DNA from: Algoriphagus sanaruensis
Lineage (GTDB): Bacteria; Bacteroidota; Bacteroidia; Cytophagales; Cyclobacteriaceae
Length of the DNA: 64,000 bases
Assembly: GCF_001593605.1 (NCBI RefSeq)
Contig: NZ_CP012836.1
Coordinates: 2,608,501-2,672,500, forward strand
Direction of reading: 5' to 3'
Shown piece by piece: positions 1 to 64,000 of this stretch (position 1 is the first letter of the stretch; the number at the start of each line of letters is the position of its first letter). A program made the translations under genes and the position numbers. The notes beneath the pieces were generated by a model that was not told where the DNA came from, did not search any database, and saw only the letters and a list, made by a program, of their open reading frames with translations.

Positions 1-410
1 TAATTCGAGTAATGGAAAAGGAGAGTGGATTAGAATTGGATTGGTATAAGGAATACTTCGTTTACAGTACAAAAACCATTGATTATGGCGTCAAGGAAGT
101 CAAAGCAAATGGAGAAAATACTGAAATTGTTCTGGAGCGGATTGGACTAATGCCAATGCCAATTGACTTAGTGATCACTTATAAAGATGGAAGTCAGGAA
201 TCTGTTTATATGCCACTCGTTATTATGAGAGGCTTGAAAAATGAGGAGGAGGGACAGCCCAAGCGAGTATTTACAGACGCATGGCCTTGGACTAACTTGA
301 CCAAATCAATTGTCATCACCCGGCCTATCTCTGATGTCAAAGCTGTAGAAATCGATCCAACAGGTAGAATGGCGGACATCGTGACTGAAAATAATAAAGT
401 GGAGTTTTAG
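1..410 (+). CDS. M1-family metallopeptidase, C-terminal fragment (partial, 5' end outside window)
   Basis: The frame is open to the left edge of the window (in frame from base 3), so this is the tail of a longer gene and not a 132-residue protein starting at base 12. The C-terminal sequence, with 'GLMPMPIDLVITYKDGS' followed by 'IDPTGRMADI', resembles the last domain of Bacteroidetes M1 (gluzincin) aminopeptidases. The catalytic HExxH part would lie outside the window. These enzymes are usually exported and trim peptides. The stop codon sits in the loop of a terminator hairpin. The family call rests on remembered C-terminal motifs only. Confidence 0.6.
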   Translation, partial: IRVMEKESGLELDWYKEYFVYSTKTIDYGVKEVKANGENTEIVLERIGLMPMPIDLVITYKDGSQESVYMPLVIMRGLKNEEEGQPKRVFTDAWPWTNLTKSIVITRPISDVKAVEIDPTGRMADIVTENNKVEF

Positions 411-468
411 GCTCCACTTTATCTTTTGAAAGCATAAAAAAAAGGTGGAATTACTTCCACCTTTTTAT
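394..468. terminator. Double hairpin terminator between convergent genes
   Basis: Two stem-loops in series. The first pairs 396-404 with 412-420 (AAAGTGGAG / CTCCACTTT) and contains the stop codon of the upstream gene. The second pairs 441-450 with 455-464 (AAAGGTGGAA / TTCCACCTTT); it is flanked by an A-run on the left and a T-run on the right, so it could work in both directions. This fits the convergent genes on either side. Confidence 0.75.
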
Positions 469-475
469 TTTTTGC

Positions 476-652
476 TTATCCGGCGTTTTTCATGTCTTGT
501 ACTTCAGTACGAATAGCTTGGGCCAAATTCTTTAGGTCCTGCATTCCTTTACGAACTCGAGTACCAGCTGCCTGGTTACCCTTGTCGTAGAACTTTTCGA
601 AGTCAGCCTCAAGGCTCATTACAAGATCTTTAACTTCACTAAATCTGCTCAT
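476..652 (-). CDS. Histone H1-like (Hc1-type) small DNA-binding protein, 58 aa
   Basis: A short ORF reads MSRFSEVKDLVMSLEADF... and ends ...EVQDMKNAG. It is lysine/arginine-rich in the middle (TRVRKGMQDLK), helical throughout and about the usual length for the Hc1-like (PF07432) proteins of Cytophagales. Such proteins are assumed to bind DNA and help organise the nucleoid. Start ATG at 652, stop TAA at 476-478. It lies downstream of, and co-oriented with, the alpha-oxoamine synthase gene, about 100 bp away, and ends at the bidirectional terminator. The function is inferred from family resemblance. Confidence 0.75.
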   Translation of the reverse strand: MSRFSEVKDLVMSLEADFEKFYDKGNQAAGTRVRKGMQDLKNLAQAIRTEVQDMKNAG

Positions 653-754
653 AGTAAAAGCTTATTTTATAGGTTGATGATAAGTTTATTGTGAACCAAT
701 ATAGCCCAAATACTTTCTATTTCAATCCAGAGGCACTTTTTTTTGAATTTTTTT

Positions 755-2005
755 TTATTCTCCAAAAGCAAGTGCAATCTCAGAGGTCTTGTATTGGCCA
801 GAAGTCAACTTGTCTTTGATCGCTGAGAAGGCTGCAACAGTCTCTGCTACGTCTTCCATTGTATGTACTGCTGTAGGAATTAATCTCAAGATAATCATTC
901 CTTTAGGTACCACTGGATAAATTACTACTGAGCAGAAGATATTGTAGTTTTCTCTCAAGTCATGAGATAATGCTGCAGCTTCACCTACTGTACCATTCAA
1001 AACTACAGGTGTAACAGGAGAATTAGATTTACCTGTGCTAAACCCATTATCATGAAGTCCTTTTCGAAGTGCGTTCACCACTTTCCAAAGATTATCCTTC
1101 AATTCCGGACGAGTTCTGAGTAATTCAAGACGCTTCAAACCACCTTCTACCAATAGCATTGGAAGGGATTTCGCGAATATTTGGGAACGCATATTGAAGC
1201 GTAGGTAGTGAACTACTTTTTCTTCACCAGCAATAAATGCACCGATAGATGCCATTGATTTGGCGAAAGTAGAAAAGTACAAGTCCACTTCATTGATTAC
1301 TCCTTGTTCTTCATGGGTACCTGCTCCTGTTTTTCCCATGGTACCAAAGCCATGCGCATCATCTACCAAAAGTCTGAATTCAAACTTTTTCTTCAGGTCA
1401 CAAATTTCCTTCAACTTACCCTGATCCCCGGTCATTCCGAATACACCTTCCGTAATTACCAGAATTCCACCACCAGTTTCTGCAGCTAACTTTGTAGCGC
1501 GCTCTAATTGCTTTTCACAGTTTTCGATGTCATTGTGAGGGAAAACGTAACGCTTGCCCATATGCATTCTCAATGCATCAATAATACAAGCATGACATTC
1601 TGAATCATAAACCACGACATCTTTGCGGTCAAGAAGGGCGTCGATCACAGACATGATCCCTTGATACCCATAATTCAACAAATAGGCTTTTTCCTTACCT
1701 ACAAAACTTGCAAGTTCATTTTCAAGCTGCTCGTGAAGGCTGGTTTGGCCAGACATCATTCGAGCTCCCATTGGATACGCAGCTCCCCATTTTGCGGCAG
1801 CATCAGCATCAGCTTTTCTTACTTCAGGGTGATTGGCTAATCCCAAATAGTTATTTAAGCTCCAGGTCAATACTTCACGTCCTTGGAATCTCATTCGGGG
1901 TGCGATTTCCCCTTCGAGTTTTGGGAACATGTAGTAGCCATCTGAAAACTGAGAATGTTTGCCCAATGGGCCCAGATTGGTGTGGAGTTTTGCAAATAGA
2001 TCCAA
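755..2005 (-). CDS. PLP-dependent alpha-oxoamine synthase family enzyme (serine palmitoyltransferase / glycine C-acetyltransferase-like)
   Basis: Fold-type I PLP enzyme that condenses an amino acid with an acyl-CoA. Visible signatures are the N-terminal substrate loop WSLNNYLGLANHP, the DDAHGFGTMG stretch and the PLP lysine in TFAKSMASIG (about residue 249). Members include serine palmitoyltransferase (first step of sphingolipid synthesis, common in Bacteroidetes), KBL and BioF; the exact substrate cannot be read from sequence. The frame is open up to an ATG at 2170, but that adds 55 residues unlike the family. I prefer a TTG start at 2005, which gives MDLFAKL... and 416 aa, close to family length. 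The start remains uncertain because no clear Shine-Dalgarno sequence is visible. Confidence 0.8.
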   Translation of the reverse strand: MDLFAKLHTNLGPLGKHSQFSDGYYMFPKLEGEIAPRMRFQGREVLTWSLNNYLGLANHPEVRKADADAAAKWGAAYPMGARMMSGQTSLHEQLENELASFVGKEKAYLLNYGYQGIMSVIDALLDRKDVVVYDSECHACIIDALRMHMGKRYVFPHNDIENCEKQLERATKLAAETGGGILVITEGVFGMTGDQGKLKEICDLKKKFEFRLLVDDAHGFGTMGKTGAGTHEEQGVINEVDLYFSTFAKSMASIGAFIAGEEKVVHYLRFNMRSQIFAKSLPMLLVEGGLKRLELLRTRPELKDNLWKVVNALRKGLHDNGFSTGKSNSPVTPVVLNGTVGEAAALSHDLRENYNIFCSVVIYPVVPKGMIILRLIPTAVHTMEDVAETVAAFSAIKDKLTSGQYKTSEIALAFGE

Positions 2006-2348
2006 AGCTTTATGAATTTTAGAGTGTGAATGATTGATGGGGTGTCCCTTAAAATCCGCCAAAAATAAAACTTTCAATCCGTTGAACCAAAATTGAATTT
2101 TAAACAAAATCAGATGGGGGCAAAACTTGACTTTTGACAAATAATCCTTTGAAATAACAGGGGGAAACAAAAGACCGAAGACTTAAGGAATTTCGGATTA
2201 ACGGATTATTTCCCAAAACCAATTTGAGCCATGAGGTCAAATCCTAGTTGAGATTTTTATAAAACAGTAATTTCAATCTTAAGTCCGAAAATTATTTCCT
2301 TATTTCGCTTTCAGCCTATTTGGCTAAACCCAACTATAGCTAGAGAAA
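2006..2348. other. Intergenic region between divergent genes
   Basis: If the synthase starts at 2005, this 343-bp stretch is the shared upstream region of that gene and accC. Bases 2006-2170 are open in the synthase frame but encode an unconvincing extension. I see no RNA gene or clear promoter match. Confidence 0.4.
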
Positions 2349-3845
2349 ATGAAAAAGATCAAAAAACTTTTAGTTGCAAACCGTGGTGAAATTGCCCTTC
2401 GAATTATGCGAACCGCGAAGGAAATGGGGATTTCAACAGTTGCCGTTTATTCTGAAGCCGATCGACTAAGCCCACATGTGAAGTTTGCAGATGAATCGGT
2501 CTGCTTAGGACCACCTCCTTCCAATCAGTCTTACTTACTAGGTGATAAAATCATTGAAGTTTGCCAGCAACTTGAAATCGACGCTATTCATCCAGGATAT
2601 GGATTTCTTTCTGAGAATGCTGTATTCGCCCAAAAAGTAAAAGATGCAGGACTCATTTTTATAGGACCATCTCCAGAGTCAATTGAGGTTATGGGATCTA
2701 AGCTTGCAGCAAAACAAGCTGTTGCTAAATACAACATTCCCTTGGTTCCAGGAACTGAAGAAGCAATTTCTGATTTGGAAGCTGCCAAAGCCAAAGCAAA
2801 CGAAATCGGATATCCTATTTTGATCAAAGCATCTGCTGGAGGGGGCGGAAAAGGCATGCGAATCGTCGAATCAGAAGGTGAATTCGAAGAGCAAATGCAA
2901 CGAGCTGTTTCTGAAGCTCAATCTGCATTTGGAGATGGAGCTGTGTTTATCGAAAAATACATCACTTCACCTCGACACATTGAAATCCAGGTACTTGGAG
3001 ACCAGCATGGAAATCTAGTTTATCTATTTGAGCGCGAATGCTCCATCCAACGAAGACATCAAAAAGTAATCGAAGAAGCACCTTCTGCCGTTGTTTCGCC
3101 AGAAATGCGCAAGGCAATGGGAGAGGCAGCAGTGGGTGTAGCCAAAGCATGTGGCTATTATGGTGCCGGGACCGTGGAGTTTATCGTAGATGATCAGCTC
3201 AACTTTTATTTTCTGGAAATGAACACGCGCCTCCAAGTGGAGCATCCTGTGACAGAAATGATCACGGGAAAAGATTTGGTTCAAGAACAGATCAAAATTG
3301 CCGAAGGTCATCCGCTTTCTTTCCAGCAAGAAGACCTTAAAATCCATGGGCACTCCATAGAAATTCGTGTTTATGCCGAAGACCCGAAAAACAATTTCCT
3401 ACCAGATATCGGAAAACTTCAAACTTATAAAAGACCGCAGGGACCTGGAATCCGAGTCGATGATGGGTTTGAAGAAGGAATGGAAATCCCAATCTATTAC
3501 GATCCCATGATTGCCAAATTGATCACTCACGGGGAAAATCGTCAGGATGCAATTGCTAAGATGATCCGAGCGATCAATGAATATCGGATTACTGGCATCC
3601 AGACGACACTTGATTTTTGCCGATTTGCTTTGCAACATGAAGCGTTTGTTTCAGGTCAGTTTGACACCAAATTTGTGGATCGATATTTCAAACCTGAGCT
3701 ATTAGAGCCTGTATTTACAGAAGAGGAAAAGGAAATACTTGTAGCTTTGGCAGTTACTTTTTTTGAAAAAGCAGATCAAAAAATCAACCCAATTCAAGCT
3801 ATCAATTCAGCACCAAGCACCAATTGGAAAAATAGGCTGATCTAA
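2349..3845 (+). CDS. accC: Biotin carboxylase subunit (acetyl-/propionyl-CoA carboxylase), AccC
   Basis: ATP-dependent carboxylation of the biotin carrier protein, the first half-reaction of acyl-CoA carboxylases. Complete family architecture: N-terminal biotin-carboxylase domain (KKLLVANRGEIALRI), ATP-grasp with glycine-rich loop AGGGGKGMR at about residue 163, ERECSIQRRHQK, the EMNTRLQVEHPVTE active-site stretch at about 289, and a C-terminal domain. At 498 aa it is about 50 residues longer than E. coli AccC, as in many Bacteroidetes acyl-CoA carboxylases. No carrier-protein or carboxyltransferase gene is adjacent, so it may serve acetyl- or propionyl-CoA carboxylase. It is first in a run with the DUF1015 gene, whose ATG overlaps its stop (TAATG). 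Confidence 0.92.
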   Translation: MKKIKKLLVANRGEIALRIMRTAKEMGISTVAVYSEADRLSPHVKFADESVCLGPPPSNQSYLLGDKIIEVCQQLEIDAIHPGYGFLSENAVFAQKVKDAGLIFIGPSPESIEVMGSKLAAKQAVAKYNIPLVPGTEEAISDLEAAKAKANEIGYPILIKASAGGGGKGMRIVESEGEFEEQMQRAVSEAQSAFGDGAVFIEKYITSPRHIEIQVLGDQHGNLVYLFERECSIQRRHQKVIEEAPSAVVSPEMRKAMGEAAVGVAKACGYYGAGTVEFIVDDQLNFYFLEMNTRLQVEHPVTEMITGKDLVQEQIKIAEGHPLSFQQEDLKIHGHSIEIRVYAEDPKNNFLPDIGKLQTYKRPQGPGIRVDDGFEEGMEIPIYYDPMIAKLITHGENRQDAIAKMIRAINEYRITGIQTTLDFCRFALQHEAFVSGQFDTKFVDRYFKPELLEPVFTEEEKEILVALAVTFFEKADQKINPIQAINSAPSTNWKNRLI

Positions 3846-5143
3846 TGGCAGAAATTTTACCACTAAAAGCCTGGAGATATCACGATCGATTTCTCGAGGA
3901 ATTAGATCATTTAATGTCTCCCTTGTTTGATGTGATTTCCAGCAAGCAACGGGAGATTTTATACCAAAATCCATTCAATAGCATTCATTTATCTGTTCCT
4001 CAAGGAGATGATTCTTTGATTTTAGCTAAAGAAAGACTTCTCAACTGGAAAAAAGAACAGGTAATTGTTCAAGATCCTGTCCCAGGAATCTATGTCTATT
4101 ACCAATATTTTCGGGTTTCTGGTGATCAGAAAGAGCGATGCCGTAAAGGTTTTATTGCTCAGATAAAAGCCTATGACTGGGAGGAAAAGATCATCTTAAG
4201 GCATGAAGACACTCGCGTAGCCGCAGTCCAGGATCGAATAGATCTCTTGCACGCGACAGAAATTCAATCCAGCCCAACTCATGGTTTGTTTGTTGACCCT
4301 CTGAAAGAATTGGAAGTTCACATGGATGAAGCCATTTCCCAACCTTTGTATGAATTGGAGGATTATCAGGGAGTGCGTGAAGTTTTAGGGGTTATTCAGG
4401 ATCCTGAAATCATCAAAATATTTATCCATACGCTCAAAGATCAACCCATCATCCTGGCAGACGGTCATCATCGAATGGAAGCCTCCATTCAATATAGGAT
4501 GAGCAAAAAAGAGAATCTGACTAATAGTCTTTGGAAGGCCTCTGATTACCATTTAATGTATTTGACTCCGGTTGGAGGGAATGATTTAATGGTGCTACCC
4601 ACGCATCGGCTGTTTTATGGGGAGATTTCAAGCCAAGAAAAATTTCTTGAGAAACTATCTGAATGGTTTCAAATCCGTGGTTTTGAGGATGGAGAAGAGT
4701 TTTCTACCTATTCCTTTACCAAGCCATGGTCTTTCGGCTTAATTTTCCATGATCGATCCTATTTGATCCGATTGAAGCCAGAAAAATGGCAGGAGGTTCG
4801 CCCAGAATTACCTGATTCCCTTCGACGAGTGGATTTGGTTATTCTTCATGATCTTGTTTTTGATAAGGTATTGGGAATTAATTCCAAGAAGCAAAAAACC
4901 ACCACAGAAATTGGATACGAGCGAAATTTTGCTCGCTGCCTACACGAAGTCCAATCTGGAAAGGCAAGTTTTGCGATCATTACCCGCGAAATCGAAATGG
5001 ATCAAATTCTGGAGGTTTGTAAATCCGGACACGTATTGCCGCAAAAATCCACCTATTTTTATCCAAAAACCCTCGGAGGGTTGTTATTTGCAAGCATCAA
5101 CCAAGAAGAGTTTGACTATGACTACAGCATCTTTCTTAGCTAA
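3845..5143 (+). CDS. DUF1015-family protein, 432 aa
   Basis: Matches the COG4198/DUF1015 family by its opening (LPLKAWRYHDRF) and by the DGHHRMEAS motif at residues 206-214. A DGHHR motif is also characteristic of the ParB/SerK-like superfamily that includes ADP/ATP-dependent free-serine kinases, so phosphotransfer to a small molecule is conceivable but unproven. Cytoplasmic, with no signal or membrane segment. It starts on the accC stop codon and overlaps the maf start by 26 bp, so the three genes look co-transcribed. Family assignment is good; function is unknown. Confidence 0.75.
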   Translation: MAEILPLKAWRYHDRFLEELDHLMSPLFDVISSKQREILYQNPFNSIHLSVPQGDDSLILAKERLLNWKKEQVIVQDPVPGIYVYYQYFRVSGDQKERCRKGFIAQIKAYDWEEKIILRHEDTRVAAVQDRIDLLHATEIQSSPTHGLFVDPLKELEVHMDEAISQPLYELEDYQGVREVLGVIQDPEIIKIFIHTLKDQPIILADGHHRMEASIQYRMSKKENLTNSLWKASDYHLMYLTPVGGNDLMVLPTHRLFYGEISSQEKFLEKLSEWFQIRGFEDGEEFSTYSFTKPWSFGLIFHDRSYLIRLKPEKWQEVRPELPDSLRRVDLVILHDLVFDKVLGINSKKQKTTTEIGYERNFARCLHEVQSGKASFAIITREIEMDQILEVCKSGHVLPQKSTYFYPKTLGGLLFASINQEEFDYDYSIFLS

Positions 5144-5708
5144 TCTAAAGGATAAAAAAGTGATCCTGGGTTCTAATTCTCCACGACGAAAAGAGCTGCT
5201 CGGTGGATTGGAAGTTGATTTTGAAGTTAGAGTCAATCCGGTGGATGAGACTGTCCCAGCTGATATTCCTGCTGAGTTTGTAGCTGCTTATCTATCCAAA
5301 CTCAAAGCAGAAAACTTCCCCGCTCTTCAAGACAATGAGATTTTGATCACAGCGGATACGGTGGTGATTCATGAGGGGAAAATTTTAGGAAAACCCAATT
5401 CTGACCAAGAGGCTTTTGAAATGATCAAAAGCTTATCTGGCTCTACACATTTAGTGATGACCGCGGTAACCATTATGGATCGACTGAAAAGAATCACACT
5501 TGAGGATGAGGCAAAAGTGACCTTTAGATTTTTAGAGGAAGAGGAAATTTGGCATTATATCAAGAAATACCAGCCATTTGATAAAGCAGGGGCGTATGGA
5601 ATTCAGGAATGGATTGGCTTTATAGGAGTTAGTGCTATTGAGGGTTCTTATTTCACGGTGATGGGTTTTCCTCAGCATTTGGTTTATCAGCAATTAAAAA
5701 AATGGTAA
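5118..5708 (+). CDS. maf: Maf-family nucleoside triphosphate pyrophosphatase
   Basis: House-cleaning enzyme that hydrolyses non-canonical or excess nucleoside triphosphates (dTTP/UTP class in many members) to the monophosphate. Signatures from the N-terminus: SNSPRRKELL, the catalytic-acid stretch ITADTVV, GKP, and DKAGAYGIQEW near the C-terminus. ATG at 5118 gives 196 aa, normal for the family; the longer frame to 4848 is only open sequence inside the DUF1015 gene. It overlaps the 3' end of the DUF1015 gene by 26 bp. Confidence 0.92.
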   Translation: MTTASFLANLKDKKVILGSNSPRRKELLGGLEVDFEVRVNPVDETVPADIPAEFVAAYLSKLKAENFPALQDNEILITADTVVIHEGKILGKPNSDQEAFEMIKSLSGSTHLVMTAVTIMDRLKRITLEDEAKVTFRFLEEEEIWHYIKKYQPFDKAGAYGIQEWIGFIGVSAIEGSYFTVMGFPQHLVYQQLKKW

Positions 5709-5751
5709 TCTTTAGGTTTACCAAGCATTTACTCCAAGCCCACAAAACGTC

Positions 5752-6543
5752 TTGTATTACCTTCAGCAAATCCATATTCCAGTAGAAAAGGAAACCTTTT
5801 TTCCCTTTTCAGTTCCTGCCTTTGCAAAGCAGGATAGACTTATCTTGGAGCAACCGATCTCGGTTTTCGTGGGTGAAAATGGCTCTGGAAAATCGACTTT
5901 ATTAAAGGCTCTTGCCCTCAAAATCAATCTGCCGGCCATCGGAAGTTTAGATTTGGAGACCGATGAGACTTTGGATGGATTTCGTTCATTTTCTAATTCC
6001 ATTCGACTGATTTGGAATAAAAACCGAAACTATCGGGGATTCTTTTTCAGGGCAGAAGACTATTTTGGATTTGTAAAGCGATTGAAAAACATTGACGTGG
6101 AATTAAAAAATGACATCGTCGATTTCGAAAAAAACTTGAGTGGGTATGGTCGGAAAATCGCTGTAGGTGCTGTCAATGGGCAAAAGGAAGCCTTAACCCG
6201 AAAATACGGTGATTTAACACAAGTCTCTCATGGTGAAGGCTTTTTGAAAGTCTTGCAATCCAGAATTCAGACTGAAGGAATTTATCTTATCGATGAACCT
6301 GAAGCAGCGCTTTCGCCCCAACGCCAATTAGCACTCTTCTCCATGATCAAATCAATGGCTGCAAACCAAGGTTGTCAATTTATCATTGCAACGCATTCTC
6401 CGATTTTAATGAGTTTACCCCAAGCTCAAGTTTTTCAATTTGATGAGAGTGGAATTAATCCGATTAATGTGGAAGAAACGGAGCATTTCACCATCATGAA
6501 AAACTTTTTAAACAATCCCGATAGCTTTCTAAGGTTTCTTTGA
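5752..6543 (+). CDS. Stand-alone AAA/ABC-type ATPase (SMC/RecF-like AAA_21 class)
   Basis: Cytoplasmic ATPase with Walker A GENGSGKS (residues 41-48), Walker B IYLIDEPEAAL (D181), a signature-like SHGEG before it and a switch histidine in ATHSP. 263 aa, with no membrane domain and no partner permease, so it is not a transporter subunit of the usual kind; such proteins are found in repair or toxin-like contexts, but nothing here specifies the role. There is no ATG before the conserved part, so TTG at 5752 is the likely start. It sits 43 bp after maf, and its 3' end overlaps the convergent CAP gene by 15 bp. Confidence 0.75.
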   Translation: MYYLQQIHIPVEKETFFPFSVPAFAKQDRLILEQPISVFVGENGSGKSTLLKALALKINLPAIGSLDLETDETLDGFRSFSNSIRLIWNKNRNYRGFFFRAEDYFGFVKRLKNIDVELKNDIVDFEKNLSGYGRKIAVGAVNGQKEALTRKYGDLTQVSHGEGFLKVLQSRIQTEGIYLIDEPEAALSPQRQLALFSMIKSMAANQGCQFIIATHSPILMSLPQAQVFQFDESGINPINVEETEHFTIMKNFLNNPDSFLRFL

Positions 6544-7212
6544 ATCTCTTCCGATAAAATTCTGAACACCCATAAAATAGGGCATTTGGTAAAAATTTCG
6601 GTCAAAATAAACATAGGCCCCACAACCCATATGGGTAAAAGCAGGATTTAATAAGTTTTGTCGATGCCCGGGAGAATTAATCCAAAGGTTGACCATGGAT
6701 TGAGCCAACGAAAAATAGGAGTGGGGAGGAATGAGCTCTTGCTTGGCGGTTAAATACCTGAATTCCCCGGCTTGAATTGGCTTTTTAACTTTTTTGCCTT
6801 CCTCATATTGTATCCCAAAGGTGCTACAAATATTTTCTCCGATATAAGGAGGATTGATCCCTGATCGATTTAGTCGATCCCGAAGTGTTCGACGAAATCG
6901 AATGGGACTGACATGACCATAAAACGAATGTTTCACCATATCCTCCGCATGGCCAAAGGCAGCTTGACCAGCTTCTTTCGAATAGGAAAATGCGGGCAAA
7001 CCCGACTTTTGGCGGAAATCATTGGTTAAATGAAAAATGGCGGCAGTTAGCAACGCATAATCCACAGATTTGAAATTAATCGCTTGATAAAGCCGTGGAT
7101 TTGAAAGAAACTGATCCCGTTCCTGAAAGATATAATCGGGAGATTTTAAAGTACTTCCACCTAAAAACCCTACGGAAAGTATGCAAAACGACCAATAAAT
7201 AAGCTTCGACAT
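6529..7212 (-). CDS. Exported CAP-domain (SCP/PR-1-like) protein
   Basis: Begins with a hydrophobic export signal (MSKLIYWSFCILSVGFLGG), followed by a CAP domain from about residue 60: HLTNDFRQKSGLPAF, a His in HAEDMVKHSFYGHVSP, GENICS, and the distal W-x-NSPGHRQNLL motif. Bacterial CAP proteins are secreted or periplasmic and mostly uncharacterised. ATG at 7212 is preferred over the TTG two codons upstream. The 3' end overlaps the ATPase gene tail to tail. Confidence 0.82.
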   Translation of the reverse strand: MSKLIYWSFCILSVGFLGGSTLKSPDYIFQERDQFLSNPRLYQAINFKSVDYALLTAAIFHLTNDFRQKSGLPAFSYSKEAGQAAFGHAEDMVKHSFYGHVSPIRFRRTLRDRLNRSGINPPYIGENICSTFGIQYEEGKKVKKPIQAGEFRYLTAKQELIPPHSYFSLAQSMVNLWINSPGHRQNLLNPAFTHMGCGAYVYFDRNFYQMPYFMGVQNFIGRDSKKP

Positions 7213-7275
7213 TTCCAAGATTGATTGATTCTAGGACGTTGTCGAAGCCAATTTATTTTTTGTCACTTCAAATTT

Positions 7276-8586
7276 TTAATTCATTTGTTTAGGAGCGCTG
7301 GATTGAATTATTCCAGATGCTTGGTGAATTGCCTGAGAAATGTCTTTTCCGCTAGGCTGTTGGAATAGATCGAGCTCAAAAAAGGTCGCAGCAGCCAGCA
7401 AATGGTCAAAAATATCAGCTTGTATTTCTTCGTATTCCAGCCACTCCGTAGTGTTGGTAAAGCAATAGAGCTCAATCGGAATTCCTCGATCCTCGATAGT
7501 CAATTGACGAACCAGGATGGTCATGTTTTTTCGAATTCGAGGATGGTGATGAAGATAGCTTTCAATGTACTTTCGAAATACGCCAAGGTTGGTCATCCTC
7601 CTTCCATTGATCAATATCGAGGTATCGATTTGATGGGATTGATTGTATGCTTCGATTTCCTTTTGGCGTTTGGTTAAGTAGTTAGAAATAAGCTGAATGC
7701 CCTGCAAATGCTCACGTTGATTTTGGTCAATAAATTTCACAGAATGAGCATTCACATAAATAGCTCGCTTAATCCTTCTTCCACCGCTTTCGACCATTCC
7801 TCGCCAGTTTTTAAAACTATCTGTGATGAAGTAGTAGGTTGGAATTGTGGTAATCGTTCGGTCAAAGTTTTGAATTTTCACCGTATGCAAATTGATCGCA
7901 ATGACATTTCCATCGGCATTAAACTTGGGCATTTCTACCCAGTCCCCAACACGAACCATATCATTGGAGGACATTTGGACACTGGCAACCAATCCTAGAA
8001 TCGTATCCTTGAAGACCAACAACAGGACTGCCGTCATCGCTCCAAAAGCACTTAAAAAGTAAATGGGAGATTTCCCCATCAAAAGGGAAAGAATTAAAAT
8101 CGCAGCAGTGATATACAGGATAATCCGAATCAGCTGGAAGTAGGAGGAAAGCGGTTTATCCTTGAACGTATCCTGTTTGGACAAAGCGAATTCACCAACC
8201 TTCAGGAAAGACTTGACAATAGACAGACCCACCAAAATCAAATAAGAGTCGGTCAGCTTGATCACCATTGGAATCAATGACTCAAAGTCCTGAAAAATCT
8301 CACTGACCACCTGCTTAAAAAACAAGGCAGGAATTAAATGCGAGACGTTATTGAGTACCTGATGCTCGGCCAAAAAATCATCCCAAGTGATTGGGGATTT
8401 TTTAACAAGGCGATAGATGTAATTCTGAATGATTTTTTTGGTGATCCAAAAAATCAACAAACTGACTAGAATGGTTGCGAAAAGAAGAATTCCCAAACGG
8501 AAGTAAATTACACTTGGTTCAGGAATTCCAGATTTGACAAGGATTTCTTCGATCCAAAGTTCGAGTTGGTCCATGAGTGATTGCAT
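7276..8586 (-). CDS. MscS-family mechanosensitive channel (YbdG/MscM-like)
   Basis: Inner-membrane channel that opens on membrane tension to release solutes. N-terminal hydrophobic helices run from about residues 25 to 180. The pore-lining/MscS beta domain has GAMTAVLLLVFKDTILGLVAS and then DMVRVGDWVEMP, NLHTVKIQNFDRTITTIPTYYFI. At 436 aa with a long soluble C-terminus it is closer to E. coli YbdG than to the short MscS. It is transcribed away from the RND operon, apparently as a single gene. Confidence 0.88.
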   Translation of the reverse strand: MQSLMDQLELWIEEILVKSGIPEPSVIYFRLGILLFATILVSLLIFWITKKIIQNYIYRLVKKSPITWDDFLAEHQVLNNVSHLIPALFFKQVVSEIFQDFESLIPMVIKLTDSYLILVGLSIVKSFLKVGEFALSKQDTFKDKPLSSYFQLIRIILYITAAILILSLLMGKSPIYFLSAFGAMTAVLLLVFKDTILGLVASVQMSSNDMVRVGDWVEMPKFNADGNVIAINLHTVKIQNFDRTITTIPTYYFITDSFKNWRGMVESGGRRIKRAIYVNAHSVKFIDQNQREHLQGIQLISNYLTKRQKEIEAYNQSHQIDTSILINGRRMTNLGVFRKYIESYLHHHPRIRKNMTILVRQLTIEDRGIPIELYCFTNTTEWLEYEEIQADIFDHLLAAATFFELDLFQQPSGKDISQAIHQASGIIQSSAPKQMN

Positions 8587-8619
8587 GAATGCTTTTGTTT
8601 TTTCTCAGAAATGAGCTGG

Positions 8620-8675
8620 CAAAGTTATTAAAATCAAAAACCCAAGCCAGTCATCCAATGAATAACTGACTTGGG
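8620..8675 (-). terminator. Rho-independent terminator of the RND efflux operon
   Basis: Bases 8641-8651 (CCCAAGCCAGT) pair with 8665-8675 (ACTGACTTGGG) with one mismatch. On the minus strand the stem is followed by a T-rich tract. It lies 32 bp beyond the last gene of the operon. Confidence 0.7.
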
Positions 8676-8706
8676 TAGGGGTACTCTTCACCTCGAATTG
8701 AGGGGA

Positions 8707-8955
8707 TCAGTTGTCTTGTGGTATTGAGAAAAAAAGCTGAATAACTTCCTTAGGCGTACATGCTCGGCCCAAGTTTTCATCCTGAAGGTAAACCTGAAGG
8801 TTATACTCCAATTCGAAGATCAGTCCATTGATGAATACTGGATCCATGTTCAATTGCTTGACAAAATGAGCATTTTTGTGCGCGCCTGAAACAGAGATTC
8901 CATAAGAATGGAAGACCTCAACAGCCTTTTTAAGTTTAGAAAATGGTTGGTTCAT
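8707..8955 (-). CDS. Small acyl-carrier-protein-like protein without the phosphopantetheine serine, 82 aa
   Basis: Last gene of the efflux operon; its ATG (8955) lies 6 bp inside the window side of the RND stop, i.e. directly after it. The C-terminal 45 residues (LNMDPVFINGLIFELEYNL ... TPKEVIQLFF) follow the helix II/III spacing of acyl carrier proteins, where DSLD-x3-ELI-ELE is expected, but the modified Ser of DSL is replaced (DPV). It therefore cannot be a conventional carrier. It could be a small partner such as AcpM/AcrZ-like modulators, though this is speculation. The ACP resemblance is my reading of the pattern and needs a profile search. Confidence 0.5.
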   Translation of the reverse strand: MNQPFSKLKKAVEVFHSYGISVSGAHKNAHFVKQLNMDPVFINGLIFELEYNLQVYLQDENLGRACTPKEVIQLFFSIPQDN

Positions 8956-8960
8956 AGTTT

Positions 8961-11900
8961 TCAAATTTTGGGAGGTAGTAGTTTATACATCACCGGAGTG
9001 ACAATTCTTGAAAGCAAAGTCGAACTTATCAATCCGCCAATAAGCACTACGGCCAAAGGCGAGATCAAAGGGTTGGTACTAAGTGCGATTGGAATCAATC
9101 CTCCAATTGCGGTAATGGTCGTCAATACGATCGGCAAAAACCGAATTTCTCCTGCTTCACGTATGGCAAGGTCCAAAGGTTTTCCTTCTTGTCTCAGTTG
9201 ATTGGTAAAATCAACCAACAGGATGGATGTTTTTACCTCGATTCCAGCTAACGCAATCAAGCCAATAATCGCTACAAAGGACAAAGAGTTCCCAGTCATC
9301 CAAAGTGCGATCAGCGCTCCTACCATGCCCAGTGGAATGACCGACAATACGATAATTGTGCTTTTAAAGGTTTTGAAAAGCAAAATTAAAACAGCGATAA
9401 AGAGGAAGACGGTGACAATAATTACGGTATTAAAGCCTGCAAAAGACTCTTGTCTGGTCTCATATTCTCCTCCCATCGTATAAGAATAGCCTTCTGGCAA
9501 TTCCATTTGATTCATGTTGGCAATCACTTCTTCAATCACTCGGTCTGCAAGAACTCCCTGATTCACAAAGGATGAAACAGAAACGGAGCGCTCTTTATTG
9601 AAATGATCAAAGGACAACATACTACTTTCAAAAGTCAAACTCGCCACCTGAGCAAGTGGTATTCCTACTCCTTGAAAGTTGTTGACATATAAATTCTCAA
9701 AAGATGTTAATGTAGCTCGATCAGGACGAGGGGAAGTGATTAAGATGCTTCGTTCCACATCATTTTGATCTGTAAATGACCCAAGTTCAAGTCCAGCTAA
9801 TGCAAGCCGTACTGTCCGATCAATATCTGAGGTATTGATCCCGAGTTGACGAGCTTTTTCCTTATTGATAGCGACTTTGATATCGGTCTTTAGGTTCGCC
9901 ACTGGATTATTGACGTAAATAGTACCATTGGTTTGCTTCAACATGGTTTCAACCTTTTGGGCTAGATTTCTCAACGTATCCAGATTTTCCCCTGATAGTC
10001 TTACCTCAACGGGAGCCGTTACCGGAGGGCCTTGCTCAAAGTTTTTCACTTCCACCTTGGCACCAACAAATTGTGAAAACTTGGATTTGAGCTCTTCAAT
10101 GATTTGCAACTTACGAGGAGGAGAAGTCTCTGGCTTAAGTTGGACAAAGATCTGCCCATAATCCGTCCGTTCATTTTCAGGTATCTCGTTATAATAAATT
10201 CTTGGATTACCTTTTCCCACGTTAGTCGCGAAATTCAATAACTCTGGAATAGTCGATAATTCTGCTTCTACTTTTCGAGTGACTTCATCCGTTGTATTGA
10301 GATTGGACTGTAAGGAAGTTGTGATATTGACTAAAAACTGAGGTTTTTCTGATGGGGGAAATAGGCTGAAACCAATCACCGGAAACAAACTCAGTGATCC
10401 AAGAAATACCGTTCCTGCAATCAATAATGTAACTACGGGCTTGCTGAGTGCCTTCTCCAAAAGTGGGGCATAGCTCATTTGAATCCCTTTTTGAAACAAG
10501 TCATATACCTTATTGGTATGGTCAGGACCTTTGTCTTTAAGCATCCAAGTAGAAAGGAAAGGGATGATCGTCAGGGAAACCAACATGGAAGCCAATACGC
10601 TCATAATTACCGCCATCGGTAAGCTTCTAACAAAATCACCTGAACCTTCAGGTAGAAAAACTAATGGCAAAAAGGCAATAATCAAGGTCACGGTGCAACC
10701 TACTACTGAAAGCGAAATTTGCTGGGTTGCCTTCAGTGCAGCTTCTTTTTTGGTGTAGCCTTCGCGAATCCAGCGCTCGATATTTTCAACTACTACGATA
10801 CTGTCATCCACCAAAAGTCCCAAGGCCACTACCAAACCCACAATACTCAATTGATTAAGTCCGTAACCCAGTGCATTGAGCAAGACTAAACCAATCGCTA
10901 AGGAAAGCGGGATGGAAATCATGACAATGATCGAAGCCCTATTTCCAAGTGGGAGCAAGGTGATAAAAACCAAAGCAATGGCTATCAGAAAATCTACTCC
11001 CAAACCACTCAATCGTCGATTTACATAGTTGGCTTGATCAAAGGCGACAACTAGTTCAATATTATCAGGCAACTGTTTTTCTACCTTTTCAATTGCAGCC
11101 AGATAGGTTTCCTGCACTTTCGAAATATTGTTTCCTTCTTTCAACGCAGCAGTGACAAATACAGAACGGTATCCATTCAATCTTGTCAAGTGCTTGGACT
11201 CTTCAAAATCTTCATAAACCGAAGCAACGTCTTTAAGCTTAACTGTTTTTCCTTGAAAGCTGTAAATGATAGTTTCCGCAATTTCTTCTAATGAGGAATA
11301 ATTGCCACTGGTTTTGACATTGAAAGATTTACTTCCAGCTTCTACCTGTCCGCCTGGAATATTGCTCAATTCACCTTGAATACTTCCCAAAATCGCATTG
11401 AGGGGAATATTCATTTCTGCAATTTTTTCAAGTTGCAGGTCTATACGAACGAGTTGATCTGGTAAACCAAACAAGTCAACCTTTTTCAATTGAGTGATTT
11501 TTTCAAGTTCGTCTTGAAGTAATTCTCCCGATTTTTTGAGGCTTTCTCTGGAAGCATTTTCACTGATCAATGCAATCTGAAGTACATTGACATCAGATGG
11601 ACGAACTCTATTGATCTTAATAGAGAAAATATCCGCAGGGAGCTCCGGTCGGACGGAATTAACCTCTCTGACTAACTCTTGGTACTTCTCATCTACATCT
11701 TCATTGTAGTTGTAATCCACCTTCATCACGGCTACACCGTCTTTGATTTCGGTTTTGATCTGCTTAATACTTTCAAGGGCATAGATGGCTTCTTCTAAAG
11801 GATCCACCACCAGCTCTTCCATATCTTCCGGACTAGCACCGGGATAAATCACAACCACAGGAAACTGCGGAGAATCAATCACAGGATCCTCACTTCGAGG

Positions 11901-11996
11901 CATATTCAAAAAGGTGGTCAACCCCACCGCAACTGTCATCAAAAAGATGACAAGCGTAAATTGATAGTTCTTTACGGCAAAATCTGAGATCTTCAT
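8961..11996 (-). CDS. RND-family efflux transporter, inner-membrane pump (AcrB/MexB-like)
   Basis: Proton-driven export of drugs, detergents or metabolites, forming a tripartite complex with the adaptor and TolC encoded upstream. 1011 aa with 12-TM topology: TM1 at residues 12-30, a large periplasmic porter domain, the proton-relay helix GLVVALGLLVDDSIVVVENIERW, and a duplicated second half with RPDR and GLIALAGIEVKTSILLVDF. The single conserved first-half motif and the MPRSEDP opening place it with the HAE/MdtBC-like Gram-negative pumps rather than CusA. ATG at 11996 overlaps the adaptor stop (ATGA). Substrate unknown; the adjacent TetR suggests an inducible pump. Confidence 0.92.
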   Translation of the reverse strand: MKISDFAVKNYQFTLVIFLMTVAVGLTTFLNMPRSEDPVIDSPQFPVVVIYPGASPEDMEELVVDPLEEAIYALESIKQIKTEIKDGVAVMKVDYNYNEDVDEKYQELVREVNSVRPELPADIFSIKINRVRPSDVNVLQIALISENASRESLKKSGELLQDELEKITQLKKVDLFGLPDQLVRIDLQLEKIAEMNIPLNAILGSIQGELSNIPGGQVEAGSKSFNVKTSGNYSSLEEIAETIIYSFQGKTVKLKDVASVYEDFEESKHLTRLNGYRSVFVTAALKEGNNISKVQETYLAAIEKVEKQLPDNIELVVAFDQANYVNRRLSGLGVDFLIAIALVFITLLPLGNRASIIVMISIPLSLAIGLVLLNALGYGLNQLSIVGLVVALGLLVDDSIVVVENIERWIREGYTKKEAALKATQQISLSVVGCTVTLIIAFLPLVFLPEGSGDFVRSLPMAVIMSVLASMLVSLTIIPFLSTWMLKDKGPDHTNKVYDLFQKGIQMSYAPLLEKALSKPVVTLLIAGTVFLGSLSLFPVIGFSLFPPSEKPQFLVNITTSLQSNLNTTDEVTRKVEAELSTIPELLNFATNVGKGNPRIYYNEIPENERTDYGQIFVQLKPETSPPRKLQIIEELKSKFSQFVGAKVEVKNFEQGPPVTAPVEVRLSGENLDTLRNLAQKVETMLKQTNGTIYVNNPVANLKTDIKVAINKEKARQLGINTSDIDRTVRLALAGLELGSFTDQNDVERSILITSPRPDRATLTSFENLYVNNFQGVGIPLAQVASLTFESSMLSFDHFNKERSVSVSSFVNQGVLADRVIEEVIANMNQMELPEGYSYTMGGEYETRQESFAGFNTVIIVTVFLFIAVLILLFKTFKSTIIVLSVIPLGMVGALIALWMTGNSLSFVAIIGLIALAGIEVKTSILLVDFTNQLRQEGKPLDLAIREAGEIRFLPIVLTTITAIGGLIPIALSTNPLISPLAVVLIGGLISSTLLSRIVTPVMYKLLPPKI

Positions 11997-13048
11997 TTGT
12001 TCTTGATTTCGATTGTTGAACCATCCGTCAAATAGGCACTTCCAGTTACAATGAGCTGATTATAGCCCTCCAGTCCAGAAAGTACTTGAACAGATTGATC
12101 TGAAATGCTTCCCAATTTGACCTGGATTTTTTTGGCTATTTTTCGCTCAGAACTTACAAATACATATCCTGTATCACCCTGTGCATCCAAAAGGGCTTGA
12201 TAGGGGATTTGCCACCCTTCCTTTTGAACCTTTGGAGTGAGTACCACTTTACCAAACATGCCCGATGCAAGATTTAAATTCTTATCCTCAGAAGGCTTGA
12301 CTTCAATCCAATACGTTCCTGTTTGAGGGTCTGCGGCTTGACTTTTTCGAATAATGGAACCATTCACTCCAGTTTCACTAGTAGCAGGGTAGAGGATAGC
12401 AGGATCACCGACAGCCAACAGATTCCATTGCTGATCGGTAACTGAAACTTGGAGAACCCAACTGTCATTTTTGGCTCCATTTACCTGTAAAACAGGTGAA
12501 CCTGAAGCGATTAATTGACCAGGATTCGCAAATTTCCGTAGCACAAATCCACTTTTGGAAGCTCGGATTTGAGAGTAGTTTAGGTTAAACTCTGCTGCCT
12601 TTACTTGTTGTGCAGCGATGTCCAATCCAGTTTTTGCATTTTCCAATTGCTCCAAGGTAGCGACACTATCTTTGAACAATCGCTCTACGCGTTGCTGATC
12701 GCGTAATGCCTTTTCAAAGGAAAGTTTAGCTTGAGCAAGTCCAGCTTGAATTTCGGTCAGATCCAAAGTAGCCAAAAGCTGACCTGCCTTTATTTCATCT
12801 CCTTCATTCACCAGAATTTTGGAAATAACCCCTCCAATCTTAAAGGAAAGTAAGGTTTCATCCTTAGTTGTAAACGTACCGCTCGCTGTGATTTCGGAGG
12901 AAAAGGAACTTTGTTGGAGTGAAATAACCTCAACAGGAATAGCAGTCCCCTTCTGGGGAAGGGATGTTTCAGTTTCGGTTTCAGTTTGGCCACAAGCGAC
13001 ACTTAGACCTGTGACTAGTAGTAAGATTGCTTTTGAAAAATGGTTCAT
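11993..13048 (-). CDS. RND periplasmic adaptor (membrane fusion protein), lipoprotein
   Basis: HlyD/AcrA-type adaptor, linking the RND pump to the outer-membrane channel. A lipobox with Cys19 (LSVAC) predicts lipid anchoring. It has the expected lipoyl half-motifs (ISKILVNEGDEIKAGQLLATLD), an alpha-helical hairpin (about residues 95-140) and the return half SGFVLRKFANPGQLIASG. It overlaps tolC upstream and the pump downstream by 4 bp each (ATGA), showing translational coupling. Confidence 0.92.
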   Translation of the reverse strand: MNHFSKAILLLVTGLSVACGQTETETETSLPQKGTAIPVEVISLQQSSFSSEITASGTFTTKDETLLSFKIGGVISKILVNEGDEIKAGQLLATLDLTEIQAGLAQAKLSFEKALRDQQRVERLFKDSVATLEQLENAKTGLDIAAQQVKAAEFNLNYSQIRASKSGFVLRKFANPGQLIASGSPVLQVNGAKNDSWVLQVSVTDQQWNLLAVGDPAILYPATSETGVNGSIIRKSQAADPQTGTYWIEVKPSEDKNLNLASGMFGKVVLTPKVQKEGWQIPYQALLDAQGDTGYVFVSSERKIAKKIQVKLGSISDQSVQVLSGLEGYNQLIVTGSAYLTDGSTIEIKNK

Positions 13049-14400
13049 GGCTTAGGAGTTTCAGTGTGGAGTTGTCTTTCTAGTTGTGCGTTTGCTTTAA
13101 GCAGTTTGTAAGTGCTTAGATTTTTTTGAAGCGATGCTGTTGTCAATTGATTTCGTGCATCGATAAACTCGATCAGGGAATTTACCCCTTCCCGGTATCC
13201 TCGCTCCACAAGGCGGAAATAAGCAGTGGCAGAGGAAAGCTTTTTGGTAGCGGATTCTAAAGCGGCTTTTTGGGTGATTATTTCATTTTTAGCTAACTGT
13301 AAATCCAATTCCAATTTTTGATCGAGAAGTTGTTGCTGGTTTTGTAAAGTTTGAATTCCCAGTTGAGCTCGTTGAATTTGAGTCCTGTTTCGATTTCCTT
13401 GGAAAATGGGAACGCTAAGATTTAATCCCCAAATCAAGTATCTAGATTGATTGTTGAATCTCCAGTCAAAAGCCTGTGAACCGAGATCTGCAAAGGTGTT
13501 GACCTTGGGAATCCAAAAGTTTTGGTTGGCTTTTAAGGCAGTTTGCTGAATCAGGGTGGCAGTTTGTACTCGGAGACTTTCTGGTTTACCTTGAATTGCC
13601 ACCTCTTCCATCTCGCTAATTAACTTCAATGTGGATTGGTCAAGATCTTCTTTGACGATCTCGGTTGTCATGGGACGGTTGAGTAGAAAATTGAAATAAT
13701 TGGCTGCATTCTTCTGCTGGTTTTTTGCTTCGATAAGCATAGCCTCGATGGTTTCTACCTCACTTTCTGCACGCAAGACCGAAGCAGGAAGTGCCTTTCC
13801 GTTAGCTTGCAGTGATTGATTTACTTTTAGATTTTGCTCTACTAGGCTTTTGCTACTTTCAATTACATCTACTGCAGTACTTGCCATACAATAATTGAAG
13901 TAGGCAATTTTGATATCCTGAATAAGGTTTGCCTGATAGATGGAAAGTTCATATTCAGAAAGTAAGCGCTGGTTTGCCCGGATTTGCTTTTGAGCGATCA
14001 AGTCAGGATTATACAAAGGCATAGAAACCCGAAATCGAGCATCATAAAAGTTATCCGGTAAAAACTGCTCGGAGACATTTTCCAATTGAGGAAAGGCATT
14101 GGAACCTGTCAACTGGTTAAGTGTAGTATAAACAGGATTTAGAAGATTACCTATAGGAATATCAATCGTCCGACCCCCACTTGCCAAGGTATAATTCGTA
14201 CTGAAATCCAAAGAGGGGAGGAAGTAACTTTTGGCATCTTTCAAATCCAAAAGACTCTTTTCTAAATCAAGGTATTTCTCTTTTAATACAAGATTGTTTT
14301 TGATTCCTTCCTCGATATAGCCATCCAAAACGGACTGGGAATAACTAGTCGAAGGATGAAGAACAAAATATCCCAACAGAATAAGCAAGAAGTTTTTCAT
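13045..14400 (-). CDS. TolC-family outer-membrane efflux protein
   Basis: First gene of the efflux operon. The signal peptide MKNFLLILLGYFVLHPSTSYS is followed by long amphipathic helices typical of OEP (PF02321) repeats, for example VERGYREGVNSLIEFIDARNQL near the C-terminus, and an N-terminal copy around SLLDLKDAKSYFLPSLDFS. 451 aa is normal. ATG at 14400 is preferred over a TTG two codons upstream. The gene lies 23 bp from a perfect palindrome identical to the one in front of tetR. Confidence 0.88.
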   Translation of the reverse strand: MKNFLLILLGYFVLHPSTSYSQSVLDGYIEEGIKNNLVLKEKYLDLEKSLLDLKDAKSYFLPSLDFSTNYTLASGGRTIDIPIGNLLNPVYTTLNQLTGSNAFPQLENVSEQFLPDNFYDARFRVSMPLYNPDLIAQKQIRANQRLLSEYELSIYQANLIQDIKIAYFNYCMASTAVDVIESSKSLVEQNLKVNQSLQANGKALPASVLRAESEVETIEAMLIEAKNQQKNAANYFNFLLNRPMTTEIVKEDLDQSTLKLISEMEEVAIQGKPESLRVQTATLIQQTALKANQNFWIPKVNTFADLGSQAFDWRFNNQSRYLIWGLNLSVPIFQGNRNRTQIQRAQLGIQTLQNQQQLLDQKLELDLQLAKNEIITQKAALESATKKLSSATAYFRLVERGYREGVNSLIEFIDARNQLTTASLQKNLSTYKLLKANAQLERQLHTETPKP

Positions 14401-14422
14401 AGACAATTATTCAGTGTTATAA

Positions 14423-14442
14423 AATTAAACAGTGTTTAATGA
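14423..14442. promoter_or_regulatory. Putative TetR operator upstream of tolC
   Basis: aattaaacagtgtttaatga contains the inverted repeat ATTAAAC-AGT-GTTTAAT (14424-14440). The same 20 bp recur at 15100-15119 in front of the tetR gene and I noticed no other copy in the window. Placement 23 bp before the tolC start suggests it overlaps the operon promoter or leader. Confidence 0.75.
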
Positions 14443-14456
14443 TTGAATAAATTTTT

Positions 14457-15074
14457 TTAAATCCGATCCAGCATTTTGAAAAACTCTTCCAAACCTTCCT
14501 CAACAATAGATTGCTGACGTTCTGGAAGAATAACTTCACAACGTTTTCGAATACTCAAGGAAACCATTCCATGTACAGTAGACCAAACCATGTAAGAAAG
14601 TGCCTCTGCATCGTGACCTTTAAAATATCCTTGCTCCATACACTCCATGATGGTTGATCGAAGATAATTGAAGGTACCACCACCTTCTTTCCAAGCATCA
14701 TGTTCCGTATTTGCTACGTGATCTATGGGAGCTTCTTTGATAAACATAAGGTCGTACATATCAGGATTATCCATTGCAAAATTTACATAGATACTTCCCA
14801 TGGCTTTGAGCCTTTCCAATGGATTCCTTACAGAGCCTAAGATGCTCATTTTGCTCATCAACTGACTAAATCCTCCCTGATGCAAGGCATGGAAGATTTC
14901 ATTCTTGTCTCTGAAATAATGATAAATAATACCAGGACTGTATTCGATCAGATCAGCGATATTTCTGATGGAAGTCTTATCGATTCCTTTTTGAAGAAAC
15001 AAGGTCTTTGCTGCCACGAGGATTCGCACGCGTAGTTCTTCTTTTTCTCTTTCTTTTCGATCGTTGATACCCAT
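14457..15074 (-). CDS. TetR/AcrR-family transcriptional regulator of the efflux operon
   Basis: 205 aa with an N-terminal TetR helix-turn-helix (ILVAAKTLFLQKGIDKTSIRNIADLIEYSPGII, then YHYFRDKNEIFHAL) and a ligand-binding C-terminal domain. It is divergent in function but co-oriented with the efflux genes and lies directly upstream of them. Identical operator palindromes before this gene and before tolC indicate autoregulation plus control of the pump, with release by an unknown ligand, as is standard for the family. Confidence 0.9.
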   Translation of the reverse strand: MGINDRKEREKEELRVRILVAAKTLFLQKGIDKTSIRNIADLIEYSPGIIYHYFRDKNEIFHALHQGGFSQLMSKMSILGSVRNPLERLKAMGSIYVNFAMDNPDMYDLMFIKEAPIDHVANTEHDAWKEGGGTFNYLRSTIMECMEQGYFKGHDAEALSYMVWSTVHGMVSLSIRKRCEVILPERQQSIVEEGLEEFFKMLDRI

Positions 15075-15092
15075 CTTTATTTATTGAACACT

Positions 15093-15119
15093 CAAATGTA
15101 ATTAAACAGTGTTTAATGA
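15093..15119 (-). promoter_or_regulatory. tetR operator with adjoining -7 promoter element
   Basis: The palindrome ATTAAAC-AGT-GTTTAAT lies at 15101-15117, 27 bp upstream of the tetR start. Directly beside it, on the minus strand, bases 15100-15093 read TACATTTG, a match to the Bacteroidetes -7 consensus TANNTTTG. The operator would thus fill the spacer between -33 and -7, a good position for repression. No clear TTTG -33 box was found. Confidence 0.65.
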
Positions 15120-15220
15120 AAAAAGTAAAATCTAAAATTTTTTGTCTTTTTCTGAAAAAAAGTTTTCAATCTACTTGAGATCAATCAATCGCATTAGTGA
15201 TTTACCCAAACGTCAAGAAT

Positions 15221-16705
15221 TTAATCTTGTAATGAATACACTACTAAATCATTAAGTCCAAAATTGATTTTCATTCTTGACCAAGGAGAACTCGGAAACA
15301 CCAGGGAAGTCAATACCAGCTCTCCCTCATTGACAAATAGTTCAACAGAACTTGCATCCAGAAAAATCCGAATTTCTTCAGCTTTCCAACTCATCGGAGC
15401 AGAATGCATGGCATTAAAATCTTCATGAAAACTGCCTTTACCCGCTTTGGACCGATCAATAGTCACTAAACCATTCTCCTTGTTGATTGCTAATTCCTCT
15501 CCCAATTCATTGTAAAAAGTAATGTTAAATTGATCCTCAGAATTTACACTTGCCTGAATTTCAGTAGCTATTCCAGGAAGTTCAGATTCATTTTTGGAAA
15601 TCGAATAGGTCTCTTTTCTAAGATTAATTAGTTCGCTTGCAGGCTTTGATTTCAACAAAAGCGTTCCATTGATATCCACTAGTTCCAATATCCGTGGCAA
15701 AGTAAGCGATGATCTCCAACTCGATGTTGGAACCACTTGAGCATAGAGCCAATTACTCATCCAACCTATAAATAAGGTTCTATTTTGCTCCTCAGGCAGA
15801 TTCGACCAAGTTACCCCTGCATAATTATCCGGTCCATAGTCTAGCCATCGAATCATGGTATCGTCAGGAACAAATTGCCCATCCTGAAAATCGCCGATAA
15901 AATATTGAGTAGCCGAACCTTTCTGCGGACCACCAGGATTAATACTTACCAGTAAAACCCATTTATCAGTTCCATCCGGCGCTTTCATGGAAAGTAGGTC
16001 GGGACATTCCCACACGCCTCCGTGAGCACCCACTCCCTTTCCAAATTCCCCCAACAAACTCCAATTTTTCAAATCTAAGGACCTGTAAAACTGGACTTGG
16101 TCTTTAGCAGCTAGGGTCATGACCCAGGATTCTGTGCCGTCTGCTTGAGTCATTTTGCGAACTTTAGGATCTCGAAAATCCCTAACTCCTTGATTTGGAA
16201 GCACCGGATTTCCTTCATATTTCTCCCATGTTTTTCCCTTGTCTAACGAATAGGCAATACCTTGTTTTTGGTAATCAGAGGCGCCAGACCTTTCTCCTTC
16301 CATATCGTGGTAAGTAAAAATTGCAACAATCGGAGGGGTTTCCGAAGTACCTAATCCAGAGGAATTGGAACTATCGTATACGGCACTTCCAGAAAAAATA
16401 TATCCTAGACTATCCGGATACAAAGCAATGGGTTGCTCTTCCCAATGGATCAAATCCTTCGAGGTAGCATGGCCCCAATGCATGGGGCCCCAAACGGTGC
16501 TATCTGGATAATGCTGAAAAAACAGATGGTATTCTCCTTCGATATAGATCAAACCGTTTGGATCATTCATCCATCCATTTTTCGGTGAAAAATGATAAAG
16601 CGGACGATAGATTTCTGTTTGCGTAGTCTGAAACTTGATTTCTTTTTCTTTCATGCAACCTGAAATGAAAAGAAGAATACTGAAAATAAGAGCGTATTTC
16701 TGCAT
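15221..16705 (-). CDS. GH32 glycoside hydrolase (levanase/fructan hydrolase/sucrase), lipoprotein
   Basis: Hydrolyses beta-fructosyl linkages (levan, inulin or sucrose). The three GH32 hallmarks are present: WMNDPNG with nucleophile Asp48, FRDP with transition-state Asp179, and ECPD with acid/base Glu233. A C-terminal beta-sandwich follows (about residues 355-490). A lipobox with Cys17 (ISGC) anchors it to a membrane; Met at +2 does not forbid outer-membrane sorting. ATG at 16705 gives a proper signal peptide; the TTG eight codons upstream does not. No SusCD pair is adjacent in the window, so it is not in a visible PUL. Confidence 0.92.
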   Translation of the reverse strand: MQKYALIFSILLFISGCMKEKEIKFQTTQTEIYRPLYHFSPKNGWMNDPNGLIYIEGEYHLFFQHYPDSTVWGPMHWGHATSKDLIHWEEQPIALYPDSLGYIFSGSAVYDSSNSSGLGTSETPPIVAIFTYHDMEGERSGASDYQKQGIAYSLDKGKTWEKYEGNPVLPNQGVRDFRDPKVRKMTQADGTESWVMTLAAKDQVQFYRSLDLKNWSLLGEFGKGVGAHGGVWECPDLLSMKAPDGTDKWVLLVSINPGGPQKGSATQYFIGDFQDGQFVPDDTMIRWLDYGPDNYAGVTWSNLPEEQNRTLFIGWMSNWLYAQVVPTSSWRSSLTLPRILELVDINGTLLLKSKPASELINLRKETYSISKNESELPGIATEIQASVNSEDQFNITFYNELGEELAINKENGLVTIDRSKAGKGSFHEDFNAMHSAPMSWKAEEIRIFLDASSVELFVNEGELVLTSLVFPSSPWSRMKINFGLNDLVVYSLQD

Positions 16706-16788
16706 TATTGAATAAAATAGAGAGATCAAAAATATTCAAATCATATCATCTACCCAGCAAAGTTCCAAGATCAATTCAAGGAAATATT

Positions 16789-16818
16789 TTTGCACTTTGA
16801 CCTCATTGTATAGCTTTG
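16789..16818 (+). promoter_or_regulatory. Putative Bacteroidetes-type promoter of rfbA
   Basis: TTTG at 16789-16792, an 18-bp spacer, then TAGCTTTG at 16811-16818, matching the -33 TTTG / -7 TANNTTTG consensus of the Bacteroidetes primary sigma factor. It would give a leader of about 95 nt before the rfbA ATG. Confidence 0.5.
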
Positions 16819-16920
16819 TCGCTGAAACTAGTTTTTTTCAAATTCAATAGTTGTATAAAGTCACCCATTGTCATGCTGAATACAACTATTTAACATTTTA
16901 GAAACAGAAGAATAAACCCT

Positions 16921-17781
16921 ATGAAAGGAATCATTTTGGCCGGAGGTTCCGGCACTAGACTTTATCCTTTAACCATTTCGGTAAGTAAGCAATTAATGCC
17001 TGTTTACGACAAACCGATGATTTATTACCCGCTATCTGTGTTAATGATGGCTGGCATCCGTGAAATTTTGATTATAACAACTCCTGATGATTCAGCATCT
17101 TTTCAAAAACTGTTGGGTGATGGATCGCAAGTTGGATGTCGATTTGAATATGCGGTTCAACCCAGTCCAGATGGGCTTGCACAGGCTTTTATTATTGGAG
17201 AGGAATTTATTGGAAAAGAAAAGGTGGCCTTAATCCTTGGGGATAATATTTTTTATGGATCTGGTTTACACAAAACACTTCAAGAAAATACTAATCCTGA
17301 AGGGGGAGTGGTCTTCGCCTATCACGTCAATGATCCTGAACGATATGGCGTCGTAGAATTTGATGAAAACCAAAAAGCGATTTCCATCGAAGAAAAGCCG
17401 GTTAACCCAAAGTCAAATTTTGCTGTTCCAGGGCTTTACTTCTATGATAATCAGGTCGTTGAAATTGCCAAAAACATCAAACCAAGTCCTAGAGGAGAAT
17501 TGGAAATCACAGATGTCAATAATGAATACCTTAAAAAAGGGCAACTTCAGGTGGCGATATTAAACCGTGGAACTGCTTGGTTAGATACTGGTACCCATCA
17601 ATCTCTCCTTCAAGCAGCCCAATTTGTTGAAGTAATCGAAGAGCGACAAGGATTGAAAATCGGTTGCATTGAAGAGATTGCTTTTAGAAATGGATTTATA
17701 GGAAAAGAACAACTGCTAAAAGCTGCCGAAAAGCTCGGAAAAAGTGGTTATGGAACTTACCTCAAGCGATTAGTAAAATAA
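16921..17781 (+). CDS. rfbA: Glucose-1-phosphate thymidylyltransferase
   Basis: Makes dTDP-glucose from dTTP and glucose-1-phosphate, the first step of dTDP-rhamnose and other deoxysugars for surface polysaccharides. N-terminal nucleotide motif [16 protein letters not shown], then [23 protein letters not shown], and C-terminal [11 protein letters not shown]. 286 aa is the usual size. The other rfb genes are not adjacent; the gene stands alone between its promoter and a strong terminator. Confidence 0.93.
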
Positions 17782-17800
17782 ATTCAACTCTATTTATTCG

Positions 17801-17853
17801 AAATACCGAGTATTTGAACCAAGATGCCTGGGCAAATACTCGGTATTTTTTTT
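17801..17853 (+). terminator. Strong rho-independent terminator of rfbA
   Basis: A 16-bp perfect stem (17801-17816 AAATACCGAGTATTTG with 17833-17848) has a 16-nt loop and is followed by a run of eight T. It abuts the stop codon of the convergent AraC gene at 17852. Confidence 0.88.
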
Positions 17854-18427
17854 AGAGTCGATCCAAGGAGATTCGAGAAGGCTTGGTCTGTTTTTTAAAT
17901 TGACTCGGGGTTATGCCCGTTTCTTTTTTGAACTGGGCACTTAAATACGCGACACTGTTAAAGCCCAATTGATCCGTAATTTCAGCAAGAGTCTCTTCCC
18001 CATAAATCAGCAATTCTTTAATCTTTTCGGTCCGTTGTTTAGCTGTAAACCGCTCTATAGTTTGACCTTCCACACTTGAAAATAATCTACTCAAATACGA
18101 ATAATCATGGGCCAATTCTCTGCTGAGAAATTCAGATAGATTGGATTCCGGCGGGTTTTCCTGATGATGGATCCGATCGATAATGATCGTTTTAATCCTT
18201 GAAATGAGGACAGATTTACTGTCCTCCAAAAGTTCGAAACCCGCCTGATTTAATTTTTCGCTTAGGGTTGAGCGAACCAGTTCTGTCAAATCTTCCGAAA
18301 GTTTAGCTTGCCCCAGTTCGACTTTAGCTGGAATATTCAGTTCATCAAAAATCCGTTCTACTGCCGCAATGCATCGTGGACAGACCATATTTTTTATCTG
18401 AAGGAAAGAATTTGACTTGTTTTCCAT
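17852..18427 (-). CDS. AraC-family regulator with N-terminal HMA-like CxxC domain
   Basis: 191 aa. The C-terminal half is an AraC helix-turn-helix pair (YLSRLFSSVEGQTIERF and ITDQLGFNSVAYLSAQFKKETGITPSQF). The N-terminal 70 residues have the NMVCPRCIAAVERIFDEL pattern and fold periodicity of a heavy-metal-associated (HMA) domain, so the protein may sense a metal or a thiol state. It follows madM by 68 bp on the same strand and may be the last gene of the malonate operon, or be independent. ATG at 18427 is chosen over a TTG five codons upstream. Confidence 0.78.
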   Translation of the reverse strand: MENKSNSFLQIKNMVCPRCIAAVERIFDELNIPAKVELGQAKLSEDLTELVRSTLSEKLNQAGFELLEDSKSVLISRIKTIIIDRIHHQENPPESNLSEFLSRELAHDYSYLSRLFSSVEGQTIERFTAKQRTEKIKELLIYGEETLAEITDQLGFNSVAYLSAQFKKETGITPSQFKKQTKPSRISLDRL

Positions 18428-18495
18428 ACTGATTTCAACCAATCATCGCGAATAAAAAGTTCAACCCAAATTTTGGAGAAGCCCAAATATTCAAA

Positions 18496-19257
18496 TCAGC
18501 CAATCAATGCCTCCAGAATCAAATAAAATAAGGAAGGACAAACCAAACATCCCAAACCTGTATAAAAGGTGGCTGTTACTGCACCGTACGGAACCAGTTT
18601 CGGATCTGTTGCTGCTAGCCCCGCAGCTACCCCACTCGAAGTTCCCATAATTCCTCCAAATGCCATTGCTGCTCCGGAATGAGTTAATCCGACTGGTTTT
18701 GCTAGAATGGGAGTGAGGATCGTGACTGCAATTGTTTTTACTACTCCGATGCCAATGCTTAAGGCAATTACCTCTGAACTTGCTCCCAAAGCACCACCTG
18801 TCACAGGTCCGACGATATAGGTACAAGCTCCTGCACCAAGGGTACAAAGGCTTACCACATCTCTGTAACCCATCAACCAAGCCAAGACTACTCCAGAAAT
18901 AAAAAATACTCCAATCCCCAAAACCAATGATACCAAACCTAAAAGGCCACTTTTCCGAATTAACATCCAGCTCGCGCCAATGGCTGTTGCAACTATTGCA
19001 AAGTCCCGGAACATTGAACCTCCCAAAAAGGATAAGCCCTTGAAGTATGCTAAATCCGCCAAACCTTTTTCTCCATTTCCTAACACACCTCCAATATATC
19101 CAGCAATCAAGGCAATGAAAATTGCCAAAGCAGAACCCGGAATTTTAGATTTAAACAGGTTTTTGGAAGCCCAATCGGAAAAGAAGGTTAATAAACCCAC
19201 CAGCAAAAACGCCACAATCAACCCATTTTTATCGATCAAATTTTGAAACGAACTCAT
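18496..19257 (-). CDS. madM: Malonate transporter subunit MadM
   Basis: Polytopic membrane protein (253 aa, about nine hydrophobic segments, glycine-rich) with ALGAGACTYIVGPVTGGALGASSEVIALSIGIG and GGIMGTSSGVAAGLAATDP characteristic of MadM, the larger subunit of the sodium:malonate symporter. It pairs with MadL, whose stop overlaps its ATG (ATGA). The neighbouring malonyl-CoA synthetase supports the substrate assignment. Confidence 0.88.
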   Translation of the reverse strand: MSSFQNLIDKNGLIVAFLLVGLLTFFSDWASKNLFKSKIPGSALAIFIALIAGYIGGVLGNGEKGLADLAYFKGLSFLGGSMFRDFAIVATAIGASWMLIRKSGLLGLVSLVLGIGVFFISGVVLAWLMGYRDVVSLCTLGAGACTYIVGPVTGGALGASSEVIALSIGIGVVKTIAVTILTPILAKPVGLTHSGAAMAFGGIMGTSSGVAAGLAATDPKLVPYGAVTATFYTGLGCLVCPSLFYLILEALIG

Positions 19258-19613
19258 GATTTCAGTGATGATTTTTGAATAAGTAATTTAAGAACCACAA
19301 AAGCTATGATAACTGGAATTATGCCCGCAAAAACAGCCAGCAATCCAGAATTTACAGCGGATTTGACATTAAGACTTGCGGCCATGGCAATGACTACAGG
19401 GATGTATAGCTTATTCCAAAAGTCTACTCCAGACTCCCATTCCTCTTTCCAATATCCTTTATGACTTAAATAGGCTTTTGCAAGAATTAAAAAGACCATG
19501 GCAAAACCTACACCCCCGACATTGGAAGAAAGGCCAAATAATGATCCTAAAAGATCACCGAGCCACATCCCGAGAAGGAAAGAAATTGAAAGTACAGTTA
19601 GTCCTTTTATCAT
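19254..19613 (-). CDS. madL: Malonate transporter subunit MadL
   Basis: Small four-segment membrane protein (119 aa), beginning MIKGLTVLSISFLLGMWLGDLLG with SSNVGGVGFAMVFLILA in the middle, as in MadL. It forms the malonate/sodium symporter with MadM. ATG at 19613 is chosen; the upstream in-frame extension lies largely within matB. Between matB and madM with tight spacing, so one transcript is likely. Confidence 0.88.
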   Translation of the reverse strand: MIKGLTVLSISFLLGMWLGDLLGSLFGLSSNVGGVGFAMVFLILAKAYLSHKGYWKEEWESGVDFWNKLYIPVVIAMAASLNVKSAVNSGLLAVFAGIIPVIIAFVVLKLLIQKSSLKS

Positions 19614-19629
19614 TTTAGCTGCTCGATTT

Positions 19630-21114
19630 TCAATTTGAAAAAAGTCCTTTGACCTCGTTTTTAACCACTTTTCCCATGGCATTTCGAGGCAATTCATCCA
19701 CGATCAAATATTTTTTAGGGGTCTTGTAGGCTGGCATTTGAGTTCTGATCCATTGATTAAGGTCGGAAAAAGAAAGGATTGAATTAACCACCAAAGCACC
19801 TGCCACCAGCTCTCCCCATTCTTCATTTAGGATTCCCACTACGGCGCAATCTTTAATTTCAGGATGTTTTCTTAGCACTTCTTCGATCTCCAAAGCTGAT
19901 ATTTTATAGCCCCCTGATTTAATGATATCTACCGAATCTCGGCCCAAAATCCTAAAATACCCTTCCTCTACCACCGCTATATCTCCAGTTTTAAACCAAC
20001 CGTCGAGGGTAAAGGATTTTGCAGTAGCTTCTGGCTTGCCCCAGTATTCTTTAAAGACAGAAGGTCCCTTGATCTGAATTTCTCCGGGCTGGCCATTTTC
20101 TACAGCTCGATTGGATTCATCCACAAGACGAACCTCAACTTTAGGAAGGGGTTGACCAATAAATCCAGCTCTTCGTTCTCCACGGTAAGGATTACTAATT
20201 GCCATTCCGATCTCAGTCATTCCATAGCGCTCCAAAAGGTAATGGCCAGAAATACTTTGCCATTTTTCCATGACAGAAACAGGTAAAGCCGCAGATCCTG
20301 AAATCATCAATCGAACCTTCTTAAAGGAATTTGAAACTTCCTGTTTCTGATCCTCTGAATATCCATCAAAAGTTTGAATCAACTTAAAATAGATGGTAGG
20401 AACCGCCATAAAGACATTAATCTTTTCTTCAACAAAAAGTTGAAAAATCCCATCAGGATCAAATGGATAATTAAAATATACTGTAGCACCAGACCATAGG
20501 GCACAGCTTACCACATTGATAATCCCATGAACATGATGAAGCGGCAATACGCAAACGGTTCGATCCTCTTCGGTCCATTCCCAAGCTTGAATTAGGGTAC
20601 TGATTTGAGATTCAATCGTATCATGGGTGGTTAGGACTCCTTTTGGTAAACTTGTGGTTCCCGAGGTATATAAAATCATTGCTCCACGATCTCCAGAAAC
20701 ATCAGGCAATTGTCCCTGATTTTCAAACTCGGAATTTGCTGTAATCACAATCCACCTTTTCTCTTTCTCTAGGACATAGGATTGCAAAAGTTCTTCGAAT
20801 TCAGGACCTACGACAACAATGTCAGCTCCGGTATCTTCCAAGACATAAATCAAGGAGGGGAGAGGATAAGAAATCGAAAGAGGGACTGCTATTCCTCCCG
20901 CTTTCCAAATTCCCCACTGCACAGTCACATAATCCATTCCTGGATTAACCATAAAAGCCACTCTGGCATCGTTCAAATCAGATTTTCCATCCAACAGGTA
21001 AGCCGCAAAATCATTACTTCGTTCATTGAGATGTTGGTAGGTGAAGGTACCCGTATGATCGATAATGGCTGTTTTTTGAGGTAGGTTTTTGGACTGATTA
21101 AAAAGGGAAATCAT
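19630..21114 (-). CDS. matB: Acyl-CoA synthetase, probable malonyl-CoA synthetase (MatB/ACSF3-like)
   Basis: Adenylate-forming enzyme: P-loop-like YTSGTTSLPKGV, core motif ERYGMTEIGMAISNPY, GWFKTGDIAVVEEGYF, and the C-terminal catalytic lysine in PRNAMGKVVKNE. The sequence after YGMTE, with GERRAGFIGQPLP, matches the malonyl-CoA synthetase branch, in which an Arg binds the second carboxylate. It would convert malonate, CoA and ATP to malonyl-CoA, AMP and PPi. First gene of an operon with madL and madM, whose transporter function fits. 494 aa. The substrate is inferred from motif plus context. Confidence 0.85.
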   Translation of the reverse strand: MISLFNQSKNLPQKTAIIDHTGTFTYQHLNERSNDFAAYLLDGKSDLNDARVAFMVNPGMDYVTVQWGIWKAGGIAVPLSISYPLPSLIYVLEDTGADIVVVGPEFEELLQSYVLEKEKRWIVITANSEFENQGQLPDVSGDRGAMILYTSGTTSLPKGVLTTHDTIESQISTLIQAWEWTEEDRTVCVLPLHHVHGIINVVSCALWSGATVYFNYPFDPDGIFQLFVEEKINVFMAVPTIYFKLIQTFDGYSEDQKQEVSNSFKKVRLMISGSAALPVSVMEKWQSISGHYLLERYGMTEIGMAISNPYRGERRAGFIGQPLPKVEVRLVDESNRAVENGQPGEIQIKGPSVFKEYWGKPEATAKSFTLDGWFKTGDIAVVEEGYFRILGRDSVDIIKSGGYKISALEIEEVLRKHPEIKDCAVVGILNEEWGELVAGALVVNSILSFSDLNQWIRTQMPAYKTPKKYLIVDELPRNAMGKVVKNEVKGLFSN

Positions 21115-21169
21115 TGAAGTTAATTAGGTAATGGGTCAAATTTTGATTGGAAGTTAACCAGGAAAGGAC

Positions 21170-21196
21170 ACAAAAAAAGCCCGAATTACCGGGCTT
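21170..21196 (-). terminator. Rho-independent terminator downstream of the secreted-protein gene
   Basis: AAAGCCCG and CGGGCTTT form a stem ending near 21196, and the minus strand continues into a T-run. It lies just beyond the stop of the 21205-21618 gene and upstream of matB, separating the two units. Confidence 0.75.
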
Positions 21197-21204
21197 TCGA
21201 AATT

Positions 21205-21618
21205 TTATTTCTTAACGGGTTTTTTCCAGGAATAATGGGTTCCAGAATCAATATCAAATACCAAATAGAGCTTTTGAGGTTTCTTGGAAAACTTGGTCTC
21301 ACTTTCATAGACACAATCGATGCTGTAATCATTCTCAATGGTATGCTCTTCCCAATTTCCTTCATAAAGTGCATAATTCACGACTCGTAGCGAATGATTT
21401 CCTTGCGGAACTTCAACCGCAAAACTCCCCGTTTTGCTCTGTAGCGTTACAGATGAAGTACCATATTCCTTCCCGTCTACAAAGACAGACGTTTTAGTTT
21501 CATGGTCATAGCCTGCTTCAATTCCAGTAAATTGAACATAGACCATCAGTTTAGAGCTTTGAGAAAAGCAAAAGGAGAAAGTTCCTAAAAAAAGAAGCGT
21601 TAAAATCGTTTTTTTCAT
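21205..21618 (-). CDS. Small secreted protein of unknown function, 137 aa
   Basis: Starts MKKTILTLLFLGTFSFCFSQS, a clear signal peptide with cleavage near residue 19. The rest is beta-rich: 'VFVDGKEYGTSS' and 'VPQGNHSLRVVNYALYEGNW' resemble PEGA-like or carbohydrate-binding surface domains, where a short beta hairpin projects a PxG turn. No catalytic motif. I do not recognise the family. ATG at the MKKT start is preferred to the upstream start (21669), which adds a second hydrophobic stretch. Confidence 0.65.
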   Translation of the reverse strand: MKKTILTLLFLGTFSFCFSQSSKLMVYVQFTGIEAGYDHETKTSVFVDGKEYGTSSVTLQSKTGSFAVEVPQGNHSLRVVNYALYEGNWEEHTIENDYSIDCVYESETKFSKKPQKLYLVFDIDSGTHYSWKKPVKK

Positions 21619-21807
21619 GGTGGATTGGGGTTTTAGAAAGAATAGAACGAGAATAAGAAAATTCACCATAACCCACAGATTTTCATAAATTTAAGATTTA
21701 AAATTTTTCCAATAAGTTGAATTATGATCAGCCAAAAGTAATTAGATTTTATAAAAGCAAATCATACGGAATATGCCGTATTTTGTGAGGGGGAACTGCT
21801 CAATTGG

Positions 21808-21842
21808 GCATAAAAAAAGGATGTAATCTGATACATCCTTTT
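21808..21842 (-). terminator. Rho-independent terminator of the glucokinase-zwf-pgl operon
   Basis: An 11-bp stem (21815-21825 AAAAGGATGTA with 21832-21842) has a 6-nt loop; on the minus strand it runs into a T-tract. It is 25 bp after the pgl stop. Confidence 0.8.
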
Positions 21843-21866
21843 CTATTTTCGGGTAAATACTTCTCG

Positions 21867-22538
21867 TTATAAATCAGTAAACACAACCGCATTGTCCTTG
21901 GAAATTTTTCCGGCAGGAATAGTTTCATCTCCATCTAAAAATCGATGGTACATTTCTCTTTTTTCATCACCAGTAATTACCCACATGATTTCTTTAGCTT
22001 TTGCGATGAAAGGGTAGGTGACACTCATTCGCAATCTGCCTTGGTAAAGATTGGTGGTTATGGCGATGTCTTTGTCTTTCACTTCACAAATTGGATCATT
22101 GGGAACAAGCGAAGCGGTATGGCCATCTGCTCCCATTCCCAAATGAATTAAATCAAATGGAGCTTCTCCTTTAACCTGAGCAATTGTTTCCGAATACTCC
22201 ATACATGCTTCCTCAAGATTTTCTTGAGTGACCGGCATTGGAAACACATTTACACGTGTCATCAAACCAGAGCCTTCCATGGTTTTGAAAAACTGAGTCA
22301 GATTACGATCTGGATGTCCATCAGGAGCAATTCTCTCATCAACTTGAAAAATGAAAATCTTTTCCCAAGCCAATTTTTCCTTACTCAAAAACTTAAGCAT
22401 CTCCCAAGGTGTGCGACCTCCGCTGATTGCAAAAGTAAAACGACCATGATCAAAAATAGCCTTTCGAGCAGCTTGGGCAATATATAGCGCAGCTTCATGA
22501 GCTACTGCATCAGCACTTGCAAATGAATGAATCTTCAT
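21867..22538 (-). CDS. pgl: 6-phosphogluconolactonase
   Basis: Hydrolyses 6-phosphogluconolactone in the oxidative pentose phosphate pathway. Family motifs: FAISGGRTPWEML, the VDERIAPDGHPDRNL stretch, and the catalytic His region HLGMGADGHTASLVP. 223 aa, normal for the DevB/Pgl family. It starts 17 bp after the zwf stop, completing the glucokinase-zwf-pgl order of the pathway. Confidence 0.92.
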   Translation of the reverse strand: MKIHSFASADAVAHEAALYIAQAARKAIFDHGRFTFAISGGRTPWEMLKFLSKEKLAWEKIFIFQVDERIAPDGHPDRNLTQFFKTMEGSGLMTRVNVFPMPVTQENLEEACMEYSETIAQVKGEAPFDLIHLGMGADGHTASLVPNDPICEVKDKDIAITTNLYQGRLRMSVTYPFIAKAKEIMWVITGDEKREMYHRFLDGDETIPAGKISKDNAVVFTDL

Positions 22539-22554
22539 AGTTGAAATAGTCGGG

Positions 22555-23928
22555 TTAGTTCACGATAGGATTATTCCAGCCTCCAGGAGGTAAAATCAAC
22601 TCGTCCACATTTTCAGGTCCCCAAGTTCCTGGTTCGTATTCAAAAACAGGACACTCTGAAGCCAAATAATCATCTACTATTTTCCAAGCTTCTTCCACAT
22701 AATCCTGTCGCGCAAAATGCGTTGGATCACCTGCCATTGCATCTGTCAAAACGCGCTCGTAGGCGTCTTTTTCATTTGGAAATGGTGTAGGATTACCTTG
22801 AATCTCACTCATGACCGACTTCATGTCTTCACCTTCAGCCATAATCAACATGCCAAATGCAACTGTGACATCTGGGCTAATTCTAAATCGAATATGATTT
22901 GGCTTGGATGCTACAGAAGAGTATGCGGAAGGTAAATGCTTAAACCGGACCAGAATCTCCGTGCAGGTAACTGGAAGATTTTTTCCTGCTCGAATGTAGA
23001 ACGGTACACCTTCCCAACGAGGAGAATTGATATGCAATCGCATAGCGGAAAAGGTCTCCGTATTGGAATCGGGCTTTACTGCCTTTTCACTGAGGTACCC
23101 TTTATATTGACCTCTAACCACATCTTGCCCTCTGAGAGGAGTAATGGCCTGAAGAACCTTCACCTTTTCATCCCGGATGGATTCACTATCCAGAGCCTTA
23201 GGTGGCTCCATGGTTAAATTACAAAGCACTTGGAAAAGGTGATTCTGAATCACATCTCGAATAGCTCCGGTTACATCATAAAATGCCCCACGACTCTGAA
23301 TTCCAAAATTTTCAGCCATGGTAATTTGCATCGATTCGATATGATCCTTGTTCCAGACAGGTTCCAACAAAGAATTCACAAATCTGAAAAAGACGATATT
23401 ATTAACCGGCCTTTTACCTAGATAATGGTCAATTCGGTAAATCGAACTTTCGGAAAACTTAGAAAGAAGGATTTTATTAAGAGCTCTTGCTGATTCGTAG
23501 TCTGTGCCAAAAGGCTTTTCAACGATCACTCGAGCGCCTTTAGCGCACCCCGATTGATCCAATTGCTGAATAATACTTGGAAATAGCACCGGAGGAATCG
23601 CCAAATAATGGGTGGGGTGATGGGCATTTCCGATTGCTGTTCGGATCCGTTTAAAGGTTTCCTCATCGGTATAATCTCCTCCAACAAATCCCAAAAGATT
23701 TGAAAATTTTTGGAAAGATTCCTCTTCATAATTTCCATGCTTTTGAATGCTTTCTTTGGCTCGGGCTTTGAGTTTTTCCAAATCATAATCTCCTCGAGCT
23801 ACTCCGATAATAGGCACTTGGAGGTTTCCCCGCTTAACCATCATATGAAGTGCAGGAAATATTTTTTTGAAAGCCAGATCACCGGTAGCACCATAAAATA
23901 CCAGTGCGTCTGATTTTACTTGAGTCAT
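22555..23928 (-). CDS. zwf: Glucose-6-phosphate 1-dehydrogenase
   Basis: Oxidises glucose-6-phosphate to 6-phosphogluconolactone with NADP+. Rossmann motif [20 protein letters not shown] at the N-terminus, EKPFGTD, the active-site signature YRIDHYLGK with its base His, and [10 protein letters not shown] near the C-terminus. ATG at 23928 gives 457 aa, somewhat shorter than the 490-510 aa of the E. coli type but seen in other bacteria. The longer frame to 24027 has no support. It is preceded by the glucokinase gene (49-bp gap). Confidence 0.92.
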
Positions 23929-23977
23929 GAATTGATAGAATAGTATGTTGAGGAAATAAAGGTGATTGGAGAAAAGT

Positions 23978-24637
23978 TCAGAACAGGTAGTCTTTTTCCC
24001 ATAATCTAAACCCTCCAGCAAATGCATTTTTATTGGATCCTAAGCGGCATCCTGCAGGAATTTCTTCTAAGTATTTGGAGTTACCACCTCCCAATACGAT
24101 TTCATCGGGCTGAAAGCAATGTCTGAAATGTTCAATGGTCTTGTAAACCATTTCCATCCATTTCTTTTTGCCCACTTTTTTGAGGGAAGCATTTCCTACA
24201 TGAGATTCAAAAGTTCCAAGCTTAAAGGGTAGGTGGCCTCCTTCGAGAGGAATAATCACATTTTCTAGTACCATGGCGGTACCCAGTCCAGTTCCGAAGC
24301 CTAAAAATAGAAGCTTACCTTCCCCATAACTGCCCAATGCTTGCATCGCTGCATCGTTGATGATTTTTACTGGACATCCGAAGGCCTTTTCAAAATCAAA
24401 TCCAGTCCACCCACTGCCCATATTTACAGGGTCTGCCACAATTTTGCCATGCTTGACTACACCTGGAAAACCCATAGAAATTACATCATAGGACCAATCT
24501 TTGGCAGCTTCCTTTACTAAAGGCACCAGATTCTCTGGACGAAAGTTATTTCCGGATGGAATTTTAATTCGTTCAGGCTGTCCAGTAGCCAATATTTTAA
24601 TGTTGGAACCTCCAATGTCTATGACTAATACATTCAT
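23978..24637 (-). CDS. ROK-family kinase, probable (polyphosphate-type) glucokinase
   Basis: 219 aa with the ASKHA phosphate-1 loop [12 protein letters not shown], the catalytic Asp in [11 protein letters not shown], and the [12 protein letters not shown] adenosine/phosphate loop. The compact size and '[11 protein letters not shown]' fit polyphosphate glucokinase-like ROK enzymes better than the larger ATP-glucokinases. As first gene before zwf and pgl, its most likely product is glucose-6-phosphate. ATG at 24637 is preferred over the upstream start. Phosphoryl donor (polyP or ATP) not resolvable from sequence. Confidence 0.78.
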
Positions 24638-24784
24638 CTGCCGTGGGTCTGGTGTAACGTAATGTAAAGATGCCACCGAAAATCAGAAGCAAAAAGGAAA
24701 AATTTGATTTGTTTACTTTAAATCCGATTCAGAGGGATTTTAGCTCCTATGAATTCAAGCTTAAGTCTGTAAGAGTATTCAATT

Positions 24785-24824
24785 GCAAAATGAAAAAACC
24801 CCAAAAGCGATAATCTTTTGGGGT
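24785..24824 (-). terminator. Rho-independent terminator
   Basis: Bases 24798-24807 (ACCCCAAAAG) pair with 24815-24824 around a 7-nt loop; the minus strand then reads TTTTTTCATTTT. It lies 24 bp after the stop of the oxidoreductase gene. Confidence 0.8.
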
Positions 24825-24847
24825 CTAAGTTCCGCTTTGAATTCAAT

Positions 24848-25456
24848 TCAAGCCGAAATGCTTCGATTTTTGGCACTCTCGGCCAAGATTTTTTCAGGTT
24901 CATGATTGAGTTCAGGTGTATTCACAACCATTCTTGGCACGCAAATTCCCTTGTCAATTGCTTTGAATCGGATAACTTCGATTAATCGCTTTACACGATT
25001 TTTCTCATTTCCATTTTCACCTTGGAAAAAAGCTTCTCGGTTTTCACCTGCTCGGATATAGCCGTCGAAGTTTACATCAAAGTTGTAAAACGCTCGAAAC
25101 ACCTTCGCATTTGGAACTGCTTTTTGAATCAATTGCTCATTGGTAAATCCATGTTTAGTATCAAAAGATCCATTGGAGCAGTCGATAATGATCTTACCAT
25201 CTGTATCCGTATGTTTCAAAGCAACCCAGACTTCTGGGAAATCCGCATTTTCATAACAAAGGAGAATAAATTCACCTTGAACAATCGCAGATTCGTATGG
25301 CATTAAACGATGGAAAAACTTATTCAAAGCTTTCCATTCTGGTTCTTCGGTATCGAAATCATTTCCAACACCAAAAGCAACTCCAATTCCGGCTTCGAGA
25401 TACTTTTTACCTAGCGATTTGGCTAGAGGAGTACCGCCTAAGATTGCAATTTTCAT
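24848..25456 (-). CDS. NADP-binding oxidoreductase resembling F420-dependent NADP reductase
   Basis: 202 aa. The N-terminal Rossmann loop (MKIAILGGTPLAKSLGKKYLEAG) and the later 'AFYNFDVNFDGYI' region follow the NADPH:F420 oxidoreductase / F420_oxidored (PF03807) pattern. Bacteroidota generally lack F420, so the true substrate is unknown. The gene is the first core gene beyond the distal att copy and would be the original neighbour of mnmE on this side. Confidence 0.65.
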   Translation of the reverse strand: MKIAILGGTPLAKSLGKKYLEAGIGVAFGVGNDFDTEEPEWKALNKFFHRLMPYESAIVQGEFILLCYENADFPEVWVALKHTDTDGKIIIDCSNGSFDTKHGFTNEQLIQKAVPNAKVFRAFYNFDVNFDGYIRAGENREAFFQGENGNEKNRVKRLIEVIRFKAIDKGICVPRMVVNTPELNHEPEKILAESAKNRSISA

Positions 25457-25713
25457 AGTATAAAAGTTTACGTTGAAACACTTCCAGGATCAATTGAGGA
25501 AGGATTTTTTCCTTAATAATCCTCTGAAAAGTAGAGTGTTACAGCACTAATTCAAAATTATATTTCGAAAATTTTCGATTCACAATGCACAAAGCGGTTT
25601 TTGGTAGATGAAGTCCAAAATTTAATTTATGAAATACAGTTGTCCTTTTTGGTAAAAAGAAAATTTGCTCAGATTGAAAGACTAAAAAAATGGTTTTTAA
25701 ACTTATCGAATAA

Positions 25714-25740
25714 AAAAAGCGACGTTTGAAGTCGCTTTTT
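25714..25740. terminator. Terminator beside att copy 1, probable native mnmE terminator
   Basis: A 10-bp perfect stem (25714-25723 AAAAAGCGAC with 25731-25740 GTCGCTTTTT) has a 7-nt loop and is A-rich on the left and T-rich on the right, hence bidirectional. It lies 20 bp beyond the att copy on the chromosomal side. In the uninterrupted chromosome it would directly follow the mnmE stop codon. Confidence 0.8.
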
Positions 25741-25760
25741 GAGTAGGGTGAGGGGGGAGT

Positions 25761-25778
25761 TTACTTTCCGATACAAAA
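25761..25778 (-). repeat. att copy 1: isolated duplicate of the mnmE 3' end (distal chromosome junction)
   Basis: ttactttccgatacaaaa is identical over all 18 bp to the last 18 bp of mnmE (53264-53281) and reads FCIGK-TAA on the minus strand. No mnmE sequence continues upstream of it: beyond these 18 bp the flanks diverge. That is the footprint of site-specific integration into the mnmE 3' end. Confidence 0.88.
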
Positions 25779-26040
25779 TCTCTCGACGCTCAAACAGTCA
25801 ATGTTTTATGGATTCCTGGCAACAAATAGGCAACATAAATTGCTCAATTAGAATCAAACAGATTAAACAATAAATTTTTTCAGAAATCTTTCTTTCAAGT
25901 AAAATTACTTCACCAATTTAAGTTTCTTCATAGTCACCAAATTGAAAAGAGGTGGTATCTCCTTATAATTGAAATGGCAACTTAATACTTGGATTAAGCT
26001 AAAAAGTAATCTCAATATCCCTCTTTTTAAAATTTCATTT
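25779..26040. other. Non-coding left end of the distal island
   Basis: AT-rich, with no gene. It holds two near-copies of ggcaaca (25818-25827 and 25829-25838) spaced 11 bp apart, close to the att core, and the leader of the 26041 gene. Confidence 0.4.
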
Positions 26041-27168
26041 ATGAACTCCCATCTTGGTCAAGTTTTAGACTGTTTTGCTCGCATGGATGTAGCAGGATTA
26101 GAGGTGCTTTTACAGGAGCCCATCTATTATGACGTTCCAAAAGAGATTTTCTTAAAGCGATTGGGGGAATTCTTTGAAAACTTTTTTGATGAAGTTGATC
26201 CAGAAAATTCACGACTTACCTATTATCCTGGGGCTTGTTGCAGTAGACAATGTGATATTTTTCCAAATAGACTTGGATTCAAATTCCATGGATACCCTGG
26301 AGATCACTTTGATCTAAGATTTGTCCTAGAAAAGGATGTTAACGGGGTTGAGTTCGTTAAAGATATCTTTCCATGCTATCATTTAGTGACTAATGAGCTG
26401 ATCGAGGACCTTGGAAGCCAGGTTTATTTTTGGGTTTATGAAGACGATAAAACAGAGGTTATAAAAGATGAAAACTATCCAATCAATTTACAGCGGGCTC
26501 TAGAAGGAGCTTTTTATTGGGAAAGCAAGAAAGAAGGGGAGATGGTAACTCTGGAAGAAATCAAAGCTTGGCGAATTAGCTATGAATCGACCTATTTGTC
26601 GATCGATAGTGATGGACCTTCAAAAACAGAATTCTGGAAATGGGATAACTTCCTTGGATTCTATAGTTACCTCGACCTTTTGGTAAGGTTTACTGAAGAT
26701 TTCAAGGTGGACCTTGCCAGGTTTATTGTGGTTGATATTTCTGAAATCAGTCATCAAGTTTTGATAAAATGGCTTTTGGAAATAGAAAACCGTATGGAGG
26801 ACCATCAGTATTGGCGGCTGCATGGTTCTACCTTTACCCGATTGGAGCAGGAAGAATACGAGGGTAAATTAAATTTTCCCTTTTCTAAAGACCTAAACTT
26901 TGAGCCTGAACTTCGGGAAACCATTGAATCATTTTTGGGATGGTTTGCGAAAGAGCGGAAAGTATGGCTAGATTATTATTTCGCATTAACCCCAACGGAA
27001 TACGATAGTTTCATCGAACAATGTAACAGTAGTTGGGAGTTATTTCAGGTAAATCACCTCTTGTCTTACCATTGGGAAGTACGCGAGAAGTTTAGGAAAC
27101 AGGGTGTATTTATCCCTTTTAACCTCAAAAAGCCTCCTTTTTCTTTCCCTTCAAACGCAAGTCATTAA
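26041..27168 (+). CDS. Hypothetical protein, 375 aa, distal island
   Basis: Not recognised. Acidic, aromatic-rich soluble protein without signal or membrane helices. The start (LGQVLDCFARMDVAGLEVLL) has the look of an NTF2/SnoaL-like helix, followed by 'YYPGACCSRQCDIFPNRLGFKFHGYP' with three nearby cysteines. ATG at 26041 (MNSHLGQ) is more plausible than 25969, which adds 24 residues of low-quality sequence. It is the first gene of the island, alone on its transcript as far as spacing shows (216 bp to the next). Confidence 0.6.
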   Translation: MNSHLGQVLDCFARMDVAGLEVLLQEPIYYDVPKEIFLKRLGEFFENFFDEVDPENSRLTYYPGACCSRQCDIFPNRLGFKFHGYPGDHFDLRFVLEKDVNGVEFVKDIFPCYHLVTNELIEDLGSQVYFWVYEDDKTEVIKDENYPINLQRALEGAFYWESKKEGEMVTLEEIKAWRISYESTYLSIDSDGPSKTEFWKWDNFLGFYSYLDLLVRFTEDFKVDLARFIVVDISEISHQVLIKWLLEIENRMEDHQYWRLHGSTFTRLEQEEYEGKLNFPFSKDLNFEPELRETIESFLGWFAKERKVWLDYYFALTPTEYDSFIEQCNSSWELFQVNHLLSYHWEVREKFRKQGVFIPFNLKKPPFSFPSNASH

Positions 27169-27384
27169 ATTTAAATTTCAAGGAGTTCTTAGACTATTGA
27201 TTTTCAATTAGTTGATTACTATTGAATGAAAGAAATCTAGCCCTGTATCATAAAATACATTGGATCTATTGGAAGGTAAATAATAGGTGACAATTCAGTT
27301 ACCTAATATTTTACTTAAAAATCAAGCAAAGGATATTTTTTTGAAAGCAATCAAATTATAGATTTAAGATATCACCAGCTAACC

Positions 27385-28191
27385 ATGAAGAATGAACTCA
27401 AGCTTCTAATCCGAAGCGTTTCCTCCTATGTGATGATTTATTCAGGAATCCTGATAGTATTCTGGTTTGTCTTTGTGATCGTTACCAGTTTGATAGGCTT
27501 GAATATCTACTCATCGGACTCCATGGATCTGATGGTTTTTGTGCTTTTTTTGGGAATATCAGTTATTGGAGTCGCAGCAGCGATCAATGTCACGCTGAGT
27601 CTTGACCTGATTGCCGAATCTAAGATCAATCAGATGAATCACCCTAATCCAAGATTAGGCAAGCGTTGGTTCGGGTGGGTTTTAGGTGGTTTTGGAATCT
27701 TCGTAGTGGTCGCTTGGATCAGTAATTACATCATTCGTACTAATCATCTCAAGGATTTTAAAGCAATCACCACAGAGGTAGTCCAGTCCCATCAGGGTAG
27801 CTTGGAAAAGATCGTTGACTACATGAAAGACAGCGCACAAATCCTAAAGACCAAGGAAGTTTTATTAGCGATCGCTAAGAGTTCAGATCAGGTGTTCCAA
27901 CCTGAACTGATTTTTACTCAGGAAGTAAATGGTAAAAAAGTATGGGTTGAGATTAACATAGGATCAGATTCAGTTGCTTTGGTTAATCTGGCTTTTGAGC
28001 AATTGGTGATCGTCCCTTTAGGTGAAGAGAAAAAGTTGATTCAAGAACTGGCATATGGCAACAAGAAAGATGCACAGGTGCTGGAACTGGAAAAGGGTGA
28101 AACCAAAGGATACTATCCCATTTCCAAAAATGGAAAAGTGATGGTGGTAAGGCTGAGTGCTAAATCAAGATTTAATGGGAATAGGGGCTAA
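27385..28191 (+). CDS. Hypothetical inner-membrane protein, 268 aa, distal island
   Basis: Three hydrophobic segments (about residues 18-40, 50-75 and 95-115) are followed by a soluble C-terminal domain of about 150 residues with beta-strand character (KVWVEINIGSDSVALVNLAFE) and a closing 'GYYPISKNGKVMVVRLSAKSR'. No enzyme motif. I do not recognise it. It lies between an unknown soluble protein and the RecQ-like helicase with gaps over 200 bp on both sides, so no operon is evident. Confidence 0.6.
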   Translation: MKNELKLLIRSVSSYVMIYSGILIVFWFVFVIVTSLIGLNIYSSDSMDLMVFVLFLGISVIGVAAAINVTLSLDLIAESKINQMNHPNPRLGKRWFGWVLGGFGIFVVVAWISNYIIRTNHLKDFKAITTEVVQSHQGSLEKIVDYMKDSAQILKTKEVLLAIAKSSDQVFQPELIFTQEVNGKKVWVEINIGSDSVALVNLAFEQLVIVPLGEEKKLIQELAYGNKKDAQVLELEKGETKGYYPISKNGKVMVVRLSAKSRFNGNRG

Positions 28192-28524
28192 GTGTTTATC
28201 ACAAAATTGATCCAATGGAACAACTGACGAAACTTAAAAGGCTAAGAATCAAGAAAGACGAGCTGCTGATCACTATTCGGGAAAAGGAGAATGTTAAAAT
28301 ACCAGAATGAAATTCATTTCAAGAATGAATTCACAAAGGAGACCATTAGAGTAGCAAGTGAACTACCAGTAATTCAAAAAAAGTACGATAGCCCATAAAT
28401 ATAGATCAATTTTCAGGAGATGATTCTTGGGAAATAGACTGGTAAAGAAGGATTTTAACTGAATCATTAAGAATTTGAAGTGAAAATTTAAACTGAATTT
28501 TAAATAACGAAAGAATTTTTCATA
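28192..28524 (+). other. Intergenic region with a possible 31-residue ORF
   Basis: A short frame at 28215-28310 reads MEQLTKLKRLRIKKDELL... and ends IPE-stop; it is lysine/arginine-rich and could be a remnant or a tiny protein. Otherwise AT-rich sequence leading to the helicase gene; no terminator seen. Confidence 0.3.
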
Positions 28525-31500
28525 ATGATTCTTCTAACAGGAGCTTACTATATTGACGAGTTTCAAGAAAAGTTTCGAACCTTGATAGGGAACGAAATTT
28601 TGGATGACTTTTATAATAAGTTTTCAAAATTCACTATCCAAAATTATCCGCCCTACATCAATCACGAAGAAGTAATTCCTCTACTTAAGGTAGCTTGGAA
28701 TATTGTCAATCGGGGGGATAGTACCAGAGCATCACTGAGATTGGGGGATTATCTTTTGAAAAGACACCTTGGTCACGAGTCTGGGTTTAATTTTTCTAAA
28801 TCCGAAATAAAAGCAACTCTAGATCTTGTTGGGGACTTTGAAAAAATTCAAGAAATATTTTTTGATTTTGGATCGATAAATGACGAAAGTGCAGTTGAAT
28901 TTGGACAATTAGCTTATTCAATTTTTAAGATTCTCCAAAAATTATTTTTATACAATCACCTCCATAAAACCATGTTACTCTGCCTTATGGCAAATCCATC
29001 TCCGACATGGTTTAAAATTCACGGTATCTCAGAAGAGGAAGAGATTCTGCTTCAGGATGATTTAAATGATCTTTTTAGAGCATTAAATCATCTTGTAACT
29101 GAGGATGAATCCAAAATCCTTCTCCTTGAAAAAGATAAATCAAGTAATCTTATCACAATATCTATTGATGGATCCAATAGAGGAATTATACTTTCTCAAT
29201 ATGAACTTGATGGGGCGCAGAATCTAAGCTTCAAAATCCTAAGTGATCGTCGGATTTTTTATAAAAAGCTGGGTGAAGTTATTATCACCGAACAGCAAAT
29301 TGAAAATGGAGAGCGGAAAGAGGTTCATACTTTTCATTATTTCAGCCATGAGCAAAAGGTAGCCTTGACCTATTTTTTAAATAACATTTTCAGAAAATCC
29401 AGATTTAGGCCAGGCCAAGAGGCAATTATAAACAGAGCCTTACTTGGAGAAGATGTGATTGGCCTATTACCAACAGGAGGAGGAAAATCGCTTACATTTC
29501 AGATCTGTGCTCTACTTCATCCTGGCGTTACCATTGTAGTAGATCCTATTAATTCACTTATGAAGGATCAATATGATAAGCTGATTGATAACGGGATTGG
29601 TAATTCCAGCTTCATTAATTCATTTAACTCCAAAGAAGAACGAGAACTTCGAATGGAAAAGCTGATGGAGGGGAGTTTTTTGATACTTTTTGTCTCTCCC
29701 GAACGTTTTCAAATGGAGAATTTCAGACAATCTCTTTCAGGGTGCAAGGATTTAGATGTTTTTTTTAGTTACGCAGTAATTGACGAGGCCCATTGCGTTT
29801 CAGAATGGGGCCATGACTTTAGACATGTTTATCTGAATTTAGCAACAAATTTGAGAAGGCATTGTGCTACAAAAAAAGGTAAATTAACTCTCTTTGGACT
29901 AACGGCAACTGCCTCATTTGATGTTTTAGCAGATGTTCAGCGAGAATTAGACTTAAAAGAAGATGCGATAGTAACACTACCGGCAGAGGCAATAGATAGG
30001 AAAGAACTAAATTTCAATATCATTCCTATTGCTGCAGATATTGAACCAAACCTTCCCTACAACAAAAGGGAGAACAAACTGGGAGCTTTCAAATACCCGA
30101 TATTAAAAAAGTTATTAAATGACCTTCCTGGAAAAATCAGTTCTTTAGAGCTGAAATATGGATATCTGAGCAGACCTAGGAATTTTTACGGGAAAGAGGA
30201 GGGGAAATACCAAAATGCAGGAGTAATATTTTGTCCTACCAAATCTAACTTACTGCCAAATGGAGTCTTACATCTTGCCTACGGTTATGAAAATAATGGA
30301 GGAGGGTTGTCAGATTTAGGTTTCCTTGAATTAAGGACATTTTTTGGTGGGGGGAGTGAAGATGTAATCAAAGATGATCGCATTGAGTCAATTGCCGATG
30401 ATTCTTATAAAAATCAAGAAGATTATATTAAAAATCGGGCAAATTTAATGATTGCCACCAAGGCGTTTGGGATGGGAATCGACAAGCCAAATATCAGATA
30501 TTCGATTCATTATTCTTTTCCAAATTCGGTTGAAAGCTTTTACCAAGAGGCTGGAAGGTCAGGAAGAGACGGCAACCCTTCGCTTTGCTCAATTCTTTAT
30601 CACCCTTTAGACATAGAAACAAACTATGATTTTTATAAAAATGCCTTCAAGGGGATTCAGCGTGAGCGCTTTATAATTGACGAATTACTCCATGAGGTAG
30701 AATATGAGGATGGTTTTTTTGTGAATATTTTAAAACAGAGAATCTGTGACAGATATCCTGAGGTATTCTCAGTAAAACTTGATAAAGAACGATATATATA
30801 CATCAATGGCCCTTGGAATAGAGATCCGGAAAAGAGAATAAAAATTGGACTTTTAGATCTACAAAGAAATTTGAGGAGCTATGACAACGCGACCCAAAAC
30901 TTTGATTTTTCAAAAGCCAATCAGATTCTCGAGTATTCTCGCCAAATCCTAAATGAATATTGTCCAGACCAAAACTATCTTCGATGGTTCAAAACAAAAT
31001 CGGCTGATGGAATAAAAACTTTAATTGAAAGTGGTACAAGTAATAGCTACACTCTCAAAATTGGATTCACTAACGGGGTAGTTTCCAAAATGAATGAAGT
31101 AATTAAAGGTTCTGGTTACGATGATTTTGACGAACGAATTATTAGAGCTGCGTATAATTTTAGTACAGATGCGGATGATTTTATTGGAAACCTTAATTAT
31201 CAATATTATAAATTTCAAAAACTGAATTCCTTTTATCAGGATAGAAGCTTTAATCCAAATCCTGAAGTTGAACAATTTCTGAAGGTTAATTATTACCGAA
31301 TTAGAAATTCTATGGACACTCAAAGGGCAATTTACCGGTTGAATATTTTAGGTGTAATTGATGATTATGTTATTGATTACGCATTGCAAATGATTGAGGT
31401 ACGATTTAAAGGAAAGACTAATTATACCTATAAAACCAATTTCAATAATTACTTAAGACGGTACCTAGGTATTGAAACCACCAAGATTTGGTTGAAAAAG

Positions 31501-32172
31501 ATAAATAAAGTTAAGGAGCCATCAATTTTAACAAAGGTACTATATGTGTTAATCGATTTCATCGAAAGTGAAATTTCAGAAAAGAGAAAACGCTCAATCG
31601 ATTACATGAAGGAACTCTGTGAGGTTCACTTAAAAGAGGGAGAACGGGAGTTTAGGGACAGAATGATTCGATATTTTACCTCTAAGTATGCAAGGCAAGA
31701 CTATTTGCCTAGAGATACAGAAAAAGGGACTAAAGAAAACTGTGAAATCGTCAGGAAATACATTGAATTTATTGATCATCCTCCGGATGGTTTAGGAGGG
31801 CAAATAGATAATGCCAAACATTTAAGGGGAGCTTGTGACAACCTTAGAATTAATATGGTGAATAATGCAAGCATAGACTTACTTACAGCTTTTAGCCTTT
31901 TTGCATTAGAACTAAAGGAAGGGGACACATTGGAATCTGCCAATGATAAACCTTTGGTGAAAAAGGCAATTGAACTTTATCGAAAAGGTTTTAAAAGGAT
32001 GGTTGTGGTAGATTCATGGGAAAATGTAAAATCTCTTTTAGAAATCTTTAATAACAAGGTTCTAGATTTTAATTCTGAAATAAGAAAACTGATGGATGAG
32101 CTCTATTCCGAACTATTAGTTCAAAGAACCAACTATCGACTAAAGCAATTTCTCGATAAAATATCCACCTAA
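28525..32172 (+). CDS. RecQ-like DEAH-box helicase, 1215 aa, with unrecognised N- and C-terminal regions
   Basis: Superfamily 2 helicase. Motif I LPTGGGKSLTFQ (about residues 313-325), motif II DEAHCVSEWGHDFRH (420-434), motif III LFGLTATAS, motif V ATKAFGMGIDKP and motif VI QEAGRSGRDG (about 674-683) match the RecQ family. It lacks the usual RQC/HRDC layout: about 290 residues precede the helicase core and over 500 follow it, none recognised. RecQ proper is about 600-730 aa. Its stop overlaps the start of the next gene (TAATG), so the two are translationally coupled. Location in an integrative island suggests a phage-defence or element-maintenance role; that is inference. Confidence 0.85.
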   Translation: MILLTGAYYIDEFQEKFRTLIGNEILDDFYNKFSKFTIQNYPPYINHEEVIPLLKVAWNIVNRGDSTRASLRLGDYLLKRHLGHESGFNFSKSEIKATLDLVGDFEKIQEIFFDFGSINDESAVEFGQLAYSIFKILQKLFLYNHLHKTMLLCLMANPSPTWFKIHGISEEEEILLQDDLNDLFRALNHLVTEDESKILLLEKDKSSNLITISIDGSNRGIILSQYELDGAQNLSFKILSDRRIFYKKLGEVIITEQQIENGERKEVHTFHYFSHEQKVALTYFLNNIFRKSRFRPGQEAIINRALLGEDVIGLLPTGGGKSLTFQICALLHPGVTIVVDPINSLMKDQYDKLIDNGIGNSSFINSFNSKEERELRMEKLMEGSFLILFVSPERFQMENFRQSLSGCKDLDVFFSYAVIDEAHCVSEWGHDFRHVYLNLATNLRRHCATKKGKLTLFGLTATASFDVLADVQRELDLKEDAIVTLPAEAIDRKELNFNIIPIAADIEPNLPYNKRENKLGAFKYPILKKLLNDLPGKISSLELKYGYLSRPRNFYGKEEGKYQNAGVIFCPTKSNLLPNGVLHLAYGYENNGGGLSDLGFLELRTFFGGGSEDVIKDDRIESIADDSYKNQEDYIKNRANLMIATKAFGMGIDKPNIRYSIHYSFPNSVESFYQEAGRSGRDGNPSLCSILYHPLDIETNYDFYKNAFKGIQRERFIIDELLHEVEYEDGFFVNILKQRICDRYPEVFSVKLDKERYIYINGPWNRDPEKRIKIGLLDLQRNLRSYDNATQNFDFSKANQILEYSRQILNEYCPDQNYLRWFKTKSADGIKTLIESGTSNSYTLKIGFTNGVVSKMNEVIKGSGYDDFDERIIRAAYNFSTDADDFIGNLNYQYYKFQKLNSFYQDRSFNPNPEVEQFLKVNYYRIRNSMDTQRAIYRLNILGVIDDYVIDYALQMIEVRFKGKTNYTYKTNFNNYLRRYLGIETTKIWLKKINKVKEPSILTKVLYVLIDFIESEISEKRKRSIDYMKELCEVHLKEGEREFRDRMIRYFTSKYARQDYLPRDTEKGTKENCEIVRKYIEFIDHPPDGLGGQIDNAKHLRGACDNLRINMVNNASIDLLTAFSLFALELKEGDTLESANDKPLVKKAIELYRKGFKRMVVVDSWENVKSLLEIFNNKVLDFNSEIRKLMDELYSELLVQRTNYRLKQFLDKIST

Positions 32173-32897
32173 TGTCTAAGATAACCGATTTACAAGAAGA
32201 GTTTGAAGTACTCATTAAAGAACTTGAGCGCTTAAAATCCATCAATGAAATTACGTCAATCAATAGTTTAAATGCAGAAATGACTATTGATGAGCTTAAA
32301 AAATTTATCGATGTAACCGAAAAATTTATTTCAGCTATAAAGTCTGATTATAATGAAAAGATGAAATCCTTTTCTGAAAGAGAAAAAGCTCTAAATGATG
32401 CAATAATAAAATTACATCAGGGAATTGAAGATCAATCTAAAAAATTTGAATTAATAACAAGTATTAATTCAAAATCATGGTCGAATGACCTTGATCTGTT
32501 AAAGAAAGATTGGAATTCTCGGATAGAGAATTATATGCATCAAATTAAGGATGTTAGAAAAAAAATTGAAACTGAAGTTTTGGAATACTCAAGGAACACT
32601 GCTGGAACATTAAGAACCCAAAATTCCATGGTTGTAGAACAAATAGAAAATGAATCCAAAACTAAAACCAGAGAGCTAAACCTTTTACGACTTAAACAAG
32701 AGGAGTCAGTTGATTTAATAAAGGCTGAATACTTACGTGGAATTAAAGAATTGAAATCAGAATTTATAACTAAAAACGATCAATTGAAGATTGAAATCTC
32801 TAATAACGCAGATAAGATTGAAACTGTAATGTATTTGGTTATTGGATTTGGTTCGATTATAAGTATTGGCCTTCTAGCTTTGATTATTAGTAACTAA
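32172..32897 (+). CDS. Coiled-coil protein with C-terminal membrane anchor, partner of the RecQ-like helicase
   Basis: 241 aa. Almost entirely heptad-patterned, charged helix (residues about 1-210, for example KSINEITSINSLNAEMTIDE), then one hydrophobic segment (METVMYLVIGFGSIISIGLLALIISN region, about 215-240) that ends the protein, i.e. a tail anchor. No enzymatic motif. The start codon overlaps the helicase stop, so the pair probably acts together, perhaps tethering or sensing at the membrane. Not recognised as a named family. Confidence 0.7.
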   Translation: MSKITDLQEEFEVLIKELERLKSINEITSINSLNAEMTIDELKKFIDVTEKFISAIKSDYNEKMKSFSEREKALNDAIIKLHQGIEDQSKKFELITSINSKSWSNDLDLLKKDWNSRIENYMHQIKDVRKKIETEVLEYSRNTAGTLRTQNSMVVEQIENESKTKTRELNLLRLKQEESVDLIKAEYLRGIKELKSEFITKNDQLKIEISNNADKIETVMYLVIGFGSIISIGLLALIISN

Positions 32898-33091
32898 AAA
32901 ATCTTTAATTATCATTATAAAACCTTGTCCAATTGACTCCGAAAAATACTTATTAGATAATTAAATGTATTTTTAAAAAGCTTTTGATCAGAATGGATAA
33001 ATTAGAAAGATGTAAAGAAGATGTTTATTGATTTAATTAAATTACATTATAAAAATTTATAGATAATTTATTAATATTTAAAATTCAAAAA

Positions 33092-33757
33092 ATGAGTAAA
33101 TTTAAATTTTCAAACAGCAGACAAGATAGAGAAAAATTTAATGATTTAATGATTTACTCTAATAAAGACACTAAATCAGATAGTTTTTTACATAGGTTTT
33201 TCTGGGAAAAAATAAAGTATACTTTTATATCTGACGAATCGACTGTAAAATATACTGATAATGAAGATAATATACTTATTTTTGAAGATGAACTTGGTTT
33301 GATAATTATTGGATTTCTAGGAATTGATCGCAAATTTGATCGAACAAATATAGATATTTCAAATTCTATTATTACAAGTTTGTTGGAATTTGACAAAGAT
33401 ATTAGAAAACTAGCAATTGATAAAGGCATAGATAACTATAGGTTAATATATTTTACAACCTATAAATTAAGTGATTTTAAATCTAATATTTTTTCCAAAC
33501 TACCTATCGATGTGTCATATTTCTATTTAGCCAATTTTAATGAGAATAAAGAATTGATTCTTGCGTTTGAAAATGATCTCGAATTAATCGATATTATAAA
33601 CTATGAGCTTGAAGCAAACCAATTTTTAGAATATGCAATTAAAAGAAATAGGAACATTAATCAGAAAGAGGAATGGTATTGTGAGTTATGTGGCGGTAAT
33701 AATTTCTCTGGTTGTCAATACTTTGATCCTACCGAATGTCCCAATTCACAAACCTGA
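33092..33757 (+). CDS. Hypothetical protein with C-terminal cysteine cluster, 221 aa, distal island
   Basis: Very AT-rich gene. The body is alpha/beta without a recognised motif; the last 25 residues have WYCELCGGNNFSGCQYFDP-x-EC, four cysteines that could bind zinc. Start ATG at 33092 follows a 194-bp AT-rich gap after the coiled-coil gene, so it could belong to the same functional module but is not tightly linked. Function unknown. Confidence 0.55.
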   Translation: MSKFKFSNSRQDREKFNDLMIYSNKDTKSDSFLHRFFWEKIKYTFISDESTVKYTDNEDNILIFEDELGLIIIGFLGIDRKFDRTNIDISNSIITSLLEFDKDIRKLAIDKGIDNYRLIYFTTYKLSDFKSNIFSKLPIDVSYFYLANFNENKELILAFENDLELIDIINYELEANQFLEYAIKRNRNINQKEEWYCELCGGNNFSGCQYFDPTECPNSQT

Positions 33758-34332
33758 TCTTTACGCAATCTAAAATATTTTCTAAAAATGCTGCTGTCTA
33801 AAATATCCATTTAAAGGAAATTGGATTAATTTAAAATAGAAAAAGAGCTTAGTTCAGATACATTTTTAATCTACTATTTCTGTCGACAGAAGCTTGAGAT
33901 GGGACTAAGATTTTTTCATTGAATACCGTCTAAATATTTACTATGACATTTTCAACAAATCAAATATAGAAGTTTAAAAAATGAAAACATGATCAAATGT
34001 GTGCTATTAATTAAATAAGATATCACAAAGAATCCCTTTAGAAATAATTTTATCGAAAGAGATTGGATTAAATCCTATTTATCAAACGTCTCTATTGTAA
34101 TCCAAACCTGAATTAAGGGCAGGGCAATGAATGCGGTTAATGAAACTATTGAATCAGGGAAACCAAGCGCCATTGTGCTATATAATCAACTCTGTAAAAT
34201 GGAAAAAGATATCGTTCAGACGGAAAAAGAACAAATTGGCAACAAATTTTGCGTAATTATACTCAAACAAGATCATAAAAAAAGGCCTCATAGAGGCCAA
34301 TTTCAAACAAAATAAGACAAATTGAGTCTCGT
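33758..34332. other. Non-coding right end of the distal island
   Basis: No convincing gene; the only frame over 60 codons (34127-34315) is composed of island-end sequence and runs through the terminator hairpin. Holds ggcaacaaat (34238-34247), a possible arm site shared with the left end, and the terminator at 34284-34298. This is where an integrase gene would be expected by analogy with the other element, and none is visible. Confidence 0.45.
34277..34298 (-). terminator. Terminator inside the mnmE-proximal end of the distal island
   Basis: GGCCTC (34284-34289) pairs with GAGGCC (34293-34298); the minus strand then reads into TTTTTTT. It lies 35 bp from att copy 2. The proximal element carries a similar hairpin at the same relative place (53204-53218, GCCTCA/TGAGGC), so each element brings its own terminator for the mnmE transcript. 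Confidence 0.72.
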
Positions 34333-34350
34333 CACTTTCCGATACAAAAA
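34333..34350 (-). repeat. att copy 2: internal junction between the two islands
   Basis: cactttccgatacaaaaa shares the 16-bp core actttccgatacaaaa with the other two copies. On the minus strand it reads FCIGK and a TGA stop (bases 34332-34334) where copies 1 and 3 have TAA, so it differs by one base in the last codon. Same orientation as mnmE. Confidence 0.82.
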
Positions 34351-34622
34351 GTAATTATGCCTGATTTTCAAGATATTATATAAATAAGATACAAATAGGG
34401 TACACCTATATTTTTAATATTTACTTTTACTGCCTATTATTAAAAATCACCAAGGAATATCCAAGGCGAAGCTAAATCAAAAACCAAATCCAAAAATCAG
34501 ACCCCACCCGGTTGAAAAATTCAGTTTTTTCTTTGTTGGTTTTTGGGTCTTTGGTGATGTAGAACCCCAACAATAAATCCAACATGAGAGTAGGGGATTA
34601 TTGGGCTAATTTTTAAAATTTA
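34351..34622. other. Non-coding left end of the proximal element
   Basis: 272 bp after the hsdR stop, AT-rich. No gene. Holds a single gggtacac near 34398, loosely like the aggtacaa repeats at the opposite end of the element. Confidence 0.35.
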
Positions 34623-37600
34623 TCACGCACTCCTCTGATACACACTCTTTCCTCCACCAAAATAGTTGGTATAAATGTGCTGATAGACGCTGACTGTTTT
34701 TAGGCTGACTTCCTCATCGGAATAAACTTCCTGTGGCAGCCAGAGCAGATTGTCATAAATCATTCCTTTCACCTGAGCGGTGATCTGCCGACTTTCACGC
34801 CATCTTTCAATCTTCAGCTTTTCGGCTTTTAGCTTGTCAAGTGTTTGCTGGGCGATTTTCTTAACCTCATTCTTTTCTTTTGGCCCAAGTTCTTTGCCTT
34901 CCCGAAGCAGGTCAAAAATTGCAAGGGTTTCCTGATCTTCCAGGTTTTCACGCACTGCTCTTTGCTCCTCTTCCGAGAGCGAAGCCAAAAAGTCTGTGAG
35001 CTTATTGAAAGCCCTTACTGTGTTTTCCAGCGACTTACCATTGTTGTACTCATCAATGATCTCCTTGTAGCGCTCATAAAACTCAAGCCGCAAAGGGTTT
35101 TCTTTCAGCATTTGCTCTAGCTTTTTTTCAATCGCCTGCTGGAGATCATAGGTGATAGTGTTCTTCCGTGGTGCTTTTTCGAATGCAGCTTTTAACTTGT
35201 CGAAATCCAGCTTGCTCAGATCCACATATACCTCTTCTTCGGAATCTGCAACTTGATCCTTGAGAAGAATACTTTCACTAACCAATTTCTGAAGCTGCAT
35301 GACGATTTCAATCACATCGGCAGTCTTTGTCTTTTGGTTCAATAGCCCGTAAATCGCTTCTATCGCATTAAATTTCTTTACAAAAGGCTTTATTTGCTCT
35401 TCAGGGTACAAGGCTTTAAACTTCCTGAATACATTCCTAGCCATCATTTCAAACGTGGTCCTGGTGGTCTCATTCAAGTTCACACAATCTCCTGCCTCTT
35501 TGATCTTACCAAGCTTTTGCATGGGTTGGGCATTGACCAGATCGGAAAGCTGAAAGTTCAATGATAGTAGGTACTGCTCCACTTTCTTGATAGCCTCTTT
35601 CAGTTCTACTTCTAAGCTTGCTAATTCCTCCACAGGCTTTCCTGAACCTTTGCCATCTTTGCCACCTGCTGTTCCGGTTCCTTTGCCTCCTTCTCCATAT
35701 ACAGAATAGGCCTTCTCCAGCTGCGAATAGACATTGCCATAATCCACGATCAGGCCATTTTCCTTCATATCATCATAGACCCTGTTTGCCCTGGCTATGG
35801 TTTGCATGAGTGTATGGCCTTTGATAGGTTTATCCAAATAGACAGTGGAAACGCATTGAGCATCAAAGCCAGTAATCCACATGGCACATACAATGGCTAG
35901 GCGAAATGGGTTTTCTGGATCTTTGAATTCCTTCTCTAGGTTACGCTCAACCATTTTCCGTCTGTGGGTTTCAATATCAAGACCCATCTTTCGGAATTTA
36001 TCAACCTCATTCTGTTCGCTGCTGACAACAACACAAACTTCGGTCGATTGGACTTTTTCATATTTCCTTTTTAGTTCCTGCGCTTCCTGTGGATCGTTTG
36101 ATTCATTGATCTGTTTGTCCAGTTCTGCCAGATATTCGGGCCAATATTTCAGCACTAACTGATGCATTCTTACCGCAGTGGGCTTGTCTAAAGCAACGAA
36201 CATTGCTTTCCCTTGATATCCCCTTTCATTGAAGTGCCAAACCAAATCCCTTGCAATAGCATCTAATCTTGGCTCTGCTGTAAGAATTGGATAGTTCTTT
36301 TGGAACATGTAGGCGAGCTTTCTTTTTTGGTCATCATCCAGACTTTCATCCTCTAGGATTTCTGCCATTTGCTCATCCAGCTCCGGGTTATCGATATTTA
36401 ATTTTTCTCCTCGGTTAATGTATTTCAGTGGGAGTGTGGCTTCATCATCTATAGCTCGCTTGAAATCATACACAGAGACATACTCACCGAAAATATTTTT
36501 GGTTAACTCTTCTTCATCCTTGATGATGGGTGTTCCTGTAAAGCCTAGGAAAGATGCATTTGGAAGTCCGTGAAAACGCATGTTTCGTGCGTAAGTACCT
36601 CCTTGAGTCCTATGGGCTTCATCAGAAATTACAATGATGTTTTTTCTATCAGTGATCAGAGGATATTCGCTTTCCTTTTCTGGGTCGATAGAAAACTTAT
36701 GGATTAGACTAAATACGTACTTGTGGTTTTGGGCTAGCAATTCCCTTAAGTGGTCCCGTCCTGTAATTCCAGATTTATTACCCGCTACAATTGATTTATC
36801 GTTCACTACACCAACCCCAGAGAAGGTGTCATACAATTGATTTTCCAATTCCTGCCTGTCGACCGCAATCAGAAACGTGTAAGAGCCTCCCAGCTTTCTA
36901 TGGATCTTTTCACAGAGAAAGACCATGGAATAGGATTTTCCACTTCCCTGAGTATGCCAAAACACCCCAAGTTTACCCCGTAAGCTTTCTATGTTTCTGA
37001 CATTTTCAATGACCTTATTTACACCGATGTATTGGTGGTTTTTAGCCATTAATTTCATTACATCTCCTCTTGATTCATCGAAGAGTAAAAAGTTTTCAAC
37101 TATATCCAGGAGGCGATGAGGGGCGCAGGTTCCCCGTAATACGGTATCAAGACTGACTACCCCTTCTTCATCTTCTTCAATTCTTTTCCAATCAAGGAAG
37201 TACTTGTAGGGGCTAGTGATGGTCCCCACCTTAGCGTCTGTTCCATTACTCAGAATGATGAAGCCATTGCAATTGAAAATATGGGCTATAGTATCCTTAT
37301 AATCCCTTAGGTTGTCATTGAATGCATTTTGAAGATCGGTATGGTGAGCCTTCAATTCCATGAATACCAATGGAATTCCGTTGACGAAGCAGACAACGTC
37401 AGGCCTTCTCAGGTAAAGTTCACCTAATACCTCAAATTGTCTTACAGCCAAGAAATCATTTGATCCGTAATCATTGAAATCAAAGACCTTTAGCTTCTTC
37501 TTGACCAATTCTCCCTTGTCATTGGTGTAGCTTACCGGAACGCCATTTTTTAAAAGCTCGGACTTTTCCTTGTTGATCCTACCCAGAGATTGGTCTGCTA

Positions 37601-37844
37601 CTTTCTGTGAAATTTGTTCAATAGCCTGATCATAAGCCATAGGGGGGAGGTCAGGATTTAGTTTGGTCAAGGCTTTTCTAAGGTGCCTGGAAAGGATTAC
37701 TTCTGACTTATTATCCCTTCCCAGCAAACCATCATCACCAAAGTTTTCTTTCTTCCAAGCTGTGACGACCTTCCAGCCCAGCTCTTCAAGAACTTGTTGG
37801 GTTGCTTCTTCGATTAATCCGTCCTCTGAGTATTCGTAGCTCAT
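34623..37844 (-). CDS. hsdR: Type I restriction endonuclease subunit R (HsdR)
   Basis: ATP-dependent translocase/nuclease of the type I restriction complex. N-terminal PD-(D/E)xK nuclease region (PDVVCFVNGIPLVFMELK, about residues 148-165), then SF2 motor with Walker A HTQGSGKSYS (about 297-306), DEAHR (about 408) and FTGTP, and an HsdM/S-interacting C-terminus. 1073 aa, typical. It is the last gene of the operon hsdM-hsdS-mcrB-mcrC-hsdR, 23 bp after mcrC. It appears intact. Confidence 0.92.
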   Translation of the reverse strand: MSYEYSEDGLIEEATQQVLEELGWKVVTAWKKENFGDDGLLGRDNKSEVILSRHLRKALTKLNPDLPPMAYDQAIEQISQKVADQSLGRINKEKSELLKNGVPVSYTNDKGELVKKKLKVFDFNDYGSNDFLAVRQFEVLGELYLRRPDVVCFVNGIPLVFMELKAHHTDLQNAFNDNLRDYKDTIAHIFNCNGFIILSNGTDAKVGTITSPYKYFLDWKRIEEDEEGVVSLDTVLRGTCAPHRLLDIVENFLLFDESRGDVMKLMAKNHQYIGVNKVIENVRNIESLRGKLGVFWHTQGSGKSYSMVFLCEKIHRKLGGSYTFLIAVDRQELENQLYDTFSGVGVVNDKSIVAGNKSGITGRDHLRELLAQNHKYVFSLIHKFSIDPEKESEYPLITDRKNIIVISDEAHRTQGGTYARNMRFHGLPNASFLGFTGTPIIKDEEELTKNIFGEYVSVYDFKRAIDDEATLPLKYINRGEKLNIDNPELDEQMAEILEDESLDDDQKRKLAYMFQKNYPILTAEPRLDAIARDLVWHFNERGYQGKAMFVALDKPTAVRMHQLVLKYWPEYLAELDKQINESNDPQEAQELKRKYEKVQSTEVCVVVSSEQNEVDKFRKMGLDIETHRRKMVERNLEKEFKDPENPFRLAIVCAMWITGFDAQCVSTVYLDKPIKGHTLMQTIARANRVYDDMKENGLIVDYGNVYSQLEKAYSVYGEGGKGTGTAGGKDGKGSGKPVEELASLEVELKEAIKKVEQYLLSLNFQLSDLVNAQPMQKLGKIKEAGDCVNLNETTRTTFEMMARNVFRKFKALYPEEQIKPFVKKFNAIEAIYGLLNQKTKTADVIEIVMQLQKLVSESILLKDQVADSEEEVYVDLSKLDFDKLKAAFEKAPRKNTITYDLQQAIEKKLEQMLKENPLRLEFYERYKEIIDEYNNGKSLENTVRAFNKLTDFLASLSEEEQRAVRENLEDQETLAIFDLLREGKELGPKEKNEVKKIAQQTLDKLKAEKLKIERWRESRQITAQVKGMIYDNLLWLPQEVYSDEEVSLKTVSVYQHIYTNYFGGGKSVYQRSA

Positions 37845-37867
37845 ATTTAAAAAATTTGTTTACCCAA

Positions 37868-39124
37868 TTAATTTGCCCAAGTATTGATCATTTTGAAAAT
37901 AGTCTCTTGCCAAACCTTCAAAGGGGTTTGAACCTGGCTGAATAAAAGCCCGCATTCCATTACTTGCTCCTTGTCTTCGGTGTTTTCAACGGGAACAAAT
38001 TTCCCCTTAATACCGGGGTTGTTTCCAGGATATAAAAGCGCCACTTTTTCAGCCTTGAAGTAATGGTGGTAGGCATACATCTGCCTTAAATCATCCATGG
38101 ATGGCTCTGTCGAAACCAGCTTCCATTTGGTGTCTATTACATATTTAAACCCATCTTTTTCGACTGTAATATCAGGCCTGATGCTTCTCTTGTTTCCTTG
38201 GAAAGGTTGCCAGAAGGACTTACTGTCTTGACCTTTAGCATTAAGACCATAGTGTCTCTTTAAGCTTGCCAAGACAAATTTCTCCCAAAGTAAATTCATG
38301 TCGAACATCAAGGCGAGAACATCCTCTCGACCTTTACTCAAATCTGGGTGGTAGTGGAGGAGAATAAGCCGTGCGATTTCCAAAGCTTTTTGATAATCCT
38401 GCGTCTTCCGGTTAAGAACTATTTTATCAAAATCGGCTTGCGTTACTTTTCGATCAGGCATTTCAGGGAAGTTTAATGTCAGTGCATTAATCCGTCCGAT
38501 AAGTGCTGTATTGGTATTGATTCGCTTTAGAAGCAGCAGGGTCCGATACAGAATGATATGGAGTAGGTGCTCTACATCATAGGTGGTATGTCGTGTGTAA
38601 AATCGCTCCTTATGGATGGAGTTTTTACTTATCTGTTTACTAAACTGAATGCTTCCCTTAAGTGCATTTAAATTCCCTTCTGTTTGTCTATACTTCTTAG
38701 CTAGTCCTCTGTGCAGGAGTGCCTCCACCTCAGATACAAAAATTTCAAAGTATAGATCCAAAACAGTGTTATTCTTTACCTTCATATTAGAATTACTAGG
38801 AGCTTTAACTTCAAATCCATGCACTACTCTGAGCATATCTACCAAAATGGAATTCCATTTATCCTTCTCATCCGTGGATTCTTGTTGGTATTTATCAGCT
38901 TTGGGAAGAACACTAATTAGAAGATTTCCTACCTGAATGGCTCCTACATATTCATTGAATCGAACCCCATTTCTAATCAATGAAAAATATGGGCTACCCT
39001 TATCGAAGAATTTGATCAAGCTGTCGAGCTTGTCTTGATCGAACAATACTCCATCATCAAATTTCTGATTCAGAAAAATGGACTGATGCTCAAATACTTT
39101 GATATGTTTTCTCCCAGTTGCCAA
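37868..39124 (-). CDS. mcrC: McrC-family nuclease subunit of a McrBC restriction system
   Basis: 418 aa. The N-terminal half is the McrC recognition/partner domain, and the C-terminal PD-(D/E)xK nuclease centre is visible as RPDITVEKDG (about residue 317) and DTKWK (about 331-335). It works with McrB to cleave DNA bearing modified bases. No ATG is available between the mcrB stop and the conserved start, so TTG at 39124, 5 bp after the mcrB stop, is the likely start. Intact. Confidence 0.88.
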   Translation of the reverse strand: MATGRKHIKVFEHQSIFLNQKFDDGVLFDQDKLDSLIKFFDKGSPYFSLIRNGVRFNEYVGAIQVGNLLISVLPKADKYQQESTDEKDKWNSILVDMLRVVHGFEVKAPSNSNMKVKNNTVLDLYFEIFVSEVEALLHRGLAKKYRQTEGNLNALKGSIQFSKQISKNSIHKERFYTRHTTYDVEHLLHIILYRTLLLLKRINTNTALIGRINALTLNFPEMPDRKVTQADFDKIVLNRKTQDYQKALEIARLILLHYHPDLSKGREDVLALMFDMNLLWEKFVLASLKRHYGLNAKGQDSKSFWQPFQGNKRSIRPDITVEKDGFKYVIDTKWKLVSTEPSMDDLRQMYAYHHYFKAEKVALLYPGNNPGIKGKFVPVENTEDKEQVMECGLLFSQVQTPLKVWQETIFKMINTWAN

Positions 39125-39128
39125 AGGT

Positions 39129-41894
39129 CTATGCTATAGGTAGATTCATTAATCGGAGGATTGCTTTTTGAAAAGTCATATCAGGTTGCTTGTATTGGTT
39201 TCCTGGGTAGCCTTCTCTGTAATCGATGATTTGATAAATGACTCGTTCATTGTCGATTTCAGCCTCAAATCCGGATGCAAACTCGATTAGGTTATCATCT
39301 TGTTTTCTGACAAATCCTTCACCCAGAATAGCCCCAATTTTGGCATAGTCCCCATAAAAGTATTCTTGAAGTAAAGGGATGATGTTTTGGTAAAAGGATT
39401 TCTCCAATTCGGCCCAAGAATAAGCTTGGATCAGATAACTATGACCGATAAGGTGATCTCGGTCTAGGAGCTTTTCAATCCTGCGATTAATGGTTTTTAG
39501 TAGAACTTCCAGGTTGATACCTTCAAACTGGATCAACTCTTTGAATCTGATAGGTAAAAGGCTGAAATCATTTTCATGTTCCAATGATTCATAAGCCTTT
39601 CGATTGTTAATTTTTGCCTTATGCAGCTCAAGGAAGTCTGCTTCAACTGAAATCCATCTTGGATCATCCCAATCTAAGTCTGCGTACTTCAACCATAGCC
39701 GCTGAAGCATCAAGGTCGGCTCAAGGAGTTCGGGTATTGGTGGCATTTCCCTAAAGCTGAATCTTCGCCTTAATGCAGTGTCCAAAGCTTCCACGCTTCG
39801 ATCTGCCGTATTCATAGTTCCAATTATGTATAGGTTGGATGGAACTCCAAACTTATCATTACTGTAGGGGAGAGTCACTTTTAGCTCCTCGTCTTTGCCT
39901 AATCGTTTATCCTGTTCAATCAAGGTGATCAGTTCACCGAAAATCTGGGATACATTGCCTCTGTTGATTTCGTCAATAATCAGCACAAAATTTTTCCCTG
40001 TGGAGGATTGAAATTCTTCTTTGGTTAATTTCTTTACCACTTCCACCTTATCGGCGAAGGAATACGCTTTTTCTTGGATTTTAACCTTTACCTTCTTGTT
40101 GATCTGTTTGATAGCATTCAAAACAGACCAATAAGCAGAGGAATTACTTCCTCCAATAACTCCTCGGAATTCATCATTGATATTGCTGACAGCGTCTAGA
40201 TTATCGAAAGCATTATTCAGCTTGGTGAGTCTTGCCTTTGAAACAATGTATTCTCTAGTTCCTTTGGGGTGTTTGACAATAATATTCCCTTGTGGGGAGA
40301 TTCGGTCAATCAAGACAGTTCCACCTGATTTGGTTTTGATTTCTATTGATTCATCATTCAGTAATTTTTCCTCTACTTGTTCGATGAATGTGTCATACAG
40401 ATTAGAAAAATCGAGGGTTTCCTCAGTTTCCTTTGACATCTGTGACTTGGCTAGGTCAAAGGAAGCTTCTATGCTTAGCTTCTTGAAAATGCCCGGCTCT
40501 ATTTGATAATCTATTTTTTGCTCATCGTCTTCACCCTCCGATATTTTGGGTTTGATTCCCTCAATGAACTCCTCATAGTTCATGCTTTGATGGAATGTGG
40601 TAAAGACAATTTGACCAGCTGCAACCCTTTTATCAAACTCTTCCTTGAGTTGTTCTCTTGGTTTGTCTTGGACATCTACTCCTAAAATCCGAAGTGCTTC
40701 ATTGATGGTATGGTAGGTCTTTCCGGTGCCGGGAGGGCCAAAAAAGATTTGATTAAGAGGAGAGGGGCTTGTCTCAGAATTATCGGATTGGGGGGCAGAT
40801 GGACTTAACTCAGTTTCATCCCCAAGAATTTGCTTGATAGGAGACAAATTATCCTGGGTTGGCTTAAGGTATGACCTATAAAAAATAAAATCGTCAATAG
40901 GCTTTGGCTCTATCTTGCTGATAGATTCTGCCAAAAACACGATATAGGCAGATTTATTATCATCCTTAAAATCCGAAAAATTCTTTTTGTAATATTTGAT
41001 GTTTTCTTTCTCCCATCCGGCATTGTCCAATTCCTTCTGGGAAGTGACAAAATCCTTTACATCGATTCTGTATCTAACCTGGTTTTTACTGGAGACATAT
41101 AAGGGAAATGTCTCTCCATTATTGATGATCCCCCGCAGAAATTTAAGTGTCTCCGCACCCCCGCTAGGCTTCTTACTATTCCATGTGATTAATCCGGAAT
41201 ACTTTGTATCTAGAGTCAATTCCCCTTCATGCCAGCCTGTACCATCAGAGGCCATAAGTCCAATAACCTGCTCTCCCCATTCGTGATAAAATTTGTATAG
41301 AAAATTTGAAACAAGGAAGGTGTAGTTTTCTGGGTTTTCAACGCTTAGGTTGAATTTGTCAAAGTATTCTTTTAGATCTGAAATAAAGTCCTCTGGTCGA
41401 TAGGGGTGCTTGAAAAGGTTCTTTGTAACCGCTTCCCTCATTGATTCACTCAAAAGTGGGGAGTTTTCCTCGGGTAAAAGGATGTAATTGAAAGCATTAC
41501 TAATTGACGGGCCAGTGATTTCAGCATTTTTAAATTTCAATTTGACCAAGCCATCAATCCAATTTCCCATACGGACACTTGCTCTCGCCACTGTTCTCTT
41601 GTCAGGATATTGATTGTATTTGATTTTGTCCTTTGCGTGGCTATCTAAATACGAAGTAATCTCAAGGAGCATTTCCATAATTTTACCTATTTCAGGATCA
41701 ACCTCTGCTATTTCCTGAAATTGAGTATAATCAGCAGATAGACGGATCAAATCCTCTTTCAACTGATCGGATACCTGTAGGTCTAGCCATCTTTGCAATG
41801 CTTCTCGACCTTTTGAAAAGTAAAAGTCTTTTTCCTGAATAATCCCCTGAAAGAATTCTTCTTGGATAACCTGGTCTATTTCCTGTTTGGTCAT
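39129..41894 (-). CDS. mcrB: McrB-like AAA+ GTPase, motor subunit of McrBC
   Basis: 921 aa. The C-terminal half is a McrB-type AAA+ domain: Walker A FFGPPGTGKTYH (about residues 385-396), MNYEEFIEGI, Walker B LIIDEINRGNVSQIFGELITLIE, sensor NTADRSVEALDTALRRRFSF. The N-terminal 380 residues are an unrecognised specificity region, longer than in E. coli McrB, and would read the modified base. It starts on the hsdS stop codon (ATGA), an unusual link between type I and type IV restriction genes. Confidence 0.9.
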   Translation of the reverse strand: MTKQEIDQVIQEEFFQGIIQEKDFYFSKGREALQRWLDLQVSDQLKEDLIRLSADYTQFQEIAEVDPEIGKIMEMLLEITSYLDSHAKDKIKYNQYPDKRTVARASVRMGNWIDGLVKLKFKNAEITGPSISNAFNYILLPEENSPLLSESMREAVTKNLFKHPYRPEDFISDLKEYFDKFNLSVENPENYTFLVSNFLYKFYHEWGEQVIGLMASDGTGWHEGELTLDTKYSGLITWNSKKPSGGAETLKFLRGIINNGETFPLYVSSKNQVRYRIDVKDFVTSQKELDNAGWEKENIKYYKKNFSDFKDDNKSAYIVFLAESISKIEPKPIDDFIFYRSYLKPTQDNLSPIKQILGDETELSPSAPQSDNSETSPSPLNQIFFGPPGTGKTYHTINEALRILGVDVQDKPREQLKEEFDKRVAAGQIVFTTFHQSMNYEEFIEGIKPKISEGEDDEQKIDYQIEPGIFKKLSIEASFDLAKSQMSKETEETLDFSNLYDTFIEQVEEKLLNDESIEIKTKSGGTVLIDRISPQGNIIVKHPKGTREYIVSKARLTKLNNAFDNLDAVSNINDEFRGVIGGSNSSAYWSVLNAIKQINKKVKVKIQEKAYSFADKVEVVKKLTKEEFQSSTGKNFVLIIDEINRGNVSQIFGELITLIEQDKRLGKDEELKVTLPYSNDKFGVPSNLYIIGTMNTADRSVEALDTALRRRFSFREMPPIPELLEPTLMLQRLWLKYADLDWDDPRWISVEADFLELHKAKINNRKAYESLEHENDFSLLPIRFKELIQFEGINLEVLLKTINRRIEKLLDRDHLIGHSYLIQAYSWAELEKSFYQNIIPLLQEYFYGDYAKIGAILGEGFVRKQDDNLIEFASGFEAEIDNERVIYQIIDYREGYPGNQYKQPDMTFQKAILRLMNLPIA

Positions 41895-43072
41895 AGGCTT
41901 TGTTTTTTACTATATGTTTCTGATTCCTCCGCCGCCATCCACATCTCCTCCTGATCCCCTTGCTCAAAAGCGGAAAGGTCTAGCTTCTCCACATCAATCA
42001 TCCCAGTCATCAAGCGAGGGAGAAGGATATCTCGGGCTTCTTTTAGTAGTTTGTTTTGCTGTTGAAACACCTTTACAGAACTGAAAATACTAGAGCCTAT
42101 CCCTTCAAAAGTATTCAACGATGCTTCATTTGGAATGATTATTTCCAACCGCTTAAGATCTTTTGGGTAAACATGAGGCTGAGCAGCACCTTTTTGAAAG
42201 TGGTAAATCTTAGCTTGATTATGAATCATTGAGGAATAAATGAAATGCAAATATTTCGTCATTGAACTATCAATGTATGAGCAGTCAGAAGCCCAAATGT
42301 CCTCATGGTATAAGCATGTAAATCCTGCATTTGCCCCTGAGGCACTCACGGTAATTACAGGGCTTTTTGTATTAGGTGTGTCATGGTAATATGCAGGTAA
42401 AAGGCCGCCTGCAACTACAGGAACATTCCCATCCCTGATAGTACTTTTTGTAATATTTTTTCCTTTTAGAACATCCGTGAAATCGCCCAAAGACTTAAAT
42501 CCCCACCCCTCCGGCAATCCCGTCTCCTCATTGATAGGAGTACTTTCATGGCCTGGGAATTTCATTCGGACAAACCACTCCTCATAGGTGAGTTGGGCTT
42601 TTTCTTCCAATAGCTTGATGCGCTTCAGGTTGTTTTCGATCAGGTCATCATAGGCCGAAAGTATAGCGGCTATTTTGCGTTGGGTGAGAGGAGAAGGGAG
42701 GCTAATCTTTATTTTATGTAAATGATTTCGATTAACTCCAGGTACAGCTCCAGCTGCATTTAATTCTTTAATTCCCAAACAAAGAAGAAAGTAGCTAAAA
42801 AATCTAGGGTCATTACCTTTAAAATCTTTGACATACAAAGTCGTGTTTAAAGGCCAGAAATCTTCTTTCAAATAAAAAACTTCACCGATAGTTCCATATC
42901 GTCCAGTAACAACTCCAGGCCCTTTGACTTTGGCTACTGAATGATAGTCAGTAACGCCTGAAGAAGAAACAATAGGAATTATACCCACTTCTCTATCATT
43001 AGAAGGAAGGTCATATCCTCTTTTGAGTTCAATTGCATCACCTAATGTGATTTTACTCCAATTGTTTTTCAT
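41891..43072 (-). CDS. hsdS: Type I restriction specificity subunit S (HsdS)
   Basis: DNA-recognition subunit with two target-recognition domains: first TRD opening MKNNWSKITLGDAIELKRGYD and closing at SLPSPLTQRKIAAILSAYDDLIENN (central conserved helix), second TRD from LPEGWGFKSLGDFTDVLKG to the C-terminal helix. 393 aa, normal. Its start overlaps the hsdM stop and its stop overlaps mcrB by ATGA. No inverted-repeat or second hsdS was seen, so no sign of specificity shuffling. Confidence 0.9.
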   Translation of the reverse strand: MKNNWSKITLGDAIELKRGYDLPSNDREVGIIPIVSSSGVTDYHSVAKVKGPGVVTGRYGTIGEVFYLKEDFWPLNTTLYVKDFKGNDPRFFSYFLLCLGIKELNAAGAVPGVNRNHLHKIKISLPSPLTQRKIAAILSAYDDLIENNLKRIKLLEEKAQLTYEEWFVRMKFPGHESTPINEETGLPEGWGFKSLGDFTDVLKGKNITKSTIRDGNVPVVAGGLLPAYYHDTPNTKSPVITVSASGANAGFTCLYHEDIWASDCSYIDSSMTKYLHFIYSSMIHNQAKIYHFQKGAAQPHVYPKDLKRLEIIIPNEASLNTFEGIGSSIFSSVKVFQQQNKLLKEARDILLPRLMTGMIDVEKLDLSAFEQGDQEEMWMAAEESETYSKKQSL

Positions 43073-44652
43073 AATGAAATTGATTGGATTTTAGACATTA
43101 GGTCACTGGCTTTGTTATTTAATTCCGCAAGTTCGGAGTGGATTTCTCTGATTCTTCCTTGGTAGTCAAAGTCCATATCCAGCTCTACACTTACTCCCAC
43201 ATAGCGTCCGGGCGTCAGGCTATAATCCTGCTCGATCACTTCTTCTAAGTCCACCAACTTGCATAGCCCTTCCACATCTTGGTATTTGCCTCCAGGGAAG
43301 TGTTCGTTGAACCATGCATTGTCAGGGCTTACACCAAGCTCATCGCCTCTGAAGGCATTGATTAAGGCGGTCAGTCCTTCCAGGTGTTCATCTGTAAAAT
43401 CGTTTATCGTGGTGCTTACCTTTCGGTACACATTTCGGGCATCGATCATCAGGATCTTGTTTTTGTTTTCAGGCTTCTTCCCCTTGTTGTAAAACCAAAG
43501 ATGACAGGGCAAGCTTCGGGTGTAGAAGAAGTTGTTGCTCACAGACACGATGCATTCGACAGCGCCTGTTTCGATCAGTTTTTGCCGAATAAGCTTCTCT
43601 GCATTGCCTGCATCCGTAGCGGAGGATGCCATGACAAAGCCTGCTCTGCCTGTTGGATTAAGGTAGGAATAGAAATACTGCATCCACAGGTAGTTCCCAT
43701 TGCCAATGGTTCCCTTACCCGTCAGGGGCGCTCCAAAAGGAAGTCGATCATCTTCGGTTAGGAACTTGTTTTTGGCATCCACCTTATCCACGTTGAAAGG
43801 CGGGTTAGCCATCACGAAGTCACACTTGCCTGTCAGGTTGAAAGGGTTGGTATAGAAGCTATTGCTTTCCTGAATCTTTCCCTCAATCCCATGTATTGCC
43901 AAGTTCATTTTCGCCAGTTTGGCGTTGTTGCTTTTCAGTTCGGTGCCATAAATGGTGATCGCTTCATTTACCGATCGATCGCCTCCATGGCTTTTTATAA
44001 AATGTGCCGTCTGGACAAACATACCGCCAGAACCACAAGCCGGATCATGAATGATCCCATGATTGGGTTGAATGAAGTTGATGATCAGATTCACCAAAGA
44101 CGGTGGTGTAAAGAACTCTCCACCTTCCTGTGCGCCTGCACCCTGCATGGAAAACTTCATCAGGAAGAATTCATAGATCCGACCGAATACGTCACCCTTA
44201 GCATGCTTGACGGCATCCGAATTGAATACCCGTACTAAGTCTCGCAAAAGCTTGGCGTCAAACTCCTGATAGCTTTTAGGAAGAATACCTGCAAGATCAG
44301 GGTACTCGGCCTCTATCAGTTTCATGGCATTGTTGATGGCCTCAGCGATGTCCTCACTTTCAGGAAGGGCGACTAAGTAATCATATTTGGCCTTTTCAGG
44401 AAGCATGATTGCACCTGCGGCTGCGAAGTCATCCTTGGTAGGTTCCCGTTTTTCACCTGTTCTTGGATTGATAGGGAGCTTCTTTTCCACTTCGATTTTG
44501 GCATCCTCATAACGGTTCTGTGCAAAGCGAAGTAGCACTAATCCAAGCAAAGGGTCTTTGTATTCGGCTGCGGTTAGTTTGGAATTACCTCTAAGTTCAT
44601 CGGCAGCATCCCAGAGTTCTTTCTCCAGGTTCTTGATATCGGATTGGGTCAT
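43069..44652 (-). CDS. hsdM: Type I restriction modification methyltransferase (HsdM, N6-adenine)
   Basis: 527 aa. SAM-binding motif I HDPACGSGGMFVQT (about residues 202-214) and catalytic motif IV NPPF (about 283, FVMANPPFNVD) mark an adenine N6-methyltransferase. Partner of HsdS; together they modify host sites. First gene of the five-gene defence operon, separated from the collagen-like gene by 158 bp. Complete and apparently functional. Confidence 0.93.
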   Translation of the reverse strand: MTQSDIKNLEKELWDAADELRGNSKLTAAEYKDPLLGLVLLRFAQNRYEDAKIEVEKKLPINPRTGEKREPTKDDFAAAGAIMLPEKAKYDYLVALPESEDIAEAINNAMKLIEAEYPDLAGILPKSYQEFDAKLLRDLVRVFNSDAVKHAKGDVFGRIYEFFLMKFSMQGAGAQEGGEFFTPPSLVNLIINFIQPNHGIIHDPACGSGGMFVQTAHFIKSHGGDRSVNEAITIYGTELKSNNAKLAKMNLAIHGIEGKIQESNSFYTNPFNLTGKCDFVMANPPFNVDKVDAKNKFLTEDDRLPFGAPLTGKGTIGNGNYLWMQYFYSYLNPTGRAGFVMASSATDAGNAEKLIRQKLIETGAVECIVSVSNNFFYTRSLPCHLWFYNKGKKPENKNKILMIDARNVYRKVSTTINDFTDEHLEGLTALINAFRGDELGVSPDNAWFNEHFPGGKYQDVEGLCKLVDLEEVIEQDYSLTPGRYVGVSVELDMDFDYQGRIREIHSELAELNNKASDLMSKIQSISL

Positions 44653-44810
44653 TTGGACTTACTAGAAAAATTAGAATGCAAAAATTAGTTTGTTTGGGTT
44701 AATAAATCAAGAAAAATAGTGGGGGAGGGGACTTTGGTTTGTAAAATGATTTCTGTTTGGATGTTTCCAACAAACATTCGCTATTTTCAAACATAAAAAC
44801 TTAATCCTCA

Positions 44811-47018
44811 TTAATTCTCTGTGATGTTTAAAATCACCCCATCTTGAACAATAATTTTTGATCCTGGATTTAAAACTATAGGTAAAGGTAAGTTGATAGC
44901 ACTTTGATTAATATAGTCCGTTAAATTTCGAGTTGAACCTGGACCAAGATTACAACATTGGCCATTAGTCCAATATTCATTTAAAGTTTTTTTAAGGGAA
45001 ATCCCATTCATAAAGTCAATTATTACCCACGTCCCATACCCGGTCCAAACAACGCCACTGGACTCAAAACGCTTAAAACTACCAACCCATTTTATTTGGG
45101 GTGGTGAATCTGTCTTAGTAAAAACATTGTTAATGGACCAAGACTTACCTTGAGGCACTTCATATTCTCCTGATGTATCAATTGAGAAAACCCTGGTTGT
45201 TTGAACCACAGGATTACAAATAAATTCCGACTGATTTACTTCTTCTGAATCAAGAGTTCCATTGTTATTGGAATCCAATCCAACCTCAATTTTGAACCCT
45301 CCATTTGCACAATTGTCACCACTGGCCTCATTGATAATATTAATCCTAGAGTTCAACCCATTAATACCTGGAGCTCCGTCATTTCCATTTGGACCTATTA
45401 ATGACTCAAGAAATTCTCCCTCAGTACCTATATTTCCAATGGAAACCCATATTTCATATGCGCTTTTTCCGGGATTCCCATCCAATCCTTGATCACCTTT
45501 CGGACCTTGTAATCCTTGTAGGCCGATTTCACCTTGATCTCCCTTAGGACCTGCTGGTCCTTGAATGCCTCGCTCACCTTGTAGACCAATCGGACCTTGT
45601 GGTCCTGGTTCTCCTTGAACTCCCTGATCGCCTTTTGGACCCGGGGGGCCAGTCTCACCTTGATCACCTTTCGGACCTGCTAGTCCTTGCACCCCTTGTT
45701 CACCCTGTGGGCCAATAGGACCCTCGGGTCCCGGATCACCCTTATCTCCCTTAGGACCTTGTATGTTACCAGCACTTGCCCAGTTGGATTGAACTGGATT
45801 CCATACATACAAAATCCCTTCAATTAAATAGGAATCCCCAGGACTTCCTGATTCAGGCAGATCATTCGCTGAATTCAAACTACCTAGAATGGCAACGCCA
45901 GTACCATCGTTTCCTTTTGGACCTTGGGGTCCTTCAGGACCCGGATCACCTTTATCTCCTTTTGGACCTACTGGTCCTTGAATGCCACGCTCACCTTGTA
46001 GACCAATCGGACCTTGTGGTCCTGGTACTCCTTGAACTCCCTGATCGCCTTTTGGACCCTGTGGTCCCATCTCACCTTGATCACCTTTCGGACCTGCTAG
46101 TCCTTGCACCCCTTGTTCACCCTGTGGGCCAATAGGACCCTCGGGTCCCGGATCACCCTTATCTCCCTTAGGACCTTGTATGTTACCAGCACTTGCCCAG
46201 TTGGATTGAACTGGATTCCATACATACAAAATCCCTTCAATTAAATAGGAATCCCCAGGACTTCCTGATTCAGGCAGATCATTCGCTGAATTCAAACTAC
46301 CTAGAATGGCAACGCCAGTACCATCGTTTCCTTTTGGACCTTGGGGTCCTTCAGGACCCGGATCACCTTTATCTCCTTTTGGACCTACTGGTCCTTGTTG
46401 CCCCGCAATTCCTGGTTCTCCTTGATCACCTTTTAACCCTTGAGGACCAGGATTTCCCTGGTCACCCTTTGGACCGGATGGTCCGACTAAGGATTTGATA
46501 AAGTCTTGTTCTGAGCCAGTATTACCAAGTTCTAACCAAACCTCGTACGCACTTTTTCCAACCGAACCACTAGATTCGGATGAGCCTGAATTTAAGGCAA
46601 ACATTGCAAATGGAACTGCTGTGAATTGTTGAATACTAATAGATTTAAAGTCTGCACATAGTCCTCCTTTGTCCAGTGAAACTTCTAGATTTTTTGCCTG
46701 GCTATTCCAGCTGATCTTTTGAAATGAATCAACGACTCCTCCAATTCGCTCACCAGTTCCAATTATGACATTCACCAATCCATAAGCATCCGTTTGGGTT
46801 TGAATGACTTCCTCATATTCAGCCACTCCCAGGTCATTTAGGAATGAAAATTTCAAACAGATTTCCTGATCAGCCAAAGGAGTTGCTGGATTATTGACGC
46901 CTGGCAGTGGCTTCCCTTCAGGATTCATTATAACCGCTTGATAGGTAATGCCAGGAACCTGCGCGTTAGCTAGCTTTATGGAAATAAAGCATAGAGCTAG
47001 AATGCTTAAATATTTCAT
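44811..47018 (-). CDS. Exported collagen-like protein with Gly-X-Y repeats
   Basis: 735 aa. Signal peptide [19 protein letters not shown], then an N-terminal globular domain (about 25-150), a long collagen-like region from about residue 185 to 545 made of GPKGDQG-, GPQGPIG- and GEQGVQG-type triplets, interrupted by '[20 protein letters not shown]'-like linkers, and a C-terminal beta-rich domain. Such proteins form triple-helical stalks, as in bacterial and phage fibres. Last gene of a three-gene operon. It contains a 417-bp in-frame tandem duplication, so array length can vary by recombination. Confidence 0.85.
45545..46397 (-). repeat. Two tandem near-identical copies of a 417-bp unit within the collagen-like gene
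   Basis: Period 417 bp (139 codons): for example the segment starting at 45664 recurs at 46081. The copies are nearly identical with a few substitutions, such as gtggtcccat versus ggggggccag at the boundary. Each unit holds several Gly-X-Y blocks and one copy of the '[20 protein letters not shown]' linker. Confidence 0.85.
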
Positions 47019-47019
47019 G

Positions 47020-47634
47020 TTAGTCCAATTGAAAATGGATACCAAATAGAATTCGATTGTTGAGGTAGGAGAGGGTTTCTTCAGTTTTTCGACCTAGCCG
47101 AAAAGCAAGTGAATAATCATATTGTAGACTTATGTACCCCTGATTGAAAATGTTGTATAAAACAGAAACACCTAATCCAGGCTGTACCAAAAGCCCACTG
47201 AATTCAGGGTTTTTCCTAAGTTCATATCTGGAGTTATTAATAACTTGGGTGCCGTTAATCATACCCATTGCACTTGCTGTTGCTAAAATCCCCACACTCA
47301 ATTCCCCAGAAGTTGGATAGAAGGCCACCGTATTTGTAAGTCCTCCATAGGTGGTATTCCAACTGTAATTATTGTTTACATCACCTCCAGTAGCATCGAA
47401 AGAATTTACTGTTAATCCAAACTCATATTTAAGCCACTCTTGGGCAAATGGAACGCCTATACCTAACCCATATGAAGATCCGACTCCAGGCAGAAGACCA
47501 GTTATTTTTAAGCCATATTGATCTTTAAAATTGTAACTAGTATGATTCAATCCAGTCCGGAAGAATATTTCCTGGGAATAAGATTTTATGGTTAGTCCCA
47601 GAATGAAAATGAATAGAGGAAGGGATCGTTTCAT
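47020..47634 (-). CDS. Putative outer-membrane beta-barrel protein, 204 aa
   Basis: Signal peptide MKRSLPLFIFILGLTIKSYSQ, then alternating amphipathic strands rich in aromatic and glycine residues (FFRTGLNHTSYNF, YGLGIGVPFAQEW, YISLQYDYSLAFR) and a C-terminal strand ending in ...ILFGIHFQLD. It could be a PorP/OmpA-like barrel that anchors or exports the collagen-like product. ATG overlaps the stop of the upstream gene; the collagen-like gene starts 1 bp after its stop. Family not certain. Confidence 0.65.
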   Translation of the reverse strand: MKRSLPLFIFILGLTIKSYSQEIFFRTGLNHTSYNFKDQYGLKITGLLPGVGSSYGLGIGVPFAQEWLKYEFGLTVNSFDATGGDVNNNYSWNTTYGGLTNTVAFYPTSGELSVGILATASAMGMINGTQVINNSRYELRKNPEFSGLLVQPGLGVSVLYNIFNQGYISLQYDYSLAFRLGRKTEETLSYLNNRILFGIHFQLD

Positions 47635-48113
47635 GATTTTTTGATGATTCTAGTATGGGTTATCCTGCTACCAGCTTTGATGAAAACGAGGTAAACCGAG
47701 TTTGATAAAAACTCAAGGTTTAAATGAACCTCATTATTAATTGGATTCTGAATGTCATGAAATACTCGTTTCCCATACAAATCGTATATGGTAATTTCTG
47801 ATGCTCCAAAAGATTCTGGATAAAACCGAAGGGTGACTCTTTCTGAAAAAGAATTTGGGTAAGGTAACACAGAAAAAGACTCTATTTTTTGAAAAGATCT
47901 GGCTGGAAGAAACCCTTTCAAAAATCCTTGACTTGCAGTTGAAAAAGACCCATTTACACTTAGTTGACCTGCGGAATGATGAAGTAATAGTGAGCTTCGA
48001 TCTGAACGAATAAATCCAAGGGAACTGAATGTTTGCCTCTGAACAGTTTGCCCCTTGGTTATTAGTGAATGACTAAAAAGAGCCAAAAGAAGAAGAAATG
48101 AAATTTTTGCCAT
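47631..48113 (-). CDS. Secreted protein with T9SS-like C-terminal sorting domain, 160 aa
   Basis: Signal peptide MAKISFLLLLALFSHSLITKGQ. The last 80 residues (from about FSVLPYPNSFSERVTLRF; IYDLYGKRVF; NSVYLVFIKAGSRITHTRIIKK) follow the type A C-terminal sorting domain pattern of the type IX secretion system, with the P-N-P-like start and the V-F-I-K ending. It precedes the barrel and collagen-like genes, so the trio may form a cell-surface fibre system. The T9SS reading is from motif only. Confidence 0.65.
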   Translation of the reverse strand: MAKISFLLLLALFSHSLITKGQTVQRQTFSSLGFIRSDRSSLLLHHSAGQLSVNGSFSTASQGFLKGFLPARSFQKIESFSVLPYPNSFSERVTLRFYPESFGASEITIYDLYGKRVFHDIQNPINNEVHLNLEFLSNSVYLVFIKAGSRITHTRIIKKS

Positions 48114-48422
48114 TCAATAAATTTAAAGTCTTGAACCACTAACGAGCCGATCGTGGATTGATAGAGCTCGATTAAAAGTATGGTCAAGCTTAATTTTGGC
48201 AAAGGAGTATTTCGTAAATTAATTGGTAACAAGTTTGTCACCTAATTTTAATTTTGATTATATTTATTATATATTTGAATATCAATACCTTATACATTGA
48301 TACTATCATTGATGTCATATTCAAATTATTTTCACGTTTTTACGTTGTTTCAAATTATTTAAACTTTAGTTTTATTTATCTAAGTGAATCCAGTCGCGAT
48401 TTTCTAGAAAAAGTTCAAAATT
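48114..48422. other. AT-rich intergenic region
   Basis: 309 bp, with no gene and no clear hairpin. It lies upstream of the T9SS-like operon, which it should therefore contain a promoter for, but no TANNTTTG match was seen. The short plus-strand frame at 48254 is not credible. Confidence 0.35.
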
Positions 48423-48749
48423 TCATTTCCCAGATTTGATAAATCGAATCAATCTTACTTTGAAGTTCAAACCTTTATCAGTGAAGGTTATAAAAGACCT
48501 AGAGTAGTATTGATTGGATCGGTTGGACCTGATATAACCTTTGTTTTCAAGAGATTTTAAAAATCCATAGGTAGTAGCCGGCTTTGCTTGATTTACTTCG
48601 CAAATCTCTTGTTTTGATATCACCTGATGTTCATCAAGCAACCTTGCAGTAAGTATCAATACGAACTTTTCTCCTGGTGATAATTCCTCATTACCTTCAG
48701 TTAAAAAATATCTGATACCAGCTTCAATATGTAGGAGGCTAACGCTCAT
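48423..48749 (-). CDS. Winged-helix (MarR-like) regulator, 108 aa, element-encoded
   Basis: 'LSPGEKFVLILTARLLDEHQVISKQEICEVNQAKPATTYGFLKSLENKGYI' reads as a helix-turn-helix with a following wing (RSNQYYSRSFITFTDKG), the MarR/Rrf2-like arrangement. No ligand domain. ATG at 48749. It lies upstream of the surface operon on the same strand and might control it. Assignment is by pattern. Confidence 0.55.
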   Translation of the reverse strand: MSVSLLHIEAGIRYFLTEGNEELSPGEKFVLILTARLLDEHQVISKQEICEVNQAKPATTYGFLKSLENKGYIRSNRSNQYYSRSFITFTDKGLNFKVRLIRFIKSGK

Positions 48750-48896
48750 ATTCTATATAATAAATACTTAGTAGAGATATTGAGGGGTTACCACATCTTC
48801 AAATAGAAGATAAAATAATTTAAATCGGACAATCAACTTTTCGACTACATTCTCCTTAAAGCTTGATCTTCAATTTACCACTTATTCTATAATTAA

Positions 48897-49190
48897 TCAA
48901 TACCTTATATTTCTAACTCTATACAAAGAATTTTCAATTTCAGACTCTTTGAATAATACTCGACCCCCAATAACATACGATGGGATTAGCCCACTTTTCG
49001 TCCAGCTGTGAAGTGTGACAAGTGATATTTTAAGTTTATCCGCCGTTTCTTTTCTTGTGAGAAATCTCTCTGGTGCAGGTAAAGTAGAGGGAAGGACATT
49101 AGATTTGATTGCATCTAGAACTGCTTTACGGATAATTCCTTCTAGTTCCTCCGGTGTAAGACTGATCAACATGATTTCTTTCATAAACAT
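48897..49190 (-). CDS. Excisionase-like helix-turn-helix protein, 97 aa
   Basis: The C-terminal 50 residues are an HTH_17/MerR-type DNA-binding segment (FLTRKETADKLKISLVTLHSWTKSGLIPSYVIGGRVLFKESEIEN), common in Xis and plasmid regulators. Two ATG starts (49190, 49184) are close together; the extra N-terminal part of the long frame reaches into the next gene and is not used. It follows the Rep-like gene. Confidence 0.72.
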   Translation of the reverse strand: MFMKEIMLISLTPEELEGIIRKAVLDAIKSNVLPSTLPAPERFLTRKETADKLKISLVTLHSWTKSGLIPSYVIGGRVLFKESEIENSLYRVRNIRY

Positions 49191-49327
49191 TTCTCTTTTG
49201 TTTTGAGTAAAAGACCCTTGTTCAAGAAAGGTTTGATGAGAATTTTTTTCAACCTTAGAGCAATGGTAAATCTGGCTTTCAGAATTGAATTTTGACCTAT
49301 TTACACCTAGTATGTATTGTAACTTAG

Positions 49328-50182
49328 TCAAATAGACCAAAGCTTCTTCATCATAGCTTCAAAGATGGCTTGTTTGACATTAAAGCCAGCTTCATTGATA
49401 AATCGATCATATACTCTTTTATGGTAACTACGAACTTGCTTGGAAGCATTGATCCAAAAATTCGGGTTTGACCATCGAGAGATTCTTATAATTTCATCTT
49501 GATTGGACGGATTGTATCCAATTAATCCCGGATCAATCAAAAGAGTATTGGCCCAACCGCCATAGAGCAATGCATTCTGAAGTTTCAACCTGGCCTCCGG
49601 CCTCTTTAGATCACCTATCTTATAAACTCCTAACTTGTTGATGAACTTCGACCTATTTGCCGAAATTTCAATTCTCAAAAGATTCTTGGCAAGGCAGTTT
49701 TGTACTCCTTTGTCATACGCTTTCACACGGAACTGTGAATGAGAACAGACGTAATGTGTACCAGGATTAACATACATTTTGTCAAACCGACATCCATGGT
49801 GCATTACTAGTCCAGAAAGAATCTGCTTCGGAGGGATTTTGGTTTCAACATTGATTCCCCATTCCAAATTAATCAGTGGCAAATCTCGAATCTTGATTCC
49901 AAAGGTGTCTGAGAGCTCATCTACAACTAGAAAGACTTCATCCCACGTGAAATCATCATAGTTGTGTTTTCCCTCGTTCTTGAACTTATGAAGACTTCCT
50001 TTTAGGTATCCAAACCCAGAGCTCTTAATATGGATGGTCATTCCATTGTAGTTACAAATGCTTGATTGTCCAATCTCTCCGGTTTGGCGGCTGAATTCTG
50101 ACTTAAATTCAAGATTAGGGTTACTCAATAGCTTGCCTATCTCTAGATAGTCAAGCCTAAACTTGACACCACAAAGCATCAT
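49328..50182 (-). CDS. Possible rolling-circle replication initiator (Rep/phage gpII-like)
   Basis: 284 aa. 'LPLINLEWGINVETKIPP', the 'KAYDKG' segment and 'LLRIEISANRSKFINKLGVYKIGDL' are reminiscent of the N-terminal region of CRI/gpII-type replication proteins. The Tyr-based active site (about 'VRSYHKRVYDRFI' near the C-terminus) cannot be confirmed. Its start overlaps the stop of the upstream HTH gene (ATGA). If right, the excised element could replicate; this is a weak call. Confidence 0.42.
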   Translation of the reverse strand: MMLCGVKFRLDYLEIGKLLSNPNLEFKSEFSRQTGEIGQSSICNYNGMTIHIKSSGFGYLKGSLHKFKNEGKHNYDDFTWDEVFLVVDELSDTFGIKIRDLPLINLEWGINVETKIPPKQILSGLVMHHGCRFDKMYVNPGTHYVCSHSQFRVKAYDKGVQNCLAKNLLRIEISANRSKFINKLGVYKIGDLKRPEARLKLQNALLYGGWANTLLIDPGLIGYNPSNQDEIIRISRWSNPNFWINASKQVRSYHKRVYDRFINEAGFNVKQAIFEAMMKKLWSI

Positions 50183-50529
50183 TTCTGGTGCTTGGATTTT
50201 ATATATGAATCGGCCTCAGATTCAATTTCTTGAATAGACTTTCTTTTATTCTTAATTAGATAATCCCTTAAATCCGATTTTGAGAAGTATAAATTCTTGG
50301 CCGGCTTCATGTATGGAATCCTTCCATGATGAACTAGACTGTAAATTGTTGAAGGCTCAAGCGTCAAAAATTTTGCTGCCTCCTTTACGGTTAGAAGATC
50401 TTTGTCATCCGTTGGAGCTACGGATGTTTTTTGGTCACAGAGTACACTTAGAATATTTTCTGTAACGCGTTCTGAAATTTTTTTGATCAAAATCTCAGGA
50501 TCAATAGGACTAAATACGACTTTGTGCAT
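50179..50529 (-). CDS. Excisionase-like HTH_17 protein, 116 aa
   Basis: A central helix-turn-helix DNA-binding segment (LLTVKEAAKFLTLEPSTIYSLVHHGRIPYMKPAKNLYFSKSDL) belongs to the Xis/HTH_17 family. Overlaps the next gene by ATGA, so it is coupled to the Rep-like protein. It lies upstream-adjacent (in the transcript) to the iteron cluster at 50593-50625. Confidence 0.75.
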   Translation of the reverse strand: MHKVVFSPIDPEILIKKISERVTENILSVLCDQKTSVAPTDDKDLLTVKEAAKFLTLEPSTIYSLVHHGRIPYMKPAKNLYFSKSDLRDYLIKNKRKSIQEIESEADSYIKSKHQK

Positions 50530-50592
50530 AGTTTTCTTTTGTTTTTATGCATCAAAAATGAAAAGTCGTTTTACTCGTCACTTATTAAATTT

Positions 50593-50625
50593 GCCCAAGT
50601 TTCGCCCAAGTTTCGCCCAAATTAA
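50593..50625. repeat. Three direct 11-bp iterons
   Basis: gcccaagtttc starts at 50593 and recurs at 50604; a truncated third copy gcccaaatta starts at 50615. Period 11 bp, about one helical turn. They lie between the 50529 start and the 50622 stop of the neighbouring gene, a position suited to an operator or to a Rep or Xis binding site. Confidence 0.6.
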
Positions 50626-51407
50626 AAACCTTTGATTTCCAGGTATTTTTTAACTTCCTCTTGATGATGAGAAAGCTCAATTACGATATCCTTCCAATAA
50701 TCTCCACCAATCATGTTCAAATATGTTTTTGAATTTAGGCTATCAATTAAAATTTCACCGAACACTTTATAAAATCTGTTTCCCTTACGATCACCTAACC
50801 GAGCATTTCCAATATATTCTAATCTCGTTCTTTCATTTGAACTTGGAAAAGATTCATCTGTCGCAAGGCAATCAAAAATATAGGATAAAACATGGTGTTT
50901 GGTCGAAATCCTATATCCCTTATAATGACTCAATAGTCTTTTTACAGGTTCATCATTCGAGGGAGCATTATCACTACCTTTTATAGAACTTTTTTCAATT
51001 TTTGGTCCATGCTCAATTGAAATATCAGGCTGGGGGATAGATACCTTTGGACTTGGAAGCGGGTAAAAATTTTCGGTTTTCTCATGATAAAGCTCTGAAA
51101 TATGAGCATGGGCCCTATTTAAGTTTAAAATAATCCGCTCCCAATATGTACCTGAAGGGTCCACTTGAAAATTTTCTTTAGTTATATAGATAAAAGCATT
51201 TGATAGGGAGTCGTAAATTTTCCTGTATTTACCTTTCTTATTTTCATCGTCAGATAAATAAAGCTCCCTAAGAGCATTTATAAACTTCTGTGTATTATCA
51301 TAAACCATATAAATATCATCCTCTTGTGGAAGATGATTATTTAAAAAAGCATTCAAAATATTCTCAAATGCTTCCAAATATTCTGATAAGACTTGTTCTC
51401 TTTTCAT
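50622..51407 (-). CDS. Hypothetical protein of integrative elements, 261 aa
   Basis: Not recognised. Acidic N-terminal half ('YLEAFENILNAFLNNHLPQEDDIYMVYDNTQ'), a proline-rich middle (PLPSPKVSIPQPDISIEHG), and a C-terminal half with KGYRISTKHHVLSYIFDCLATD. Its placement directly downstream of the integrase (4-bp gap to 51412) implies an element function. ATG at 51407. Confidence 0.55.
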   Translation of the reverse strand: MKREQVLSEYLEAFENILNAFLNNHLPQEDDIYMVYDNTQKFINALRELYLSDDENKKGKYRKIYDSLSNAFIYITKENFQVDPSGTYWERIILNLNRAHAHISELYHEKTENFYPLPSPKVSIPQPDISIEHGPKIEKSSIKGSDNAPSNDEPVKRLLSHYKGYRISTKHHVLSYIFDCLATDESFPSSNERTRLEYIGNARLGDRKGNRFYKVFGEILIDSLNSKTYLNMIGGDYWKDIVIELSHHQEEVKKYLEIKGF

Positions 51408-51411
51408 CGAC

Positions 51412-52623
51412 CTAAAGATCTAATTTGATTTTATCAGCAGCATCTCGCTTCGTTTGATCTATTATTTTAGCATAAATCTGAGTGGTTTTAAGCTCACGGT
51501 GTCCCAATAGTTTAGAAACGGTGTAAATATCAGTGCCATAAGTTAGTTGCAAAGTAGCGTAACTGTGCCTGAAGCAGTGAAAGGTAATGTTCTTGGATAT
51601 GCCAGCTGATTCAATCCACTTTTTGAGTAACCTGTTCTTATAGTCTGAGTACTTCAATCCATGAAATACCTTTTTTGTAAGATCGCCTCTTTCACCTAGT
51701 AAAAGGAATGCTTGCTCTGAAATAGGGTGATATTCAACTCCACTAGTTTTCTCTTGTTGAAACTTCAAGAAATAGCCCTTACCTGTAATGAATTCAACCT
51801 CAGCCCAAGTTAATTTCTCGATATCGGAAAACCGTAAGCCAGTAAGCGCCGAGAAAATTGCAGCTCGCTTTAGTATTTCATCTTTACAAGGTTTTTTTAC
51901 AAGATCGTTGAGCTCTTGTTCTGTTAAGAATTCTCTTCTGGTTTCCACTTCCTTTATGGACGACACCTTAGCGTTTAGGTCTTGTTGAAGTATTCCGTCT
52001 TTGTAGGCCTGCTTAAGTGCCGCCTTAATTTTATTGAAGTAGGAGACGGCTGAATTTTGAGAAAGAGTCGCCTCATTTGATTTTGTACTTTTAGTGGTCA
52101 ATAGATAATGTTTGAACTCTTCAAGAAACTTCTCGTTCAAATCAGAAAAATGTAAGATTCCACCTGTAAATCTCTCGAGGTATTTTATAGCTGAGTTCCA
52201 ATTATCATAGTTAGAAGACTTCCGTTTCTTAGAAAGCTTTCTGAAATAATCCACGAAGTCTTGTCTACCCGCTGCCTGAAGCTTTAGCCTTTCTTTTTCA
52301 AACTCTGAATAAATTTCAGGTTTGTTCAAGTCATTCTCTCGCTTCAATCGTATTTTTTCGGCAATGGAAAGGGCATTATTATTTTCTTGCTCTATCGCTT
52401 GGTTAACTATAGGGTTTTCCGAATAGATTGGCACCTGTTTTATAGACCCATTTCCTAGCTTTTTGCTTTTGAATTTTATCGGGTCCTTTACATACATTTT
52501 CAGGAATTCTCGCCTAGTGTTCTCACCAGTTTTGGGATTGGTTATTCCAGGATAAAAATCAAGATACAGGCTTGATCTCCCTTTAGAAATCGATTTTTGT
52601 CTTAAGGTTACTTTGATTGCCAT
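51412..52623 (-). CDS. Tyrosine site-specific recombinase (integrase) of the mnmE element
   Basis: 403 aa. C-terminal catalytic domain with Arg in SALTGLRFSDIEKL (about residue 263), HxxR in FHCFRHSYATLQL (about 348-351) and the nucleophile Tyr in TQIYAKIID (about 383). N-terminal Arm/SAM-like domain ('KRKSSNYDNWNSAIKYLERF' and flanks) as in Bacteroidetes conjugative-transposon integrases. Preceded by a zinc-finger/HTH gene (7-bp gap). It presumably acts on the 18-bp att core at the mnmE 3' end. Confidence 0.9.
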   Translation of the reverse strand: MAIKVTLRQKSISKGRSSLYLDFYPGITNPKTGENTRREFLKMYVKDPIKFKSKKLGNGSIKQVPIYSENPIVNQAIEQENNNALSIAEKIRLKRENDLNKPEIYSEFEKERLKLQAAGRQDFVDYFRKLSKKRKSSNYDNWNSAIKYLERFTGGILHFSDLNEKFLEEFKHYLLTTKSTKSNEATLSQNSAVSYFNKIKAALKQAYKDGILQQDLNAKVSSIKEVETRREFLTEQELNDLVKKPCKDEILKRAAIFSALTGLRFSDIEKLTWAEVEFITGKGYFLKFQQEKTSGVEYHPISEQAFLLLGERGDLTKKVFHGLKYSDYKNRLLKKWIESAGISKNITFHCFRHSYATLQLTYGTDIYTVSKLLGHRELKTTQIYAKIIDQTKRDAADKIKLDL

Positions 52624-52630
52624 GACTTCT

Positions 52631-53023
52631 TTAGTCTTCAGGTGTCGGGGTATAATTAATGCCCTGAGTTCGGTTCATTATAAAATCAAGTTCAGATCGG
52701 TGGATTCTGGTAAGCCTTTCAGAAAGGTTTATAGCACGAATTTGGCCATTATTGATCAATCTATACGCCGTCCGGGTTGAGCATCCTAGCAATTGAGCCA
52801 GTTCTTTAACAGTTAGAATTTCCTTTGCTTGAAGTTCAGCAATTGGCTTGATCTTCAATTGCAAGGTTTCAGAATTTGATCGATCCACTTTTTCAACCCT
52901 TTTTCTTGCCTTATACGCACGCCCAGCACAGGGAAGAGAACAGAACTTCGTTACTGTTGTTCGCGCTGTAAACTCTTTACCACAATATTGACAGATTCTC
53001 TGGATAGAAATATTTGAGCTCAT
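52631..53023 (-). CDS. Zinc-finger/HTH DNA-binding protein, excisionase-like, 130 aa
   Basis: N-terminal [22 protein letters not shown] is a treble-clef-like zinc cluster; the C-terminal part [45 protein letters not shown] is an HTH_17 excisionase fold. First gene of the element after mnmE and co-transcribed with the integrase. Likely regulates integration or excision. Confidence 0.75.
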
Positions 53024-53124
53024 TTCATGAAACAGATTTACTTAAGATTTCATAAGACGTATTAAGATTAATTAAGCGCCATAATTTATCCTCTGGTGGA
53101 AGAATTTTCATGAATTTGGACCCG

Positions 53125-53153
53125 AGGTACAATAAAGGTACAAAAAGGTACAA
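53125..53153. repeat. Three direct aggtacaa repeats near the integrase-side att
   Basis: aggtacaa at 53125-53132, 53136-53143 and 53146-53153, spaced 10-11 bp apart. They lie upstream of the 53023 start and about 110 bp from the att core. Could be integrase arm-type or Xis sites, or operator copies. Confidence 0.6.
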
Positions 53154-53194
53154 AAAAGACCTGAAAAAGTCGTATCAAATCAAAAATCTATAAA

Positions 53195-53220
53195 ACAAAA
53201 AAAGCCTCAATATGAGGCCT
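53195..53220 (-). terminator. Terminator of mnmE carried by the integrated element
   Basis: GCCTCA (53204-53209) pairs with TGAGGC (53213-53218), and the minus strand then runs through a T-run. It lies 46 bp inside the element from the att core. The native mnmE terminator would be the one at 25714-25740. Confidence 0.75.
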
Positions 53221-53263
53221 TAATGGGGTTTTTGAAGATTTATTAAAGTTTGTTTTCAATATG

Positions 53264-53281
53264 TTACTTTCCGATACAAAA
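53264..53281 (-). repeat. att copy 3: last 18 bp of mnmE (integration target)
   Basis: ttactttccgatacaaaa, encoding FCIGK-TAA. The 18-bp size and coding content correspond to the site used by SGI1-type islands at the 3' end of trmE/mnmE in other bacteria (established knowledge). Here the flanks on the other two copies show it is duplicated by integration. Confidence 0.88.
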
Positions 53282-54646
53282 CTTACTAAAGATATTCGCA
53301 AGCAAATCATCAGTTGTTACTTGCCCTGTGATCTCCCCGAGGTAATGAAGTGCCCGTCGAATGTCCATGGCCAGAAAATCATTGGTGACTTGGTTATCCA
53401 AGCCTGTCAATACATCCAGCAAGGACTCTCGAGTTTTGGTCAAACTGTCGTAGTGGCGAATATTGGTAACCACCGTATTTCCGGTTCGGAATTTATCGAG
53501 ATTCACGAGTTCGAGGATGCGGGATTTGAGACCTTCGAGGTTTTCTTTTTTTCCTGCTGAAATAAAAATCGTATCGGGATGCTGAAGCTTTAATTCCTTG
53601 CTAATATTCTCTTTAGCCTTATCGGTCTTATTTGCCACTTTGAGGAATGGCACCCCAAGATTCTCAAGTTTATTGATATCACGATTGATCTCCACGAGGT
53701 CGGTATCGCTCAGGTCAAAGAGGTACAGAATCAGGGAAGCAGTCTTCATTTTTTCCTGAGTTCGGCTTACGCCGATGGCCTCGATGGTATCGGTCGTTTC
53801 CCGCAAACCCGCCGTATCGATAAATCGAAATATCACTCCGCCGATACTGATTTCATCTTCGATAAAATCACGGGTTGTGCCGGCAATATCAGAGACGATT
53901 GCTTTTTCCTCATTCAAAAGCGCATTGAGTAGGGTAGATTTACCTGCATTTGGCTTTCCCGCAATCACAGTCGGAACTCCATTTTTAATCACATTTCCTA
54001 AATCGAAGCTAAGAATCAATTCTTCTACAATTGTTAAAATCCGCTCCACCAAAGCTCTCAAGTCATCTCTGCTTGCAAACTCCACATCTTCCTCTACAAA
54101 GTCGAGTTCCAGCTCGATCATGGAGGTAAAATGGATCAATTGATTTCGTAATTCTTGAATTTCTGAAGAAAAACCTCCTCGCATTTGATTGAGGGCAGCT
54201 TGGTGACTAGTCTCAGAATCAGCGTGGATCAAATCTGCAACAGCCTCAGCTTGGGCCAAATCAAATTGTCCATTCAAAAACGCACGTTGGGTAAATTCTC
54301 CGGGCTTGGCAAGGCGAACACCATTTCTGACAAATAGCTTTAGGACTTGATTGATAATGTAGGAAGAACCATGGGTAGAAATCTCCACCACATTCTCTTT
54401 AGTAAATGATTTTGGTGCCTTAAAAATGGAAACCAATACTTCATCAATGATTTTTTCACCATCTCGAATGGTCCCGAAGTGAATCGTATGAGAGGCTTGA
54501 TTTTCTAAATTTTTCCCAAAGAAAACCTCATTGGTAATTTTGATCGCGTTTTTTCCAGATAATCGAATGACCGCAATGGCACCGACACCTTGAGGTGTTG
54601 CTAGAGCAATAATTGTATCCTCTCGCTCAGAAAGTGAAAAACTCAT
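53264..54646 (-). CDS. mnmE: tRNA uridine-5-carboxymethylaminomethyl modification GTPase MnmE
   Basis: Makes the cmnm5 modification at the wobble uridine of certain tRNAs together with MnmG. N-terminal tetrahydrofolate-binding domain ([21 protein letters not shown]), then G-domain with [15 protein letters not shown] (about residues 229-243), DIAGTTRD and the NKTD-like base motif, ending in the conserved CIGK (Cys457). 460 aa, full length. The C-terminal codons are the att site and remain intact after insertion, so the gene should be functional. Its ATG overlaps the thioredoxin gene stop (ATGA). Confidence 0.95.
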
Positions 54647-55092
54647 GGCTTAATTCCGAAAGCTTTTTTAATCAAATCGTCTAATCCTGCCAAAAAATCC
54701 TCTGGCTTTCTGTACCCAGGGAGTTGAGCTATGTTTTGAAGTTTGGGTTCAATGATAACAAAATTCGGATAGGATCTTACACGCATTGCCGCAGCCATTT
54801 GAGCTTCATTGTAGGTTTTACCCATAAACTGAAACGTCCGATTCGTATCCTCAGCATTCAATTTGACAGCATAAAAGTTTTGATTGAGATGGTTGATCAC
54901 CTGAGGGTCTGTAAATGTTTCCTTATCCATTTTTTTACACCAGCCACACCAATCGGTGTACACATCCACCAAAATCATTTTAGGATCTTGCTCGTTGGCT
55001 GCAATAGCCTCTTCAAACTTCATCCACTTGATTTGAGCTGGGGAAGCGTGAATGAATAGGACAAGTAATAGTAAAGTATTTAAAATTTTCAT
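54643..55092 (-). CDS. Exported thioredoxin-fold protein (DUF255/thioredoxin_7-like)
   Basis: 149 aa. Signal peptide ([20 protein letters not shown]) then a thioredoxin domain with the redox motif CGWCKK in '[21 protein letters not shown]', and '[13 protein letters not shown]' downstream, plus a cis-Pro region SYPNFVII. Periplasmic thiol reductase or chaperone. It starts at 55092, 11 bp after the permease gene, and overlaps mnmE. Confidence 0.85.
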
Positions 55093-55103
55093 GACCTGTA
55101 GTA

Positions 55104-56000
55104 TCAAACGTCAAACGAAGCCTTGGGTGGAGTAGTTCCTTTGAACCATTTTGCGAATTTACCTTTGATCAAGGCACTTCCAAAGAAGAATATTCCAGCA
55201 ACCGTCACCATCATTCCGGCAATTGAACTATCCAACCAAAAGGCAAGGTAATATCCGAAGATGGCAATAAAGATGCCTAAAACCGACGTGAGTTTGAGTA
55301 AATTCATCAAAGTTTTGGTCCACAGAAAAGCAGTAGCAGGAGGAACTACCAACAGCGCTACTACTAAAATTGCACCTACAGATTCAAAACTACTTACCGT
55401 CGTGTAAGAGACCATACTCATCAAAGCAAGGTTGATTCCTTTGGCTGGGATTCCTAAAACAGAGCTAAAGCTTTCATCGAAACTAGTTAGGGTTAACTCT
55501 TTAAATAATAAATAGATAAACCCAATCACAAAAAAGAAATTTAGACCCGCTAACCAAGTGATTCGAGGTCCTAAATTCAAGCCACTTTTGGTAATCCAAA
55601 GATCAATAGGCAGATAAGCAATCTCTCCATAGAGCACACATTCCTGATCCAAATCCACCTTGTACGCAAATAAATTGATCAGAATAATCCCAATCGCAAA
55701 CAAAAGAGTAAAGGTGATCCCAATCGAAGCATCCAATTGAACTTTGGCTTTTTTCCGTAATCCTTCAATCATCAATGTTGCTAAAATCCCCAATAGACCA
55801 GCCCCGATAATTACTTCAAGGCTTCGTTGACTTCCTGAGACAAAATATCCAATCACAATTCCAGGAAGAACCGCATGAGAAATTGCATCTCCGGTCATGG
55901 ACATTTTCCGGAGCATCATAAACACCCCCAAAATTCCACAGGAGATTGAGATCAAAGATCCGGTCAGAATAATTAAGAATGCGTTTTGATCAAAGGTCAT
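55104..56000 (-). CDS. Metal (Mn/Zn/Fe) ABC transporter permease 2
   Basis: ABC-3 family polytopic permease, 298 aa, with GVFMMLRKMSMTGDAISHAVLPGIVIGY (the DAxSHxxLPG signature) near the N-terminus and the typical TM pattern. With the fused permease at 55990-57282 it forms the membrane pore of the transporter encoded by this operon. Its ATG overlaps the end of the upstream permease gene. Confidence 0.88.
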   Translation of the reverse strand: MTFDQNAFLIILTGSLISISCGILGVFMMLRKMSMTGDAISHAVLPGIVIGYFVSGSQRSLEVIIGAGLLGILATLMIEGLRKKAKVQLDASIGITFTLLFAIGIILINLFAYKVDLDQECVLYGEIAYLPIDLWITKSGLNLGPRITWLAGLNFFFVIGFIYLLFKELTLTSFDESFSSVLGIPAKGINLALMSMVSYTTVSSFESVGAILVVALLVVPPATAFLWTKTLMNLLKLTSVLGIFIAIFGYYLAFWLDSSIAGMMVTVAGIFFFGSALIKGKFAKWFKGTTPPKASFDV

Positions 56001-57282
56001 GACGAGTCCGAGGAATGGTTTCTTGATGAGGATCGAGCGTAGGATAGTTTAGTCTTTTTTCCAACATAGCTTCCAGCTCAGGTGTGAGCAAATGCTCCAT
56101 CTGTTCAGCTGATTCATGCACGTGATCGGGTGCGATATTCATGGATTCATTGAGGTATAACTCCCAAAGTCGATGAAGGCGAACAATCCGCATCGCTTCG
56201 ATTTTTCCCTTTTCTGATAAGACTATATTCGCTTGATTTACTTTGATATAATTCAATTTAGCTAAATGCTTGATAGACTTCTTGATTTCTTGAATCTGGT
56301 AGGGGTAGAGGTCATAGATTTCATCTATGGTGAGAGTTTTTTTCTCCTCTTCTTCTGCCTTATACAAGCCTTTCAAAAGGTGATCGATATGTGTCTTCTT
56401 CAGGTAATTCTTCCTTGCCAAAGCTCGAAATAGAATTCCGCTCTTTGGTGAAAAAGTAAAAGAAATCAATGCGATCAATGATAGGAATACGACCACCCAA
56501 GGGCCAGTAGGCATTTGGGGAAGAACGAAAGAAACATAGGTTCCAAGAATACCGGAAATGACTGAAAAAAAAGCAGCTAACAACAAAAGAGGATAAAGGC
56601 GATCAGTCCAGAATCTTGCAGCAGCACCTGGAGTGATCAGCAGTGCGGCCATTAACACCACTCCAATTGCTTGAATGCCTACTACCACCGCCAAAATCAT
56701 CAATACATTGAATAAAAAGCGAATTCCCGCCATCGGAAAGCCGATAGCTTTTCCAAAACTGGGATCAAACACCATTAATCTGAACTCCTTGAGCAAAAGG
56801 GTCAAAATCAAAATAATAATTAGGGAAAGCCCTCCGTAAATTTTAAGATCTGTTTCAGAAATCCCAATGGCATTTCCAAAAATGAAGGTGTTCAAACCTG
56901 CTATTTCTGGATTTCCGGACTTTTGGAGCGTGGTCATCATGACAATTCCAATTCCAAAAAATACCGATAAAATCGTCGCAATAATGGTATCCTCTGAAAG
57001 CTTCGTGTGCTGCTTGAGCCAAGTACTTAGGAATGTAGCCAAGGCTCCAGAAAAAAATGCACCTGAAACAATGTATATGGGATTTTTCTCACCAGCTAAA
57101 ATAAAGCCTACACATATTCCGGGCAGAATAGCATGCGATATAGCATCTCCTAAAAGGGCCTTTTTATCCAAAAATGAAAACGTACCTACATAGGCCGAGC
57201 CAATTCCCAATAAAATAATCCCCAATACTACCCATGTAATGGAAGGGTCCTGAAACGTAAAGAAGTAGATAAAATCTTCCAT
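55990..57282 (-). CDS. Metal ABC transporter permease fused to a DtxR-like regulatory domain
   Basis: 430 aa. Residues about 1-275 are an ABC-3 permease (same KKALLGDAISHAILPGICVGF signature as its neighbour). The C-terminal about 150 residues are DtxR-like: winged-helix 'IYDLYPYQIQEIKKSIKHLAKLNYI', then the metal-binding helix region HRLWELYLNESMNIAPDHVHESAEQMEHLLTPELE. This domain architecture is known in Bacteroidetes and couples transport with metal sensing. It stays in the membrane, so whether it still binds DNA is unclear. Follows the ATPase by 1 bp. Confidence 0.85.
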   Translation of the reverse strand: MEDFIYFFTFQDPSITWVVLGIILLGIGSAYVGTFSFLDKKALLGDAISHAILPGICVGFILAGEKNPIYIVSGAFFSGALATFLSTWLKQHTKLSEDTIIATILSVFFGIGIVMMTTLQKSGNPEIAGLNTFIFGNAIGISETDLKIYGGLSLIIILILTLLLKEFRLMVFDPSFGKAIGFPMAGIRFLFNVLMILAVVVGIQAIGVVLMAALLITPGAAARFWTDRLYPLLLLAAFFSVISGILGTYVSFVLPQMPTGPWVVVFLSLIALISFTFSPKSGILFRALARKNYLKKTHIDHLLKGLYKAEEEEKKTLTIDEIYDLYPYQIQEIKKSIKHLAKLNYIKVNQANIVLSEKGKIEAMRIVRLHRLWELYLNESMNIAPDHVHESAEQMEHLLTPELEAMLEKRLNYPTLDPHQETIPRTRHDL

Positions 57283-57283
57283 A

Positions 57284-58072
57284 TCAGCCTTTTAAAGGAT
57301 TGAAATCCTGTTGACGTATAAGGTCAGTCACTTTTGTAAGTAAGTTGAGCTTACCACCATAGGTCTTACGAAGGAGTTCTTCCGTCATGACTTGATCTTT
57401 GGGTCCACTTCCCACCAAGTGTAAATTGAGCATGATCACCCAATCAAAAAACTTCATCGCCGAATGGATATCGTGGTGAACCACCAAAACTGTTTTTCCT
57501 GCCTTTGTCATCTGCTTAAGCAATTCGAAAATGGCCGTCTCAGTAGCCATATCCACGCCTGCAAAAGGCTCATCCATCAAATATAAATCTGCTTGTTGAG
57601 CCAAGGCTCTGGCAATAAATACCCGTTGTTGTTGACCCCCGGAAAGCTCAGAAATCTGTCGATTTAAATAGGGGGTCATACCTACTTGCTCCAAACTTTG
57701 AAGGGCAATTTCTTTCTCCATTTTCCCGGGTCGTCTGAATAAGCCAAGTCGCCCGTAGGTTCCCATCAAAACCACATCCATAACAGAGGCCGGAAAATTC
57801 CAATCCACCGATTCACGCTGAGGAACGTAACTGATTCTGGAGCGAACATCTTGAAGGGGTTTATCAAAAATCTTCACGTATCCTGAAGTCGGCGAAATCA
57901 AACCCATAATCGATTTAATCAAGGTTGATTTTCCTGCTCCATTTGGACCTAAAACTCCAATTAATTTACCTCCAGGAAGACTAAAATCGACATTCCACAA
58001 AACTGGATTTTGATCATAACTGACCGTTAGATCATGAATTTCCAAAATGGGTTGTTCCACTTGTGTGATCAT
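57284..58072 (-). CDS. Metal ABC transporter ATP-binding protein
   Basis: 262 aa ABC ATPase: Walker A GPNGAGKST (residues about 41-49), Q-loop YVPQRESVDW, signature LSGGQQQRVFIARAL, Walker B LYLMDEPFAGVD, H-loop VVHHDI. MntB/ZnuC-type. Its start overlaps the stop of the substrate-binding protein gene (ATGA). Energises uptake through the two permeases. Confidence 0.92.
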   Translation of the reverse strand: MITQVEQPILEIHDLTVSYDQNPVLWNVDFSLPGGKLIGVLGPNGAGKSTLIKSIMGLISPTSGYVKIFDKPLQDVRSRISYVPQRESVDWNFPASVMDVVLMGTYGRLGLFRRPGKMEKEIALQSLEQVGMTPYLNRQISELSGGQQQRVFIARALAQQADLYLMDEPFAGVDMATETAIFELLKQMTKAGKTVLVVHHDIHSAMKFFDWVIMLNLHLVGSGPKDQVMTEELLRKTYGGKLNLLTKVTDLIRQQDFNPLKG

Positions 58073-58983
58073 GGGAGTAGGTTGTTGTAAATGGTTAATA
58101 GGTTGTATTCAAACATTCCAAGGTAGTTTCCTGCTTCGGTTCCTTCTGCATCTAGACTATCGGTGAATAGGGGGCCTGCGACCTTGACCGAGTAGTTCTT
58201 TTCTTGGGCAGCATTGGCAACAGCTTTCAAAGCTTTAGGCGAAATGGTTTGCTCTGCGAAAATGGCTTTGACCTGATATTCTTGAATTGTATTCATCAAT
58301 TCAGTTAAATCCCTCAAACCCGGTTCACTTAAAGTAGATAATCCTTGAAGTGCAAAGACTTTCATTCCATAGGATTTTCCAAAATAGGCGAATGCATCAT
58401 GAGCAGTAATTAAAACCTGATTTTTTGAATTCAATTCATTGACTAGGGTTTGAGCTTTTTGATGGAGTTCAGAGAGTTTCTTCTGATAAATATTTGAATT
58501 CGTTTCAATGCTTGACCGAAATTCAGGTTTCCATTTTTTCAATTCTTCTGCAGCATAAGCCAAGGCTTCTGACCAAAGTTTAATATCAAACCAAATATGG
58601 GGATCAGCGCTATGGGACTCCGGACCAGATCGGATCAATTGATCATGCGAGATCCCTTCCGAAACATTTATCAATTGCTGGGAATAGGTCAATTTTTCAA
58701 AAATCTCAGTCATTTTTCCTTCCAAGAACAAGCCATGGTACACCACCAAATCGGCTTCCGTCAGGAGATCCAAATCTCTAACACTTGCTTTATACAAATG
58801 CGGATCAACCCCCGCTGGCATAAGTGGCTTCACATCCGCCAAATCACCCACTAATTGCTTGATCCCATCTGCAAGAATGCTTGTCGTGGTTACTATCAAA
58901 GGCTTCTCACGACGGATCGACTCTTCTTTCTTACAGGAAGAAAAACTCAACAAAATGATCAAGAGAAAACCGAAATACTTCAT
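58069..58983 (-). CDS. Metal ABC transporter substrate-binding lipoprotein (MntA/TroA/ZnuA-type)
   Basis: 304 aa, lipobox Cys17 (SFSSCKK). TroA-fold metal sites: GVDPHLY with one His, the 'SADPHIWFDIKLW' second His and 'HDAFAYFGKSYG' third; the fourth ligand lies near FAEQTISPKAL. A short histidine-poor loop argues for Mn/Fe rather than Zn, weakly. Overlaps mntR upstream and the ATPase downstream by 4 bp each. Confidence 0.9.
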   Translation of the reverse strand: MKYFGFLLIILLSFSSCKKEESIRREKPLIVTTTSILADGIKQLVGDLADVKPLMPAGVDPHLYKASVRDLDLLTEADLVVYHGLFLEGKMTEIFEKLTYSQQLINVSEGISHDQLIRSGPESHSADPHIWFDIKLWSEALAYAAEELKKWKPEFRSSIETNSNIYQKKLSELHQKAQTLVNELNSKNQVLITAHDAFAYFGKSYGMKVFALQGLSTLSEPGLRDLTELMNTIQEYQVKAIFAEQTISPKALKAVANAAQEKNYSVKVAGPLFTDSLDAEGTEAGNYLGMFEYNLLTIYNNLLP

Positions 58984-59642
58984 GATTGCAAAACCAGAAT
59001 ATTGGAGGCTACATCCTTAGACATAAAAAGAGTCTTTTTTTGATCCACCAGAATCTCAAGAGAACCATCAAACTCCACTTTGTCGAGCACCTTGATACGG
59101 GCACCTATATATGCACCCACCTTGTCTAGGTACCTTAGAAATGCTGCGCTACTATCTTTGACCGCTACAATTTGTCCCATTTGATCGATCTCCATGTCAT
59201 TCAGTTGAATCCTTGGACGAGCTCTTACATCACCAAATTCATCCGGAATTGGATCTCCATGAGGGTCAAATTTTGGAAAATTCAAATAAGCATCTAATCG
59301 CTGAATAAGGAGTGGGGATTGGATATGCTCCAATTGCTCGGCTACTTCATGCACCTCGTCCCAGGCAAAATTGAGTTTCTCCACCAAAAAAACTTCCCAC
59401 AGGCGATGTTTTCGAATCGTCTGAAGTGCATAGCGCTTTCCAGAATCGGTAATCTGTAATCCGTAATACTTGCGGTATTCAATGACTTCTTTTTCACCAA
59501 GCTTCCGAAGCATATCGCTCACGGAAGCAGCCTTGGTTTTCATCTCTGCAGCGATGTCATTGGTAGATACACTCTTTTTGCCCCCTTCAGAGAGGTGATA
59601 AATGGCTTTTAAATAATTCTCTTCTGCAACGGTCAATTCCAT
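58980..59642 (-). CDS. mntR: DtxR/MntR-family metal-dependent repressor with FeoA-like C-terminus
   Basis: 220 aa. N-terminal winged helix (AEENYLKAIYHLSEGGKKSVSTNDIAAEMKTKAASVSDMLRKL), dimerisation/metal domain with HRLWEVFLVEKL, EVHEVAEQLEHIQSP and FDPHGDPIP, and an SH3-like FeoA domain at the C-terminus. First gene of the metal-uptake operon, co-transcribed with it. A pair of TTTAG..CTAAA palindromes lies within 75 bp upstream, probably its operators. Confidence 0.9.
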   Translation of the reverse strand: MELTVAEENYLKAIYHLSEGGKKSVSTNDIAAEMKTKAASVSDMLRKLGEKEVIEYRKYYGLQITDSGKRYALQTIRKHRLWEVFLVEKLNFAWDEVHEVAEQLEHIQSPLLIQRLDAYLNFPKFDPHGDPIPDEFGDVRARPRIQLNDMEIDQMGQIVAVKDSSAAFLRYLDKVGAYIGARIKVLDKVEFDGSLEILVDQKKTLFMSKDVASNILVLQS

Positions 59643-59942
59643 AGTAGTGGTAATAATAAGGCAAATATAAAATATAATTTAGAAAGGGCTAAAAATATTT
59701 TTATTTAGGACTAAATCGACTGTGGATAACCCAAATTTACCTGTGGGATCGATTTTAGACGGATCTAAAATAAATATTGTATAAGCCGTAAAATCAATAT
59801 AAATAGCTAATTACTATTAGGTTACAAACTATATTTAAAAACAAAAAGATGCTATTTCCCTTTGAAAGGGGAGTTTCCAAAATGCAGAGAAGAGGGAAAT
59901 TTTAAGTGGGGGAGTGGATAACTCATGTGGATTAATCCACAA
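59643..59942. other. Intergenic region upstream of mntR
   Basis: 300 bp between the mntR start and the glycosyltransferase stop; both genes are on the minus strand, so it contains the mntR promoter and the end of the glycosyltransferase gene. Holds the two palindromes described separately; no RNA gene or strong terminator seen. Confidence 0.5.
59678..59715. promoter_or_regulatory. Putative MntR operators: two TTTAG...CTAAA palindromes
   Basis: TTTAG-AAAGGG-CTAAA (59678-59693) and TTTAG-GA-CTAAA (59704-59715), the same half-sites with different spacers, 36-73 bp before the mntR ATG. They recall the DtxR-family TTAGG/CCTAA half-sites. Identical half-sites beside a DtxR gene are suggestive only. 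Confidence 0.5.
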
Positions 59943-61082
59943 TTACTTGTCGATTCCTGAAAGTAACTTTTCGACTTGTGCGATCAATTCTGATACTTGA
60001 TCGTCCCAAAAAATAGAGGATGGGACAGGCGAATTAAAATAGGATTGGTGAATGGCTAGATCGAATGAGCGTTGAGCAGAAGTTCGATCTTGAAAATCCA
60101 CGGATATCCCACCATTGTATTCGTTGAAAAAATTTTCCCAAACTGGATTCTCAGTGATCAAAACTGGAACTCTCAATGCGGCACATTCAAATAGCTTCGT
60201 GGGAATCTTGGATTGAATGGATGGCAAAATCGGATATGGCAGCAAACAAAAATCAGAGCTAGAAATGACCTCAAGGATTTGATCATGAGGAACCGGATTT
60301 TCAGATATGTTGAGCTGAATTTGAGGGATCGTGTTTGCCAATTCTCTCAACTCCTTTTCAAATTCTTTGACAGGAACATGACCACAAAGAATTAGGATGG
60401 AATCAGGATAATCACTCAAGATTTCCTTAAACCAAGCCACTCCTAAGTTGGTGCCATACCCCCGACTCAAGGTTCCTGTGATCGAAAAAATAAAGGTCCT
60501 TTTCCCTTGAAAAGTCCGGTTTTCACAAATCTTCATTCTCCCCTTGAATTTATTCTCCAAAATCAATCTTGGTTTTTTATCGGGCATTTCCTCGGCATAG
60601 CATTTTTCCGCCAAGAAATAAAAATCTACACCTGGCAATGATTCCGCCCATTGGATTACAAGTTTTCCGATTAGAAGCTTGAGTCCATGATGAGTTGATC
60701 CGTAAGTAAGATTGAACAAATAGTTTTCTTGGACATCATAAATCAACTTGTACCTAAAAATCAGCTTAAATAAGCTTGCTAAAGGAAGTAATTCGAAGGT
60801 GCAAACTATCAAAAGTTGGGGTCGAGTGGTAAAAAGACAAAAGCTGAATCTTACCTGAGCCAAAACCCGATCCCAAATCGAATGAAAATGACTCATAGAA
60901 GAAAAAAATCGGAAACCCGGAGTTGAATCCGGCTTTTCTGGAGAAAAGCCTATGATGTTTACCTCGTATTTATTTGTTTCGCCAAGCGATTGGGCTAGCT
61001 TTTCAAATGCTCTACTATCCCTGACTGGTTTCAGGGTAGAGGCAATCAAAATAGGTATCTTCCCAGTCGCGGAATTACTCAT
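59943..61082 (-). CDS. Glycosyltransferase (GT-B fold, family 1/4-like)
   Basis: 379 aa. N-terminal 'PILIASTLKPVRDSRAFEKLAQSLGETNKY' and the C-terminal GT1 nucleotide-sugar region ('IFSITGTLSRGYGTNLGVAWFKEIL', then the EX7E-like 'FECAALRVPVLITENPVWENFF') show a GT-B enzyme. Acceptor and donor unknown. It starts 20 bp from the divergent dapD, so the two share a regulatory region. Confidence 0.78.
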   Translation of the reverse strand: MSNSATGKIPILIASTLKPVRDSRAFEKLAQSLGETNKYEVNIIGFSPEKPDSTPGFRFFSSMSHFHSIWDRVLAQVRFSFCLFTTRPQLLIVCTFELLPLASLFKLIFRYKLIYDVQENYLFNLTYGSTHHGLKLLIGKLVIQWAESLPGVDFYFLAEKCYAEEMPDKKPRLILENKFKGRMKICENRTFQGKRTFIFSITGTLSRGYGTNLGVAWFKEILSDYPDSILILCGHVPVKEFEKELRELANTIPQIQLNISENPVPHDQILEVISSSDFCLLPYPILPSIQSKIPTKLFECAALRVPVLITENPVWENFFNEYNGGISVDFQDRTSAQRSFDLAIHQSYFNSPVPSSIFWDDQVSELIAQVEKLLSGIDK

Positions 61083-61102
61083 AAACGAAACTAAATAAAA
61101 TA

Positions 61103-61918
61103 ATGGAACTCAGAACGCTTATCGAACAAGCTTGGGAAAACCGAGAATTATTGAAAGAAAAAGAAACTGAAATTGCTATAAAAACGATCATTGCTGATTT
61201 GGATGCAGGAAAAATCCGAGTAGCAGAGCCTCTTGAAAATGGAGATTGGCAAGTCAATGATTGGGTAAAAAAAGCGGTAATTCTTTATTTCCCAATTCAA
61301 AAAATGCAAACCATCGAAGTTGGTCCGTTTGAGTTTCACGATAAAATGGCACTCAAAACCAACTACGCAAAGCAGGGAGTTCGAGTGGTGCCTCACGCTG
61401 TAGCTCGTTATGGCGCTCATTTGGCCAGCGGCGTGGTAATGATGCCTAGCTATGTGAATATTGGAGCATATGTCGATAGTGGCACGATGGTTGATACTTG
61501 GGCCACCGTCGGATCCTGTGCGCAGATCGGCAAAAATGTTCATTTAAGTGGTGGTGTGGGTATTGGAGGTGTTCTTGAACCTGTTCAAGCGGCTCCAGTA
61601 ATCGTAGAAGATGGAGCCTTTATCGGTAGCCGTGCTATTATAGTAGAAGGTGTTCGAATCGGAAAAGAAGCCGTAATCGGAGCAGGAGTAACCTTAACAG
61701 CGAGCTCCAAAATTATCGATGTCACTGGATCAGAACCAGTCGAATACAAAGGATATGTTCCACCAAGATCTGTGGTCATTCCAGGTTCTATTTCAAAAAA
61801 TTTCCCTGCCGGTACGTATCAAGTGCCATGTGCACTGATCATCGGACAGCGAAAGGCTTCTACGGATCTCAAAACCTCACTTAATGACGCCTTGAGAGAA
61901 AACAACGTAGCAGTCTAA
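61103..61918 (+). CDS. dapD: 2,3,4,5-tetrahydropyridine-2,6-dicarboxylate N-succinyltransferase
   Basis: Succinylates tetrahydrodipicolinate in lysine/meso-DAP biosynthesis for peptidoglycan. 271 aa. N-terminal helical domain, then a left-handed beta-helix with hexapeptide repeats (MMPSYVNIGAYVDSGTMVDTWATVGSCAQIG) and the conserved GVGIGGVLEPVQAAPVIVEDGAFIGSRAIIVEGV. ATG at 61103. Reads divergently from the glycosyltransferase. Confidence 0.94.
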   Translation: MELRTLIEQAWENRELLKEKETEIAIKTIIADLDAGKIRVAEPLENGDWQVNDWVKKAVILYFPIQKMQTIEVGPFEFHDKMALKTNYAKQGVRVVPHAVARYGAHLASGVVMMPSYVNIGAYVDSGTMVDTWATVGSCAQIGKNVHLSGGVGIGGVLEPVQAAPVIVEDGAFIGSRAIIVEGVRIGKEAVIGAGVTLTASSKIIDVTGSEPVEYKGYVPPRSVVIPGSISKNFPAGTYQVPCALIIGQRKASTDLKTSLNDALRENNVAV

Positions 61919-61929
61919 ACCAACTTTAC

Positions 61930-62538
61930 ATGAAATTATCGAGTAAAATAGTCTTAATCCCGGTTTTTGCCGGGATTTTGCTTTCCGCTTGTTCAGAACA
62001 AAAAGTAAATCAAGCCGATGCTTATTTTGAGAGAGGTCAATATGAATTAGCCGCTCAAACTTATTCTGAAAATCTAAAAAGCAACCCTGGAGACGTAAAA
62101 ATGATTTACAATAGAGGGAGGGCTTTTCAAGAAATGGGGAATTTGGAACAGGCCCAAGCTGATTTTGAAAAAGCTTTTGAAATCGAGCCAAACAATACCC
62201 AAGTACTTTTAAGTTTGGCCGCTATTCAACTTGAGCAGAAAAATTTTGCAAGCGCCTTACTTTATGCAACCAAGGCTGAGGAAATCGCAGGTGCACCTGC
62301 AATGGCATCCTATTTAAAGGGCAGATCACTTCATGGTTTAGGAATGCCAGAAGATGCGCTAAAAGCTTATGGAACAGCGATCCAACTTGATAAGGAATTT
62401 GGACAAGCATATTTCACGCGAGGAATGTTGAAAGTTGCCTTAGAGCGAAAAAAACAAGCTTGTGAAGATTTTCAATTAGCAACCTCACTGGAATATCCAG
62501 GAGCTAAAGATGCTCTCGCCAAATATTGTAAACGATAA
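61930..62538 (+). CDS. TPR-repeat lipoprotein, 202 aa
   Basis: Lipobox Cys21 (LLSACSEQ). About four TPR helices pairs: 'DAYFERGQYELAAQTYSENLKSNPGDVKMIYNRGRAFQEMGNLEQAQADFEKAFEIEPNN', and two more repeats toward the C-terminus. Protein-protein interaction role at the membrane. It starts 11 bp after dapD and is likely co-transcribed; partner unknown. Confidence 0.82.
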   Translation: MKLSSKIVLIPVFAGILLSACSEQKVNQADAYFERGQYELAAQTYSENLKSNPGDVKMIYNRGRAFQEMGNLEQAQADFEKAFEIEPNNTQVLLSLAAIQLEQKNFASALLYATKAEEIAGAPAMASYLKGRSLHGLGMPEDALKAYGTAIQLDKEFGQAYFTRGMLKVALERKKQACEDFQLATSLEYPGAKDALAKYCKR

Positions 62539-62568
62539 AAAAAAGCCCGATTTCGGGCTTATTTTTTT
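62538..62568. terminator. Bidirectional terminator
   Basis: AAGCCC (62543-62548) pairs with GGGCTT (62555-62560) around a 6-nt loop, with A-runs and T-runs on both sides. It lies between the convergent TPR-lipoprotein and zinc-ribbon genes and overlaps the stop codon of the latter. Confidence 0.82.
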
Positions 62569-63272
62569 TCCTGCTCTTCGTGGTCGTGGTGATCACAAAG
62601 AACCTCTCCAGTTACTCTTCCTGCTCCTAAGCAAGTTTTACATTCGCTTACTTGTTTTCCAGTTCCTTGGCATTCAGGGCAGGTTAGTCTACCTTTTGCA
62701 TTGCATCGCTCACATTCAAAAATTTCAACCTGATTAAAAACATTGATTTTTTTGATCATACCAGTTGCTGCACACTTGCTACAACCGACAATCGTTTTTC
62801 CTTTGCAATAGTCGCAGGTTTGTTCTTGCTTTTTCTGCCCCATACATGTGGCACAAACCTCATATCGGTAACCTTTAGAATCACAAAGTCCACAAGCAGA
62901 AATTTCAGCCAAAGGCTTTGTCAATTTTTGTTTCAGTTCTTTTGCTCCTTGAAGATTTCGACCAGTTTGTCCGGTGAGCTCGAGGTACTTATCCAGAAAG
63001 TTTTTGCTATTATTAAATTGGCCTAATTCAAATAAAGTCTCAGCAAAATAATAGGGCATTTCTTCAGGGAGTGGTAGCCCAGATTCAATCAGACTTCGGA
63101 ACAATTCATTTGCCGTTTGATAATCTTTTCGTTCGATCGCTGCCAAGGCACCTTGCATCCAGCGATCTGTTTGTCCCAGGTTTGGAATTCCTTGAGCCAT
63201 CCCTTTCCAACCGAAAAGAAGTTGGAAAATAGAAACAATCAGGAATACAGAAATATTATGAGTTGGTTTCAA
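62559..63272 (-). CDS. Membrane-anchored TPR protein with DnaJ-like CxxCxG zinc-binding repeats, 237 aa
   Basis: N-terminal hydrophobic stretch (ISVFLIVSIFQLLFGWKG), a TPR-like middle (DYQTANELFRSLIESGLPLPEEMPYYFAETLFELG) and a C-terminal array of seven CxxC(x)G motifs: CGLCDSKG, CATCMGQ, CDYCKGK, CSKCAATG, CERCNAKG, CPECQGTG, CKTCLGAG. DnaJ has four such motifs and a J domain, which is absent here. Possibly a thiol/zinc chaperone-like protein. No ATG; TTG at 63272 is the only start before the signal-like segment. Confidence 0.7.
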   Translation of the reverse strand: MKPTHNISVFLIVSIFQLLFGWKGMAQGIPNLGQTDRWMQGALAAIERKDYQTANELFRSLIESGLPLPEEMPYYFAETLFELGQFNNSKNFLDKYLELTGQTGRNLQGAKELKQKLTKPLAEISACGLCDSKGYRYEVCATCMGQKKQEQTCDYCKGKTIVGCSKCAATGMIKKINVFNQVEIFECERCNAKGRLTCPECQGTGKQVSECKTCLGAGRVTGEVLCDHHDHEEQEKK

Positions 63273-63364
63273 GTTGATTTGCTTTATGAATTCTAGTTCT
63301 TAAAGAAAGAAGAGCTTTGCAAGTTAAAATATGTAATTGAAAAAATGGTTTGAAAAGAGGCTGT

Positions 63365-63949
63365 CTAAATTTTTTCCAAACGACGAAAATCTTCCTCAGT
63401 GTCTATATCTAAGGCTCCAAGTGGAAAGTTCAATGGTATAGTGTCTTCAGAATTTTCAAGGATTACTTTTTTCGCTCCTTCAGAGCCTTTAAGATTTAAC
63501 AGGTCTTGGAAATATTTCTGATCAAAAATCGCCGGAACACCTAGTGTTCCAGAATAAAACGAGGCGACGATCCCTTTTCCTGAACTTTCTTTTTCAATAA
63601 TCAAATTGTCTAATAATTGATGATTGACAAAAGGCTGGTCGCAGAGCATCAAAATCACTTGGTTAATCCCATCTTTTTTTATTAAAAATCGAAGCCCAGT
63701 CTGCATGCTGGAAGCCATACCTTGCTCCCAATTTTCATTAATCACATAAGAAACAGTCTCTGAATCAAATCCTGTTTTGATTAATTCTGGATTCCAACCC
63801 AGGACGACTACACAAGATTCACTGCTACTTTTTTGAGCCTTTTCAATCGCTCTTTGAATTAATTTTTTGCCTTGAAATTCAAGTAGTTGCTTTGGCCTAC
63901 CTAATCTTGAAGATGAGCCGGCGGCAAGGATAATTAATCCAGTTTTCAT
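63365..63949 (-). CDS. MobA-like nucleotidyltransferase (MocA/molybdenum cofactor class)
   Basis: 194 aa. N-terminal MobA-type signature TGLIILAAGSSSRLGRPKQLLEF (nucleotide-binding loop), then VILMLCDQPFVN with the metal-binding D, and a C-terminal DIDTEED. Family members add CMP or GMP to molybdopterin or act on other nucleotides. Overlaps the upstream gene by ATGA, suggesting an XdhC-like partner and a Mo-enzyme maturation role. Confidence 0.82.
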   Translation of the reverse strand: MKTGLIILAAGSSSRLGRPKQLLEFQGKKLIQRAIEKAQKSSSESCVVVLGWNPELIKTGFDSETVSYVINENWEQGMASSMQTGLRFLIKKDGINQVILMLCDQPFVNHQLLDNLIIEKESSGKGIVASFYSGTLGVPAIFDQKYFQDLLNLKGSEGAKKVILENSEDTIPLNFPLGALDIDTEEDFRRLEKI

Positions 63950-64000
63950 GAGACCTTTTCGTGAATAGGCCCTTGCTTATCTCGTAAAAAAATGGGCTGC
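63946..64000 (-). CDS. Partial CDS, C-terminal end only (17 codons)
   Basis: The frame reads QPIFLRDKQGPIHEKVS-stop, entering from the right edge and stopping with TGA that overlaps the ATG of the nucleotidyltransferase (ATGA). The coupling to a MobA-like gene would suit XdhC/CoxI-type insertion factors, but 17 residues are too few for a firm call. Confidence 0.4.
   Translation of the reverse strand, partial: QPIFLRDKQGPIHEKVS

Follow-up and report, generated by a model that had tools for sequence, protein, structure and literature searches.

Evidence for two integrative elements stacked at the 3′ end of mnmE in Algoriphagus sanaruensis

Analysis of a 64,000-nucleotide stretch of the Algoriphagus sanaruensis contig NZ_CP012836.1 (the window; positions 2,608,501–2,672,500) led us to conclude that mnmE very probably has two integrative elements in tandem at its 3′ end, one carrying an integrase (element A) and the other CIME-like (element B). 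When up to two mismatches were allowed, the 18-bp end of the gene was found three times in the window, always on the same strand, against a chance expectation of 0 in 100 shuffles. Three copies in one orientation had been proposed in the first-pass annotation and were recovered, except that copy 2 lies at 34332–34349, one base off the 34333–34350 given there. The target gene, the core copies and the chromosomal flank are as follows:

53264..54646, minus strand, mnmE, the target gene, an intact ORF of 460 aa
53264..53281, minus strand, core copy 3 (pattern match, 0 mismatches), where the end of mnmE meets element A
34332..34349, minus strand, core copy 2 (pattern match, 1 mismatch), the version with a TGA stop at the A/B junction; the same TGA is present at mnmE of the congener G344
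25761..25778, minus strand, core copy 1 (pattern match, 0 mismatches), the outer end of B, adjoining the chromosomal flank
24848..25456, minus strand, chromosomal oxidoreductase gene, located 3′ of mnmE in the empty site of the congener G004

Searching the whole 3.88-Mb contig with Y at the stop position gave five matches at no more than two mismatches, namely the three window copies, which were exact, and two others elsewhere with two mismatches each; the backwards control of the pattern had no match in the contig. As had been claimed, the copy at 53264 is the only one that runs on into the mnmE ORF, and a terminator-like hairpin was indeed detected near each copy, at a distance of about 20 bp for copy 1, 33 bp for copy 2 and 42 bp for copy 3. 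The search for an empty site suggested in the first-pass annotation was successful in G004, where mnmE is followed by the oxidoreductase gene. The flank outside copy 1 is similar to the flank beside mnmE or an mnmE remnant in three further genomes (G413, G338 and G414). A search for mnmE orthologues gave matches in 38 of 38 relatives, in some of which they were fragmented or only to paralogous GTPases.

Element A has the following content:

34350..53263, no strand, element A, 18.9 kb lying between copies 2 and 3, with an integrase and with ends common to relatives
53201..53221, minus strand, terminator-like hairpin placed by A behind mnmE
53126..53152, minus strand, three TGTACC repeats at the mnmE-side end of A, putative arm-type sites
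52631..53023, minus strand, excisionase-like protein with a Cys-rich N-terminus and HTH_17
51412..52623, minus strand, tyrosine integrase, 403 aa, with the domains Arm-DNA-bind_5, Phage_int_SAM_5 and Phage_integrase
50622..51407, minus strand, 261-aa protein, no family found
50179..50529, minus strand, HTH_17 protein
49328..50182, minus strand, 284-aa protein with a predicted RepD-type rolling-circle initiator fold (structure model and Foldseek)
48897..49340, minus strand, HTH_17 protein
48423..48749, minus strand, small MarR-like protein, below the Pfam cut-off
44811..47045, minus strand, collagen-like Gly-X-Y repeat protein, seen in the translation
34623..44652, minus strand, block of restriction genes, consisting of the next five
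43069..44652, minus strand, hsdM
41891..43072, minus strand, hsdS
39129..41894, minus strand, mcrB-like
37868..39124, minus strand, mcrC
34623..37844, minus strand, hsdR
34399..34404, minus strand, TGTACC repeat at the far end of A

The tyrosine integrase of A adjoins the core, and B has no such gene of its own. In this integrase the R, K, H, R, H and Y positions, which we take to be the catalytic ones, are conserved, and a structure search by sequence returned only XerA/XerD/IntI-like and phage integrases. No canonical relaxase was recognised among the scanned ORFs of A, and the 284-aa protein is instead predicted to have a rolling-circle initiator fold (model pLDDT 90); its best Foldseek matches were 4cwe, 4cij and 4cwc, with a probability of 1.00, a TM score of about 0.5 and an rmsd of about 7 Å. 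The cargo of A is a type I restriction-modification system with McrBC. The ends of A are marked by TTACT beside the core and phased TGTACC repeats, and ends of this type recur in relatives. Twelve elements, A included, have TTACT directly ahead of the far core; in 11 of the 12 the mnmE-side end contains two or more TGTACC repeats, and in 11 of the 12 the far end contains one or more. Judging by their conservation, TTACT may have a role at the ends and the repeats may act as arm-type sites.

Integrase loci of this kind were found downstream of mnmE in 75 of the 80 nearest relatives among GTDB contigs, spread over many Bacteroidota groups, and at 27 of the 30 best loci within the order, our own included. 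Three circular IMG/VR contigs (L285, L287 and L289) carry a rejoined core. In four pairs of genomes belonging to different genera the element end is 96.6–97.4% identical and mnmE 62–67%, whereas in a fifth pair (G338/G015) the element is no more similar than mnmE (75.3% versus 77.7%); these comparisons indicate that relatives of the elements pass between genera. Other stacks at mnmE were seen in G285, G193, G205 and G376, and longer mnmE 3′ fragments in G338 and G414. At 10 of the 31 other integrase-bearing mnmE loci no far core was present in the stretch read, and the integrases that have no core inside 2.2 kb are dispersed over the tree (10 changes versus 12.2 in shuffles). Eighteen plasmid records contain relatives of the integrase at E ≤ 1e-30, with identities below 60%. 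Among the elements at this site, several have restriction, BREX-like, Septu-like or DRT-like genes; PADLOC gave no match at E ≤ 1e-5 for six of ten proteins and, in a further set, none at E ≤ 1e-15 for five of eight. A small terminase was also considered for the viral circles and discarded, as the only match was a weak one on contig L283.

Element B consists of the following features:

25779..34331, no strand, element B, without integrase, 8.6 kb, G+C 33.4%, bounded by copies 1 and 2
25818..25835, minus strand, two TGTTGCC repeats at the copy-1 end
25969..28191, plus strand, two proteins of 399 and 268 aa, no family above the cut-off
28525..32172, plus strand, RecQ/DpdF-like helicase, 1215 aa
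32172..33757, plus strand, two proteins of 241 and 221 aa, no family above the cut-off
34238..34244, minus strand, TGTTGCC repeat at the copy-2 end
34284..34298, minus strand, terminator-like hairpin at the copy-2 end

By tblastn, B has no match to 18 family integrases at E ≤ 1, its five larger ORFs contain no recombination-gene Pfam families, and no trace of an excisionase-like gene was seen. For the 221-aa protein two relatives were found. At mnmE of the congener G344 there is a 33-kb integrase-bearing element, and both ends of B match both of its ends with 88% identity, over 121 and 114 bp, a likeness that includes the TGTTGCY repeats and the TGA stop. The ends of B belong to this G344-type integrase clade, which is other than that of the integrase of A, suggesting that B derives from, or has ends in common with, a G344-type element. 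In 255 genomes of the family, a sample evidently without G344, both ends of B gave only short or weak matches besides their own (five genomes for one end, three for the other), and in 72 genomes of the genus the mnmE-side end was found in G344 and as two short matches. The RecQ-like helicase, which has matches at E ≤ 1e-60 in 14 of 291 genomes, own included, proved unsuitable as a marker of B-type elements: there was no core at the 14 other loci with 1.5-kb flanks, and the sole core-like match, in L099, had four mismatches. A CIME is a derivative of an ICE or IME that has kept its att sites and lost its recombination genes. B has retained att sites and no recombination genes, and the best reading of it is a decayed, CIME-like element, whose integrase would have been lost through decay.

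The stacking of two elements, already claimed from the window alone, is thus borne out by the empty site of G004, the element-specific ends, the mnmE-sited integrase family and the circles of relatives. According to the mechanism we propose, tyrosine recombination would join the 18-bp core of attP to the final 18 bp of mnmE, and each integration would provide the gene with a new stop codon and usually with a new terminator as well. A has its own integrase, a member of the family sited at mnmE across Bacteroidota; B, which has no recombinase, retains the core, the arm-like repeats and the terminator of the G344-type clade. Insertion of B followed by A and of A followed by B gives an identical product. 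The boundaries, the conserved ends, the empty site of the congener, the circles of relatives and the passage of relatives between genera can be read directly from the sequences compared; A is presumably still able to excise, either element may be mobile in this strain, and B would exit only along with A or by means of a compatible integrase.

Other explanations concern mainly the origin of B. Excluding the core, its ends are 83.5 and 81.2% identical to those of the G344 element, close to the 81.3% of mnmE, and since the two divergences are alike, B could be an old insertion inherited in common with G344, with its interior exchanged since then in at least one of the two lineages; B would then be a resident fossil rather than a separate acquisition. 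The mnmE tree, in which the window, G344 and G004 fall into one five-species group (support 93/93), agrees with this, but G004 of the same group has an empty site, which may tell against it, and no DNA is common to B and the G344 element beyond the ends. We regard a shared insertion as a plausible but rather less probable origin. It is unlikely, on the other hand, that B never had an integrase and was moved in trans, like a MITE or a satellite, by arm-matched integrases. The preserved core, arm-like repeats and terminator, with no trace of integrase or excisionase, would suit such a passenger, as would further bounded inserts in which no complete integrase of the family is present (G002, G016 and G321); however, the 72 genomes of the genus contain no second integrase-less element with the mnmE-side end of B, this genome has no G344-type helper integrase, and the 47-residue integrase trace kept in G002 favours decay.

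That the whole 27.5 kb arrived as a single element, with a middle core due to chance or internal repetition, appears very improbable. Once stacked, A and B could have moved together, and composite excision is described for streptococcal stacks (PMC7563491), but each has two ends of its own that recur elsewhere as the ends of single elements. The view that copies 1 and 2 were left behind by a duplication of mnmE can be dismissed almost entirely, because the homology stops at 18 bp, where the element ends begin, and the mnmE-side bases of both copies have no likeness to mnmE. We retain the reading of two tandem elements, A with its integrase and B CIME-like.

P4/PICI phage satellites are small and combine integrase and primase/helicase genes with defence cargo. 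Small size, integrase and defence cargo are shared with the elements at mnmE, and D5_N/DUF5906 proteins are present in relatives; among the nine proteins of A and B scanned with PHROGs no packaging or hijack gene was matched. NBU1 is known to target a tRNA gene. Bacteroidetes IMEs such as NBU1, NBU2 and Tn4555 (PMC5704250) resemble A in having a tyrosine integrase of the Bacteroidota type together with excisionase-like HTH_17 proteins, but are described as encoding a canonical relaxase, which was not recognised in the scanned ORFs of A. The 10K genomic island of Riemerella anatipestifer is likewise small, integrase-bearing and from Bacteroidota; it is reported to excise as a circle and has a 53-bp repeat at a tRNA-Arg gene, as opposed to mnmE here (PMC6764341). 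Accretion and CIMEs are already known in streptococci, where, in the stacks described, a decayed element with preserved att ends lies behind an intact one (PMC5704250, PMC7563491) and farthest from the target gene (PMC7563491). The partners there are ICEs or IMEs with relaxases (PMC5704250, PMC7563491), whereas in the scanned ORFs of A only the predicted rolling-circle initiator fold was recognised.

SGI1-related elements (SGI1, PGI1, PGI2 and AGI1) occupy trmE/mnmE of Gammaproteobacteria, and the account in PMC9035990 describes the same gene end, an 18-bp core, a tyrosine integrase and excisionase by the core, a last 9 bp that comes from the element and has TAA or TGA at its end, tandem arrays and, in some, restriction genes as cargo. 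They differ in host phylum and in replication genes, which come from other families; their tra, mps and sga backbone genes were not recognised in the scanned ORFs of A (all but 44811–47045 and 47631–48113). Judged from host range and backbone content, A and B would probably be independent of the SGI1 lineage.

A full-text literature search found no account of the Bacteroidota mnmE-site integrase family, nor was a map of the mnmE site in Bacteroidota found. As a tentative wider picture, which we consider somewhat less likely to be right than wrong, mnmE might be one of the main places at which a class of small integrative replicons docks throughout Bacteroidota; these would be equipped with anti-phage defences, have neither conjugation nor capsid genes and cross genera as circles, perhaps in particles of helper phages. 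Integrase clades with a common core would read different arm repeats, compatible elements could then stack, and any arm-matched integrase that arrived could move integrase-less passengers such as B. A Bacteroidota-wide integrase family with other backbones uses the mnmE end known from SGI1-type islands, and this points to the conserved final codons of the gene (FCIGK) as a landing site of general use. The arm-repeat classes track the integrase tree and thus offer a testable rule as to which elements stack and which integrase moves which passenger, and since several mnmE-site elements carry defence-like genes, the site is worth searching for defence systems.

The 18-bp 3′-end of mnmE (the core) occurs three times on one strand of the window, where none is expected in shuffled sequence, and delimits two elements stacked beside the unbroken mnmE reading frame:

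24848-25456: oxidoreductase gene next to core copy 1
25761-25778: core copy 1
25779-34331: element B, without integrase
28525-32897: helicase gene of B and the gene next to it
34332-34349: core copy 2, with the stop codon TGA instead of TAA
34350-53263: element A, integrase-bearing
34623-44652: stretch of A where McrB-like and McrC genes separate hsdS from hsdR inside the type I operon
44811-47045: gene of A for a collagen-like protein
53264-53281: core copy 3

The first-pass annotation had reported all three copies, their common strand and the TGA of the middle one, and these were found, but the position of copy 2 had to be shifted by one base. Across the whole 3.88-Mb contig, two more core-like places were found, each differing at two positions; no other place matches better. 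The view that the intervening 27.5 kb was inserted was borne out by relatives (G numbers denote genomes, L numbers loci or contigs). In the congener G004, approximately 225 bp separate mnmE from the start of the oxidoreductase gene, after which come, as in the window, the ROK, zwf, pgl and AMP-ligase genes. G010 has 1.7 kb at this position. The cores of G321 enclose an 8.5-kb insert, the outer flank of which matches that of G239, where only a 76-bp repeat is present, and those of G016 enclose 13.6 kb, with an outer flank matching the sequence directly behind mnmE in G023. The empty site in G004 and these flank matches indicated inserted DNA rather than old synteny.

The neighborhood of mnmE varies further. 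At L152 and L158 (G239 and G413), two mnmE-end cores lie 76 bp apart with a short copy of mnmE sequence ahead of the second, which resembles the footprint of a micro-CIME, CIMEs being decayed elements that lost their recombination genes and kept their att ends. Extra mnmE 3′ fragments approximately 830 bp past the far core (L157 of G414, where it spans about 60 codons, and L138 of G338) are remnants of an older event. The distant location of the oxidoreductase gene, or its presence on another stretch, in several congeners (L148-L150, G366, G017) points to further inserts or rearrangement.

From mnmE inward, element A encodes an excisionase-like protein (HTH_17, with a cysteine-rich N-terminus), a 403-aa tyrosine integrase with conserved catalytic positions, a 261-aa protein with no function assigned, and a 284-aa protein flanked by two HTH_17 proteins, followed by the cargo. 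The 284-aa protein belongs to no Pfam family; the best structural matches of its model (mean pLDDT 90) were rolling-circle initiators of Staphylococcus and Geobacillus (E 3e-6, probability 1.00, TM ~0.5, rmsd ~7 Å). The cargo comprises hsdM, hsdS, an mcrB-like gene, mcrC and hsdR, all in one direction, and the collagen-like Gly-X-Y protein, which has two near-identical repeat modules and whose gene adjoins genes for small secreted-looking proteins. Complete or partial type I systems were also found in G370, G366, G015 and G163 (clustering with the genes of A). Other defense-type genes were McrBC with type I genes (G193), a type IIG enzyme (G016), a Drt2-like reverse transcriptase (G366), a GajB-like helicase (G376), BrxC and PglX (G344) and a PtuA-like protein (G015). 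In two sets, 6 of 10 and 5 of 8 cargo proteins searched gave no match; since the proteins were chosen by size, not randomly, these counts do not translate into a rate of defense genes.

In an order-wide search, the integrase of A was matched in 59 of 390 genomes (E up to 1e-40), and the mnmE end, core, excisionase-like gene and integrase occurred together in 27 of the 30 best loci, our own included. In L063, L070 and L082, mnmE was not visible inside the 1.5-kb flank, in L063 because the piece is incomplete; the equal-size contig L258 shows the mnmE end. Relatives of the integrase are encoded on 502 stretches of GTDB r220 contigs. In 75 of the best 80, which include records labeled as Cyclobacterium, Flavobacterium, Chryseobacterium, Pedobacter, Chitinophaga, Saprospiraceae, Bacteroidales and Rikenellaceae, mnmE lies upstream, mostly at a distance of up to 1 kb (up to 3 kb in L197 and L266). 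The other five carry the core without mnmE (L233, L251, and L234 and L272, where it lies at the contig end) or neither (L227).

The ends of these elements fall into classes. TTACT directly precedes the far core, that is, the one away from mnmE, in 12 elements (A, G072, G197, G370, G376, G397, G163, G369, G400, G258, G027, G002). Their ends contain TGTACC repeats, frequently at 11-bp spacing, with at least two in the mnmE-side end (220 bp searched) in 11 of 12 and at least one in the far end (160 bp) in 11 of 12, against a window rate of 0.17 per kb and strand. Instead, TGTTGCY is present in B, G344, G015 and G338, at −57 of the far end in all four and additionally at −46 in three; neither repeat was found in the ends of G009. 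On a tree of 69 integrases made by a quick method, the repeat class tracks the clades: TGTACC occurs at least twice in all 24 rows having a core within the 30-row set that includes A, while the 13-row clade of G344 shows TGTTGCY in 12 rows and TGTACC in none. Judged from sequence, these repeats are putative arm-type sites of the integrases. Terminator-like hairpins lie within 110 bp of the core in 13 of 17 elements, compared with 11 of 170 mononucleotide-shuffled ends.

Of 13 IMG/VR relatives, five show the core without mnmE and one (L288) with it; in seven, it was not seen in the stretch available. L285, L287 and L289 (6.2-7.8 kb) are circular as judged by their identical terminal repeats (127, 114 and 127 bp). 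In each, the core joins the far end (ACT) to the end on the integrase side, which makes them the excised form. They are listed as viral and encode an integrase, HTH_17, an AAA_25 ATPase and a DUF6371 protein; no capsid gene was among their scanned proteins. In four between-genera genome pairs, identity is 96.6-97.4% over the initial 1.7 kb of the element and 62-67% over the mnmE 3′ parts; in a fifth, G338/G015, the values are 75.3% and 77.7%.

Stacking was surveyed at 31 other integrase-bearing mnmE loci, each read for approximately 19 kb or more, and additionally at four read for 5-7 kb only (G291, G206, G271, G014). A second integrase lies behind the inner core copy in G285 and G193 and, shortened, in G205. 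G376 has another copy of the mnmE-side end behind its far core, and no second integrase appears in the 60 kb read there. At 10 of the 31 loci (G347, G114, G087, G387, G270, G390, G127, G232, G391, G165), the stretch read contained no far core. Core-bounded inserts without a full family integrase occur in G002 (47-residue trace), G016 and G321.

Element B is of this kind: tblastn with 18 family integrases (E up to 1) gave no match in it. It encodes a 1215-aa RecQ/DpdF-like helicase and four proteins with no above-cut-off family match, and its G+C content is 33.4%, compared with 39.6% in A and about 40% in the flanks. In G043 (L087), a 47-49% identical relative of the helicase precedes a partial relative of the next gene of B, and this repeated pairing suggests that the two may form one system. 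With the core counted (121 and 114 bp), the two ends of B match those of the 33-kb element at mnmE of the congener G344 with 88% identity; this element carries an integrase and an excisionase-like gene; DNA comparison revealed no other match apart from the ends against each other. The mnmE of G344 ends with TGA, as core copy 2 does. If the core is left out of the alignment, the identity of the ends is 83.5 and 81.2%, close to the 81.3% of the mnmE genes, so B is possibly an old insertion shared with G344 by descent. The mnmE tree places the window and G344 in a five-member group, along with G004, G008 and G002, which it does not order internally. The genome of the window lacks a close copy of the G344-type integrase, the best match being that of A (43%).

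In the parts of the literature accessible to us, SGI1-related elements at trmE are described with an 18-bp core, tandem arrays and two attP endings, GGGAAGTAA and GGGAAGTGA (PMC9035990), and CIMEs and accretion are also known (PMC5704250, PMC7563491). The most decayed elements are reported farthest from the target gene (PMC7563491), and B, outermost from mnmE, is arranged likewise. No description of a Bacteroidota integrase family at mnmE was found in the largely open-access literature searched on mnmE/trmE elements and Bacteroidota islands. Accretion at a known hotspot is ordinary in principle; what is new is the Bacteroidota-wide integrase family at mnmE, the arm-repeat classes that follow the integrase tree, and an integrase-less element, B, with a nameable parent type.
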